Origin: Taeniopygia guttata
Lineage: Eukaryota > Chordata > Aves > Passeriformes > Estrildidae
DNA: 64,000 bases
NCBI RefSeq assembly: GCF_048771995.1
Contig: NC_133024.1
Location: 28,412,001-28,476,000 of the forward strand
Direction of reading: 5' to 3'
The notes under the pieces were generated by a model. That model worked only from the letters and a program-made list of their open reading frames with translations. It was not told the origin of the DNA and ran no database searches. Made by a program: the position numbers and the translations under genes. Numbering within the stretch: position 1 is the first letter of the stretch; every line of letters starts with the position of its first letter. Positions 1 through 64,000 of this stretch are shown one piece after another.

Positions 1-698
1 TCCTGTCTCACTTATTCCTGTGAATTCCCAGTCAGTTTCCTCACACCCTACAGTATCCTGTTCTTCAATTTATTTCCATGATGCTCAGATAATTTCTCTG
101 CAGTCTGTGCTCTGTGTGTCCATTCACTTCTTTCCTATCTCTTCTGGTAATAGGATTTTTTGCTCCTACTTTTCTGTTTAGAAGCTTTGCCTTTCCTCAT
201 ACAATGATGAGTTCCTTGACTTAAGAGCAGATTGTTCTCAATCCTGCTGAAAGCAGTTAGTTATTGAATGTGGTTGCCATTTTAAAGAAGATAAGATCTC
301 AACCATGGTAACCAACAGTGTGAGACAGGGAAAAGCTTTCAAAAGCGTGCAGGGCCTGAGAATGTGTGAGTGTTGTTCCTAATTTGCACACTGTCATTGT
401 CAACAAAGTCCTTACAGCCAAGATGTGTTATCATGAACCAGACCGATAATAGTATGTTGTTCTAAAATAAAGTGACTTTAATATGTGCATAGATAATGTC
501 ATTAGAACCATCCTGAAACAAGTAATTAGTCTGACTGTGATTTTACTTAAGGTCAGTGCTAGGTGGAGAAGGAGAAGTAATTACATATGATGTGAGCACT
601 CTTACTCTTAGGTAAGCAGGTTTCCCTCTGAGTAACTCCTTCCTTCTCTGATGGCTGTCTGGCTTTCTGGCCATATCTCCTTTCTGTTTGCATCTCAG
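1..698 (+). other. CLSTN3: CLSTN3 intron, no exon seen
   Basis: This stretch lies upstream of the first recognisable CLSTN3 exon and ends in a pyrimidine-rich tract and CAG acceptor. I found no calsyntenin-like coding segment and no repeat family I could name. It is read as the 3' part of a CLSTN3 intron; the rest of the gene lies outside the window to the left. Confidence 0.6.
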
Positions 699-3600
699 TG
701 ACAGACACACGAATGTCAGATGAGATTGTGCACAACCTGGATGGCTGCGAGATCTCACTGGTAGGAGATGACTTGGACCCAGAGAGGGAGTACCTGCTCC
801 TGGATGGGGCACTGCTGCAGCAGCGGGGCCTGGAGCTCGTAAACACCTCTGCCTACCTGACCATCACAGGTACGTCCTCTCCATGGCCATAGCTAGCTAG
901 TTGTGCCTCTGTCACCAACTGTCAGGCATCACTGGGACAAGCACTTGACGTTAGGATGTGTTGGTGTACTTTGTGACACTGAGATGTAACCATTTCTTGA
1001 ACTCCTGGCTTTTGGAAGTCGCTGACCATTTCCTTGGGGAGGTGGCTTTTCCTCCACTTTTGCTCCAGCACAAAGTACTGGGACATGGTGTCATCTCTCA
1101 CCCAGGCCTGTATCACTTCTCCTGACTTACTCCTTGGGGTTTGGTGTTCCCACGTGTCAGCAGCATTTTGCGTGACATGCCAGGGACAACATATCCCACA
1201 ACTTGGGGACTGGTTCAACACTTTTGTTCTCTCCAGAATGCAACAGGGCTGTTGCTCTCAATCCTTCCTTCCCTTCCTTGTTTTAGCAATGCAAGCAGGG
1301 ATTCTATCAGGTCCTCCTCAGCCAGTTCCATCTTTGAGCCCTTCCCAAAATTAATGAACCCAGCATTGCCTTGGATCCCTCTGTAACCTCTAGCTGCTGC
1401 AGTGTTAGGATGCCAGGTGACTTTGGAGCAGGAGCTTCCTCACCCCACCCTTCTTGTCTCAGGTGTGGAGAGCATTGCGGTTTACGAGGAGATCCTACGC
1501 CAGGTCTCCTACCACATCAACCACGGTGCTGCCCTCTACGAAAGGAAGTTTCACCTGTCCTGCACTGAGATGAACGGACGCTACTCCAGCAATGAGTTTA
1601 CTGTCGAGGTATGAGACTGATACAGAGATTCTTCCGCATGCATGGGGAGGACATGGTGCATGGGAATGCACAGGATGTGCCATGGACACAGGTTAGAGTC
1701 CCCTCACTCTGGTCTTTCTGCAGGTGAATGTTCTCCACAACATGAACCGAGCTGCTCATCCTAACCATATTCTGAGCTCCCAGCAGTTTGTGCACCGAGG
1801 CCATCATTTACCTGCAGAGCTGTCTGGGCACAGTTTGGCAAGCACCCACAACAACCCAAGTACGTAACACTATCTTTTGGGTTTATCTTTTTAGATCAGG
1901 ATGCTCATTTTCTGACATCCAGGCAGAACCTATAGTGGAGGATTCCTCTCAGGCTCTCTGCACCCATTATCATTGTTCTCATTATACTGTCTTGTTCCTC
2001 TCATCGTTGGCCAGCAGACTGCAGTCTTTGTCAAATTGTATTTTAGAGCATGCTGCAACAATCCTCCTCTTGTGGGATATTCTTGATGTAGAAGCAGACT
2101 GAATTCTACACTTCAGAGGGTCTAAAAAGAGTAACTGTAAGCTGATTTCATTCATGCACCTTGCAAAGGTGCTGTGTGGGCTTGTGTAAAGTCATTTCTG
2201 AAAGAAGCTTCAAGAGCAGGAGAGAAAAGTGAGTCAAGACTATGACTCCTCTAAAGAGAGAAAGGTGGTGGTCAGTAAGGCAGGAAAATACAGCAGATGA
2301 CACCACACAGACAAGAGGAGAATTCTTGCCCCCAAAACAGAGGAGAGAGAAGCCTGAAAGCTAGACTAGGTGTTTGTCTGTGCTGGTAGCCCTGTGCCTC
2401 AGTCATGACCACACTCCCATCAATTCCTCCTGGGCTGTGAAAGCTCCAGGACTTGTTACATACAGACATTTTGATCCTCTGTTGTAGGGGACACGCAAGG
2501 CACCTTTGAGCTAGCTTTTGCTGCAGCTTCCTAAGTAACTGATATCAAGCTGGTCCAGTCCTGCAGCTGGACTGGAGGACTGGAGCTGGACTGCCCTGCA
2601 CTGCAGGGGCAGCCTGTGCATTTGCCAGCCTTTGCCTCTCCCTTTCCCAGCTCTGCCTGATGGCAGTAGCAAACTTGTCCCTGCTGAACAGAACCATGCA
2701 AACAAATTCATGGAGGGCCTAAATAGACTTTGCAGGGAAGGTGGTTACCTGGGGAGTTGAGGGTCAGTCTACAGGCCTAAAACAAAGATGTAGGAGTTGG
2801 GCTAATGGTCTTAGATGAATTTCAGGTTTTCTCCTGTAGAGAAGCCAGGCTTTTGCCACAGCACTTATTAGAAGTCCATCATAGCATTCACACTTGCTCC
2901 ATGTGCAATGAAGGCATCTTTTGGCTTCTTGCTTTCTCTACTGCTTGCACAGAAATCACTCTCTTTGAAAATCATCCTCGAGCCCTTAGAGGCTGTCCTC
3001 AGCACACATTTCTCCCTCCCAAGAGCAGGATACAGATATATGGGGTGCAACATATTCTGGCGAATTCTGAGATAAAGATGTGCAGAGTCTACAGGCCAGG
3101 CTGGCATCACAGGAAGTGCCTGTGCCAGGGGCACAGTCAAGTCAGGCTACATTCCTGCACAGACCCAGGCTCTGCCCAGGGATCTCAGTTCCTGCGTGTC
3201 AGCTTGGAATGCATGTCTCTGTGACAGACTCTAGACACAACTTCTTGCTTTCTTTCTCCAAAGTGGTCCCCAGTGCTGCCACTGTCATCATCGTGGTGTG
3301 TGTGGGCTTCCTGGCACTTATGGTGATCCTCGGCATCCTGCGCATCCACTCCCTGCACCGCCGGGGAATGGGGCAAGAGGTCCCTGGGGCTGCTGAGTCG
3401 GGGCACACCAGCACTGGAGGCAAAGAGAGCGACATGTTCTGGGACGACTCGGCCCTCACCATCATCGTCAACCCCATGGAGGTGAGGAGTGGCCACTGCG
3501 GCCAGGGCTGGGCGGGCAGCTGGGCTGTCAGACCCTTCCCCTTACCCCATCTCACCTCCCCAGTCCTACCAGAGCTGTCAGGAGAGGGCAGCAGGGAGTG

Positions 3601-3734
3601 TGGAGGGCAGAACTGGCGAGGGCGTGGAGGACGATGACGACAGCACCGACTCGGAGACACCCGACTCCCCGGACAGCAGCGACATGAATGACCGGCACAT
3701 CATCGGCAAAAGTGACATCTCTCACCGCTACTAG
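699..3734 (+). CDS. CLSTN3: Calsyntenin-3, C-terminal five coding exons (5' part outside window)
   Basis: Calsyntenin-3 is a type I postsynaptic membrane protein of the cadherin superfamily that helps organise synapses. Five exons are visible: 699-869, 1463-1608, 1724-1859, 3264-3481 and 3564-3734, with GT/AG borders and joining phases (842 nt; the first codon is shared with an exon outside the window). They encode the last 280 residues. The membrane-proximal ectodomain has TRMSDEIVHNLDGCEISLVG and NGRYSSNEF. The fourth exon carries one transmembrane helix (TVIIVVCVGFLALMVILGI) followed by a basic stop-transfer HSLHRR. The cytosolic tail has the kinesin-light-chain type motif FWDDSAL and the NPMESY motif of the family. 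It ends in an acidic stretch and HRY-stop. I matched it to human CLSTN3 from memory. The tail after NPMESYQ is longer and more acidic than I recall for human. The neighbour PEX5 fits the human gene order. Confidence 0.96.
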
Positions 3735-4320
3735 GAGCTTTAAAACACCCACCCAGTGGATCCCCCCAAAACATATGGCAGGAAGGAGGAGGTGTCTTAC
3801 TTTCAACTTCTTTCCTCCCCCACCGTGTACACATGTGCTCCTCCCTCATTGATCATTTCTGCCTCCCATGTTCCTTCATCTTCTGCCATTCTCGTTGTGG
3901 ACATTCCCCACGTTATTGACCCCCCATCTGGCTCTCCAGAAACATGTGTTAGGGCACTTACACATGATGGTGGCACGGTTCAAACTGTGATGCAGGTCTT
4001 GGAAAGAATGGAAATCTGAGAGGCAGAGCCAGCCATAGGGCTCAGAGTGGGGTTTCTCACAATCCCTTCCCAGATATTATATATATATATTGTATATTTT
4101 TTCAATGTTGTCATTTGAGGTTTATTCTCGTTTCATGCAAAAAAAAAAAAAAAAAAAAAAAAAAATCAAAAAAAAACCAACCAACAAACCACTGCAGCTT
4201 TGTGTCGCTTTGTAAAATTGTCAATACTCCTATTATGAAATGAATGAAGGTAAGAAAGATGAGGAAACAAAGTGGATTTTAAAATAAATGGATTTCAAAT
4301 AAAACATTCAGGACTTCTGC
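3735..4320 (+). other. CLSTN3: CLSTN3 3' UTR with two polyadenylation hexamers
   Basis: No coding follows the TAG at 3732-3734. The region holds a TA run near 4078-4092 and a long A run. AATAAA hexamers lie at 4283-4288 and 4298-4303, which are the likely mRNA end signals. The UTR end is inferred from the hexamers only. Confidence 0.6.
4139..4165 (+). repeat. Poly(A) tract of 27 bases in the CLSTN3 3' UTR
   Basis: An uninterrupted run of 27 A is followed by a second A-rich stretch. It lies upstream of the polyadenylation hexamers and has no recognisable retroposed body before it, so it looks like a simple repeat rather than the tail of a processed copy. Confidence 0.9.
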
Positions 4321-5574
4321 AGTTTTTCACTACACCCAGAGAAAGAAACAGTGTAGCTTCTAATGTGAAACTGGAGCTTGTCCAGAGCATGTATTTACCG
4401 AAATTGCCACATTATCTCAGAGAAGGGTTACATTTTTTAGCATGTGATGAAACAAGAATAACACATCACTCACGACCCTACCCCTGCATTTCTGAGACTC
4501 AAAATGCCCTGTAAACACAATGCAGCCTTCCCCAGGACTCGGTGCTGGGGACCCACAAAAGAACAGAAGGCATTCAAACTTGTTGCAGGCAAATGTAGCA
4601 CATGAAACAAACTGAATTCTTGAACTCAGGAAAATACATAAGGCTCTTTCCATACACTCAGTGCATCAACAGAAACTGGCCAAATCTCCTTAGCTTCATC
4701 TATCTTGTCACATGGTATGCTTTCTTTATCAGTATGATAGAATATTTTTTATAACAGGGGTTCCAGTTTGTAGAACAGACCCAGCACTTCTTGGGGAAGG
4801 AGGCATCTCTCTGCTGAGCATGGAGGGGATGGAAACACAACAGATCAAGCACAACATGGCTCTGAGCCCAGCAGTAGCACAAGTTGCTAGGATAGTGCTT
4901 CAGAGCAGGTTGTGCTTCTTCCCTGGATCTACTTGGTCTGGTTTTTCAGACCCTGCAAGACAAAAAGGGGCTGCCTGGCACATCTTGGGGCAACAGCTGC
5001 AACATGTGAGGGACTCTAAGGAAAATCCTGCAATTTGTTGGCAGCCAAGGTTGAGAAATCCTCCTTAAGGGCAAGAAGGCAGTACAGTAGGTGAGAGTGG
5101 AAGAGCCCCTCTGAGGCCAAAGGTTGCAGCACAAGATCTCTGCTTGCTGCAGTTCTCTCAGATGTTTGAGCTCTAGCCTGTCTTCATGCCCAGCTGTGCC
5201 CATGTATGGTTGTTACTAGGTTCAAAAGAAGTGAACATGCTGGAGTAAGACACTCTTAACACCATTCTGCTTTGTCTCCTTCCCAGTAAATTCTATGCCT
5301 TTGTTTCATCAAGGGACTTTACAACAGGAACTGTCAAACCAATGCCCTGACATCTTGAAGCACTGGAATAACTCAAGTCTCCAGAAGGAAAAAAAAGGCT
5401 ACACTGCACATTGGAGCAAAGATTTTGGCACAAAATAGTCATTGTGTCCTGAGAATGCCTGACCCAAATCTTATCTGTGACAAAAAGCACCACCTCTCAG
5501 AGCCCTGCAAACACCAGGTCTCAGGACCACGATGTCCCTGCACCTCCACAGCAGCCTCAGCCAAGTGCTACAGC
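4321..5574 (-). other. Tail-to-tail gap; probable 3' UTR of the SLC25A36-like gene
   Basis: This lies between the convergent ends of CLSTN3 and the mitochondrial carrier. No coding exon, tRNA or recognisable transposon was seen. Part of it must be the carrier 3' UTR, but I saw no clear AATAAA on the minus strand close to the stop, so the transcript end is unknown. Confidence 0.4.
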
Positions 5575-8500
5575 TTACAAGGGGGAAGAGGCCAAATGCA
5601 CGATGAGTTCATAGGTAGCCATCATGATGGCTGCGTTTGGGATCTGGCGGATCAGGTGCGCCAGGAGCCCCCGGTATAAAGCCAAGGGTCCCTCTTCACG
5701 GACCACGAGCTGCAGAGTCTGCGTAAAGGAACGGTACCGCGACCCTTCCTCTCGCAACCGCGTCCGAATGACCTCTGCAGAGACAAGAAGGGAAGCCACA
5801 TATTAGCAGATGGATCCTACAGGCATGGCATCTCCCATCAAGGGGAACAGAAGCAAGGAGAGTGGACCCACTCACCGTGTGGATATGCAATGCATGTAGC
5901 GCATGTTTTAGAGACAGCAGCAGCGCTCATTAGTCCGAAGAAATCGTTGTTGTTTGGTGGAAGTGTGAGTGATGGGGAATGGGAATGCTGGCTGCTTCTC
6001 AGCTCTTTTTTCAGTGCTTCGTAGATGACAAAGTGTATGATGGTCTCTGACACTCCAGCATAGGAGGCAGTGATCCCACGGTAAAATCCACGCAGGCCTT
6101 CTGTGCGGTACACGTGCATGGCACACTGGAGAGCATTTCTTGCCATCTCCCCCTTCACTCTGGAAAGAAGGGAGGGGGTTAGGACAGCATACTGCACCCC
6201 AACCTATAGTGCTGCAATAACCCTCTTGCTCAGGCTATGACTTGCCATGTTCTGATGAGAAATCGCAGACTTCTCTCTGCCCACCAACCCCCAAACCAAT
6301 CCTGGTGTGACATGCAGCAGCTCTGCACTGTAGGCCTGCCTTACCTGGCTTCCAGCTGCATCCTGGTTTTCACTAGCCAGATGGGGTTGGTGAGTGTGGC
6401 TGAACTAATGCCTGGGGAACAGAAGAGGAAGACTGTGAGTGCCAGGATCATGCTGCCAGTTTGTGAAGAGGTGCTGATCTATCAGCTCTCTGAGCTCTGC
6501 TTGGCAAGCTGCAGGCATTTGCAATTTGAGAATGACCTTGAGAAGAGATATTTAGGACAGACTATTTGATTCTCCTCCTCCCCTATTCCAGCCTTTGTCT
6601 AGTGATAATTAGCTCCTCTGCCTCCAACAAAACCCTACTATAGGCCCGGGTGTTACAAAGAGGCAGGAAACAGAATACTAATTTTTCAGGAGTGGAGGAT
6701 TTTGTTAGAGAACTGGAATATATAAAGAGAAATGGTTCTGTGAGTAGTCCAAATTACACACTGCCTTCTCTCTCACAGCAGAATAGAGCTCATGATAGCA
6801 GCTGAAAGGATAAAGACATGACTTCAAGAGATGAGCCTAAGAAGAATGACGAGTGAGAAAACATTGTGGTTACCCAAGGAACTGACTTGTCCACAGGTGG
6901 AGGGAGAAAACTTCAGAGCAGCAATGGAGAAGGAACGATACACATAGGCATTTCCAGACAGAAGGACCTCTTGGCTTTGATTTGAGACAGAAAAGGCTCA
7001 CCTGCACAGGCTGCTGCTAATATGTGTACTTTCTTGGACTCCGGTACCAGGACAGTATTAAGCCTCTCCTTAGTAGCAGAATAGGCAGCAAAATATATAG
7101 CCCTGGTTAGAAAAAAATTACAGAAGAGGTTACAGCTCCCCTATGAGGAGCAGAGACACTACTGTGTGGTCTCACTCCAGCTTTCCTTACTCCCATCACA
7201 GTTCTGTCTAATGTGACATCTGATACCATTTATACCTGCCCCCCGGCAATCATCTTAACACTATGATCAGAAGTTCCAGAAGATGTCTGTGTGAAGGGGT
7301 CCTGTGGCACATGAGCACAAGGCCCAGACTGCTTTCAGAAAGTGTAGTGACAGCTATGACACAGGTCCCTTAAAAAGTGTACATGAGGCACTGTCGTGGA
7401 ACAGTACTCACCGGGAAGGAGCAACCCCAGCGAGGTTTGGACCCAGACCTCGGAACAGGGATCGTTTGCCTTCCTTCTCAAGGATGGCCCTACAGAAGGA
7501 AATTAACAGAGAAATCAGCAGAATAACTAAGCTGGGGCCTCTCCTGTTCCTCCTCTGTCTTTGTTCTTCATTATTTCTTGTAGCACCCTCTCCTCACCTC
7601 CCAAGGTATCCTTTTTCTGCCCTGCTCTCATTTTCTTTCCAATCACTTCTCCTCTCTCCTTCAGTCATAGACTCATGGAACCCCTTAGGTTGGAAATGAC
7701 TTTGAAGATCATCTAGTTCCAACTACCGTGCCATAAGCAGGGACACTTTTCACTAGTCATTGCACCCTATTCTTGATAATGCCATCCCTCTGGGTCTGAT
7801 TAAACCACTAGCTGAGACATTCCTCCCAGCCCCCTAAAGCTGCCTTGCAGAGCACAGATCACTAGTGAGAAGCAGATGTACATGTGCTCTGAGCAAACCT
7901 TCTATTGCACTTGTGGCTTCCACAGCCTCAGCCCAACTCTCTTTCTCTCCCCCCTCACACCCTCCACCCAATGGCCAAACCATCACCTCCCTGGTGCTAA
8001 CAGGCACACTGCCCTGTCCTGCTCACCTCAGCAACTTGAGCACTCCAGGAGATGGTGGGGTGGGATTCATCAGCCTCACACTCATCCCTGACAGCTGTAC
8101 CTCTGGGAGGCACAGAGGCCGCAGTGCCAGCTGGGATGACTGCAGACGTGTCTTCACCACTTCCAGGGGACAGGTCAGGATGGCTCCAGCTGTTCCACCA
8201 CATCTAGGGCATAGCAGCACATGCAAGAATGACCTCTGTCCACAACTTCTCCCCTCTGGGAGAGGAGGTTAGGCACCCCAGCCTGTGTCACGCGTGGCCT
8301 CCTGCTCTGACACTGATTAACGTAACAGCTCAACTTGAGACATCATCTGGCAGCTTCACTCTGAAGCCTTACTCAGTATTTGAGACAGAGTCCCAAGTCC
8401 ATGGGGACTCAGCCGTCCCCCAGAGCAAACATTTCTGCTGCCCACCCTCACTGCAAAACCTGCTGCTGAGGTCAGCAGGCACCGTGGCCCACACTTCACC

Positions 8501-11500
8501 ACAGCCATACCAGATCACAGTGGGGCAGCACAGAACTCTCCCACCTCTCAGCCTGCCCATGTCTTTAATCCATAATTACATGAGACCCACATTGGCAAGG
8601 CCCAGTAAGCAAGATCTGTAGCTTCTGCCAACAGCCAGGCTCTCTCTAAGCCTGGCTTGCTTAATGAAAGAGGACTCTGACCTTCAGCAGGCAAAACCTA
8701 TTTTTGGAACTCATGAACCATCTCCATCAATGGCTCTCGTCACACTGCAGGAATGTTGAAAGGACACATATCCCGTTTTTCCCTTTTCCACCACCCAGGG
8801 ACAAGTCAGAAATTACACATTTGGTTTTCATCTTCTGCCCCTCTAAATCCTTTGACTGATAACTCTGCTCTTCTAGAGGATGCTCATTTTGAGATGAATT
8901 TGCATGCAAACCATGCAAGAGGCTTTGACAAATGGGCGATTGTTTACGTCTGCAACAGCCAAAATTGCTTTGTTTCACAAGAGATGGAGGCGTAATAAAA
9001 AGCTCACTCTGCTCCAAAGAAAGAAAAGGCAACCAAAGAACCACAAGATATCAGGGAAGAGTCAGGTGTATTACATATGACAGTGCAGGATGGCAAAGAG
9101 CGAGAGTTCTGAAAAATTATTTTGAAAGAGTCTATACAGCTCAATGAACATATACAGTATTTTCACAGCCTTTGCTCCTTCAACATCATTGCCAAGAGGA
9201 AGTGGGGTAAAAAAACCCCAAAAAATCAAAAAAGAGAGGTCTGGATGCCTATCCAAGAGTTGAAGATATGGCAGTTAGGAGATTATGGAGCTGATGATGC
9301 TGGCAACTAGCTATGCTATTCCATAACACTCATGTAGCTTTGTCAAGCCCTTGGCAGATGTACACAGTGGTGGTGACGACTTGCAGAGCAGTCCATCAGC
9401 AGCAATTTCCCTCAGGAGGTATATGATGAGTGGTGGGAGTCTGGCAATGTTCTGACTCCTGAATTTAGCTCCAGCTCAGAAGACAGCACCTGGCAAAGCA
9501 GTGAATACAGTGGCTCAGGTTCTCTGGGTGAACAAGCTGACCAAGCACAGACTCCAAGACACAGCCTATGCAGCAATCCAGAGTTGTATGAGGCAGGGTC
9601 TGCTTTCACAAAGGCCATGTTGATTCTTCCCATACAGACCATATTCACTCAGGGATCTAACAGTCCTATTCTTTACCTTAGATTCTATTAATTTGTCTTA
9701 TACAGGCTCCAGACTTGCATGCCTGTTGCTTCTTTGAGCAGATGTACAGTCTCCAGTTCAGGAGAAGATTGAGTACAGAGGTACAGTGGAAACAGATCAA
9801 AGTCTAAAAGGTTCAAATAGGGCAGTTTCAACTCCTTATCTAAAAGCTGAGGAAACAATACGTTAGGAAAACACTGAGAGAAGCAATTGCTTGGTATACT
9901 AATAATTTTTCTCTCTCATAGTGCATAAGGAAGCAAAAGTTTATGTAATGTTCTCTTAATATCTAATTTCTTCAAGAAGTCCCCATGTGCAATGGTCAGG
10001 ATCTGAGTTTGAACACATGCTTCCAGTATATATAAAATTTTCCTGAGGTTGTGTTCCTGAAGCTACCGATACATACAGATAATAAAAAAAGTATTATAAA
10101 AGCAATAATAACAATTAAAGAAATTGTTGCTCCTTAGCATAGTGGCCATTTAATCACAGAAAGAGAGTGTGAGGTGAAGGGCCACTATGAGCTGCTGTGC
10201 TTCAATGGTAAGACTAAAGAGGAAAAAAGAACATTCATTAATTAAAGCTAAGGAAATGAGGTGTACCAGTTCAAAACTAGAAGAAATCTCAACTGTAATG
10301 TATTAATGTGCATTACATGATGATACAGCTTCTTACACTCTACAGAAGACATAGGTCTGCAAAATTCTTCTGTTTCAGGAGAAATGGAAAATTATGTGTC
10401 ATTACTCTTGAAGCAAGAACTAAAGCAATTTCTGCAAAATAGGATGAAGAGCAGCAGTTGAAAATGAGTACAACACGTACTCTCAGAGGAAAGCTGTGGC
10501 AAAAAGTGCTAAATGAAGAAGGTGGGTAATTTTACCTTAGAAAATGGTACTTGCCTCTAGATCTTGCTTTCACATTTTAAAGGGAAAACTGACAAGTTTG
10601 AGGTGACAGAAAAAGAGGATTAGTTGAGAAATACAAAATAGACTGTTAACATTTTTTAAGTGACCTGAAAAGTGTATAAGCACATGCACAGAGGTGACAA
10701 GGTTTGCTGGTAATTCATGTTAGCTCTTACTTAGGCTAGCCAAAATTTAAGATGGCTTGAAGATCTTCATTTAAGAATAGTAATGCAGACAAACCTGCAG
10801 TTAAACCAGGTTTCTGCCTAGGACACAGACAAATAAAGGTCACCTACAGAAGAGTAGGAGAAATACCTCCAGAACACTCTCCCAGCTTCCCATAATTTTC
10901 AGTTCAGAAATTTCCTCAGACAGAAATGTTGCCTTGCTTTTAGTAGCCTTCAACACATTCTTTTTAAAATGCTTCCTGGACACATAAGAAGCCTTTACCT
11001 TCTACTATCCTGTTGCCAGGAGTCCCCACAGTCTAACTGCACACTGTGGGAAGAACTGTGTTCTTGCATTAGCTCTGAACAAACCTCTCACAAGTTTCTT
11101 TGGCTGGTTCCCAGTTCCTATACTAGAAGACAAAGTGGAGAACTGCTCCTTCATGAATGAGACCCTGTTTTGTTCCATTACATAAACCAGTAATATTAAA
11201 TATAGTGCGGCAGTAAATGGAACTTTTCATTCATCTCTTATTATCCCCGGGGTTTTAATTAGCTGTAATTCAGGAGTACTGCTTAATGGATGAGGTCAGA
11301 TACAGACTGACAAAGTTCCCACTAGTGACATTCTTGTTACTAGCCAAACTCTCAGTTTTCCAGGAACCATGGTGGAAAAAGACAAAGAAAAGTTTAAGAA
11401 GAAAGCTAAGAAAGATGAATGTATTAAGAAAGTCTAAGATGTAACGATTATATAGTTCAAAGGATAAATTAATAAAAGAGAATAGCATATACAAAGTAAC

Positions 11501-12348
11501 AATGGGAACAGAGACGACAGATACACATATGCAAAGACTGACATAGCACAAGAACTGCATTAGCTGCAGAAAATTGGAATTCTACTAATTAAAAACAAAT
11601 AAATTATGTGCGTTATTGTACATGCCGTATCACAGGCCTCACTGTCACACGGATTCCAGCAAGTTGGCAGGATTTGGAAAAGGATTAGGTGGCTGCCTAA
11701 GCAGAGAACTTGTGCAGTTCCTCAGACAAGTCCGGAGGACAACATTATCTTCTGCTTTAGGACACCATAAACTTGAAGCTCATTGTTTTGAGACTTTCGA
11801 GAGAGGAAGGGGGAAATGCCACGGGACAAATTTACTTGCACAGGGGCACGCTTCTAATGCAGAGAGGCACGGCTGGGATCCAAACACCTGACTCACCAGA
11901 ATCAGCCGCACTATTTAAAGCCAGAAAAGTGACACAGGAATCTCAGCCATGCGCTGAAGGAGAGAGCTGGGCGCCCTCCCGAGCACATGGGTGCCCCGCT
12001 GAAGGGGCCTCGTGGCGCTCTCGATCAGCACCCCTTCTTCCCTTGCCCCGCATCCCCGGCAAGCTCCGGCTGGATGAAGCTCCACGTCCCACAGGGAGGC
12101 TCTCCTTCTTCCCAAGCCCCGCAGCCAGATATTCCCCGCGGCGCTGCGGGGCCGCTCCACGGCGCCGAGCCCCGATCCGGACCGGGCACAGCGGCGCCCG
12201 CGGAGGCTGCTCTGCCCCGGCTCCCGGCGGCGGCTGCTGCTGGAGCCGCGGCCCCAATCCCGCCCCAGGGCGCCCTCCTGCCCCCGCCCGGCTCCCGGGG
12301 CACTCACCCTCCGGCGAGCAGGTGGAGCAGCGTGCTGTGCTGCGACAT
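5575..12348 (-). CDS. SLC25A36-like mitochondrial pyrimidine nucleotide carrier (complete, 7 exons)
   Basis: Mitochondrial carrier of the SLC25A33/SLC25A36 (yeast Rim2) branch, whose members exchange pyrimidine nucleotides across the inner membrane. Minus-strand exons in order: 12348-12308, 8203-8027, 7489-7412, 7102-7002, 6411-6345, 6159-5876 and 5774-5575. All have GT/AG borders and joining phases, giving 948 nt and 315 residues; I recall human SLC25A36 as 311. It starts [14 protein letters not shown], close to human MSQRDTLVHLFAGG. The three carrier repeats show [11 protein letters not shown] (from about residue 25), [11 protein letters not shown] and [14 protein letters not shown]. Tryptophan in place of the acidic residue in repeat 2 (PIW) is typical of this branch. 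The end [17 protein letters not shown] is also diagnostic. It diverges throughout from both SLC25A33 and SLC25A36, so I call it a separate paralog and give no symbol. It is convergent with CLSTN3 and head to head with PEX5 about 4 kb away. Confidence 0.93.
7663..7770 (-). mobile_element. CR1 LINE 3'-end fragment in intron 2 of the carrier gene
   Basis: The plus strand reads as the reverse complement of the avian CR1 3' end: a TCATAGACTCATGGAA start, then GGTTGGAAATGACTTTGAAG and ATCATCTAGTTCCAAC. Only about 100 bp is recognisable before similarity fades. It is a 5'-truncated old copy lying in the same direction as the host gene. Confidence 0.8.
8204..12307 (-). other. Intron 1 of the SLC25A36-like gene, about 4.1 kb
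   Basis: It runs from the donor after codon 13 to the acceptor before the [14 protein letters not shown] exon. I saw no alternative coding exon, RNA gene or well-preserved repeat. The left half contains AT-rich single-copy sequence; the right end enters the CpG island. Confidence 0.6.
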
Positions 12349-12480
12349 GGCCCCGGCCCCGGCCCCGGCCCCGGCCCCGGCCCGGGCCCCGCCGCGGCAG
12401 CCCCCGCCCGCCCGGAGGAGGCGCCCGGGCGGCGGCAGCGGGAGCGGCGGGCGGGGCGCTGCGAGGGGAGCGAGGGCTCC
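11950..12480 (-). promoter_or_regulatory. CpG-island promoter, 5' UTR and first exon of the SLC25A36-like gene
   Basis: This interval is very GC-rich with dense CpG, unlike its AT-rich flanks, and contains the 41-nt first coding exon (12308-12348). There is no obvious TATA box. Long open frames on both strands here are a by-product of base composition. The transcription start is probably upstream of 12390 on the minus strand, but its exact place cannot be read from sequence. Confidence 0.75.
12349..12390 (-). repeat. GGGGCC hexanucleotide repeat directly before the start codon
   Basis: On the transcribed strand this is a tandem of seven GGGGCC-type units, six exact and one with a single change, ending immediately before the ATG of the carrier gene. 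It is therefore 5' UTR sequence. G-runs of this kind can form G-quadruplexes in RNA and DNA and could affect initiation; that is inference. Confidence 0.92.
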
Positions 12481-12499
12481 TCCGTGCAGAGATGTACGC

Positions 12500-15400
12500 G
12501 TGAAAATTCACGCAGCTCCTTTGGCCCGGCCACTCAAGGCTCTTCCATTAAAAACAAAGGAGAAACCCCCCCACCACCCCAAGCATCTAAACCGACACCC
12601 AAACTTAAACAAACTCATCTTTGTTTTGCATGTAGGGGAGCCAAGGCAAATTGATTTTTTTGACCACGGGAAAGCGATGGGTCCAAGAGGAGAGCCAAGT
12701 GGTTCCTGATGTTCGTCCTCACTCACAGGACCACAGATGCTTCTTCAGATGTTTGGGTTCATATGAAAACGGGCCAATGCTCTCCACAAAAAAAAACCCA
12801 ACCGTCTGAATAAATTAGACCCATGACTTCGAAGTCTCAGTGTGAGAAAGGGAATATTCAGGGGCAAAAGATCCTTTGTTGCTTTTTTAAATGCACAGTT
12901 TCAGAGCACATCAGAGTTTATTGAATGTCATCTTCCTTAAAAAAAAGCAGAATGTACATCAACATGATGCTGTTGCCAAAAAGGCACATATCAGATCAGT
13001 TTATGTGTTTAGGATAGCCTGTAGGCCAGATGAAACGAGCTGTCAGAACAGCTCTGTACTGCTGTGATTTCACTCACAGCACTGAGTGACACGGGACTGA
13101 CTGAGTGTCCAGTTTGGGTACAATGCTGCTACAACAGAAACAAATGTCGGAAGTGAATTCACAGAGGAGAATAACTACTTTGGCCACTCAAGCAGAAGGA
13201 TTGAAAAAAATTTGTAGCTTTTCATTTGGAGGAGAAGTAATTAAGGGAGACATGGCAACAGAGTCAAATTAAGTACAAAGATTCTTTGAAAAGGAAATTA
13301 GTACCTTATCTGCGGTGGAAAAGAACAGAACTATCAGCTTATCAATAGTGCTTGTCACTACCTAGGCAATGAGGGGAAGACCATTACAAAGAGTGGCTTT
13401 CTGGTCAGTGAAATTGGAAACTGGTCAAAGATACCTAGAAGCTCCAAGCATTTTTCAATTGTCTTCACTGTGGTGGTGGCTAGGTGCACCAGTTGCAAGT
13501 GGGGAAAAAAGTACTCTAGATTTCTAAGCACTTAGGCAAAGTCAAGGTTTTCAGAGCAATTAGGGCTGATGAACTTCATGCTGTTTTAATAACTGAAAAA
13601 TTGGAGAATGGCCCACTGGCCATTATCTTTGAGATATCTAGGCAATGGAGAGGTTCAGAAGACTGGAATAGGCCAAATATATTGGCCATTTTAAAAAAGG
13701 AAACCTGATTAATTACTGGCCTGCCAGCATCATTTTACTGCCTTCCCTGTGATACAGGAACAAATAAATATGTAGACAACTCATGTTTTCCATTTGCATA
13801 AAAAAGAGATTAAGTTAAACCAATCTTTCATGGCAGAGTTGTCCTTGTGGTCAAGGAAGTAACAATAGATATTAAAATTTTTTATTTCAGCAGGATTTTA
13901 ACTCTTTATCATCTGGCAGTCTAACAAGCACATTAGGAAACATGGGAAACCAGATCTACTGAAATCACTGTTGGGAGAGCCTGATGCTGATTGGAAAATT
14001 CTCAGATTAGTTTTTGATGCTATGCTGTCTATCTGGAAAGAAGTCTCGAGGACTCCTGCAGAGATCTGTTTTCAGTGTGCTATTGGTGTGTTTTTTCCCA
14101 GTAATTTATACAGTGGACCAGAAAATTGTGTCTATTAAAATCTGCAGACAACATTAACCTGAGAGGGCTTGCAAAGGATTTGGTAGAAAAAAATTCATAT
14201 ACAAATGATCTCAATCAATGGGAGAAATAGCCTGAAAGTGTAGAACGCCATTTAATAAAAGCATATAAGTTTTGTACTTGGAAATAAATAATGAATTTCA
14301 CAAAGTTAGCATGAGGAATAGTTAGACAGAGACCTCCATTTTGTCACTGGTTTCCATCAGGACCTTCATCAGAGTATTGGTACTCAGAACAGTTGAAGGA
14401 TACAGAGCCTGGAATAGACTTTTCAGGAGCTGTACTATTTGCCTCTCTCATCCTTTCAAGCGTTATTTGGCCTCCCTGATATTTTAGCTCTTGCTGCCAA
14501 ATTATTTACACTTCACTTGTAGAGGTGCATTGACTCTGCTTCTTTTCCTGTTGACTTTAGATCAGACCCTTTGATTTCTGACTGCAAGCAGAAATAGCTG
14601 TGGCTTCAGCAGGATACTTATCCACCAACAACTATAGCTGTGGTTGTCTTGGATGCTTTGCCACCACAGCCGCTTCTGGTCCTTCCAGTTGCATCAAAGT
14701 CTTTTGAGATTCTAAGGGATAAAGGGCCATCCAGCCCTTCAAAAGGAAAGCTGTGGGGGCTTTCTGTAATAGAGCAGTGTTTCTCTGTCCCTGATCTGAA
14801 CCAGAAGGCCAAGCCGGTATCATAGGCTGTTGTCATGGACATACCCCAAAAACTTGTTGCAAATATTACAAGTCAAAACTACTTCATCTCTTCCTCCATG
14901 CCAAGTCTGTGATGGCTTTTGGATTTCTGTCCATGCCTTATCTCAATGCCTACACTCCCTTTCTCCGTGTCTTTGTGCTATTTATTGGTCTATTGTGCTA
15001 TCTATCTCTTCAAGTGTTCTTGCTAACCCTTGATCACACTGAGTATACATAGGATTTGGTATTTAGTAATAGCAGGTGAGTCTTATTTTAACCTTCCAGG
15101 ATGCCACAAGTGTGCTTTCAAAATGAATCTTCCAGTAATCCCTGTTGGCTGGGCTGGGGTTTGTCCTGCAGGACAGCTTCGGTGTGCAAACAAGATTCCT
15201 TTTTGGTGCTGCTAAGCTGCACATAGGGCACATCAACCACTAATTGGGGTGCTTCCATGAGACCAAGGAAGGCATAGTCCAGACTAAAGCTCCCCAAGCA
15301 TGTTTGGTGTGGATGTTGTATCTCCAGGCCAGATTCTTATAACTTTAAGAAGTATGCTCCTCTTGAGCCATACATAACTGCTTGCTAGCACAGAACTGGC

Positions 15401-15890
15401 TGTAGATGCCACATGAATTTCAAAGCTGTAAGGAGAGCAGGCAGGAAGACCTACTGTCAAAGAATTGTGTCTAAAACCACACCAGATGTCACATTTTGGA
15501 CAGATGAAGTGAACCTGACAAATTTGGAGAGGACCCTACAGAGGCGCATATTGCTTTGAAAAGAAGAAGATGGGATTTAATTCTGAAAACAATTTATGTC
15601 TAGGAACCTAATGTCACGGGAGTCAGCACACATTATACAACCCCCTCTTGGCGCTTTTCCCATTCTTTTAGAGGCTACACACAAATGACCTTTGATTTTC
15701 CAGGTGGTTTGTCCTTTGGAACCACAAATGTAGAAGAATCAAGGCTGGAAAGGAGCTGAGATTTCTACGGCTTGTCTGAAGGTATCACATACTTTTCAGC
15801 TAAATGTTTGCATTCCCAACCTGTAGTTGCCAGCTGAAACATTTTAGCGATTCCAGAGCAGACAGTAAAATATCAATCCATCAGCTGGGC
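12500..15890. other. Intergenic region between the two head-to-head genes
   Basis: This is AT-rich DNA between the carrier CpG island and the PEX5 CpG island. Apart from the ancient CR1 copy listed separately I found no coding exon, RNA gene or recognisable transposon. Confidence 0.5.
13540..14360 (+). mobile_element. Ancient CR1/L3-type LINE remnant (reverse transcriptase region)
   Basis: Scattered but collinear matches to the old amniote CR1 reverse transcriptase region are visible. They include a GGGCTGATGAACTTCATGC start, GAAGACTGGAATAGGC, a TCCTGCAGAGATC segment where the family has its GVPQGS codons, and a GCAGACAACATTAA segment at the FADDT codons. All are heavily decayed with many small indels. 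It is far more diverged than the other CR1 copies here, so it is probably an old insertion shared widely among birds and perhaps reptiles. Confidence 0.65.
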
Positions 15891-15931
15891 AAATATGTAC
15901 TTATACAGTATATGCTCATCTATGCATATGT

Positions 15932-16180
15932 ACCATATACACCTCGTTGAGTATATATATGTACGTATATATTTATGTATATTCACAAATAAAACGAGAT
16001 GGGTATGGTGCACACTTGTATATATCTCGTATATATATACACACACTCACACATATTTATATACACATACCATACACAACTCGTTGAATATATATGAAAA
16101 AAATATATGAATATATACATGTATATGTATATATGCAAATACAATAGGATGTGTATAGTACACAGCATATACATAGGCAC
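15932..16180. repeat. TA-rich minisatellite, 137-bp unit, nearly two copies
   Basis: Two collinear copies start at 15932 and 16069. Each begins ACCATA-CAC, then CTCGTTGA(G/A)TATATAT, and later has CAAATA-AA and GTATGGTGCACAC-like text, giving a period of about 137 bp. The block is rich in TATATA and ends abruptly at the start of the PEX5 CpG island near 16190. Confidence 0.75.
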
Positions 16181-16189
16181 ACCGTTTCA

Positions 16190-16704
16190 CGGCCGGCAGA
16201 GGGGCACACCGCTCGGGATGCGGCTCCGGAGCTGCGGGAGCAGTGCGCGGCGGGGGAGCCGCCGGTGGCGGTGGCGGTGGCGGTGGTGGGGTGGCGGTGC
16301 CGGTGGCGGCGGCGGCGGCGCTCAGCCCTCGGAGCGCTCCGGCGCTGTGCCTTTAAGGCTGGCCCCGCCCCGCCGCGCCAGCCCAGCGCGCCCCGGCGGC
16401 CCCAGGTACGGAGCGGCGGGGGAGCCCCGCGGCCCCCGCGGGCGGAGCGCGCCGGGCAGCGAGGGTCGGGGACAGCCGGGGCCGCGGGGCTGGGGCTGGG
16501 GGCCGCGGCCGTGCTGTCCTGGCGGGCGGGCAGGCGGGTGTCCGTCCCGGGCCGGGCCGGGCCCGCGGGGAGGCGCGGGTGGCAGCCGGGCCGGGGTCAG
16601 GCGGGCGCCCCGCCCGGCGCTCAGCCGCTGTCTGTGCCGCCCCGCTGCCAGGTGCAGGCGCGGCGGGGCTCAGCCCGACCCTCCCTCGCTCCGTGCCCGG
16701 CGCC
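16190..16704 (+). promoter_or_regulatory. PEX5: CpG-island promoter and non-coding exon 1 of PEX5
   Basis: A sharp change from TA-rich to GC-rich CpG-dense sequence marks the island. It contains GGTGGC/GGCGGC simple repeats around 16262-16320. A likely non-coding exon 1 ends with a CCCAG/GTACGG donor at 16405/16406. A CCGCTGCCAG acceptor at 16651 starts the exon that holds the PEX5 ATG at 16705. No TATA box lies at a sensible distance. The first exon is inferred from splice signals. Confidence 0.65.
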
Positions 16705-26630
<9,926 letters not shown>

Positions 26631-27510
26631 CTCTGGGATAGGCTGCCCTGCGAGTGCAGTGGTTGCCGAGCCCAGCAATGATCTTTCTTAGGGAGAAAAT
26701 GTTCACAAGGGTTCACACTCATCTTTGCCCTGGAAGGGCAGATCATTGGCAACTGTTTAAGTACCCCCCCCCGGTGAAGTGTGCAACTTCCCCAGCCTGT
26801 CTGTTGTGGCCTGAGCATTTCTGAACGGTTCACGTTATCACCTCCATGATGACTGACACTGCTGCTTCACAGATGATCAAAGTGGGGAAGACAGCAGCAT
26901 CCTGCCCTCTTGCCAGACTGCATTTGCAGTAGTGCCCAGCTTGGCTGTGAGAGCCATTCTGCAGACTGCCTGCAAGGGCATGTCTTGAGTTCAGGCTGCT
27001 TTGGAGGGGTGGGATTTCACCCAAAAGGGTGAAAAGTTGTGGGGTTTGAGCATGCTTTCTCATGTATGTGCTTGCATGTGTGTATATGTAGGTTGCTACG
27101 GAAAACTGGGGCAGTACTCCTGTTTTCTGGCCACTGGTAACTTCATGGTACAGCCAGATGCTAATTCTCAGTGTCTCTTCATGAACCTTTTAAGATGAGT
27201 ATTGTACTGATGCTGGGGACATGGGTGGAGGCCCTTACCCTGTCAGGGTAAGGGGAAGTCCCAGAGTTCAGGCTTGAGAGAAGGTGATAGGAATAACAGT
27301 CTGAAATGTGACCTCTTCCAAAATATGGTGTGGAAAGGGGTGAAGTCTTAATTTTCTCATGCTCATCTGTCATTGTTTTCCTTTGTGCAAAAGTCCCCAT
27401 CTTGTGTGTAACTGAATCTTGTTAATTATAAATATCTGTATATGATTCTATTGGGGAAAATGTTTTTTAATTGTAAAGTATTTTGTATAATAAAGGTATA
27501 AGCTGCTTTT
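26631..27510 (+). other. PEX5: PEX5 3' UTR with polyadenylation signal
   Basis: Sequence after the TGA at 26628-26630 carries no further PEX5 coding. An AATAAA hexamer at 27489-27494 in an AT-rich context (TTTTTAATTGTAAAGTATTT just upstream) is the best candidate transcript end, giving a 3' UTR of about 0.88 kb. Confidence 0.75.
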
Positions 27511-30500
27511 CAAAAGATGGATTGGACTCTCTCTGTTTCTCTCTCCCCTTTTGACCCAGGTTTTGCTTTATTGATAGCTCGTATGCAGATGAAGCTTAAA
27601 GGACCTCTTTTTGCTGTAGCCCCAGGCTTCAGTGAGCCAGCAGAAGAGCCTCCCTGTGCCAAAAGCTATCTTTTTTTCTTGCTCAGGTTTAGAGGTCAGT
27701 GACGCACTTTTTTTCCACCTTCTGCCTCTCTACAGTGACCGAAGTTGTGTTACATTTTATCACCCTTTTAAGGAATCCTACTGCTGCAGTTGTCAAGGCT
27801 GGGGGCTTAAGTAGGAAGCTACAACCTGCCCCTTCCTGTTCCATCAGGCACCTGTTTCTTCATACCTCAACCTCACAGGCTGGTTTTTCTTTCGCTGCTG
27901 GAGCAGAAAGTATGTGCAGAGAATAGTATTTGCTGTATATTTTCTGAGCTTTATTTTCTCTTGTATCTCCCATCTAGCCCTGTGGCACTGAGACCTACAT
28001 GCCTGTTCTGAGACTGCCATAGTGCATGCAAAACAACCTGCTGCTTTTGCTGTCTAAAAGGAAGGGAAATGATATTTTCTGTGTCCTCCTCGCCCACACT
28101 GCTGGTCAGCAATGTCTTTTGGTTTTTGCTTATCTCAGTCCTTGTCAGATTCTCTGCTTGGTGAAAGAAAACATCAATGCCTGTGCTGTGCCTCAGTTGC
28201 TGTCTAGTTGTTCTCCCTTCTGCAGTTCTCTGTTGTTGCTATCACCACTGATTTCCTTTGCCTCTTTAGTGCATCACATTCCTCTCTGTTCACATTCCCA
28301 TTACCATTGCTTGGCTTTCCCTTGTTCTCATCCTCAGATTTCCTTAGTGCTTCTCTTCTCTTAGGTTTCCTACTTGCCTCAATTTCCCTTGCAATGTCAC
28401 TTAACATCTTGACTTTGTGTTGGTGTCCTTCCCTATCCCACATTTCCCTCTGTCCCTGCAGGTAGGTTGGCTGTTACCATTTGTTCACTTTCCCTGGAAA
28501 TTGTTCTCACTTTCTTCCCCCTGTCCCTGTTAAATCATCTCACAACATCTCTGCTCTACCTTTTGCAGAGGCTGAACCTTTACCTAAGCCTGTTTAGTCT
28601 CCCAGGGCTGAGTGAAGATTGAGCTGCCTCTGTCCAGGTCCTGAGTGACTGTCCTGTTAAGAGCTGCCTTTGGAAGTGGGGTGTTGATGCAATGAACACC
28701 AGCTGGCTGACTGGATCTGCATTCTGGTTCCATGCACAGTTTTTGTTTGCGCTCTGCAGCCCTGTCTCTGGTGTCCAAACCCAGCTTGTGCTAATGCTCT
28801 GTATGCATCATGATCCTAGTTTGCATTTCAACCACATCCATGTTTTCTGTTACCAAGCCCAGTTGTACAGCAGGGGTGGGTAGCCCGTACCAAACATTTT
28901 GGATTCATGTAAAGGCAGTGAGGGAAGTTTGCATGTCCCTAATCCAACCCCCTGCTCACAACAGGGCTAACCCTAATGGTAGACTGGGGAGTTGAAGGCC
29001 TTATAGATGGTCATGCTCTCCAGTTCTTTCACTTTTCCCAATGCACACAATGGTGGCAGGGCCTATCACCATTGAAAATTTGTAAGAGATTCCAGCATGA
29101 CCATTACCAAATTCTTGGGCTTACAGGACACAAACTAACCTTTCATAGAGCTGTAAGTGAGTGGTCAAAGAAGGTAGTTCAGTACATGTTTTTTTACCCA
29201 TGTTTCTTGTTATGTTTCTGCTGTATTTCTTTCTTCAGTGTCATATTGATTTGCTGCTTAAGAACCCAAGAAGAATCCCTTGGTGATGGCTTTACCACCC
29301 AGCCAGAAAATGTAAATGTGCTTTCAGCTCCTTATACCTCTAGCTACAGTGCTCCTCATTAGCTCCCATCCTTGTCCAGGAAGTGGTTGTTCTGTCATTG
29401 TTTATCCTGCTTCACCACTGCAGTTTCCTCTCTTGAGCTGCTGAGCCTCATTATGATTCTGAGTTTTCTTGAGTTGCAACCCCCTGAATTCAAGTTTTGG
29501 GTCCCAGGCTCTTAGCTGTTGTGCCTGTGTGTCCTGAGGTCTTTCTGGTGTGGGACTGGTGCTCAGACTAGCCCTTCTCTAGGGGAATGCTGTAGGGGTG
29601 GTGACCTGATGTAAATCTTCATGGAAAGAGCATCAGGCAAGGAGATAGTGGCTACTCTGATTTTCTCTAGTTGCATAAGTAAGTTTGTCTTCGAGTCTTT
29701 GGTGAATTTTTTCTCTGCCTGTGACTTGTTGATTTTTAAACCACATGGAGCCTTTAGTCTTTACAATGTCTTGTGGATGCACACAAGAACTGTGTTTAAA
29801 TTCCTAATGTATTTTCTTTTCTTTTTTAAGCCTGCTGCCTCTTCCTTTCTGGTCTCCTACTTCAGTTTCTGTAAGCCATATCAAATAAAATGGTTCTACT
29901 ACAGTCCATGTGTCCCCAGAGGGAGCCCTTTTCCCTACCTCTGTACCCCACTTCTGTATATTTTCTATTTTTACTGTGTTCTTGCCAGTACCTCATGCCC
30001 TAGCCTGCCTCAGAGCCCTGACCACCACTCTCTGCCACTTTCTCTCCTCTGAGCTGGCCCCTGCTGCTTGTGAGCCTTGTGGCAGGCAAGGAAGGACTGA
30101 AAGCAGCACGGCAGCTCTTCCACCTGCAGCAGCAAAGTGGCACCAGAACAGGCCTGCCAGACAAGCCTCTGTGCCAGAGCGGGCTCTGCCAGCTTCTCTG
30201 CATTGTGCTGCCTTGCTCATGTAGGAAAATGTTCCTTTGCACCCACAAGGGAGAAGAAAAACTTCTCTGTCACTGGTATGTTGAGTATGGCAAAGCATTG
30301 ACTAATATTTTCTGGTGGTTTTTAGATGCGTAGTTTGAGAAATGCAAAATTTTAAAACTCTGTACCTGTCCACGACTTTAGCAAGTGTTGTAGATGCAGA
30401 TCCCCTGAAAAGTCTGATGCCTGGTGGGTTGGTTTTTTCCTGAAGTGTGGCCATTGCTCTGTTGCATTTCTGAAGCAGAAGTGACACCTAGTGTTGAGTC

Positions 30501-32070
30501 GAGGGCAGGTCCGTGTCTGTCACACGTGCTTGGATGTAACACCAAAGGGTTTAGGAGCGCAGCTTGCTAATTAAACACGAAAGGAATGAGTTTTCTAAAC
30601 CTGCAGCTGTAGATGCAAAATGTGGTTCTGGGAAGCTGAAACATTTTAAGGCTCTGTGATGCCTTCCTTTGGCTTCTCCCCACTGTTGAGCTTGGGTCTT
30701 TGTGTTTGTGGAGTCCAGCTTAGGAACTATTCCATGGAAAATGAGTTGTACATTTATTAAAAAACCCAAAAACCAACCCAGCTGTGTTCTGATGTTTTGA
30801 ACTAGAAGTTACTCACAGACAACCTGTTGCCTTTTCCTTCATGTGGGAAGAGTAGACTTGGGAAAGGAAATAATAGTTAGAAAATATCTTCACTTTGTTT
30901 TCTGCCATGTGTGTTGTGTCAAGTGGGACTTCTAAGGCTTTTGTCAGTCTGTGTTTGCTGTGTCTCTCTTTCCAGTACAATTTCTTTGGAGCTTGCTCAC
31001 AGTGCTGTGATTGAATATACAGCAGTCATCCAATACAAATCTGTCGTCTCTCTCTTTGCTGAAAAGGTGCTGTTCAGTTTGCTGTACTGAAGAGAGGCAA
31101 CTGGGAAGTGCAGCAAACAGAGGAAAGCAAAAAAGGAGGAGTTAATGTAAGATATGTGCTAGGCAAAACAAGGGCCTTCCCCTTCCCCAAGGGTTTGATT
31201 TATTAGCATGTAGGCTGTTCACAGTTTAGGGTTCTTTGGTCCAGTGGCATTTTCCTGTGTTGCATTTTTGGAGGCTGTTTTGCTTAAGAAACAGAAGTTG
31301 GAGAGTGAAAAGTGGGAAATAAACTTTATTTTTGTGATGAAGAATTATATTACTAGCACTAACAACTAAGTGGGTAAAAAACCCACTCCAAAAACCACCC
31401 TCTCCAACTACAAAGTCTCCTCTAAAATAAAGGAACCAGTGCTCTGCCACCTTCAGCCTAAAACTACAAGACAAAAATAGCAAACAGAAACTGGGGGGCT
31501 ATACTTCATGTGTGATTTTACTGGTTGTTTAGTCCTCTTGTTTTAAAGTAAGGAATAAAAACAGATGAGTACTGAGATACAAACTAAGATATCTGCAGTA
31601 GTAGAGCAGGGTAGGAGCACAACAGGATCTGGTGGGTGAAGGAGTTTGTTGTTAAATAAATTTTTCTACCATTTAACCTTTTCCAGCCCTGTGAAGTGGC
31701 GCATATGTGACATCCACAGCTTTAAGTGATATTGTTTTATCACCCTGCAATCTAGTAGTAAATAGTCTCTAAAGAAAGAAAAAAAAAAATCCAAAAAACA
31801 GTTTTATGGAAAAGATGAAAATATTTTAGTCTTTATTCTTCCCTTGCTGGAGTGTTTTTTGCATAGCTGCACATTTTCAAAGAATCTGTGTGTCACTGTT
31901 CTTCTTGCTCCTTCTGTTGCTTTTCATGTGCTGAGGGCAAGAGGAAGAGGGGTTTATCCTCCTTCTCTTATGTTTTCACTTTTGTCTGATGCTTTTAGAT
32001 TTGGAGATACCACTGTTTCCACAGGAGGGCGTTAAGAGGAATTTTGGGAAACATTGTTTCCCATAAATTT
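27511..32070. other. Intergenic region downstream of PEX5
   Basis: The stretch is rich in pyrimidine runs on the plus strand (28200-28560). Open frames exist on both strands, but none has domain-like sequence, splice structure or family resemblance. Only a short CR1 fragment is recognisable. I see no supported gene. Confidence 0.5.
28915..29120 (-). mobile_element. Probable CR1 LINE 3'-end fragment
   Basis: The string TAATCCAACCCCCTGCTCAC followed by AACAGGGCTAA matches the reverse complement of a CR1 3' end. Flanking similarity is weak, so the limits are approximate. Confidence 0.5.
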
Positions 32071-32074
32071 GCTC

Positions 32075-32585
32075 CGCCCAAAATGTTGCGTCCAGCTCTG
32101 GGGACCTCAGCACAAGTCTAAGGCTGTGGACCAGTTGGAAAGAGTTCAGAGGAGAGACATGAAGATGATTGGAGGGCTAGAGCACCTCTCCTGTGAGGAA
32201 AGGTTGAGAGGGCTGTGGTTCCTCAGCCTGAAGAAGGCTTTGGAGTGACCTTATTGTGGCCTTCTAGTAGCCAAAGGGGCTAAAAGAGAGCTGGAGAGGG
32301 ATTTTTTGATGAGGACACACAGTGGGAGTACAAGGGGGAATGACTTTGAGGTGAAAGAGGGCAGGTTTAGTTTAGGTATTAGGAACAATTCTTTACTGTG
32401 AGGGTAGTAAGGCACAGGAACAGATTGCCTAGAGCAACTGGGAATTTCTTATCTCTGGAATAGTTCAAGGCCAGGTTGGATAGGACTCTGAGCACCTAGT
32501 CTAGTGGAAGGTGTCCTTGCCCATGCCAGGGGGGTTGGAATCATCTTTAAGGTTCCTTTCAACCCAAACCATTCTGTGATCCGTA
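32075..32585 (+). mobile_element. CR1 LINE 3' fragment with intact 3' end
   Basis: Collinear CR1 text on the plus strand runs from the RT C-terminus (GAGTTCAGAGGAGAGACATG, then CTGTGAGGAAAGGTTGAGAG) through TCTTTACTGTGAGGGTAGTA to the end CAACCCAAACCATTCTGTGA. The last bases resemble the CR1 8-mer terminal repeat. It is 5' truncated, as most CR1 copies are. Confidence 0.92.
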
Positions 32586-32589
32586 ATCA

Positions 32590-34150
32590 ATAAAAGCAAA
32601 CAAACCCAACCCACAAAGAAAACTCCATAAATATTTCCAATATCAACCCCTCAACCCCACCCTGTGTTGTTCTGCACTGTTCAGTGACTTACTTCCTTTT
32701 GAATAGAGCACCATATAGGTGAGATTAATGATATTAAAAGCCATTTAGTTTTCAATCCAATAACACTAGGACAGATAGTGAGTGACAACCAGGAACTCAT
32801 TTCTTTTTGTGAACCTGGGAGTATTTGTACAGAGATCCTTTTCCTTGTTTTTGCAGTAGCACAGAAAACATGGTAAAGGATTCCATCATACAGCATTCCA
32901 TCATACATCACCTTTTGATTTTCCTTAAAGCCACAGAAAGCCCCACTGCTGTCTTTAGTGCTCTGCAGGGAGTACTTGCATGGCTTAGGAGTTCATGTTG
33001 CCTGAAATGTAAGATTGAGAAATGTAAACTACTCTGTACCATAGCTGAGATACACTCAGACTTGGGCTTTGTGATGCCTTCGTGGTTCATACATTTGGTC
33101 AAAGGTGCCTTCTGTAGGTGCTGGGGAAATGGGAATGTTTAGTTCATGATTAATTATGTCATTACACATGATTTGATTTTTTTCCCCCAGAAGCACAAAT
33201 AATAATTCAATGAGTAAAACATATTAGCAAGCTAAGAAGAAAGAATGTTGTCCAGTGGCTGTGTAAATCCATCCTATTCTAGGCTGTTTTGGTCCCTCTT
33301 TCAAGCATTCCTCACATTGGTGTTCTCATTCTTCCTCCATTCTCTTTACCAGACAGTGGACACAATGCTTCAGGAGTGGAATGGAGTATTCCCCTTTCCA
33401 GCAGCACTGAACTGTAGGCTGAGGTCACTGCAACACACAAAAACATGCCCTAAAGTTGTGATTTGCCTGTTCAGAAAAGGGACTTCTCATCCAGCTGTTG
33501 CTATAAAGTGAGGGCCTGTTTCTCTTCAAAACCCCAAAATTTCAATTTCCAAAATTCAACTGCTCTGCTTCCAGCCTTTGCAGAGCAGCAAAACAATGGA
33601 TCACATGGAAAACCCCCCAAAGCCTCAAGTAGTTTTATGCTGGCTTAGTTTTGTGATCTGGCTTAGTTATGGGCTCAGGCAAGCACCAGTGAAAGAGACA
33701 CAGCATGAGGATTTGGCTGGATCTGGTGTACAGGCTGCTTGTTTTGCAGGAATGAACTATCTCCCTTTCAGCTCCCCATTTTCTCCAGTTACTTCCTACC
33801 TGACAGAGCAGGGATGCCTCAAGTGAACTAATGAAGATCCTATTGCTTTCTCCAGCAGCAGAACAGCATGCTAGCCAATGAACCTGTCCGAAAACATTGC
33901 AGACTGAGCCTGCAATGAGAAAAAAGAAAAATATTGCCCCTGCAGCTTTGTCAGAGCCTCCTGGCCCTGCTTTAGCAGCTCTGCCTCCTTGCAGCTGCTC
34001 AAATGGCTACATAGGTGAGAAAGAGGAAGTTAATAAAACCCTACTTAAATGCCCCCACCCATGTCAAGTGGACATGTCCCAACAAAACCCTTTGGTAAAT
34101 GAACATTGTTTCTTATATTTGCTTCACAGATAAAGAAAAATTTGCAACAG
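32590..34150. other. Intergenic, no feature recognised
   Basis: This is single-copy looking sequence between a CR1 copy and the first crystallin unit. No exon of known type, RNA gene or transposon could be supported. Confidence 0.5.
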
Positions 34151-34154
34151 GCAG

Positions 34155-34518
34155 AAAAATTCTATTGCTTGTGTATCACAAAATACTTTGATACATTTTT
34201 ATTACTGTGATTAATGTACTTCTGGAGGAGAAGAACAAAACAAGAACCAAAGTTCTAAGGTTTTATCAAGGGCTTATGCTTCAACAGACTTTTGACCCAA
34301 AGCAATAACACAACTGGTTGTAGAAAGATCAAAATTTAAATAAAATAGTTAATGATTTGTGTTCACTTATTGTCCATTTCTCAGTTCTGTTGACTGAGGT
34401 GTTTCACAAGACTTCTGTGCACGTATAAATACAGGGAGGTGAGATGCCCCTCATAAACAGCAGCCCTGCACAGGAGGAACTGCCCTCAGCTCTCCCCAGC
34501 CCTGCAGCTGGCATCGAG
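34155..34518 (+). promoter_or_regulatory. Promoter and non-coding exon 1 of crystallin-like gene 1
   Basis: A TATAAAT box lies at 34424-34430. About 25-30 bases on, a short exon (roughly 34455-34518) ends GGCATCGAG/GTAAGA, a strong donor. The same layout recurs at 43.87, 47.89 and 62.22 kb. About 250 bp before the TATA box also aligns with the region upstream of gene 3, including TTTGATACATTTTTATTACT, so the duplicated unit includes the upstream promoter. The exact start of transcription is inferred. Confidence 0.75.
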
Positions 34519-34915
34519 GTAAGAGGCACACTTTGCACAGGAGGGCTGGGAGGTTTCCTGGGCAGCTGCTGTGGAATGCAGGGGAAGGGAAGGAGGCTTC
34601 AGCGTTGGGCTGAGAGCTGCAGCACAGATGGGAGGCTCTGCTGTGTGCATGTGCAGAGACTGAACCCATCCTTCAGGGCACGAGGAGATGGCTGCTGCAG
34701 GAGAAACAAACCTTACCAAGGGACAGGGTGGAGGGGGCCAGTGATACACAGTTGAATGTGAGAGTATTTTACAACTTACACTGGGGGATATCTGTAAACC
34801 AACACATATATCTAATTAAAACTGGGTAGTTATGTGTACATAGCTCATTGTATATTGTCTTCCAACTGAAAATTTCTATGTCATGCCCTCACTCTTTTCC
34901 AGCTACTGCTATGTT
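34519..34915 (+). repeat. Conserved intron-1 block, copy 1 of 4
   Basis: It begins at the donor and is almost the same as the blocks at 43960, 47979 and 62319. Against the unit 3 block I count only three substitutions and one indel of about 9 bp in the first 255 bp. The tail from about 34760 is shared with units 2 and 4 but not with unit 3. It keeps open frames on both strands merely because the copies are so alike. It is not known to me as a repeat family. Confidence 0.85.
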
Positions 34916-35760
34916 TATTCTGCTAAAAATATTCTGCTATCTGTCTTTTCCCATCCCTTCTCAGAGTCAGCTAGAGGAACGGCTTTTTTAGTCTCATTTA
35001 TTTGTCCTGAAATGTAAATCTTTGTTTCAGTAACTGCTACATGATTTAGAGAGGGAGCTACTATCATAACTGACTGCTCATTACTATTTCTGCAGCTGTT
35101 ACTGATAAACACTCTGGCTTTTTAACTGAGCTCAGACAACTGTGGGGGATTAGATATGTGTATTGGTAGTAGTGTTACGAAAAGACATTTAAAGCCTGAA
35201 ATTCAGTCTGATTTAAAAAGCTGATTATTACAATTTGGTTGCTTCTTGGTGTATATCAAGAGAAGAAATCTCTTGATTTCAGTAAAATTAATATAAAAAG
35301 AAAATAAGGTGTTTCAGTGAATTTAATTTCTGCCCTTAAAAGACAGGTTTTTTCCCTCCTGATTTTATGTAAAAAATTCACTTTCTTTTAGAAATTAATT
35401 GCATGTCTCACTACTTTTACATTGCATTCTATGTGGCTCATGAAACTGACTCCAAACAATGAGTGCCAGTTTCTAAAACATTTCTCATCTGCAGCATCAA
35501 TTATCAACAGAAAGATTTATCATGAGTTGTATATTTTGTTTTGTTATTACTTAGGATACACCAATAATATGTTAAACAAAATGCTCAGGTGTCCCTCACT
35601 TGTATACATACTAAATTAAACTGGATTGTTGTGGTGTACAAATTTCATTTTACTTTTTTCCTCCAAACTAAAATTTCTGTGTCATGTCCTCACTCTTTCA
35701 CAACTGCTGCTATTTTTATCTTCTGCTAAAATTGTTTTGTATTTCCTTTTTACCTTTTGT
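34815..35760 (+). repeat. Internal duplication inside intron 1 of gene 1
   Basis: Two diverged copies of the late-intron segment lie at about 34815-34960 and 35610-35760. Both have a CTAA-TTAAACTGG start, then AAAATTTCT(A/G)TGTCATG and CCTCACTCTTT with a TGCTAT-TTTAT run. The extra copy makes this intron about 1.3 kb, against about 0.5 kb in genes 2 and 3. Confidence 0.65.
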
Positions 35761-35890
35761 CCCCTCTGGTTTCCAGCATTTCATGTCTGGTATATAAAGG
35801 TCTCTTACAAGCATTACCTGTTTTCTGTTTTCATTTTCTGTAGGCTGCCATCCAACAGCAGAAAATCCAAACCTCAGAAGCCCTGCTGAG

Positions 35891-36421
35891 ATGGGAAAAA
35901 TCATAGTTTATGAGCATGCTAACTTCCAGGGTATGTCCAAAGAATTCCACACCAACATTGCCAACCTAAAAGATGCAGATTGGAATGATTGTATCTCCTC
36001 AGTGAGAGTAATTGGCCATCCTTGGGTGGCTTATCAGCATGCAAACTATAAAGGACAGTTACTGGTACTTGAGGAGGGAGATCATGACTTCGTTGGTAAA
36101 AAGATGAATGACAAGATCAGCTCTCTGCAGGTGATCACTGAAAATCTGCACAATCCCCAGATCACTCTCTATGAGCATGCTGATTATCGAGGGAAGAGCA
36201 GAATAATAAGAGAAGCCACCAATCTGTCCAGGGGACATGACAATGACACCACATCTTCACACAAAGTCCAGAAAGGTGTCTGGCTGCTGTGTGAGCATGG
36301 TGATGGAAGTGGATTTCAATACATTGCCCGAGAGCATGAACACCTTCCAAATTACAAGGCAATCAAGTTCAATGACAAGCTTTCCTTCCTGCGTCCCCTT
36401 CGCCCTGGCTGTGGCTGTTAG
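35891..36421 (+). CDS. EDSP/EP37-like beta/gamma-crystallin protein, gene 1
   Basis: This 176-residue protein has two beta/gamma-crystallin domains (four Greek-key motifs) and no signal peptide. It is closest, in my judgement, to epidermal differentiation-specific proteins of amphibians and reptiles. Greek keys start at IVYEHANFQG (5-14), WVAYQHANYKG (45-55), ITLYEHADYRG (91-101) and WLLCEHGDGSG (131-141). Three copies of the Ca2+-binding pattern N/D-N/D-x-x-S/T-S are intact: NDCISS (32), NDKISS (73) and NDTTSS (118). The fourth is NDKLSF (161). The coding sequence is one exon that starts after a TAG acceptor (exon from 35844). The ATG at 35891 is in the same place in all three paralogs. It has four cysteines (34, 134, 174, 176), where the paralogs have only Cys134. 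Amphibian EP37 proteins have a further C-terminal part that is absent here. Function is inferred to be structural or Ca2+-binding in epithelium. Confidence 0.92.
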   Translation: MGKIIVYEHANFQGMSKEFHTNIANLKDADWNDCISSVRVIGHPWVAYQHANYKGQLLVLEEGDHDFVGKKMNDKISSLQVITENLHNPQITLYEHADYRGKSRIIREATNLSRGHDNDTTSSHKVQKGVWLLCEHGDGSGFQYIAREHEHLPNYKAIKFNDKLSFLRPLRPGCGC

Positions 36422-36790
36422 ATTGCAAATCCTGCAGCGCTGAGAAAAGATGCAGCTGCAGCAAGAAAATTGAGACCTTGTTCCCTGCCTCTGCTTTTGC
36501 TGCCCTTTCCCCCAGTGTCACAGGACCACCAGATATGAGAGCTCTCCTGCCCCACAAATGGCCTCTGCCATTGTCTGTAATCCATTTTGTGTGGGTGCCA
36601 ATAAAGAATCTTTTGCAATCAGCAGTGGATTTATTTTATGCAGTGTTTCGTGTAGGTAAACATTTTGCTTTCATGGTGAGATGTCTCTGTGTATCCAGAG
36701 AATGTTTTGTGCAGTCACTTGCAAATATTTTTCATGGATCTCTCCTGTAGAATTTTACCTCCTTCCAGTTTCACTGTTCAGAAACATTGC
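36422..36790 (+). other. 3' UTR, polyadenylation signal and shared downstream flank of gene 1
   Basis: AATAAA lies at 36600-36605 after a short 3' UTR that begins GATTGCAAATCCTGCAGCGC, as in gene 2. The flank to about 36780 (TTTCATGGTGAGATGTCTCT, then ATCCAGAGAATG) is shared with the flanks of genes 2 and 3, so the duplicated unit reaches about 170 bp beyond the mRNA end. Confidence 0.8.
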
Positions 36791-36902
36791 GACCAGACTA
36801 AAGAGCTTGGTAAGCATTTGGATCATTGCTGTGATGCTGAGCCAACTTTCACCTGTAACCTGTATTTAACTATCCCATGAATTCTGTATCTCAAGGCATT
36901 GA

Positions 36903-37997
36903 TCATAGAATCCTGGAATCCTATGAAGTCTGAGGCTGGGAGGTGCTTAAAGATCATTCCAACCCTTCTTTCATGGGCAATGACACCTTCCACTAGACCA
37001 GGTTGCTCGAAGTCCCATCCAACCTGGCCTTGAATACTTCCAGGGGCGAAATCCACAACCTCTCTAAACAACCTCTTTCAGTGCCTCATCAACTTCACAG
37101 TAAAGAACTTTTCCATAACATCCAATCTAAGTGTCTACTTTTTTAATTCAAAACCATTCCATCCTCATCTTGTTACTAGTTGCCCACTCAAAAAGCTGCT
37201 CCTGCTCTTTCTTATAAGCCCATTTCAAGAGCTGGAAGGCTGCAATGAGGTATCCCTGGAGCTTTCTTTTTTCTGAGATGAACAACCCCAGATTTCTCAA
37301 CCTGTCTTCATAGGAGAAGTGCTCCCACCCCATGACCATCTCCCAGTCTATGCTCTCATGTCTGGGATTGCCCCGACTCAGGTGCAGCACCTTGCACTTG
37401 GGCTTGTTGAACTTCATGAGGTAAGTATGGAATCATTTCTCAAGTTTGTCCAGGTCCCTCTGGATGGAATCCCATCCTTTTGTTGTGTCAGCTGCACCCC
37501 TCAGCTTTGTGTCATTTGCAGACTTGCTGAGGGTGTCATTGATAAAGATCTTAAAAAGTACTGGTCCCAGAACAGAGAACCCTGATGGACTCCAATTATC
37601 ACTGGTCTACTTCTGGGCATAGAGCCACTGACCACAACTCTCTGTGTGTCTATTTTCCAAATAGTTCACCCTTCAAACCCATGTATCTCAGTTTGGAGAT
37701 AAGGATGCCATGTGGGACCATGCCAAAGTTCTTAAGGAAGTCGAGGTATGCGAGTGACATTGGCTGGTTTCCCCTTTTTGATGGCTGCAATCCCTCCATC
37801 ACAGACGGCCACCAGATTGGTCAGGCATAATCTGCCCTTAGTAAAGCCATGCAGGCTGTCTTGGATCATCTTACTTGTCTTGCACATGCCTTAGAATTGT
37901 TCCCATGGGGATCTGCTCCATGATGTTCACAGGCGTATAGGTGAGGCTCACTGCTCTATAGTTCCCCAGATCTTCCTTCCTCCCCCTTTTAAAAATA
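36903..37997 (-). mobile_element. CR1 LINE, 3' portion, minus orientation
   Basis: The plus strand shows the reversed CR1 3' end (ATCATAGAATCCTGGAATCC and ACCTTCCACTAGACCAGGTT). It continues into reverse-transcriptase coding text on the minus strand, such as MKFNKPKCKVLHLSRGNPRH and SYEDRLRNLGLF. These two are joined by an internal deletion. The copy continues beyond the LTR listed next, at 38396. Confidence 0.93.
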
Positions 37998-38003
37998 AGA
38001 TGA

Positions 38004-38389
38004 TGTTACAGAATTTTTGAGAAGGAGAGGGCGTGATTTATGTCTGGAATGAGATTTGAGCTACTCCAGCCTAGGCCTCAGATTTGGGCCTTGTGAGGCC
38101 CTCTAAGACTGTGATGCAATTAGAATTTATGTTAAGGTGTGATGGGAAGCACTGGGCTGTCTGGGTGTGAAGTAGTATAGGTTTATAGTGTGAGGTTTAG
38201 GCCACCTTAAGGCAAAGGTAAACAATGTTAGCTTGCCAATGAGAGTGCCTTTGTAAACTGTAAACTATATTGAAGTGTATATAAACTGCCATCTTCTCAC
38301 TAATAAATGGAGAATGTTGCATTAACCATATTGGTTCGATGTGCGTTCTTCCTGTCCAGCTTTCCTGTTTTATGAGGACCCTGGTTTCA
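38004..38389 (+). mobile_element. Solo LTR, ERVK-like, inserted in CR1
   Basis: A 386-bp segment begins TGTTACAG and ends GGTTTCA. It is flanked on both sides by the same six bases, AGATGA (37998-38003 and 38390-38395). It holds a TATATAAA box near 38278 and AATAAA at 38302, in the order expected of an LTR on the plus strand. CR1 text stops at its left edge and resumes at its right edge. The 6-bp duplication suits class II (ERVK-type) retroviruses. No internal retroviral genes remain. It is younger than the CR1 it interrupts. Confidence 0.85.
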
Positions 38390-38395
38390 AGATGA

Positions 38396-38838
38396 TATTT
38401 CCCTTCTTCCATTCACCAAGGATTTCACCTTAAGGCCATGACTTTTCAAATATGATGGAGGGTGGCTTGGCAACAACTTGAGCCAGTTCCCTTAGGACCC
38501 TGGGATGCATGTCATCCAGTCCCATAGACTTGTGTCTTTTCAGCTTCATCAAGTGGTCTCAAACCTGCTCTTCACTTACAGTAGGAGGGATTTTGTTCCC
38601 CCAGTCACCATCTGCATTTTCAGTGACTCCAGAGGCATGGGAAAGCTGACTTCCAGTGAAGACTGAGGCAAGGAACACACTGAGTACCTCAGCCTTCTTC
38701 ACATCCATTGCCACCAGTTCTTCCATCTTGTTTACTGGCAGAGAGTGGGCATCGCACTCTACTTGGCCTTTGTTTTCTGCCCAGTGTTCTTGCAAAAGCC
38801 CTGGTGTGTCAGTCCACACAGGCACAACTACAACAAAT
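38396..38838 (-). mobile_element. CR1 LINE, continuation past the LTR
   Basis: The same minus-orientation CR1 resumes with TATGATGGAGGGTGGCTTGG. It encodes on the minus strand KMEELVAMDVKKAEVLSVF and [13 protein letters not shown], the region upstream of the reverse-transcriptase core. Together with 36903-37997 it is one 5'-truncated insertion split by the LTR. Confidence 0.88.
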
Positions 38839-38840
38839 AG

Positions 38841-38888
38841 CTTTACTCTTTGTGTTCCAGCCAGTTGTGGCTGGAACACAGAGTAAAG
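38841..38888. repeat. Near-perfect hairpin, 21-23 bp arms with a 4-base loop
   Basis: CTTTACTC-TGTGTTCCAGCCA is followed after GTTG by its reverse complement. The left arm has two extra T. It sits exactly at the junction between the CR1 copy and the crystallin exon fragment, which suggests a template-switch event during the rearrangement that joined them. Confidence 0.85.
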
Positions 38889-38894
38889 TTATTT

Positions 38895-39045
38895 CCATTT
38901 CCATGGGCTTCTGAACACCCAAGCTATATACAGGCCAGTTACTCTGGTGCTTGAGGAGGGAAAACACAGCATTGTTGGTGAGAGATGAAGGATAGGATCA
39001 GCTCTCTGCAGCTGATTGCTGAAAATCTGCACAATCCACACATGA
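38895..39045 (+). pseudogene. Fragment of an EDSP-like crystallin coding exon
   Basis: About 150 bp matches codons 45-90 of the intact genes. Readable pieces are LVLEEG followed by a frame change, then MKDRISSLQLIAENLHNPH, against MNDKISSLQVITENLHNPQ in gene 1. The beginning and end of the coding exon are missing and no promoter or exon 1 lies nearby. The first Asn of the Ca2+ motif has become Lys. It is a dead remnant of a further array member; together with the orphan promoter at 43.7 kb it may derive from one lost gene or two. Confidence 0.88.
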
Positions 39046-39049
39046 AGCC

Positions 39050-41310
39050 CAGAACACGCTGTGGTATCAACTGCTGGGCTTTGTCCCACTTTGAAATAAA
39101 CACTGCAGGCTGTGCTGACGTGTCAGCCTCTCCTGCTCCTCTGCTTGGCTCAGGTGGGCAGATGCCATGGGGATAACTCAGAATCCATGTATTTTGGGGC
39201 ACGTCTTACTGCTTTGCAGCCAGTTTCTGGTTTGCTTGCTCTGTTCACCAAAGTGGGAATTCCAAATTCAATTCCAAGAGCATCTGGCATTCTTCCTACT
39301 CTACGTATTTTATAGTAGCAAGTCAATTGGCAAATGTCACTTTCTGCCTGAAAGAGTCTGTGGAAGAACTTATTTTGGAAGTCTTATTGAAGTGCCTTGG
39401 TCGTATCTGAGAGATCCCTTTCAGAATCTGAGCATGATAATGGTGTTACACGGGCACTGTTAATAGGAGAGAGATTATTTTGGATGTCTCTATTTATATT
39501 TCCTAGGAAATATACTTAATGACATTTCCTTTTTGAAAACCACCATTTCTTAGAGAGGAAAGAAGGTATTATTTATTTTCTTGGCATATGTAACTGAGAA
39601 GTTCCTTACAGCCAGGAGCTCTCTGAAGCAGATATCTCTGAGTTTTCCCTCTGTTTCTCTTAGGCAAAGAAAATATTACCTCCCAAAGCTGCTGTTACTC
39701 TGATTTTAATCAGTGGATGTTCCTATCTGTCTCTGTCTCTCCTGGTCACCAGAGGGGCGATTTTATTCACTTTGAGGGTTGTGAGCAGGTGATATAGTTG
39801 CCCTTGGGGTGCAGTGCAGTGCAGACCAGCTGGCAATTTCTACACTGCTCAGATAGCAGTATCCTTGGAATCATGTTCTCTGGTCATCCTCACCCCTTAC
39901 CCTCATGGCAGATTTTAGGAGGCCTCTCAGAAAGATACATCACCAACATGGCATTCCCTACTGTACTTCTCTCATGAGGTTTATCCCTATAAAAGCACAC
40001 TGTGCAATACTTATGCCCAGTAAAAACTAAAGCATTGTCACCTCTTCCTGCCAACCCAGGAATAAACTGGAAGTCCCAAACCCTGCTAAACTACACATGG
40101 TATTAAAAAGAGTAAAATGATTGGTTGCAAAATCAACAGTCAGCAAAAAACCTTCACAGAGGGGATTATTAACCCAAAGTGCAAATGGATATTTGAAGAG
40201 AATGCAGTGTTAAGGAAGGTTTGTAACAAGTGATATTCCAAAAGGAGATGTCTAGACAAGAAAGCTTAGACACTATGGCTGTGACAGAGAGGTGATACAT
40301 ACACAGACTCAACTTTTCTTGGCTTGATCAGAACCTTCCTCAGAACAGGTTCAGGCATGTTTGGGTAAACAAGGAACATAAAATGTGGGCCTAAAGTCAG
40401 ATCTCGTATGCCCAGTAAAAGGTGATGTCACACATTAACCATTTATGTTATTTCTTAATGTTGCCTTTGTTTCCATGTTTCAGGGGTCTGGCACAGCTCA
40501 TTTGGATCAGCTTTGTGAGACTCTTCATCTGCAGGGCAGCTCCTTTGCCCAAGCAGCCCTCTGTCAGAGGAGTGGAGGGAAAACAGCTGGATATGCTGCT
40601 GCACATGCCTTAATCTATGGGGTTTTTTTGGCTAGATGATTCAACATTCGCTTGGGGAAACTCAAGCTCTTTTCCAAGTACAGAATTCTCTAACTTGCTG
40701 TTTGCAAGCTAGAAAGTTTATACCGTGCCTTTCTTCCTACTCATTTCATCTGGTACTGGAATTCCCACAGCATGAATTTGCAGCATCTTTTAATGTATCC
40801 AACACTAAAAAGCCACTGTGAGAAGCAGGGCTGAAACAACTTATTTTTTCCCCATGTGCATCTTCAAACACATCTTCCCTTTATCCAACAACAGAGCTGC
40901 CCCACTTTCTATTCAGTTGCTGATGCTTCCTTTATTTTTTTTTTTTCTTGGTTTCCTTTGTTAGAGTATTCCTCCTCCTTATGCTGCTGTGTTTTCTTGG
41001 CAGTGCCTTATTGACTCTTAATCAGAGCAACACTACAGCAAAGCTTAAATGAGATTCTCCATCCCTGTAAATCGAATCTCAAAAAATACAAAGCATGCTG
41101 CTCACAAAAGCAGTAATGAGAGACTTTCCTCCAGAGATCTGTAGAGGTCATCAGGAAAATAAATGTGATACAGTAAAATGTGTGCAGCTGGTTGTTCCTA
41201 TAAGGAATTCCCTTCCCTGGAGCAAACTTGTTTTTGTCATTTACATGGTCCCAGAGCCCAGTCCCAGTCTCCCCATCAAATCTATATGTTTCCAACTTAA
41301 AAAGAAGGAA
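39050..41310. other. Spacer, no feature recognised
   Basis: Sequence between the exon fragment and the next CR1 piece. Short open frames occur but none resembles a known protein. A T-rich run lies near 40935-40948. Nothing else could be supported. Confidence 0.45.
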
Positions 41311-41314
41311 GTTG

Positions 41315-41450
41315 TGGGGACCTTGTCAAAGGCCTTGCAGAAATCCAAGTAGATGACATCTGTAGCCCTTCCCTTTTCCACTGAGGTAGTCACTCCACTG
41401 TACAAGGCCAGTAGGTTATTTGAACTGTACCTTCCTTTGCTGAAGCTTGC
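41315..41450 (-). mobile_element. CR1 LINE reverse-transcriptase fragment
   Basis: The minus strand encodes [20 protein letters not shown], the CR1 reverse-transcriptase A-motif region, between short flanks of the same family ([16 protein letters not shown]). Both ends are truncated. Confidence 0.9.
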
Positions 41451-41744
41451 TAGCCGTCTCAAATCACTTCCCTGTCTTTTCTGTGCCTACAAATACAGAA
41501 AGAGAGAAGCAGGAAGCAAATTGAGTTACTTAACTGTTAACACACCTCCTTGCTGAATCACCCTAACTGAGCAAGTCAATGGTTCAGTGAGTAGGTGAAT
41601 ACTCTGATAAAAGATAAGAAATCTTTATAGAGCTCTTCTCCCTTGAGTAAGTACCATTTCTTGGAGCAGTAATGCTGTGCTGCTGGCACCAAAATGCCTG
41701 TGTTGTCATTCACACAGTGAGTACATGATAATCCTTATAAGGAT

Positions 41745-43175
41745 CAATGGAAACTGTGAACAAATGGTGACCCACAAGGGTCCATTCTGCCACCAGTGTT
41801 ATTAAATATCTTCCTTGATGTCATAGACAAGTCAGGTACACCCTCAGCAAGTTTGCAGATGACACCAAGCTGAGTTGTGTGTTGTTTTGCTGGAAGGAAG
41901 GGACTGTGAAGTGTTGGAATCTGAGGTATTGATGATTCCGAGATTGTAGAAAGTCTCTGTCTTTCTGCCCCCCTGCCAAAGAAGAAGTCATAATCTGTCT
42001 GTGCTGTTTTCAAGGTTGTTTATTCTTGCTTATCTCTAACATGTTCTGCTGCCCTGCCGCAGGTCTGTCCTGCAGGGCAGCGTGTGGGGCTCTGCCCCTC
42101 AGTGGGATGTTACAAACATTATATACCAGAAACTACCTGTGCTGTATTAACAATAATGTGCCAATATCTGTCACCTACGTTGAACAGTGTGTCCTCAGCC
42201 TAAACCAATAGAAAAATGCCAACACTACAGTGAAACATGGAGGGCATGAAGAAGGAGAAAAAGGACAAGACACACCCAATTTCCTCCATCTTGTCCCCTT
42301 TGAACCCCTAATCTAAAATCCTAAAATTTTCCTTTTGCACCCGTGCCACACTTAATTATTACTTATATCAAGCACTCAGAGCTTGTAATTCATCCTGTAA
42401 GATTGAAAACTCTTTTCCATGGACAGAGATCAGAGACAGTGTCTCTGGGGGCTCTGTACAGGGGTGTTCCCGACCCCCTGCCAGGGTCCCAGGCCTTCCA
42501 GGGCAGCCAGAGGGAAGCCCTGGATTCCCACAGTGAAGAAGGACCTCGAGAACCTTGAGAAATGGCCCGATGGGAACCCCCTAAATTTCAGCAAGGCTGA
42601 GTGCAAGATCCTGCAACTGGATGTCAGAGCAATCACCATGAGCAGTGTAGGCTGAGGAATGAATGGGCTGAGGGCAGCCCTGTAAAAAAGGAACTGAGAA
42701 CACCAGTGCATGAGAAACTGGACATGACCTGACACTTGCCACCTAGAAAGCCAGCTGTATCCTGGGCTGCATAAAATGTAGTTTGCAGGATGAGGGAGAT
42801 GATTCTTGCCTTCTACTCTGCTGTGGTGAGACTCTGCATGGAGTACTGCATGCAGATGTGGGGTTTCCTGAACAAGAGAGACACAGCCCTGTTACAGCAG
42901 GTCTAGAGGTGGGCCATGAAAATGGTCAGAGGGCTGGAGAACCTCCTACAAAGAAAGGCAGAGATACTTGGAGTTGTTCAGCCTAGAGAAGACAAGGCTT
43001 CTCATTTCAAAATATAAAGGGGCTTATAAGAAAGGCAGAGAAAGAAATTTTTACTATGATCTTTCAAGTTGAAAGAGCGTAGGTTTAAGCTAGATATTAC
43101 GAAGAAATTCTTCACTGTGAGGGTGGTGAGGCACTGGAAAAGGTTTTACAGAGAAGTTGTGGATGCCCCATCCTT
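41745..43175 (+). mobile_element. CR1 LINE, plus orientation, split by a solo LTR
   Basis: Left of the LTR it shows the GVPQG-to-FADDTK region (AGTTTGCAGATGACACCAAG). Right of it the reading continues with DLENLEKWPDGNPLNFSKAE, then CKILQL. It runs on to the 3' region (GAAATTCTTCACTGTGAGGG and GTTGTGGATGCCCCATCC). The LTR at 41912-42532 is a later insertion. The 5' part and the last 3' bases are missing. Confidence 0.9.
41912..42532 (-). mobile_element. Solo LTR, ERVK-like, minus orientation, inserted in CR1
   Basis: A 621-bp segment runs TGTTGGAATC to GGATTCCCACA on the plus strand, so its ends are short inverted repeats beginning TG and ending CA. Both flanks carry GTGAAG (41906-41911 and 42533-42538), a 6-bp target duplication typical of class II retroviruses. 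Read on the minus strand it has a TATATAAT box near 42122 and an AATAAA near 42018. The CR1 reading is interrupted and resumes exactly at its edges. It looks like a whole solo LTR with no internal retroviral sequence. Its layout resembles passerine ERVK LTRs as I remember them. Confidence 0.9.
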
Positions 43176-43234
43176 GGATCTCCCCCCTTAGTCGGTTCAT
43201 AGGCACCATCAGCTTGGGTGTGAGTGTTGTGTGC

Positions 43235-43645
43235 TGGAGGGTAAGAAGGCTCTGCAGAGGGATCAATGCACTGAGGCCAATAGTATGAAGTTCAACAAGG
43301 CTGAGGGTTAAGTCCTGCCCTGTGGTCACAAAAACCTCACACATGGTAGACAGCAGCTGAATGTGAACCAGCTGTGCCCAGGTGGCCAGGAAGGCCAAGG
43401 GCATCCTGGCCTGTATCACAATAGTGTGGCCAGCAGGACCAGAGCAGGGATTGTCCTCTTGTATTCTGCACTGGCGAGGCCACATCTCAAGTGCTGGGTC
43501 CATTTCTGGGCTCTCCACTGCAAGAAAGACACTGAGGGGCTGGAGTGAGTCCAGAGAAGGGAAATGAGCAGCTGAAGGATCTGGAGCGCAGTTCTGATGA
43601 GGAGTAGCCAAAGGAACTGGGGTTGTTCCAATTAATATGTTCCAA
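43235..43645 (+). mobile_element. CR1 LINE fragment upstream of the orphan promoter
   Basis: Plus-strand CR1 text includes GGCCAGGAAGGCCAAGGGCA, AGCAGGGATTGTCCTCTTGT, CTGGCGAGGCCACATCTCAA and GACACTGAGGGGCTGGAGTG. A similar CR1 stretch lies the same way upstream of gene 3 (61146-61803), so the CR1 may have been part of the duplicated unit. Confidence 0.88.
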
Positions 43646-43689
43646 TTACTATGGTTCAGAAGGCCTCTGAAGGAGGACAAACATGAAGC

Positions 43690-44372
43690 CAAGTTCTAAA
43701 GTTATCAGGTCACTCACATGTCAGTGGAATTTTGAACCAGAGCAATGAGATGCCTGGTTGTAGGGCATTGAAACCAAGATAGAATATTTAATGATTTTTG
43801 ACCCCTGAGCATGATATTGACCATTCCCAGTACCTTGGAATTGGGTGATTCACACTTTCACTTCTGTGCAAGTATAAATATAGGAAGATGAGATGCCCTT
43901 CCCAAACAGCACTGGAGGAATTGCCCTCAGCTCTCCCCGGCCCTGCAGCTGGCATCGAGGTAAGAGGCACACTTTGCACAGGAGAGCTGGGAGGTTTCCT
44001 GGGCAGGTGCTGTGGAATGCAGGGGAAGGGAAGGAGGCTTCAGCGTTGGGCTGAGAGCTGCAGCACAGACGGGAGGCTCTGCTGTGTGCATGTGCAGAGA
44101 CTGAACCCATCCTTCAGGGCACGAGGAGATGGCTGCTGCAGGAGAAACAAACCTTACCAAGGGACAGGGTGGAGGGGGCCAGGGATACACAGTTGTGGGG
44201 GATGAATGTGAGAGTATTTTACAACTTACACTGGGGGATATCTGTAAACCAACACATACATCTAATTAAAACTGGGTAGTTATGTGTACATAGCTCATAG
44301 TACATTGTCTTCCAAATGAAAATTTCTGTGTCATGCCCTCACTCCTTTGCAGATGCTGCTATGTTTATTCTG
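43690..44372 (+). pseudogene. Orphan EDSP-like unit: promoter, exon 1 and intron start, no coding exon
   Basis: TATAAAT lies at 43873-43879, exon 1 ends GGCATCGAG at 43959 and the GTAAGA donor follows. The conserved intron block (43960-44372) matches units 1 and 2 to TGCTATGTTTATTCTGG. Similarity then stops about 150 bp short of where exon 2 should begin, and no beta/gamma-crystallin coding sequence follows before 47.8 kb. The promoter looks as intact as those of the live genes, so it might still be transcribed. Confidence 0.8.
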
Positions 44373-45719
44373 GAACAAGAAAGCAGAGGTAGTCCTGCCC
44401 CAGCTTATTTTTGATTTTGAAATCTTTGATCCAGAGGTCTTGGTTCTCCTCACTTCCTGATCCTCCTTTCTTTTCTTCACTACATGGGCACAAATTATGT
44501 CCTATCTTAAATTATTCTCCCTGATGCCAGACTTTGCTCTCAATCACGAGAGCTCTTTGCAGTGCACAAAAAGATCTCACGGTCAAAGGATCCAAATTGA
44601 TACTGACACAGATGTCTTATAGGAAATAATTTCTTCTGTGATCACACAAGTGACAACACCTTTGGTGTGCTCTTGAGAACTCTGCCTCTGTAATTCTTGG
44701 GATCTGAGACTGTGGAACACCCAGGATGGCCATTTTCAGTGATGCTTCTCAAGAAAAGTTCTGGACCTGATGAACAACCTAGAGGGTGCACTGAAAGAGA
44801 ACAGTTTTGTTGGAGTGTAGAGAGTGTCATTACTTGGTCACACGCTTTGAGTGCTCCTGGGATTCTGCAGAGTTGCAGGACAGAGCATCACATAAGCTCT
44901 GCAGCAATGAGTCCTGTGGTAGGGGTGCCCTTCTTCATTCACCAGCTCTACAGGTGTCCCTTCCTGTCACACTAAGACCTGTCTTGCTCTTTGTGTCTGC
45001 AGGCTTCCAGCACTAGAATATTTTGAAGTGTGGGAAGACATGCTTGTAAGGGTATGTGAAATATGACAGCTTCTGCTCTATGAAGTTTATCTAACAAATG
45101 AATCTTTCTGATTCAAAAGGAGTCATAATGATGTGATTTGCCAGCAAAGTTTGAGCTGGAGCAGCCAGCAGGCAGGGCATGGATATAGAGAGGGATTTCA
45201 GACAGGCAGGAGACTCGTGCTGGGATTCAAGGCACCCACGACTGCCAGAACACCCATGAGAACAGTGTGTGGAGTGTGGGGGCTGGCTGCAAGCACCAAG
45301 CTGCACCAGCCAGGGACTAGGAGACACCAAAGTGTCCTCTGGCCAGAGAGCCCAGAGCCAGGTGTGAGACTGGACAGGCTGAGGGCTCTCAGTCCTGTTG
45401 GAAGCACCTGTGGAGGTGTTTGTGGCTGTGGAGAGTGAGGGTGTGCAGGTCTTCACTAGAGGGCTTCCGTGGGGATGGCTTGCTGAGAAGGAAGGAGATG
45501 GGGCTGTCCCTCTGCCATCCCATTCTGTGGGGGTGCTGGTGGTGTCAGCTGTGGGGTGGCTGAGGGCAGCCCCTGGTGTGTGGCAGCCGGTGCCGCTGGC
45601 CCTGTCCGTGTCCTTTCCGTGCACAGGCGGTGCCTGTCCCTGGGTCACACAGCCAAGCCCAGCACGGGCTGCCCCTGCAGCCTGGGCAGTGGCACTGGGA
45701 GCAGCAGCCTGGACAGAGA
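44373..45719. other. Spacer, right half GC-rich
   Basis: The first part is single-copy AT-rich sequence. From about 45130 it becomes GC-rich. A 235-codon open frame on the minus strand (45091-45798) has low-complexity Ser/Pro/Thr/Gly composition and no recognised domain, so it is not called a gene. Confidence 0.4.
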
Positions 45720-46650
45720 GCCTGCAGCCTGGGCTGCAGCAGCCGAGCAGGAGGAGTTCCTGGGGCTGAGCTCCGCTCTTCCTGAGCCATCCCGACACAC
45801 GGCACTCGGAAAGTGACCTGGCCAGGAAGACACCCTGGAACTTTGGCTTCCCCCCACAGAAGAAGCACTCTCATGTAACTTTAGTGTTCTTTCCTTTTAC
45901 TTTCAATCCTGATCAGCTCTTTGTAGGAACTATCGTGGGCTTTCTCAGAAGAGCACCTTGTGTGTTGAAATCCTACAGATCAGCAGATGCTCTCTCAGTT
46001 CTCTTTTTCTTGCACTGGTGGTTGGGTGTGATTCTACTTCTACTCTCTCTCAGAAGCAGGAGAACCACCTCATGAATTATTCCCTTCAAAAACCCCAAAT
46101 TCACCAAGAAACCTTCAAACACTAAACGGAGGATAGACAAATTGCAGGGAGACATTAACTGCTGAGTGCAAGGTCAATGCAAAGGAGCTCATTAGACTCA
46201 CTGAGTCCATGTCCTGAGTGCACAGAAATCCCCATCAGGACAGCATCAGTCTGACAAGGCTGAATGGGATGGACGAGGGACATTGATCATCTTTATTTAT
46301 AGCAGGATTCCTCAGGAGCAAGATGGCTCAGGAAATACTGGGATTTGCCTGTCTTGGTCCTTATGTGATGAGCTTGAACGATCCGGGGAACCAGGAGGAT
46401 TGTAGGGTTGGTGGGTAATTGAAGTTGGAAGTGACCTTTGGTTGCCATTGGATCCAGTCAGCTGCTTAACACAGGTACAGCTGTGAGGTGAATTATGGTT
46501 GTTGGTTGTAACGACGTTCCCAACAGTTGGTGGCTTTATCCAGTCTGGTATTGAAAACCTCAGAGTATGCAGACTATCCAAGTTCTCTGTGTGGTGTGAT
46601 TTAAAATTTTCTGACCTCATCAGGAAATTTTTCTCAGCCATGTAAGAGAC
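45720..46650 (+). repeat. Inverted repeat arm A, left copy
   Basis: Reverse complement of about 59765-60662. Shared landmarks include GAGCAGGAGGAGTTCCTGGG, TCGGAAAGTGACCTGGCCAG, CTTTCAATCCTGATCAGCTC and CTTTATTTATAGCAGGATTC. The right end (46380-46650) is a minus-oriented CR1 3' end, cut off where the homology stops. Confidence 0.88.
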
Positions 46651-46767
46651 AAGGCTAAGGCTTCCCAGAGGGGCTCAGCAAAAGGACATCTGGAAAGAGT
46701 CTTATCTGGTAACAGGGAAGCTCTGACTGAAAATAAGGAAAATAACCATAGCCCTGTTGTTATTTTC

Positions 46768-47540
46768 AACACTGAAAGGAAGGCCAGCAATCTTGGGGAA
46801 TCTCCACCATTGCAATTGTTCAGAAATCATTTGAAGGTTGCCATGAGTAACCTGGTCATGTTTGGAAGTAGCTCTGCTCTGAACAAGGCCTTGGCCTCCC
46901 TTGCAAAATAAATCTTTCTGTCAGTAATTCTAAGGAACATTTAAAAGCCTTTGTCACTTTCTGCCTAATTGCATCCATTGTCCAATTTCAATGAAAAACA
47001 TCAAGTCATGTGAACAACAGCCTTGAGTTTCCTTGTTGGGCATTTATGAACTCTATCTCCCTAAAGTCAGACTTCCCTCCCCATTCCTCCACAGGCTCTC
47101 ACCTGCTCTCTTGTCAAATGTAATTCCCTCTATTGAAGGCTCAGAATCTTCTCCACCTCTACTTCATCCTCTTGTCACTGAAAAACTTTCAAGAATCCTT
47201 TGCTAGATTTTTGGATGCGACACTCCCACATTTTTTTGGATACTGTCATTGATTAAATACACCCCAAAACAAACCTCGGCAAGAGCAAATGCAAATTTCC
47301 TTTAACATTCCCATCCACATCCCTTCTTGAACCATTTCTTTGCTGTTTTGTAGGACTGCACTCCTCTCTGGCGCATGGGCAGCTGTCCCCATGACAGGCC
47401 ATGGAAAGTGTATGAACTCCTCCAAGCGTTTCAGGTGGAAGGAACCTTGAGGGGTCTGTACTTGAAGCTGCTGCTCACAGCAGGATGGGGAATGTGGAGA
47501 TATTGTCCCATGCTGGGTATGAAGCCAGGGAAGCAGAAGT
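46768..47540 (+). repeat. Inverted repeat arm B, left copy
   Basis: Reverse complement of about 51950-52735. Landmarks include CTTGGGGAATCTCCACCATT, GGTTGCCATGAGTAACC, GCAAAATAAATCTTTCTGTC and GACAGCTGCCCATGCG-type text. It is separated from arm A by only about 118 bp. Identity is clearly lower than in the crystallin intron blocks. Confidence 0.8.
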
Positions 47541-47574
47541 GATATTTGCAATATGGATTAGTGGGCATGCTGGT

Positions 47575-47665
47575 ATTTGGGCAAAGGTTGGACTTGATGA
47601 TCTTGGACATCTTTTCCAAGGCAGTAGGAAGGAGTCCTTAATGATTCCATGACTTTAAGGAGAAA
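47575..47665 (+). mobile_element. CR1 LINE 3' end, short
   Basis: AGGTTGGACTTGATGATCTT, then GGACATCTTTTCCAAGGCAG and TTAATGATTCCATGAC match the CR1 3' terminus on the plus strand. Confidence 0.75.
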
Positions 47666-47849
47666 AGGGATTTTTTTTTGAAAACTGGTACTTCAGTGCC
47701 ATCTCAGTGACCTGGATATCCTGACCCAGGAAAGCAAGGCTATAAACTGCCACAAACAGGAAACTTCCAGAGCCCCTGTGTCACAGTGTACTTTGGTGTG
47801 TCTGAATTGCTGTGGCTGATCTGGCTTTTGGAGAGTTTTGGTCACTTTT

Positions 47850-47978
47850 CATGCTGTCACCTAGGGTGTTGCACAAGACTTCAGTGCGAGCTATAAATGG
47901 AGGCAGGTGAGATGCCCTTCTCAAATAGCACTGGAGGAACTGCCCTCAGCTCTCCCCAGCCCTGCAGCTGGCATCGAG
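47850..47978 (+). promoter_or_regulatory. Promoter and non-coding exon 1 of crystallin-like gene 2
   Basis: The TATAAAT box is at 47892-47898. Exon 1 (about 47922-47978) ends GGCATCGAG before GTAAGA. The stretch just before the TATA box (TTGCACAAGACTTCAGTGC) is shared with units 1 and 3, but further upstream the similarity is lost, unlike units 1, 3 and the orphan. Confidence 0.75.
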
Positions 47979-48400
47979 GTAAGAGGCACACTTTGCACAG
48001 GAGGGCTGGGAGGTTTCCTGGGCAGCTGCTGTGGAATGCAGGGGAAGGGAAGGAGGCTCCAGCGTTGGGCTGAGAGCTGCAGCACAGATGGGAGGCTCTG
48101 CTGTGTGCATGTGCAGAGACTGAACCCATCCTTCAGGGCACGAGGAGATGGCTGCTGCAGGAGAAACAAACCGTACCAAGGGACAGGGTGGAGGGGGCCA
48201 GGGATACACAGTTGTGGGGGGTGAATGTGAGAGTATTTTACAACTTACACTGGGGGATATCTGTAAACCAACACATATATCTAATTAAAACTGGGTAGTT
48301 ATGTGTACATAGCTCATTGTACATTGTCTTCCAAATAAAAATTTCTGTGTCATGCCCTCACTCTTTTCCAGCTGCTGCTATGTTTATTCTGCTAAAAACA
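47979..48400 (+). repeat. Conserved intron-1 block, copy 3 of 4
   Basis: It starts at the donor and is nearly the same as the blocks of unit 1 and the orphan unit for about 400 bp, to TGCTGCTATGTTTATTCTG. Only a few substitutions were seen, for example in CCAGCGTTGGGC and CCGTACCAAGG. Confidence 0.85.
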
Positions 48401-48554
48401 TTCTACTTTTCCTTTTCTCCACCACACTTCCCATAATTTTGTGTCTGGAGTATAAAATTTTCTTACAAACTCTGCTTGTTTTCTGTCTTCCTTTTGTGCA
48501 GGCTGTCATCCAGTTCTTATAGCAAGAAATCTGCACTCCAGAAGTCCTACTGAG

Positions 48555-49085
48555 ATGGGCAAAATCATCATTTATGAGCATGCCAACTTCCAGGGTTTGT
48601 CCAGGGAATTCACAACTAGCATTTCCAATCTACAAGATGTAAATTGGAATGATATTGTCTCCTCAGTGAAAGTAATTGGCCAGCCTTGGGTGGCTTATGA
48701 GCATTCAAACTACGGAGGCCGATTTCTGGTATTTGAGGAGGGAGAACATAAGTTTGTTGGAGAAGAGATGAATGACAAGATCAGTTCTCTGCAGGTGATC
48801 ACTGAAAATCTGCACGATCCCCAGATCACTCTCTACGAACATGCTGATTATCAAGGGAGGAGCAGAATAATAACAGAAGAAACCAACCTGGGTGAAGGAC
48901 ATGACAATGACATCATGTCTTCTCACAAAGTCCAGAGAGGTGTGTGGCTGCTGTGTGAAAACAGCGATGGAAGTGGAATTCAATACCTTGCTCGAGAACA
49001 TGAAAACCTTCCAAATTACACGACAATCAATTTCAATGACAAGCTTTCCTTCCTGCGTCCCCTTCGCCCAGGCAGTGACTCTTAG
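48555..49085 (+). CDS. EDSP/EP37-like beta/gamma-crystallin protein, gene 2
   Basis: This 176-residue paralog has no gaps against genes 1 and 3; by eye it is about 75% identical to gene 1 and 73% to gene 3. Greek keys start at [10 protein letters not shown] (5-14), WVAYEHSNYGG (45-55), ITLYEHADYQG (91-101) and WLLCENSDGSG (131-141). Ca2+-type motifs are NDIVSS (32), NDKISS (73) and NDIMSS (118); the fourth is NDKLSF. It has a single cysteine (134). The coding exon begins after a TTTTGTGCAG acceptor (exon from 48502). It ends RPLRPGSDS-stop. The gene lies in the loop of the A/B inverted repeat and is transcribed in the same direction as its neighbours. Expression in epidermis or another stratified epithelium is a guess from the family. 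Confidence 0.92.
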   Translation: MGKIIIYEHANFQGLSREFTTSISNLQDVNWNDIVSSVKVIGQPWVAYEHSNYGGRFLVFEEGEHKFVGEEMNDKISSLQVITENLHDPQITLYEHADYQGRSRIITEETNLGEGHDNDIMSSHKVQRGVWLLCENSDGSGIQYLAREHENLPNYTTINFNDKLSFLRPLRPGSDS

Positions 49086-49715
49086 ACTGCAAATCCTGCA
49101 GCGCTGAGTAAAGATGCAGCCGCAGCAAGAAAATTGAGACCTTGTTCCCTGCCTCTGCTTGTGCTGCCCTTTTCCCCGGTGTCACAGGACCACTGGATGT
49201 GAGAGCTCTCTGCTAGGCTGCACTGCAGATCTGTACTTCTCTATCCTGCCTTGAACTCTTCTCCCACCCCACTAATCATGATGCTTGATCATATGAAAGA
49301 GTGTCCAAGCTAGAGGAGGCATGCCAGATGTGTGAAATCTATTCTACCCTGAGGTGGCATTCCAGAGTCCTGGGCTATGGAATGTCAAAGCACTGCATGT
49401 TGTTTCTGTTGCTGAGTGAAACAGAAAGTGTTAGTACAGAACCAGCATGCTTCCTCTGTAATTTGCTTTGCAAATGTCCTTCTGGTGCCGTGCCCTCTGC
49501 CATTGTCTGTAATCCATTTTGTGTCGGTGCTATTAAAGAATCTTTTGCAATTAGCAGTGGGTCTGTTTCGTGCATCTTTAGAATAGATAGATATTGCTCT
49601 TTCATGGTGAGATGTCTCTGAGTATCCAGAGAATGGTCCATGGAGTCACTTGCAAACATTTTTCCTGGATGTCTCCTGGAGAATTGTCTCCTTCCAGTTT
49701 AATTGGCCAGTAACA
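49086..49715 (+). other. 3' UTR, ATTAAA signal and shared downstream flank of gene 2
   Basis: The variant signal ATTAAA at 49532-49537 lies in GTGCTATTAAAGAATCTTTT, where gene 1 has AATAAA. The UTR is longer than in gene 1, about 450 bp, and is collinear with that of gene 3, including GCTTGATCATATGAAAG. The shared flank runs to about 49710. Confidence 0.8.
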
Positions 49716-50164
49716 GCGGAGTCAGGCTTGACTCAAAAAGTTTTGGTTGAGTAATAGCCTGTTGCTGATCTTGGCCAAACTCTCAGCTGCACATTGTACC
49801 TAGCTATTACATTCTTGGTTGTATCTCAAGGCAGTGGTTGTAGCAATGATACAGTCTTCTACTGCCCTTAATCACATAATAAACAGAATGTTTTCACTAA
49901 TTTGAGTTCTTTAATCCTAATGGTAAAACCTGTCTTGTTTTCTAAACCTGTAATATCTTGATAAGGAATGAGGAATGACAAGGTATATCAGGAGCAGATT
50001 AGCCATGATCAAGTTCACCTGGAAGTGAACCCCTGCCCAGTGACAGCTGCACGCCCTGAGCTGTGCATTGTGGCAGCTGTCTTGTGGCAGCTCTGCACTG
50101 CAATGTTTATGTCCCTCTGTGCTGGCCTGCAGTTTGCCCCATTGCCCTGCACTGCTCTCTGCCC

Positions 50165-50335
50165 AGAGAAGCCGTGGTTGAGCCATCCCTCCAAGCGTTC
50201 AGGGCCAGGTTGGACACAGCTTTGAGCAACCCGGCCCAGTGCAAAATCTCCCTGCTTCTGGCACGCTGTACAACTAGATGGTGTTTTTAAACCTCTCCCA
50301 GCCAAAATCATTCCGTGATTTTGTGATTCTAGGAT
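50165..50335 (+). mobile_element. CR1 LINE 3' end
   Basis: AGGGCCAGGTTGGACACAGC, then TTTGAGCAACCCGGCC and finally CATTCCGTGATTTTGTGATT follow the CR1 3' end, including the terminal 8-mer repeats. It is strongly 5' truncated. Confidence 0.85.
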
Positions 50336-51720
50336 GTGGAAATTCAGCAATACAGTGAGCCTTGCCGTGCCTTCAGGTCCCAGTCTCTTACTTTCATGTT
50401 CCTCTTTTTACATCCACAGTACTTCTTTTTTCAATAACAGTTTTAAATTTTGAATATCAGCACAATGGATTTATATGTCTCCAAGTATCAGTAAAACCCT
50501 TGCTTTCCCAGGCTGACTGAAGAGGAAATCTACCCTGTCCTACTGTGTAGGGCTGTGTAGACAGAAGTGTCTGCTAAAGCTTTAGCATTTTTACACCTAA
50601 GGCTGGATGGTTTATGGTTGTGGCATGACAGGGTAGAAGAATAGCACCTTTCCAGCTGCTTCTCAGGCATGTAGTGGATATTGTCTGAATGTTGTGAAGC
50701 ATGGTGGAAAAGCAGCACATATACAGTAAGAATTCAAGATTCTAGAGCACTTTCATACAATGGAAAAAAAAATATGCAGGAACATCTTTGTTGATGTAAT
50801 TTCCTTGTTTCTGACACTATGACCTGAAGATTCTTGCAATGTCTCTTAGGGTATAACATATAAGCACTCAGTTAATATTTTTTTTCTTTTCTTGATAGTA
50901 GAAACTGCCCTGAAATTGGTGCTTTGGGCCTATTATTCCTCCTCCTAATTGGAAGATAAGGCCAAAGTAGTGAGTTAAAATTAATCTGGCAAAAAACAGG
51001 TAAAGGAATTTATTTTTCTTCAGGAATACCTGAGCCTGGCTATCTCTGGCTTCAGAAAAGTTTGCTATGCTTATAAAAGACTATAGCTACTCCTGCTTCA
51101 GTGTCTAAGAAGTGTAGAAATCATTTAGTGAAGCAGGGAGGAAGAGAGGGAGGGACATGGAGACTTGTGTCACTTGCATTTATTCTCTATAATTATTTCT
51201 TGTCTTTTCACATATCAGATAGAAACAGAAGGTAATCACATATATTCAAATTTTTAAAAAACCCTACAAATACCTGATTGATTGGGTTGTTATGCATTGC
51301 TCCACCTTTATCCTGTTCCCTGCCTTAGCTCTTTCACATGTTTTGTTTCTTTTCCATTGCAGTTGTAAACATAACTCTTCTGTCAAGGTGAGAAAGGTCC
51401 TGATCAGATCTTGAAGGAGTTGCTGTGAACACAAGATTTACCTGGAAACCTGGGAGAAGTCAAGAAAGGTTGTGGGGAGTCAGCTAGCTCATTTCCCATA
51501 CCTGGAGGTATAAAACACATGGCTTAGGGAACCCTACTCTTATCAAAGTATCAAAGGAAGAAAAGAGAACTCCAGAATGGAAGACAAATAAGGTAACATG
51601 CAATGCTTAATTCCAAACACCTGTGACTGTCTAACAGTCTGTTCCCCTGGAGAAGCAGCTCTTTGGCCACCTGCTTCCCTTCCTCTGTTGCAGCAACACT
51701 CCATCAGCTGAGGACAGGGC

Positions 51721-51755
51721 TTGTCTGTGTGTCTGTTTGTCTGTCTGTCTGTGCC
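51721..51755. repeat. GTCT/TGTC tetranucleotide microsatellite
   Basis: An imperfect run of CTGT/GTCT units. Such tracts often vary in length; this one carries several interruptions. Confidence 0.85.
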
Positions 51756-51949
51756 TGCCATGGCCAGATGAAGCTGTGCTACCTGTGCTGAGACTCGCTG
51801 TCTCTCTCAGCTCCCTGTGCCTTCCTGCAGCCTCTCTTCTCCTACCCTCACCCACCAACACAGCCATGGCCACTTGCCCAACATTTCCTGTTCCCTCAGC
51901 CCCCTGCAGGAAATATTTTCACAACAGTACAGTAACAAACCTTCCTGTC

Positions 51950-52735
51950 CCACACTGCTGTCTCCACCCTGGCTTCATAACCAGCATGGGAATATCTCCC
52001 CAATCTCTGTCCTGCCATGAGCAGCAGTTTGAAGCAGAAAACCCTGGAGGTTCTTTCCAGCCTAAATTTTTCTTGCAGCCCATACACTCTGCTTGGAATG
52101 TCATAGGCACAGCACCTCCTGCCCCAGAGAGGAGTGCAATCCTACAAAATGGAAAAGGAAAGTTTTAAGGAGGGATATGGATGGGGTGGTTTCAGGAAAT
52201 TCCATATTTGCAAAGCTTTTTTTTTAATAAAAAGCAGACTCTAAAAAAATGCAGAAGGGTCAGGTCCAAAACTCTAGCAAGGGATTCTTGAAAGTTTTTC
52301 AGTAATAGGAGGATGAAGTAAAGGTGGAGAAGGACTTTGACCCTTCAGTGGAGAGGATTACATTTGACAATAGAGCAGGTGAAAGCCACTGGTGAATTGA
52401 GTAGGAATTCTGATGTTGGGGAGATGTAATTTATAAATATCCAAGAAGTAATCCTGAAGTTATTGTACATATGACTTGCTGATAATACTTTTTCATTGAA
52501 ATTGAACAAAAAAATGAAATTAAGCAGAAAATGACAAAAGTTTTTAAATCTTCCTTAGAATTACTGGCAGAAAGATTTAGTGTAGAAGGGACCTCCCTAG
52601 ACCAGGGCCTTTTTCACAGCAGAGATAATGCCAAAGAAAAAGAGGTTACTCATGGCCATCTTCAAGTGATTTCTGGAGAACAGCAATGGTGGAGATTCCC
52701 CAGGGTCTCTGGCCTTTCTGTCAGTGCTGAATTAT
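51950..52735 (-). repeat. Inverted repeat arm B, right copy
   Basis: Reverse complement of 46768-47540. Matching landmarks are CTTCATAACCAGCATGGGAA, CCAGAGAGGAGTGCAATCCT, TTACTGGCAGAAAGATTTAG and AATGGTGGAGATTCCCCAGG. The homology ends near 52735. Arm A does not resume until about 7 kb later. Confidence 0.8.
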
Positions 52736-52814
52736 ACTTGGTATGAGGTTTTTATTCCTTATTTTATGTCTGAGTTTCCCTGTTGCCATCTAAGACTCTT
52801 TCCAGTTGTCCTTT

Positions 52815-53110
52815 TGCTGAGCCCCTCTGATAACAGCCTTGTCTTCTCCAGGCTGAAGAGGACCAGGCCCCTGAGACTCTCCTGCTCCCTGGGATGCTCC
52901 TGTGCCATCCAGTGGCCTGTAGGGGCTCCCACCATTTTGTTCACATTGACCTTTCCATAGGGCATCTGAAAGAATGCAGTATTCCAGGTGTGGCCTCCAT
53001 TCAGAGAAGATGGAAATAAACTCTTCCCTTACCCTGCTCCTCCAGTTTCCATGCTGTGCAGGATGCAACTGCCCTTCGACTTCTTATCCACCAACAGAAG
53101 GAGTGGGAGA
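52815..53110 (-). mobile_element. Probable diverged CR1 LINE fragment
   Basis: TTCTCCAGGCTGAAGAGGAC and GCAGTATTCCAGGTGTGGCC are characteristic reversed CR1 phrases; the text between them is poorly preserved. Limits are approximate. Confidence 0.6.
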
Positions 53111-56100
53111 GAAGCCATTCTGACACAACTAAAATTAATTTCTCAGTGTTGCATATATCAAATGCTGTCATGCCTGAGTTAGGGTAAAACCTTTACAGAA
53201 GTATTTACTGGAACATCTCCTCTTCAAAGTGAGTATAAAAAAAGAGTTAGTTGGATTGAAAAGATCAAAACAGGAAAATCCATTTCTCACAGACTACATA
53301 AAAGTTGGAATAAGGTGACCAGGATGCTTTTCTCTTCCTCAGACCATGCTCCAAAGAGTTTAGATGTGTGAGTCAAGTGAGTCAACTCTGTGAGTGTGAG
53401 AGGCCAACTGGCTGAAATCATTAGGAAAGCAAGAATGGCTGAGCAACCTCAGTGTTGATGGAAGCCTGTGAGATAACATCAGTGAAACACCAGATCACTC
53501 CTGCAATTTCACCTCCTAACAGAATCAATTTGCAATCTTGTGCCTTTGGTTTGGCAGTAAACTGCTCTCCTAACTGGCAAACCTACAGTGAAATTTTGCT
53601 TAGAAGTTCAGTCACTGATGAGACAGGACAAAGAATGTCAAGAAATGGTGGGGCAGACCTGTTGGATCTCAAATGCTTCAAACAATTAATTATTCTATGT
53701 AGTTAAATTAGTAATAACACTTCTGTATGAAGCTACAATTATCTTTGATCCTTTCACAATCCTCTGAGTTTCTTTTGCAGGAAGATTTTCTTTCCCTGAT
53801 TGGCAATTTTTCAGGAATTCTGAAAGAAGGTGTGGACCAGGAATGAAATTGTGGGTAGCACCTCTGAGATGTCTTAGATGTGATTCTTACTCTAAATGGG
53901 TCTGAAATACAGAAGACATTGTGAGCAGGATGTGTGTTGTGGGAGAGAGGTGCATGTGTGTTTTTCCTGAGAAGCTCTGAAGAAAGGGAGCAGGAAAGAG
54001 AGAGGTATTTCCAGAACACACCAGGCAATAAATCTGCTGTGAGCATCTGTAATGTGATATAGTCAGCTGAGACCCTGCTGTGTCTGGGTCAGGTTCAAAC
54101 ACACGAGTGTGAAGAAGATGTTCAGCTTATGTCATTGCAGTGTAGGCAGCTGTGCATTTGGCATCAAGTGAGTGCTTCCAGAGGGGAAGGTTTTCCTGGA
54201 GAGTGTGGTATGCAATCAGTTCCTACCCAAGCCTCCTCCTCTCATAAACCCTGGGAACACTTAATATCATCCATCTTAGGAGGTCATTCAGAGCAACTGG
54301 CACACTCTACATTTGCCTCTGACCTATTGCATGACAACTTCTCCAAGAGCCAGCTGCCTTTGCCGTTCCTCCAGAATCTCTAAACTGAAAATCTCATTGA
54401 GAAGATTGAAAACAAAGAAAAAAAAGGTCTGAGGATTGCATTCCAGCTTTTCTAGTTTTAACTGCAGATAGTGCTCCCTCTCCAAGGAAAAATTACTTTA
54501 AAGAGCAATACAGAAAGCTTTCACCCAGGCCAGCAGCGTTCCACAAATTGCCTTGCCTTGTGTGCAACCCTGCACCCTTAAGTTCACTTACCTGAAGAAA
54601 TCCCCAAATTTAGAAAACTTCTTGAGTGTCCAGTGTTCATTAACCAGCCCCCATGGCTGCAGTGGGCTGTCAGATGCAAGTCCTTTACAAAGTGCTGGGC
54701 TTCACACTCATAATTCCATCCAATTCTTTGCTTTCCAAAGCTGTGGTTTGCACTCAGGTTTGTCAGCAGACCATTTCCAAAGGCAGGAATTGCATATTCC
54801 AAAGCTGGAATCCTTATGCTATTATGTCAATTCACCCCACTGTGCTTTACAATATGTTTGAATCAGGAAATGGCAACAATGATCAAAGGCATCTGACACC
54901 AGACTCCTCTTCTTCCAGATGGCCCAGAGCTCAGATGTTCACACAGGAGGGGACCTGTAGGCAGGATTGTATGGGGGCTGTGTGGTCCTTACATCTCATC
55001 CTTAGCAATGAGTCCCTATATCTCATCAGCTGGGTGAAAATACCTGTAAAAACAGCTTCTATAAACAACTTCTGGGAGATAACATTTTAATAGCAAAGTA
55101 TGAATATTCTCTAATCTTTCAGTAAGTTTGTGTACTATGTAAAACTATAGGCATGTAGTCTGACCATACATAAAGTAAAAAGTGTAACAGAATAATCATA
55201 TTTTTGATTTTATGAAATTAGGACACACCATGGACTTATCACACATGGAGTGTAGCATGAAGGCATGCATAGTGGTAGGTGCCACAAAAATCACATGTGG
55301 TCTAATTTAAATAGGGTTTCTGTTTCTGTATGGTTAGAGTGCTACTGAGAGAAATGTGGGCTCATCTGGAATCTGTTTTGATGGCACTACAGGGGTGCCC
55401 TGCATAACCCTGAATAGAGGGAAAGTGTTTCAAAGATCAGAAAAGGAGATGAGGCTTTATTTTGAGTTTCTACCTTTTATGTTTGTTACATCCACCGAGG
55501 GACTATTTGTGGATTCAATAAATGGTTAGTAGAAGTTCATTTATGGTTTCTGCATGTTTTCAGAAGGAGATGCAGGGAAATCATTGCTCTGAAGTATCTG
55601 AGCTCTGCTAAGAGATGATGAAGGGTTTTATTATGGTTCCCTATGACCTTTATAATTCTCATCTCACTTCAGCCATGCAGGCTCAGGATGAAGAAAGATG
55701 TACCCAGCTGTGGCATCCAGAAATTATCTATACAGTACAGATAAGATCAATCAAGGTCAGCGTGGAACTTCTTTATTGTCTTAATACATGAGCAGTTTGC
55801 TTTGGGGAAATTTTGTATTTTGAGGCAGACAATATAATAAGATAAACTTCAAAGGTAACAAAAAATGTAATCTATGTGATATATAGTTCTGTTTAAATCT
55901 TTCCATGGTGAATGATAAAACCATAAATGAAAGTAAAGCTGTGCAAATTCTCCCACATGCCTATCACCTGTTTGTAGATATCTCATGGATAGAATGAGAA
56001 CTGGCTTTTTGTGAAAAGATACCTTGAAACAGCAAAGGTTGGATGAGGCTGTGAAAGCGGTTGCAAAGAAAACACGTCAAGAGGTCATCCTTGAGTTTTG

Positions 56101-59100
56101 ATGTTGTTTAATGATGAATGAAAACTTACTGTATTATTGAGCCATTTTGCACATTTTTAAGTGTTTAAAAAAAAAAAAAAAAACAAAAAACAAGAAAGTC
56201 TGTTTCCTCTTGCTTCACATTACCTGGTTTGTCCCAACTACAGGTTCCGTTCTTGCTCAACTATATTACACTAAAGACTTTTCAGGCTATGGTATGCAAA
56301 GAGAGCTGTGTTTTTGTCATCTAGTGGCTCCACTTTAGCTGGAGAACCTGCTCTGTATGGATTAGGCATGTGAAAACATTGCATTTCCCATAGGCATGCT
56401 ATCAGGACTGAATGTTTTTCAAGCTCTCTCCCCTGCCTTCCATGTTTTCAGAAGAAGCAGACCATTTGCTTTGGAGGGAGGATAGTTTTATGAGCATTTA
56501 ATTTAATCTTAATAAGGATGTGCTTTGCATTTCTTCCCTATTTTTGCTGCAGTTTGACCTTGACAGCAACACCTGCCTGTAAATCAAGAGAACAATTGAT
56601 GTGCTGGTACCTGTGGCATCACACCTCAGAGAATGAGATTATAAATGTTCCAAAAAATAATGTGAGGGAGAGAAGGGTTTTTCAGAGGAAATCAGTGGAC
56701 AGGTGTGTGTGTGAAGGATTTAGTTACTAGAAGAGGCTGGGGGGAAGAAGCCAGCCAAATGCTCATCCTACACCCATCCCTAAGTAATTGGATAAGCTCT
56801 GCTGATATCAACATTTCTGAGACGCTGTTGCCACAGCTCACAACAGGCAGTGCACCCTGCTGTGGAGGGCGTGAATAATGCCACATATAACAGATAACAT
56901 ATATGATATCTGAAATACATAATAGATTATTTATATATGATACAGTGTATATTCTATCTAATGCATAGTATGTCATATAAAATATGAAACATACAATGTG
57001 TATATCATATAATCATATTATATCATATATCATATAATATCTTATGAACTTGGTCCTCTTCAATATCTCTTCTTCAAGACTGGGATATCTGGGGAACCTG
57101 AGTTCTTTTATGGTAGGCAGAAAAATTTGGTGGGAATTTTGCTCCTCTCAAAACCAGCTCCTCTGTCTTAAGATCCCTTTAGTTAATCAGTGTTTTCCCA
57201 AACATGATGTGGAAGAGTATATTTAATTCCAAATTCACAACTCTGTTTCTTGTCAATGATAAGATCACTTATGTTGTCAAATTTGATCTTGTTGCCAAAA
57301 ATATACTGGAGGTTCAGTTATCATGCATCAGTTCAGCTGTTGAGCTGGGAACCAATACTGTCTGAGGAACCAGTTTCAGAAAAAAAAAACTATTTCAAAG
57401 AACTGTGTTCAGAAGAGGCTTTCTGAAAATACAATTTGTTCAGCAAATGAGTAAAAAAAAAAAAGTGGCACAAATACTTCAAAATTAATTTTTCAGCTTA
57501 ACAAGAAGGAAATAATCTAAATACTGAAACAAAATTTTAAATTATAAGGAACAATAACATGTGACTAGGCATTTCACTGCTGTGTTCTGACCATGCTTTA
57601 GTCATTAAATGGCGTATGAAAACTTCATTATGCCTGCAGGCAGAACCTTGGCATTAAAGGCAGCTCGGTGGCGAGGGAACACTGCTTTGGGTACATCTTG
57701 TCTTTTAGCAGTCCACTGTTAGCATCCTGCACACATATTACAGGAAGCAGGTATGCCTGCTCCTCATCTGGCTTCCCAGCAGACAAGATCTGACGTTGAG
57801 CCTAATTCATACATTCGGCAGCAAGCTAAACCAGCCTGGTCTTGTTCTGTGGTTGTTTCTGCCTGTGAAACAGTGATTCCTCTTACCACCTTTCTGAGGA
57901 CAGGTTATCTGCAGGGTGCTTTACAGGCTTTACAGGACAGACACGTTCAAGACTTATCTTGCTAAGGCACCAGCGGAGGCACTCTCATGACTCAGCCAAG
58001 GCAGCCCTGCAGCCCAGTGAGCCCACAAATTTGGGAATCCAGCCTCAGAGGTGCTGATGGTTGGTTCCACATGGCAGTGCAGCATGGCACAGAAAGCTGC
58101 TCTGGAGCCTAAATGGATGTAAGGTGGCAGCGTGGGGCTGCACCTGAGTGAGTGAATCCTGCTGTAAATCAGCTGCTCCGAGCACACTGACTGCTCCTGG
58201 CTGGCAGCTCGGGGACCCAGGCTCACACCTCTCCTTAGGGCAGGGCTGTGCCCTACAGACACAGCAGCTCGTGCTGGCCCCTTGCCAGAGGAACACAAGG
58301 GTGTACACAGAGACTGTGTGTGACTCTTTGGGTGGGCAGGGGAACAGGGGGACTGATGTGTCAACTGTTGGCTGGACTGAGGCAACAGAGTGCACCTAAA
58401 CCTTGTGACAGGCCTCTTAACCCCATTTGAGTGTAGATCCAGGTCACACAGTGCTTATTTGCAGTGTTGTCACTTTTCAACAATTGGACTTTTCAAATGC
58501 TAGTCTTAATAAATCTTATTTTTCATTAGCGTTAGTGTCAAAATCTTTGAAAGTTCTGCACTTCTGCTGTGTAAGAGAGGGAATCTTTATTCTTGAAGAA
58601 GGATAAAGATATCCTTGAGAGAAGATGTCTTGAAAAAATCTCTTTCTAAATTTCATGGATGAAGTATCTTTCTCCTGGGGTCTTATTACTGATAATTCTG
58701 TCAGTTGAGAAACTCCCTAATGACCCTAATAACTACAGATGAGTGACAGGTTTGTAAAAGCAAAAAGCCACACTCTTCCACCAGGCTACTGCATTCCCAT
58801 CTGGATCTTCATGTTTGTTACTCCATAAATCAGCAGGATCTCCCCTGCTGCTAAAATAGTTTAGAGACTTTAGTTATTCAGTCTTTAACATAAAAAGGAT
58901 AGATCATCCATGGGCTGAAACAACAGAGCGCTGACATTATTTCTTGCAGATTCTCACCCTCTCTTGGCACACAGGATCATTATCCTTTTTGGGACTGCTT
59001 TTTTTCCAGCTACATAGGTATCACTTTTTTGGTTGCTTTTTCACCAAGACACTTCTCATGCCCCTAAGGTGGAGACTTGCAGTCCCCATATATTTACAAC

Positions 59101-59149
59101 TGAGACACTTATGCTGCAGGAGGTGAGCAGGTGCTTGTTTAACAAATTT
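53111..59149. other. Gene-poor spacer in the right arm of the inverted repeat
   Basis: Six kilobases without a supportable exon. It holds an A run of 17 at 56167-56183 and a TA-rich segment around 56880-57045 built from CATATA/TATCATATAA-like words. Open frames are short and lack domain-like content. Confidence 0.45.
56880..57045. repeat. TA-rich low-complexity segment
   Basis: Irregular repeats of ATATGATAT, CATATAAT and TATCATAT with almost no G or C. No regular period was found. Confidence 0.75.
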
Positions 59150-59995
59150 GCCTGTGACAGCCCTTGACAACAGATCTGCCATCCAAAAGGGTCTTGATGG
59201 CACCTGGAATGGGCTGGCAAGGGCCCTTATAAAATTGGAAGTGGACAAAATCCTGCATCTGGGAAGGAAGAAAGGAAGAACCGCTTGCAATGACACATGT
59301 TGGGCACTGACTCTCTGGGGAGCAGCTCTGCTGAAAAAGACCTTGTGGGTTTTGTAGGCACAAACTGAACATGAACCAAATCTGCCTGGGAGCAAAAATG
59401 ACCAACAGCATCCTGGGCTGCCTAAGTCAGCAGATTAAGGAGCTCATTGCTTCTTTGGCAGCATTCAGAACACTGCATCCAGTTCTGGGTGATGTAGCAT
59501 AAAAAGGTGTTGGTAAACTGGGAGAGTTCAATGGGGAGCCATGGAAAAGGTCAGGGGACTGCAGCACTTGCCCTGGGAGGAGAAACTGGGGAATAGGGCA
59601 TATTCAGATGGGAGAAAATGTTTTGGTGGGACCTAATAGCAGCTTTCCAATGCTTATGACCAAGTTATGGAGAATATGAAGTTAAACTTTTCAGAGTGAA
59701 TATTGTGGGAGGATGAAAATGAGAGAGACATTAACCCAATCAAGAGAGTATTCAACAGGTATAGTGAGAAGCTTTTTCATGATGATGTCAGAAAATTTTA
59801 AATCACGCCACACAGAGAATTTGGATAGTCTGCATACTCCGAGGTTTTCTAGACCTGACTGGATAAAGCACCAGGAACCATAATTCACCTCACAGCTGTA
59901 CCTGTGTTAAGCAGCTGGCTGGATCCAATGGCAACCAAAGGTCACTTCCAACTTCAATTACCCACCAACCCTACAATCCTCCTGGCTCCCTGGAT
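59150..59995 (+). mobile_element. CR1 LINE, plus orientation, running into inverted repeat arm A
   Basis: CR1 text starts near AGTGGACAAAATCCTGCATC. It passes AAAATGACCAACAGCATCCT and GCATCCAGTTCTGGGTGATG, and ends with ACTGGATAAAGCACC, then GGTCACTTCCAACTTCAATT. Its last 230 bp belong to arm A and are also present, reversed, at 46380-46650. Confidence 0.85.
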
Positions 59996-60662
59996 CATTC
60001 AAGCTCATCACATAAGGACCAAGACAGGCAAATCCCAGTATTTCCTGAGCCATCTTGCTCCTGAGGAATCCTGCTATAAATAAAGATGATCAATGTCCCT
60101 CGTCCATCCCATTCAGCCTTGTCAGACTGATGCTGTCCTGATGGGGATGGGGATTTTTGTGCACTCAGGACATGGACTCAGTGAGTCTAATGAGCTCCTT
60201 TGCATTGACCTTGCACTCAGCAGTTAATGTCTCCCTGCAATTTGTCTCTCCTCCATTTAGTGTTTGGAGATTTCTTGGTAAATTTGGGGATTTTTGGAGG
60301 GAAATTATTCATGATGTGGTTCTCCTGCTTTCAGGGAGTAGAAGTAGAATCACACCCAACCACCAGTGCAAGAAAAAGAGAACTGAGAGAGCATCTGCTG
60401 ATCTGTAGGATTTCAATACACAAGATGGTCTTCTGAGAAAGCCCATGATAGTTCCTACAAAGAGCTGATCAGGATTGAAAGTAAAAGGAAAGAACACTAA
60501 AGTTACACAGGGTGTTTGGGTTTTTTGTGCAAAAGCCCCAGTGGCAGGGTGTCTTCCTGGCCAAGTGACTTTCCGAGTGCCATGTGTAGGGATAGCTCAG
60601 GATGAGCAGAGTTCAGCCCCAGGAACTCCTCCTGCTCGGCTGCTGAATCCAGGCTGCAGAAG
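59765..60662 (-). repeat. Inverted repeat arm A, right copy
   Basis: Reverse complement of 45720-46650 over about 900 bp, with only small indels. It includes the CR1 3' end on its left and about 670 bp of sequence that I cannot assign to a family, ending at AATCCAGGCTGCAG. Confidence 0.88.
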
Positions 60663-61080
60663 TATTACCTGAAGCATTTTTTTCAGACTGAATTGGGAAA
60701 ATGTTTGGAGTCATATTTAGCACAATAATATGGAAAGAAACACCATCAGATCATGGAAAGAAACACCATCACTAATCGGATTCAAGTATTTAAATTCAAA
60801 ACCGACAGTATAAAGCATCATTTACAATGTTCAATATTTTGTACAAAATAAGTATCTCCAAACATCTATGGTTGTCTTTTACCATGCTTCCGCTTTAAAA
60901 TTCTGGTTTTGAAGCTGGTATTGCACTGTACCAGTACTTCTCTATTTACACTCCCTTTCTGCATGCCAAACTATGACTTTCTGTCTGGTTTTGAGACAAC
61001 AGCATTGGTGCTTTTGTTGATCATCCACAATAGTACCATGCCCATCTATTACTATGCATAAATATATACATGAATACATA
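60663..61080. other. Short spacer
   Basis: It contains a small tandem duplication of ATGGAAAGAAACACCATCA near 60730-60770. Nothing else was recognised. Confidence 0.5.
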
Positions 61081-61084
61081 TGGC

Positions 61085-61803
61085 AAGGAATCAGAGAATG
61101 GCTTGGGCTGCAAGGGACCCTGAAGAACCCTTTGAGGGATGGGGCATCCACACTTTCAGAGGGCTGAACATGAGCCATCAGTCTTCCCAAGTGGCCAAGG
61201 AAGCCCATGGCACCTGGCCTGTATCAGCAATGGTGTGGCCAGCAGGACACAGGCAGGGATTGTTCCTCTGTACTCAGCACGGGTGAGGCCACACCTGGAA
61301 TCCTGTGCTCATTTTGGGACCCCCACTAGGAGAAAGATATTGAAGTGCTGGAGCAAGTCCAGAGAAGGGCAACAAAGGTAGTGAAGGTTCTGGAGCACAA
61401 GTCCTGTGAGGAGCTGCTGGGGGAGCTGAGGGTTTTTATCCTGGAGAAAAGGATGCTCAGGGCAGATATGTTTACTTTTGGCAGTACCTGAAAGGATATT
61501 GTGACGAGGTAGGAGTTTGGCCCTTTTCCAGGCAGTTAGTGGTGGGACAAGGGGAAATGACCTTCAGTTGTGTATGGGGAGGTTCAGTCTGGATATTAGG
61601 AAACATTTCCTAATTGAAAGATTGTTAAGGTTTGGAATGGGCTGCCCAGGGAAGTGGTAGGGTCACCATCCCTGAAAATATTCAAAACACAAGTAGAAGC
61701 AGTCCTTTGCAAAATGGTTTAGTGTGTGTAGTGGCATTTGATTCAAGGCTGGATTTGTTGATCTTGGTGGCTTTTTCCAACATCAATGATACTCTGATTG
61801 TAA
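61085..61803 (+). mobile_element. Two CR1 LINE pieces head to head, mostly plus orientation
   Basis: A short reversed CR1 3' start (ATCAGAGAATGGCTTGGGCT, to about 61145) is followed by a longer plus-strand CR1. The latter passes CCAGAGAAGGGCAACAAAGG and ATTAGGAAACATTTCC and ends near GATGATCTT-like text at 61760-61800 (GGCTTTTTCCAACATCAATG). Confidence 0.85.
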
Positions 61804-61939
61804 GGGGAAGAGGGAAAATAAAAAGAAAAATATTACGTGAATGTCACCACTGTCACTTGGAATCTTCCATCAACACTCTTAGTAAGACTAAGGTTGTGTA
61901 TTCAGTATTATTCCCAGAAAAGCAAAAATGTAAACTCAA

Positions 61940-62318
61940 ACAGGCAGAAACATCCTGTAGCCTGTGTGTCACAAAATACTTTGATACATTTTTATTACTT
62001 TGATTCCACTTTCGTCTGGAGGAGAAGGACAAACAGGATTGAATTTGCAAGGTTTCATCAAGTCACTTGCACTTCACTGGACTTTTGAACAAGAGAAAGA
62101 AGATGTCTGATCATGGGAACATCTATTCTAAGTCAGGATAGTTAATGAGTTTTGACCCCTGGTGGCATGGTACCACTTCCCAGTTCTGTGGAATTGGGTG
62201 GTGCAAAAGACTTTTGAGTGAGCTATAAATGGAGGCTGGTAAGATGCCCTTTCCAAAGAGCAGCCCTGCCCTGGAGGAACTGCCCTCAGCTCTCCCCAGC
62301 CCTGCAGCTGGCATCGAG
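61940..62318 (+). promoter_or_regulatory. Promoter and non-coding exon 1 of crystallin-like gene 3
   Basis: TATAAAT lies at 62224-62230. Exon 1 (about 62254-62318) ends GGCATCGAG before GTAAGA. The upstream 250 bp aligns with that of unit 1 (TTTGATACATTTTTATTACT, then TCTGGAGGAGAAG) and in part with the orphan unit (AATGA-TTTTGACCCCTG), so it probably holds shared control elements. Confidence 0.75.
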
Positions 62319-62590
62319 GTAAGAGGCACACTTTGCACAGGAGGGCTGGGAGGTTTCCTGGGCAGCTGCTGTGGAATGCAGGGGAAGGGAAGGAGGCTTC
62401 AGCGTTGGGCTGAGAGCTGCAGCACAGACGGGAGGCTCTGCTGTGTGCATGTGCAGAGACTGAACCCATCCTTCAGGGCACGAGGAGATGGCTGCTGCAG
62501 GAGAAACAAACCTTACCGAGGGACAGGGTGGAGGGGGCCAGGGATACACAGTTGTGGGGGTTGAATGTGAGAGTATTTTACAACTTATTT
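62319..62590 (+). repeat. Conserved intron-1 block, copy 4 of 4
   Basis: Nearly the same as the other three blocks from the donor to TATTTTACAACTTA, where the similarity drops sharply; the other three go on matching for about 150 bp more. Confidence 0.85.
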
Positions 62591-62884
62591 TTGGACAGAT
62601 GTCTAACCCAACACACATAAATATTTAAAAGTGGGCAGTTGTGGGCACGTATTTAATTTTATTTTATCCCTTCAAATACAAACTACTATGTAAAGTCTTC
62701 ACTCTTTTCCAGTTGTTGTAACATTTATTCATTGTTCAAAATGTTTTACATTTTCTTTATTTCCCCATGCACTCTATAATTTTGTGTAAAGCCTTCTTAC
62801 AACACTGCTTGTTTTCTGCCTTCCTTTTGTGCAGGCTGTCATCCAAGGCCAACAACAAGAACTTTCATCCTCAGAAGTCTTGAG

Positions 62885-63415
62885 ATGGGAAAAATCATCA
62901 TTTATGAGCATGCCAACTTCAGGGGTGTGTCCAGAGAAATCACTTCTGACATTTCCAATCTAGGATATTTGGATTTTAATGATATTATCTCCTCAGTGAA
63001 AGTAATTGGCCAGCCTTGGGTGGCTTATGAGCACATAAATTATTCAGGCCGGCTAATGGTACTTGAGGAGGGGGAACATGACTATGTTGGCAGAAGCATG
63101 AATGATACAATCAGCTCTCTGCAGATGATCACTGAAGATCTGCACAATCCCCAGATCACTCTCTATGAACATCCCAACTATCTAGGGAGGAGCAGAGTAA
63201 TAAGAGAAGCAACCAACCTGGCTGCAGGATTCGACAATGACATCATGTCTTCTCACAAAGTCCAGAGAGGTGCCTGGCTGTTGTGTGAGCACAGTGATGG
63301 AAGTGGAATTCAATATATTGCACGAGAAAAAGATAATCTTCCACATTACTCAGCAATCTACCTCAATGATAGGCTTTCCTTCCTGCGCCCCCTTCGCCCG
63401 GGCCGCTCTTATTAG
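62885..63415 (+). CDS. EDSP/EP37-like beta/gamma-crystallin protein, gene 3
   Basis: Third intact 176-residue paralog, with no gaps against the others. Greek keys start at [10 protein letters not shown] (5-14), [11 protein letters not shown] (45-55), [11 protein letters not shown] (91-101) and [11 protein letters not shown] (131-141). Ca2+-type motifs are NDIISS (32), NDTISS (73) and NDIMSS (118); the fourth is NDRLSF (161). Phe31 replaces the Trp31 of genes 1 and 2. It has one cysteine (134) and ends RPLRPGRSY-stop. The coding exon follows a TTTTGTGCAG acceptor (exon from 62834). The ATG context GAGATGGGAAAAATCAT is shared with gene 1. The family assignment rests on the Greek-key pattern; the exact function in birds is not known to me. 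Confidence 0.92.
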
Positions 63416-64000
63416 AATGCAAATCCTCCAAAGCTGAGGAAGATGCAGCACCAGCAAGAAATTTGAGATCTAGATTTCTTCTTCTGCTTGTGTAGCCTTT
63501 TTATCCTGGGAGCTCTCAGCTGTGCTGCACTGCAGATCTGTACTTCTCTATCCTGCCTTGCATGCTTCCCCCACCCCATAAATGAAAGGATTATCATGCT
63601 TGATCATATGAAAGGGTGTCCAAGCTAAAAAACATGCCAGGGATGTGTAACTGAATGCACCTGCAGCTGGCATTCCAGAGACCTGTGCTATGGAAAGGTG
63701 AAACATTGCATGTTGTCTCTGTTGCTAAGAGAAACAGAAAATGTAAGTGTAGGGCCAGCATTGCCTTGTTTTAATTTGTTTTACTAAGGTACCGTAGCTT
63801 GTGCCATTGTCTGTAATCAATTTTGTGTTGGTGCTATTAAAGAATCTTTTGCAATTAGCAGTGGGTCTGTTTCATGCATCTTTAGAATAGATAGATATTG
63901 CTCTTTCATGGTGAGATGTTGCTGTGTATCCAGAGAATGGTCCATGCAGACACTTGCACATATCCCCTAGATGTTTCCTGGAGAATTGTCTCCTTCCAGT
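63416..64000 (+). other. 3' UTR, ATTAAA signal and shared downstream flank of gene 3
   Basis: It is collinear with the 3' UTR of gene 2. ATTAAA lies at 63836-63841 within GTGCTATTAAAGAATCTTTT. The shared flank (TTTCATGGTGAGATGTTGCT, then ATCCAGAGAATGGTCCATG) continues to the window end. Confidence 0.8.

What the first reader, a model, noticed from the sequence alone, without database searches (positions are those of the whole stretch)
34490..62590. Intron-1 block nearly identical in four units while the coding exons have diverged
Seen: the segment from late exon 1 into intron 1 (34490-34760, 43930-44205, 47950-48235, 62290-62580) differs by only about three substitutions and one small indel between units 1 and 3. 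The 176-residue proteins differ at about 44-47 positions. Sequence before the TATA box, the late intron and the coding exon are all clearly more diverged, so the near-identity is bounded. Inference: either ongoing gene conversion limited to this block, or strong constraint on an intronic enhancer, a non-coding RNA or a small peptide. Even the unit with no coding exon keeps it, which favours conversion or a function independent of the protein.
Basis: partly seen in the sequence, partly recalled or inferred. Interest (0 to 1): 0.75.

Follow-up and report, generated by a model that had tools for sequence, protein, structure and literature searches.

The report
Shared gene start in finch genes
In a row of zebra finch skin-protein genes, a 310-base stretch at the start of each gene has been kept nearly identical, most likely by DNA copying between neighbours, while the proteins drifted apart; the process is known, and here it is caught in a narrow, telling place.

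Summary
The window lies in what is almost certainly the zebra finch genome, in a tandem cluster of EDSP genes (beta/gamma-crystallin proteins). A core of 307-318 bp runs from just inside exon 1 through the first ~260 bp of intron 1 (U1 34471-34778). Its K2P distance is 0.010-0.026 in all ten pairs of five units; the fifth lies just outside the window. Coding dS among the same units is 0.26-0.43 (recent pair U1-U5 excepted). A whole-genome search finds the block at five places, all here.

Best reading: repeated interlocus gene conversion, not constraint. U1 and U5 share ~3.9 kb that differs by 1.4% in other non-coding DNA and by 1.7% in the core, so the core is not slow. Near-identity ends at different places in different pairs. 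A protein tree rejects one recent origin of the coding exons (AU p=2e-15). The core is G+C-rich (0.57-0.59) in A+T-rich introns, as GC-biased conversion would give. RNA-structure, peptide and dispersed-repeat readings found no support. Closest precedent: mammalian BEX/WEX/GASP 5' exons. No other bird's DNA was within reach, so the between-species test is undone. Why the exchange centres on the gene start is inferred.

The parts
34471..34778 (+). U1 homogenised core (most of exon 1, splice donor, first ~260 bp of intron 1)
   Evidence: K2P 0.013-0.023 to U2-U5; segment limits
34779..34938 (+). U1 'tail': intron stretch also near-identical in U2, U3 and U5 but not in U4
   Evidence: K2P 0.021-0.066 against U2/U3/U5 and 0.405 against U4, measured over 34779-34920
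34424..34520 (+). U1 TATA box (34424) to splice donor GT (34519-34520); exon 1 inferred at about 34455-34518
   Evidence: motif positions in all five units; transcription start inferred, not measured
35891..36421 (+). U1 coding exon, 176 aa EDSP
   Evidence: ORF; Pfam Crystall E=1.1e-32
43911..44228 (+). U2 homogenised core; orphan unit with TATA (43873) and donor (43960) but no coding exon found downstream
44229..44372 (+). U2 tail; homology to the other units ends at 44372
47930..48247 (+). U3 homogenised core
48248..48398 (+). U3 tail, near-identical to U1, U2 and U5
48555..49085 (+). U3 coding exon, 176 aa EDSP
   Evidence: 99% identical to a Taeniopygia guttata protein
62270..62587 (+). 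U4 homogenised core; near-identity breaks at 62587 against all four other units
62885..63415 (+). U4 coding exon, 176 aa EDSP
34409..38353 (+). Segment recently shared with U5 (outside the window, genome C1:28482418-28486351): about 1.4% different in non-coding DNA outside the core, while just upstream (34046-34408) the two differ by about 30%

Best explanation
The block is a patch of concerted evolution. Five intact EDSP coding exons (U1, U3, U4, U5, U6) and five promoter/exon-1 modules (U1-U5, U2 without a coding exon) stand in tandem. Breaks or ectopic pairing near the transcription start of one unit are repaired from a neighbouring unit, which copies stretches of the 5' end of the transcription unit; the near-identical segments now measure about 300-480 bp. 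Repeated events keep exon 1 and early intron 1 nearly identical, while the coding exons, late introns and upstream sequence diverge. Repair favouring G and C has probably helped make the core G+C-rich, which in turn keeps it easy to pair. Shown by sequence: recent homogenisation, bounded and mosaic tracts, old coding paralogues, no slow-down of the core between U1 and U5. Inferred: conversion rather than paired unequal crossovers, and the bias of recombination toward gene starts in a bird without PRDM9 as the reason for the location (I give that part about 0.5).
For: (1) Core K2P 0.010-0.026 for all ten pairs against dS 0.26-0.43 for the same units' coding exons, U1-U5 excepted; Fisher p 1e-9 to 2e-19 in the five of six coding-unit pairs tested. 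(2) U1-U5 as clock: core 5/297, other shared non-coding DNA 43/3055, Fisher p=0.61. A constraint strong enough to explain U3-U4 (about 0.045 of neutral) predicts 0.19 differences; P(>=5)=2e-6. (3) Right ends differ by pair: 34778 in all four pairs with U4, 34894 in U1-U2 and U2-U5, 34929 in U1-U3 and U3-U5; U2-U3 runs to 34922, where U2's homology ends. (4) Upstream of the block U1, U2, U4 and U5 stay alignable at 48-83% per 50-column window (U1-U4 71.5% over 281 bp), so the block sits between old homologous flanks. (5) In the core U4-U5 (3/307) are closer than the sister copies U1-U5 (5/307); small numbers. (6) Four-gamete conflicts inside the core in 7 of 10 site pairs, including 34544 against 34742 and the 9-bp indel (the indel was entered by hand). 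(7) Protein tree: U1/U5, U3 and U4/U6 fall in different clades, each with other passerines; the AU test rejects one clade of the five proteins, p=1.8e-15, and of U1+U5+U3, p=1.8e-6. (8) GC 0.57-0.59 in the core against 0.33-0.37 in the rest of the introns. Zebra finch gene conversion favours GC at 59% and the species lacks functional PRDM9 (PMC12047795, sections 13 and 14 read).
Against: No DNA from another bird could be compared. The core is not a CpG island (CpG observed/expected 0.13-0.21, window 0.18), while finch recombination is enriched at CpG islands with no further enrichment at transcription starts once CpG islands are allowed for (PMC12047795 section 13), so the location argument is weak. 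The mean non-crossover tract there is ~32 bp, so 300-480 bp needs longer or repeated events. Two of the three core sites where U1 and U5 differ and both states recur in other units (34629, 34718) are CpG transitions, which can recur by mutation. The longest-run permutation test reaches P<0.05 (uncorrected) in 6 of 10 pairs only, and much of its power must come from sites outside the core, which has 11 of the 209 polymorphic columns. Counting private changes only (2 substitutions and a 1-bp deletion between U1 and U5), the clock is weaker: P(>=2)=0.016 at constraint factor 0.045 and 0.07 at 0.1.
Confidence: 0.88

Rival explanations
1. Strong purifying selection on a regulatory element (intronic enhancer, splicing or promoter-proximal element) keeps the core unchanged in every unit.
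For: The core holds the splice donor and most of exon 1, and survives in orphan U2.
Against: U1 and U5 differ in the core as much as in the rest of their shared non-coding DNA. The near-identical stretch has different right ends in different pairs. U6 has an intact coding exon without a recognisable block.
Confidence: 0.04
2. A recently spread promoter/exon-1 module: copies were inserted before old coding exons by segmental duplication or unequal crossing-over, not by conversion.
For: U2 is an orphan module. U1 and U5 carry a second, older copy of the tail at 35611-35739 and its counterpart, and U1-U5 share about 3.9 kb, so larger duplications or exchanges do happen here.
Against: The core lies between collinear homologous but diverged flanks (upstream in U1, U2, U4 and U5; late intron and coding exon in U1, U3, U4 and U5), which insertion does not predict; several insertions at the same place would be needed.
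Confidence: 0.06
3. The block encodes a conserved small peptide or a structured non-coding RNA.
For: A frame stays open across the core in all five units.
Against: The frame crosses the splice donor, U3 has no in-frame ATG ahead of the core and U5 is shifted by a 1-bp deletion. No Pfam match for the two ORFs tried, no protein at E<=0.001 for the U4 ORF, no Rfam match, fold z -0.02.
Confidence: 0.01
4. It is a dispersed repeat that landed in several units.
For: Only that it occurs in several copies.
Against: A whole-genome search finds five places, all in this cluster at matching positions (the tool warns that counts of repeats are lower bounds and very common words are skipped).
Confidence: 0.01

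Closest known systems
Mammalian BEX/WEX/GASP genes with the BGW element (Winter and Ponting 2005, PMC1274310; abstract and parts 1-2 of 3 of the Results read)
   Same: Non-coding first exon homogenised among linked genes while coding parts diverge; protein-coding sequence in a single late exon; raised G+C in the homogenised part; elements not upstream of a known coding gene; chimaeric gene histories.
   Different: Here a bird cluster of one gene family; most of the homogenised stretch is intron 1 rather than 5' UTR exon; PRDM9 is absent. The mammalian case has between-species trees of the 5' exon, which are missing here.
TSS-centred GC peaks shaped by recombination (PMC11323403; abstract and passages seen)
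   Same: G+C peak just downstream of the transcription start, sloping into intron 1, attributed largely to historic recombination.
   Different: That work is a genome-wide study of genes in general (substitution rates in apes, rodents and canids), not of exchange between paralogues.
Avian beta-keratin clusters (PMC2894828; passages seen)
   Same: Skin-structure multigene family of chicken and zebra finch, tested for gene conversion.
   Different: Gene conversion was said to be perhaps very rare among those sequences; the word intron does not occur in that text.

Membership tests
Concerted evolution of 5' non-coding exons by gene conversion (BEX/WEX/GASP type) | 5' region more alike among paralogues than the coding exons are | tested here: met
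   Core K2P 0.010-0.026 against dS 0.26-0.43 for the same units, U1-U5 excepted
Concerted evolution of 5' non-coding exons by gene conversion (BEX/WEX/GASP type) | 5' region more alike within a species than between species | not testable with these tools
   Other birds were reached as proteins only; one viral contigs pattern scan gave 0 hits
Concerted evolution of 5' non-coding exons by gene conversion (BEX/WEX/GASP type) | Coding exons keep a separate, older history | tested here: met
   AU test p=1.8e-15, 5 proteins with 27 of 120 listed homologues
Concerted evolution of 5' non-coding exons by gene conversion (BEX/WEX/GASP type) | Raised G+C in the converted part | tested here: met
   0.57-0.59 in the core against 0.33-0.37 in the rest of the introns; the less G+C-rich tail (0.36-0.38) is also near-identical in four units, so the match is not complete
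Gene conversion (general) | Bounded tracts with pair-specific ends between homologous, diverged flanks | tested here: met
   for U3 the upstream flank is barely alignable
Gene conversion (general) | Significant fragments by a permutation test | tested here: inconclusive
   6 of 10 pairs at uncorrected P<0.05 with a home-made longest-run test over 663 columns; GENECONV itself was not run
Recombination hotspot at a CpG island | CpG-rich, hypomethylated | tested here: not met
   CpG observed/expected 0.13-0.21; methylation data not available
EDSP, beta/gamma-crystallin family | Beta/gamma-crystallin domains | tested here: met
   PF00030 above its curated cut-off in 3 of 3 coding exons of the window; hits named EDSP

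The most novel reading that the evidence does not exclude
In birds, which lack PRDM9, recombination aimed at gene starts steadily homogenises the exon-1/intron-1 module of tandem genes. Promoter-proximal modules of a cluster thus evolve as one shared, G+C-rising unit while each coding exon goes its own way, and orphan modules such as U2 act as donors. The same signature would then be found in many avian gene clusters.
Probability: 0.25. Interest if true: 0.7.

Novelty: new member of a known kind. Interest (0 to 1): 0.42.

Why it matters
It is a clear case in which the start of a gene and its protein-coding part have different histories within one locus, and it carries an internal clock (U1/U5) that helps to separate conversion from constraint without other species. 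It gives a concrete place to test whether recombination near gene starts in a PRDM9-free genome drives exchange between paralogues. It also warns that a conserved intronic block among paralogues is not by itself evidence of a regulatory element.

Tried and rejected
Dispersed repeat: five genome places only, all in the cluster. Small peptide: a search with the U4 ORF gave no hit at E<=0.001 among 6 candidates; the frame lacks a start in U3 and is shifted in U5. Structured RNA: Rfam 0 matches at gathering threshold, fold z -0.02 on the + strand of U1 34520-34767 only. CpG island: not met. Full G-quadruplex motif (four runs of three or more Gs) in U1 34401-34800: none. Origin of U1 34939-35610: apart from its copy in U5, one 46-bp match in the 92-kb stretch. 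Sharing of both states at U1-U5 differences: 3 of 5 core substitutions, 2 of 3 in the tail (where U4 is so diverged that this says little), against 3 of 11 in late intron, coding exon and 3' region; I ran no test on these few, and two of the three core sites are CpG. Other-bird DNA: one exact-pattern scan of viral contigs, 0 hits. Paper searches on EDSP in birds and on recombination or gene conversion in birds and paralogues listed no report of this homogenised block; the lists were capped at 10 to 20 papers (one search held only 2) and I saw titles and abstract starts, so this is no proof of absence from print.

A genome-wide search for further EDSP genes did not complete, so EDSP genes elsewhere in this genome are not excluded; the block itself was searched genome-wide. 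No sequence before the window start was examined.

Full report
What the place is. The window is C1:28412001-28476000 of a 1.14-Gb, 41-contig genome without a name. The U3 protein is 99% identical to a Taeniopygia guttata protein, the next listed hit being Lonchura at 86%, so I take the genome as zebra finch. The 176-aa proteins are beta/gamma-crystallin proteins named EDSP, epidermal differentiation-specific protein (Pfam PF00030; names). Reading 28 kb past the window end (scripts from then on) gives this array, in window coordinates continued past 64000: U1 (TATA 34424, CDS 35891), a pseudo-exon fragment at 38883-39044, U2 (TATA 43873, no CDS), U3 (TATA 47892, CDS 48555), U4 (TATA 62224, CDS 62885), U5 (TATA 70433, CDS 71895) and U6 (CDS 74388, no block found). 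That is five intact coding exons and five promoter/exon-1 modules.

Within 34490-34760 U1 and U3 differ by three substitutions and one 9-bp indel; across the ten pairs the range is 3-7 substitutions. In the core 34471-34778 the K2P distance is 0.010-0.026 for every pair. Leaving out the recent pair U1-U5, it is 0.42-1.26 upstream of the TATA box, 0.19-0.32 between TATA and the core, 0.30-0.91 in the late intron and 0.16-0.30 in the 3' region (U6 included in the last two). Coding dS is 0.26-0.53 with U6 and 0.26-0.43 without it. The other refutation offered, a dispersed repeat, fails: five places in the genome, all in this cluster.

Conversion or constraint. The genome supplies its own control. 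U1 and U5 share about 3.9 kb, from 34409 (15 bp before the TATA box) to 38353; in 34046-34408 just upstream they show 110 differences in 363 positions besides gaps. Inside the shared stretch non-coding DNA outside the core differs at 43 of 3055 positions and the core at 5 of 297. So the core gathers changes as fast as its surroundings. If constraint explained why U3 and U4 differ by 1.6% in the core when their dS is 0.36, U1 and U5 should show about 0.2 differences there; five have P=2e-6. Counting only changes private to U1 or U5 (two substitutions and a 1-bp deletion), the contrast weakens to P=0.016 for the two substitutions.

The tracts are mosaic. The best-scoring near-identical segment ends on the right at 34778 in all four pairs with U4, at 34894 for U1-U2 and U2-U5, and at 34929 for U1-U3 and U3-U5; U2-U3 runs to 34922, where U2's homology ends, and U1-U5 runs to the end of the alignment. 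Left ends lie between 34440 and 34481, except U1-U5 at 34409. One constrained element would have one set of ends. In the core U4 and U5 differ at 3 of 307 sites, fewer than the sister copies U1 and U5 (5 of 307), and in the tail U3-U5 (2 of 142) are closer than U1-U5 (3 of 142); the numbers are small. Sites 34544, 34629, 34718, 34742 and the 9-bp indel (entered by hand) give 7 four-gamete conflicts in 10 comparisons; 34629 and 34718 are CpG transitions and could recur, but 34544 against 34742 and the indel does not depend on them. A longest-run permutation test is significant, uncorrected, in 6 of 10 pairs; only 11 of its 209 polymorphic columns lie in the core, so it speaks mainly about the tail and the edges.

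The coding exons are old and separate. In a tree of the five unit proteins and 27 of the 120 listed homologues, U1/U5 group with Oenanthe, Grallaria, Serilophus, Sapayoa and Smithornis copies, U3 with Lonchura and others, and U4 and U6 with a third set. Holding the five together is rejected (AU p=1.8e-15), as is U1+U5+U3 (p=1.8e-6) (a 60-row quick tree agrees in outline). U4 sits on a long branch. Grallaria, Sapayoa, Serilophus and Smithornis are suboscines by my recollection, so the split of the coding lineages would predate the oscine-suboscine split. With the published 5.0e-9 mutations per site per generation (PMC12047795 abstract), the core distances of 0.010-0.026 mean roughly 1-2.6 million generations, while dS 0.29 between U1 and U3 means about 29 million; this is rough arithmetic.

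Mechanism proposed. Repeated ectopic conversion between units, centred on the transcription start and early intron, explains the bounded near-identity, the mosaic ends, its presence in orphan U2 and the high G+C. G+C is 0.57-0.59 in the core and 0.33-0.37 in the rest of the introns, with a G-over-C skew of 0.22-0.27 on the coding strand. In zebra finch, non-crossovers favour G/C at 59% and PRDM9 is not functional (PMC12047795 sections 13 and 14 read). [quoted passage not shown] The G+C peak at gene starts, reaching into intron 1, is attributed largely to recombination history (PMC11323403, abstract and passages). Against this as the reason for the location: the core is CpG-poor (observed/expected 0.13-0.21, the whole window 0.18), and in zebra finch the enrichment is at CpG islands, with no further enrichment at transcription starts once these are allowed for. 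A mean tract of ~32 bp also means that the block was built by several or by unusually long events. The A+T-rich tail is homogenised in four units too, so high G+C is not a condition for exchange. I hold conversion itself at 0.88 and the gene-start explanation of its place at about 0.5.

What it is compared with known systems. Winter and Ponting described BEX, WEX and GASP genes whose 5' UTR exons are kept alike by conversion while coding parts diverge, with raised G+C and with elements lacking a known gene (PMC1274310, abstract and parts 1-2 of 3 of the Results). The finch block works like that and meets three of the four features I listed for it; the fourth, greater likeness within than between species, could not be tested. 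I file it as a new member of a known kind.

Functions considered. No RNA family, no unusual folding (z -0.02), no sign of a peptide: the open frame crosses the splice donor, lacks a start in U3, is shifted in U5 and finds no protein. An enhancer cannot be excluded from sequence, but the near-identity is no argument for one.

Noticed in passing
34409-38353 and genome C1:28482418-28486351 (U5): About 3.9 kb of U1 and its downstream DNA is shared with U5 at about 98.5%, with a sharp left edge 15 bp before the TATA box and homologous but about 30% different DNA upstream: a large recent exchange or duplication, separate from the core.
   Followed up: partly
L006 388-10000 region: U6, 74388-74918 in continued window coordinates (genome C1:28486388-28486918): An intact 176-aa coding exon without a recognisable promoter/exon-1 block; a TATATAAAC motif lies shortly upstream, close to the end of the DNA that is shared with U1's downstream side. 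It may use a different promoter or U5's.
   Followed up: partly
34811-34938 and 35611-35739: U1 (and U5) carry the intron tail twice: a near-identical copy next to the core and an older one, 77.5% identical, next to the coding exon; the 670 bp between match only U5 apart from one 46-bp stretch.
   Followed up: partly
43873-44372: Orphan unit U2 keeps TATA box and splice donor 4 kb upstream of U3; it could serve as an alternative first exon for U3.
   Followed up: no
38883-39044: Remnant of a further EDSP coding exon with stops in the frame.
   Followed up: partly
45732-46627 and 59775-60650: Pieces of a long inverted repeat, 87-98% complementary where paired, probably two insertions of one mobile element; a related stretch lies at about 66195-67023 beyond the window.
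   Followed up: no
3209-3634 and 5841-6146: Calsyntenin C-terminal part (+) and mitochondrial carrier part (-) by Pfam, genes in the same window as the cluster.
   Followed up: partly
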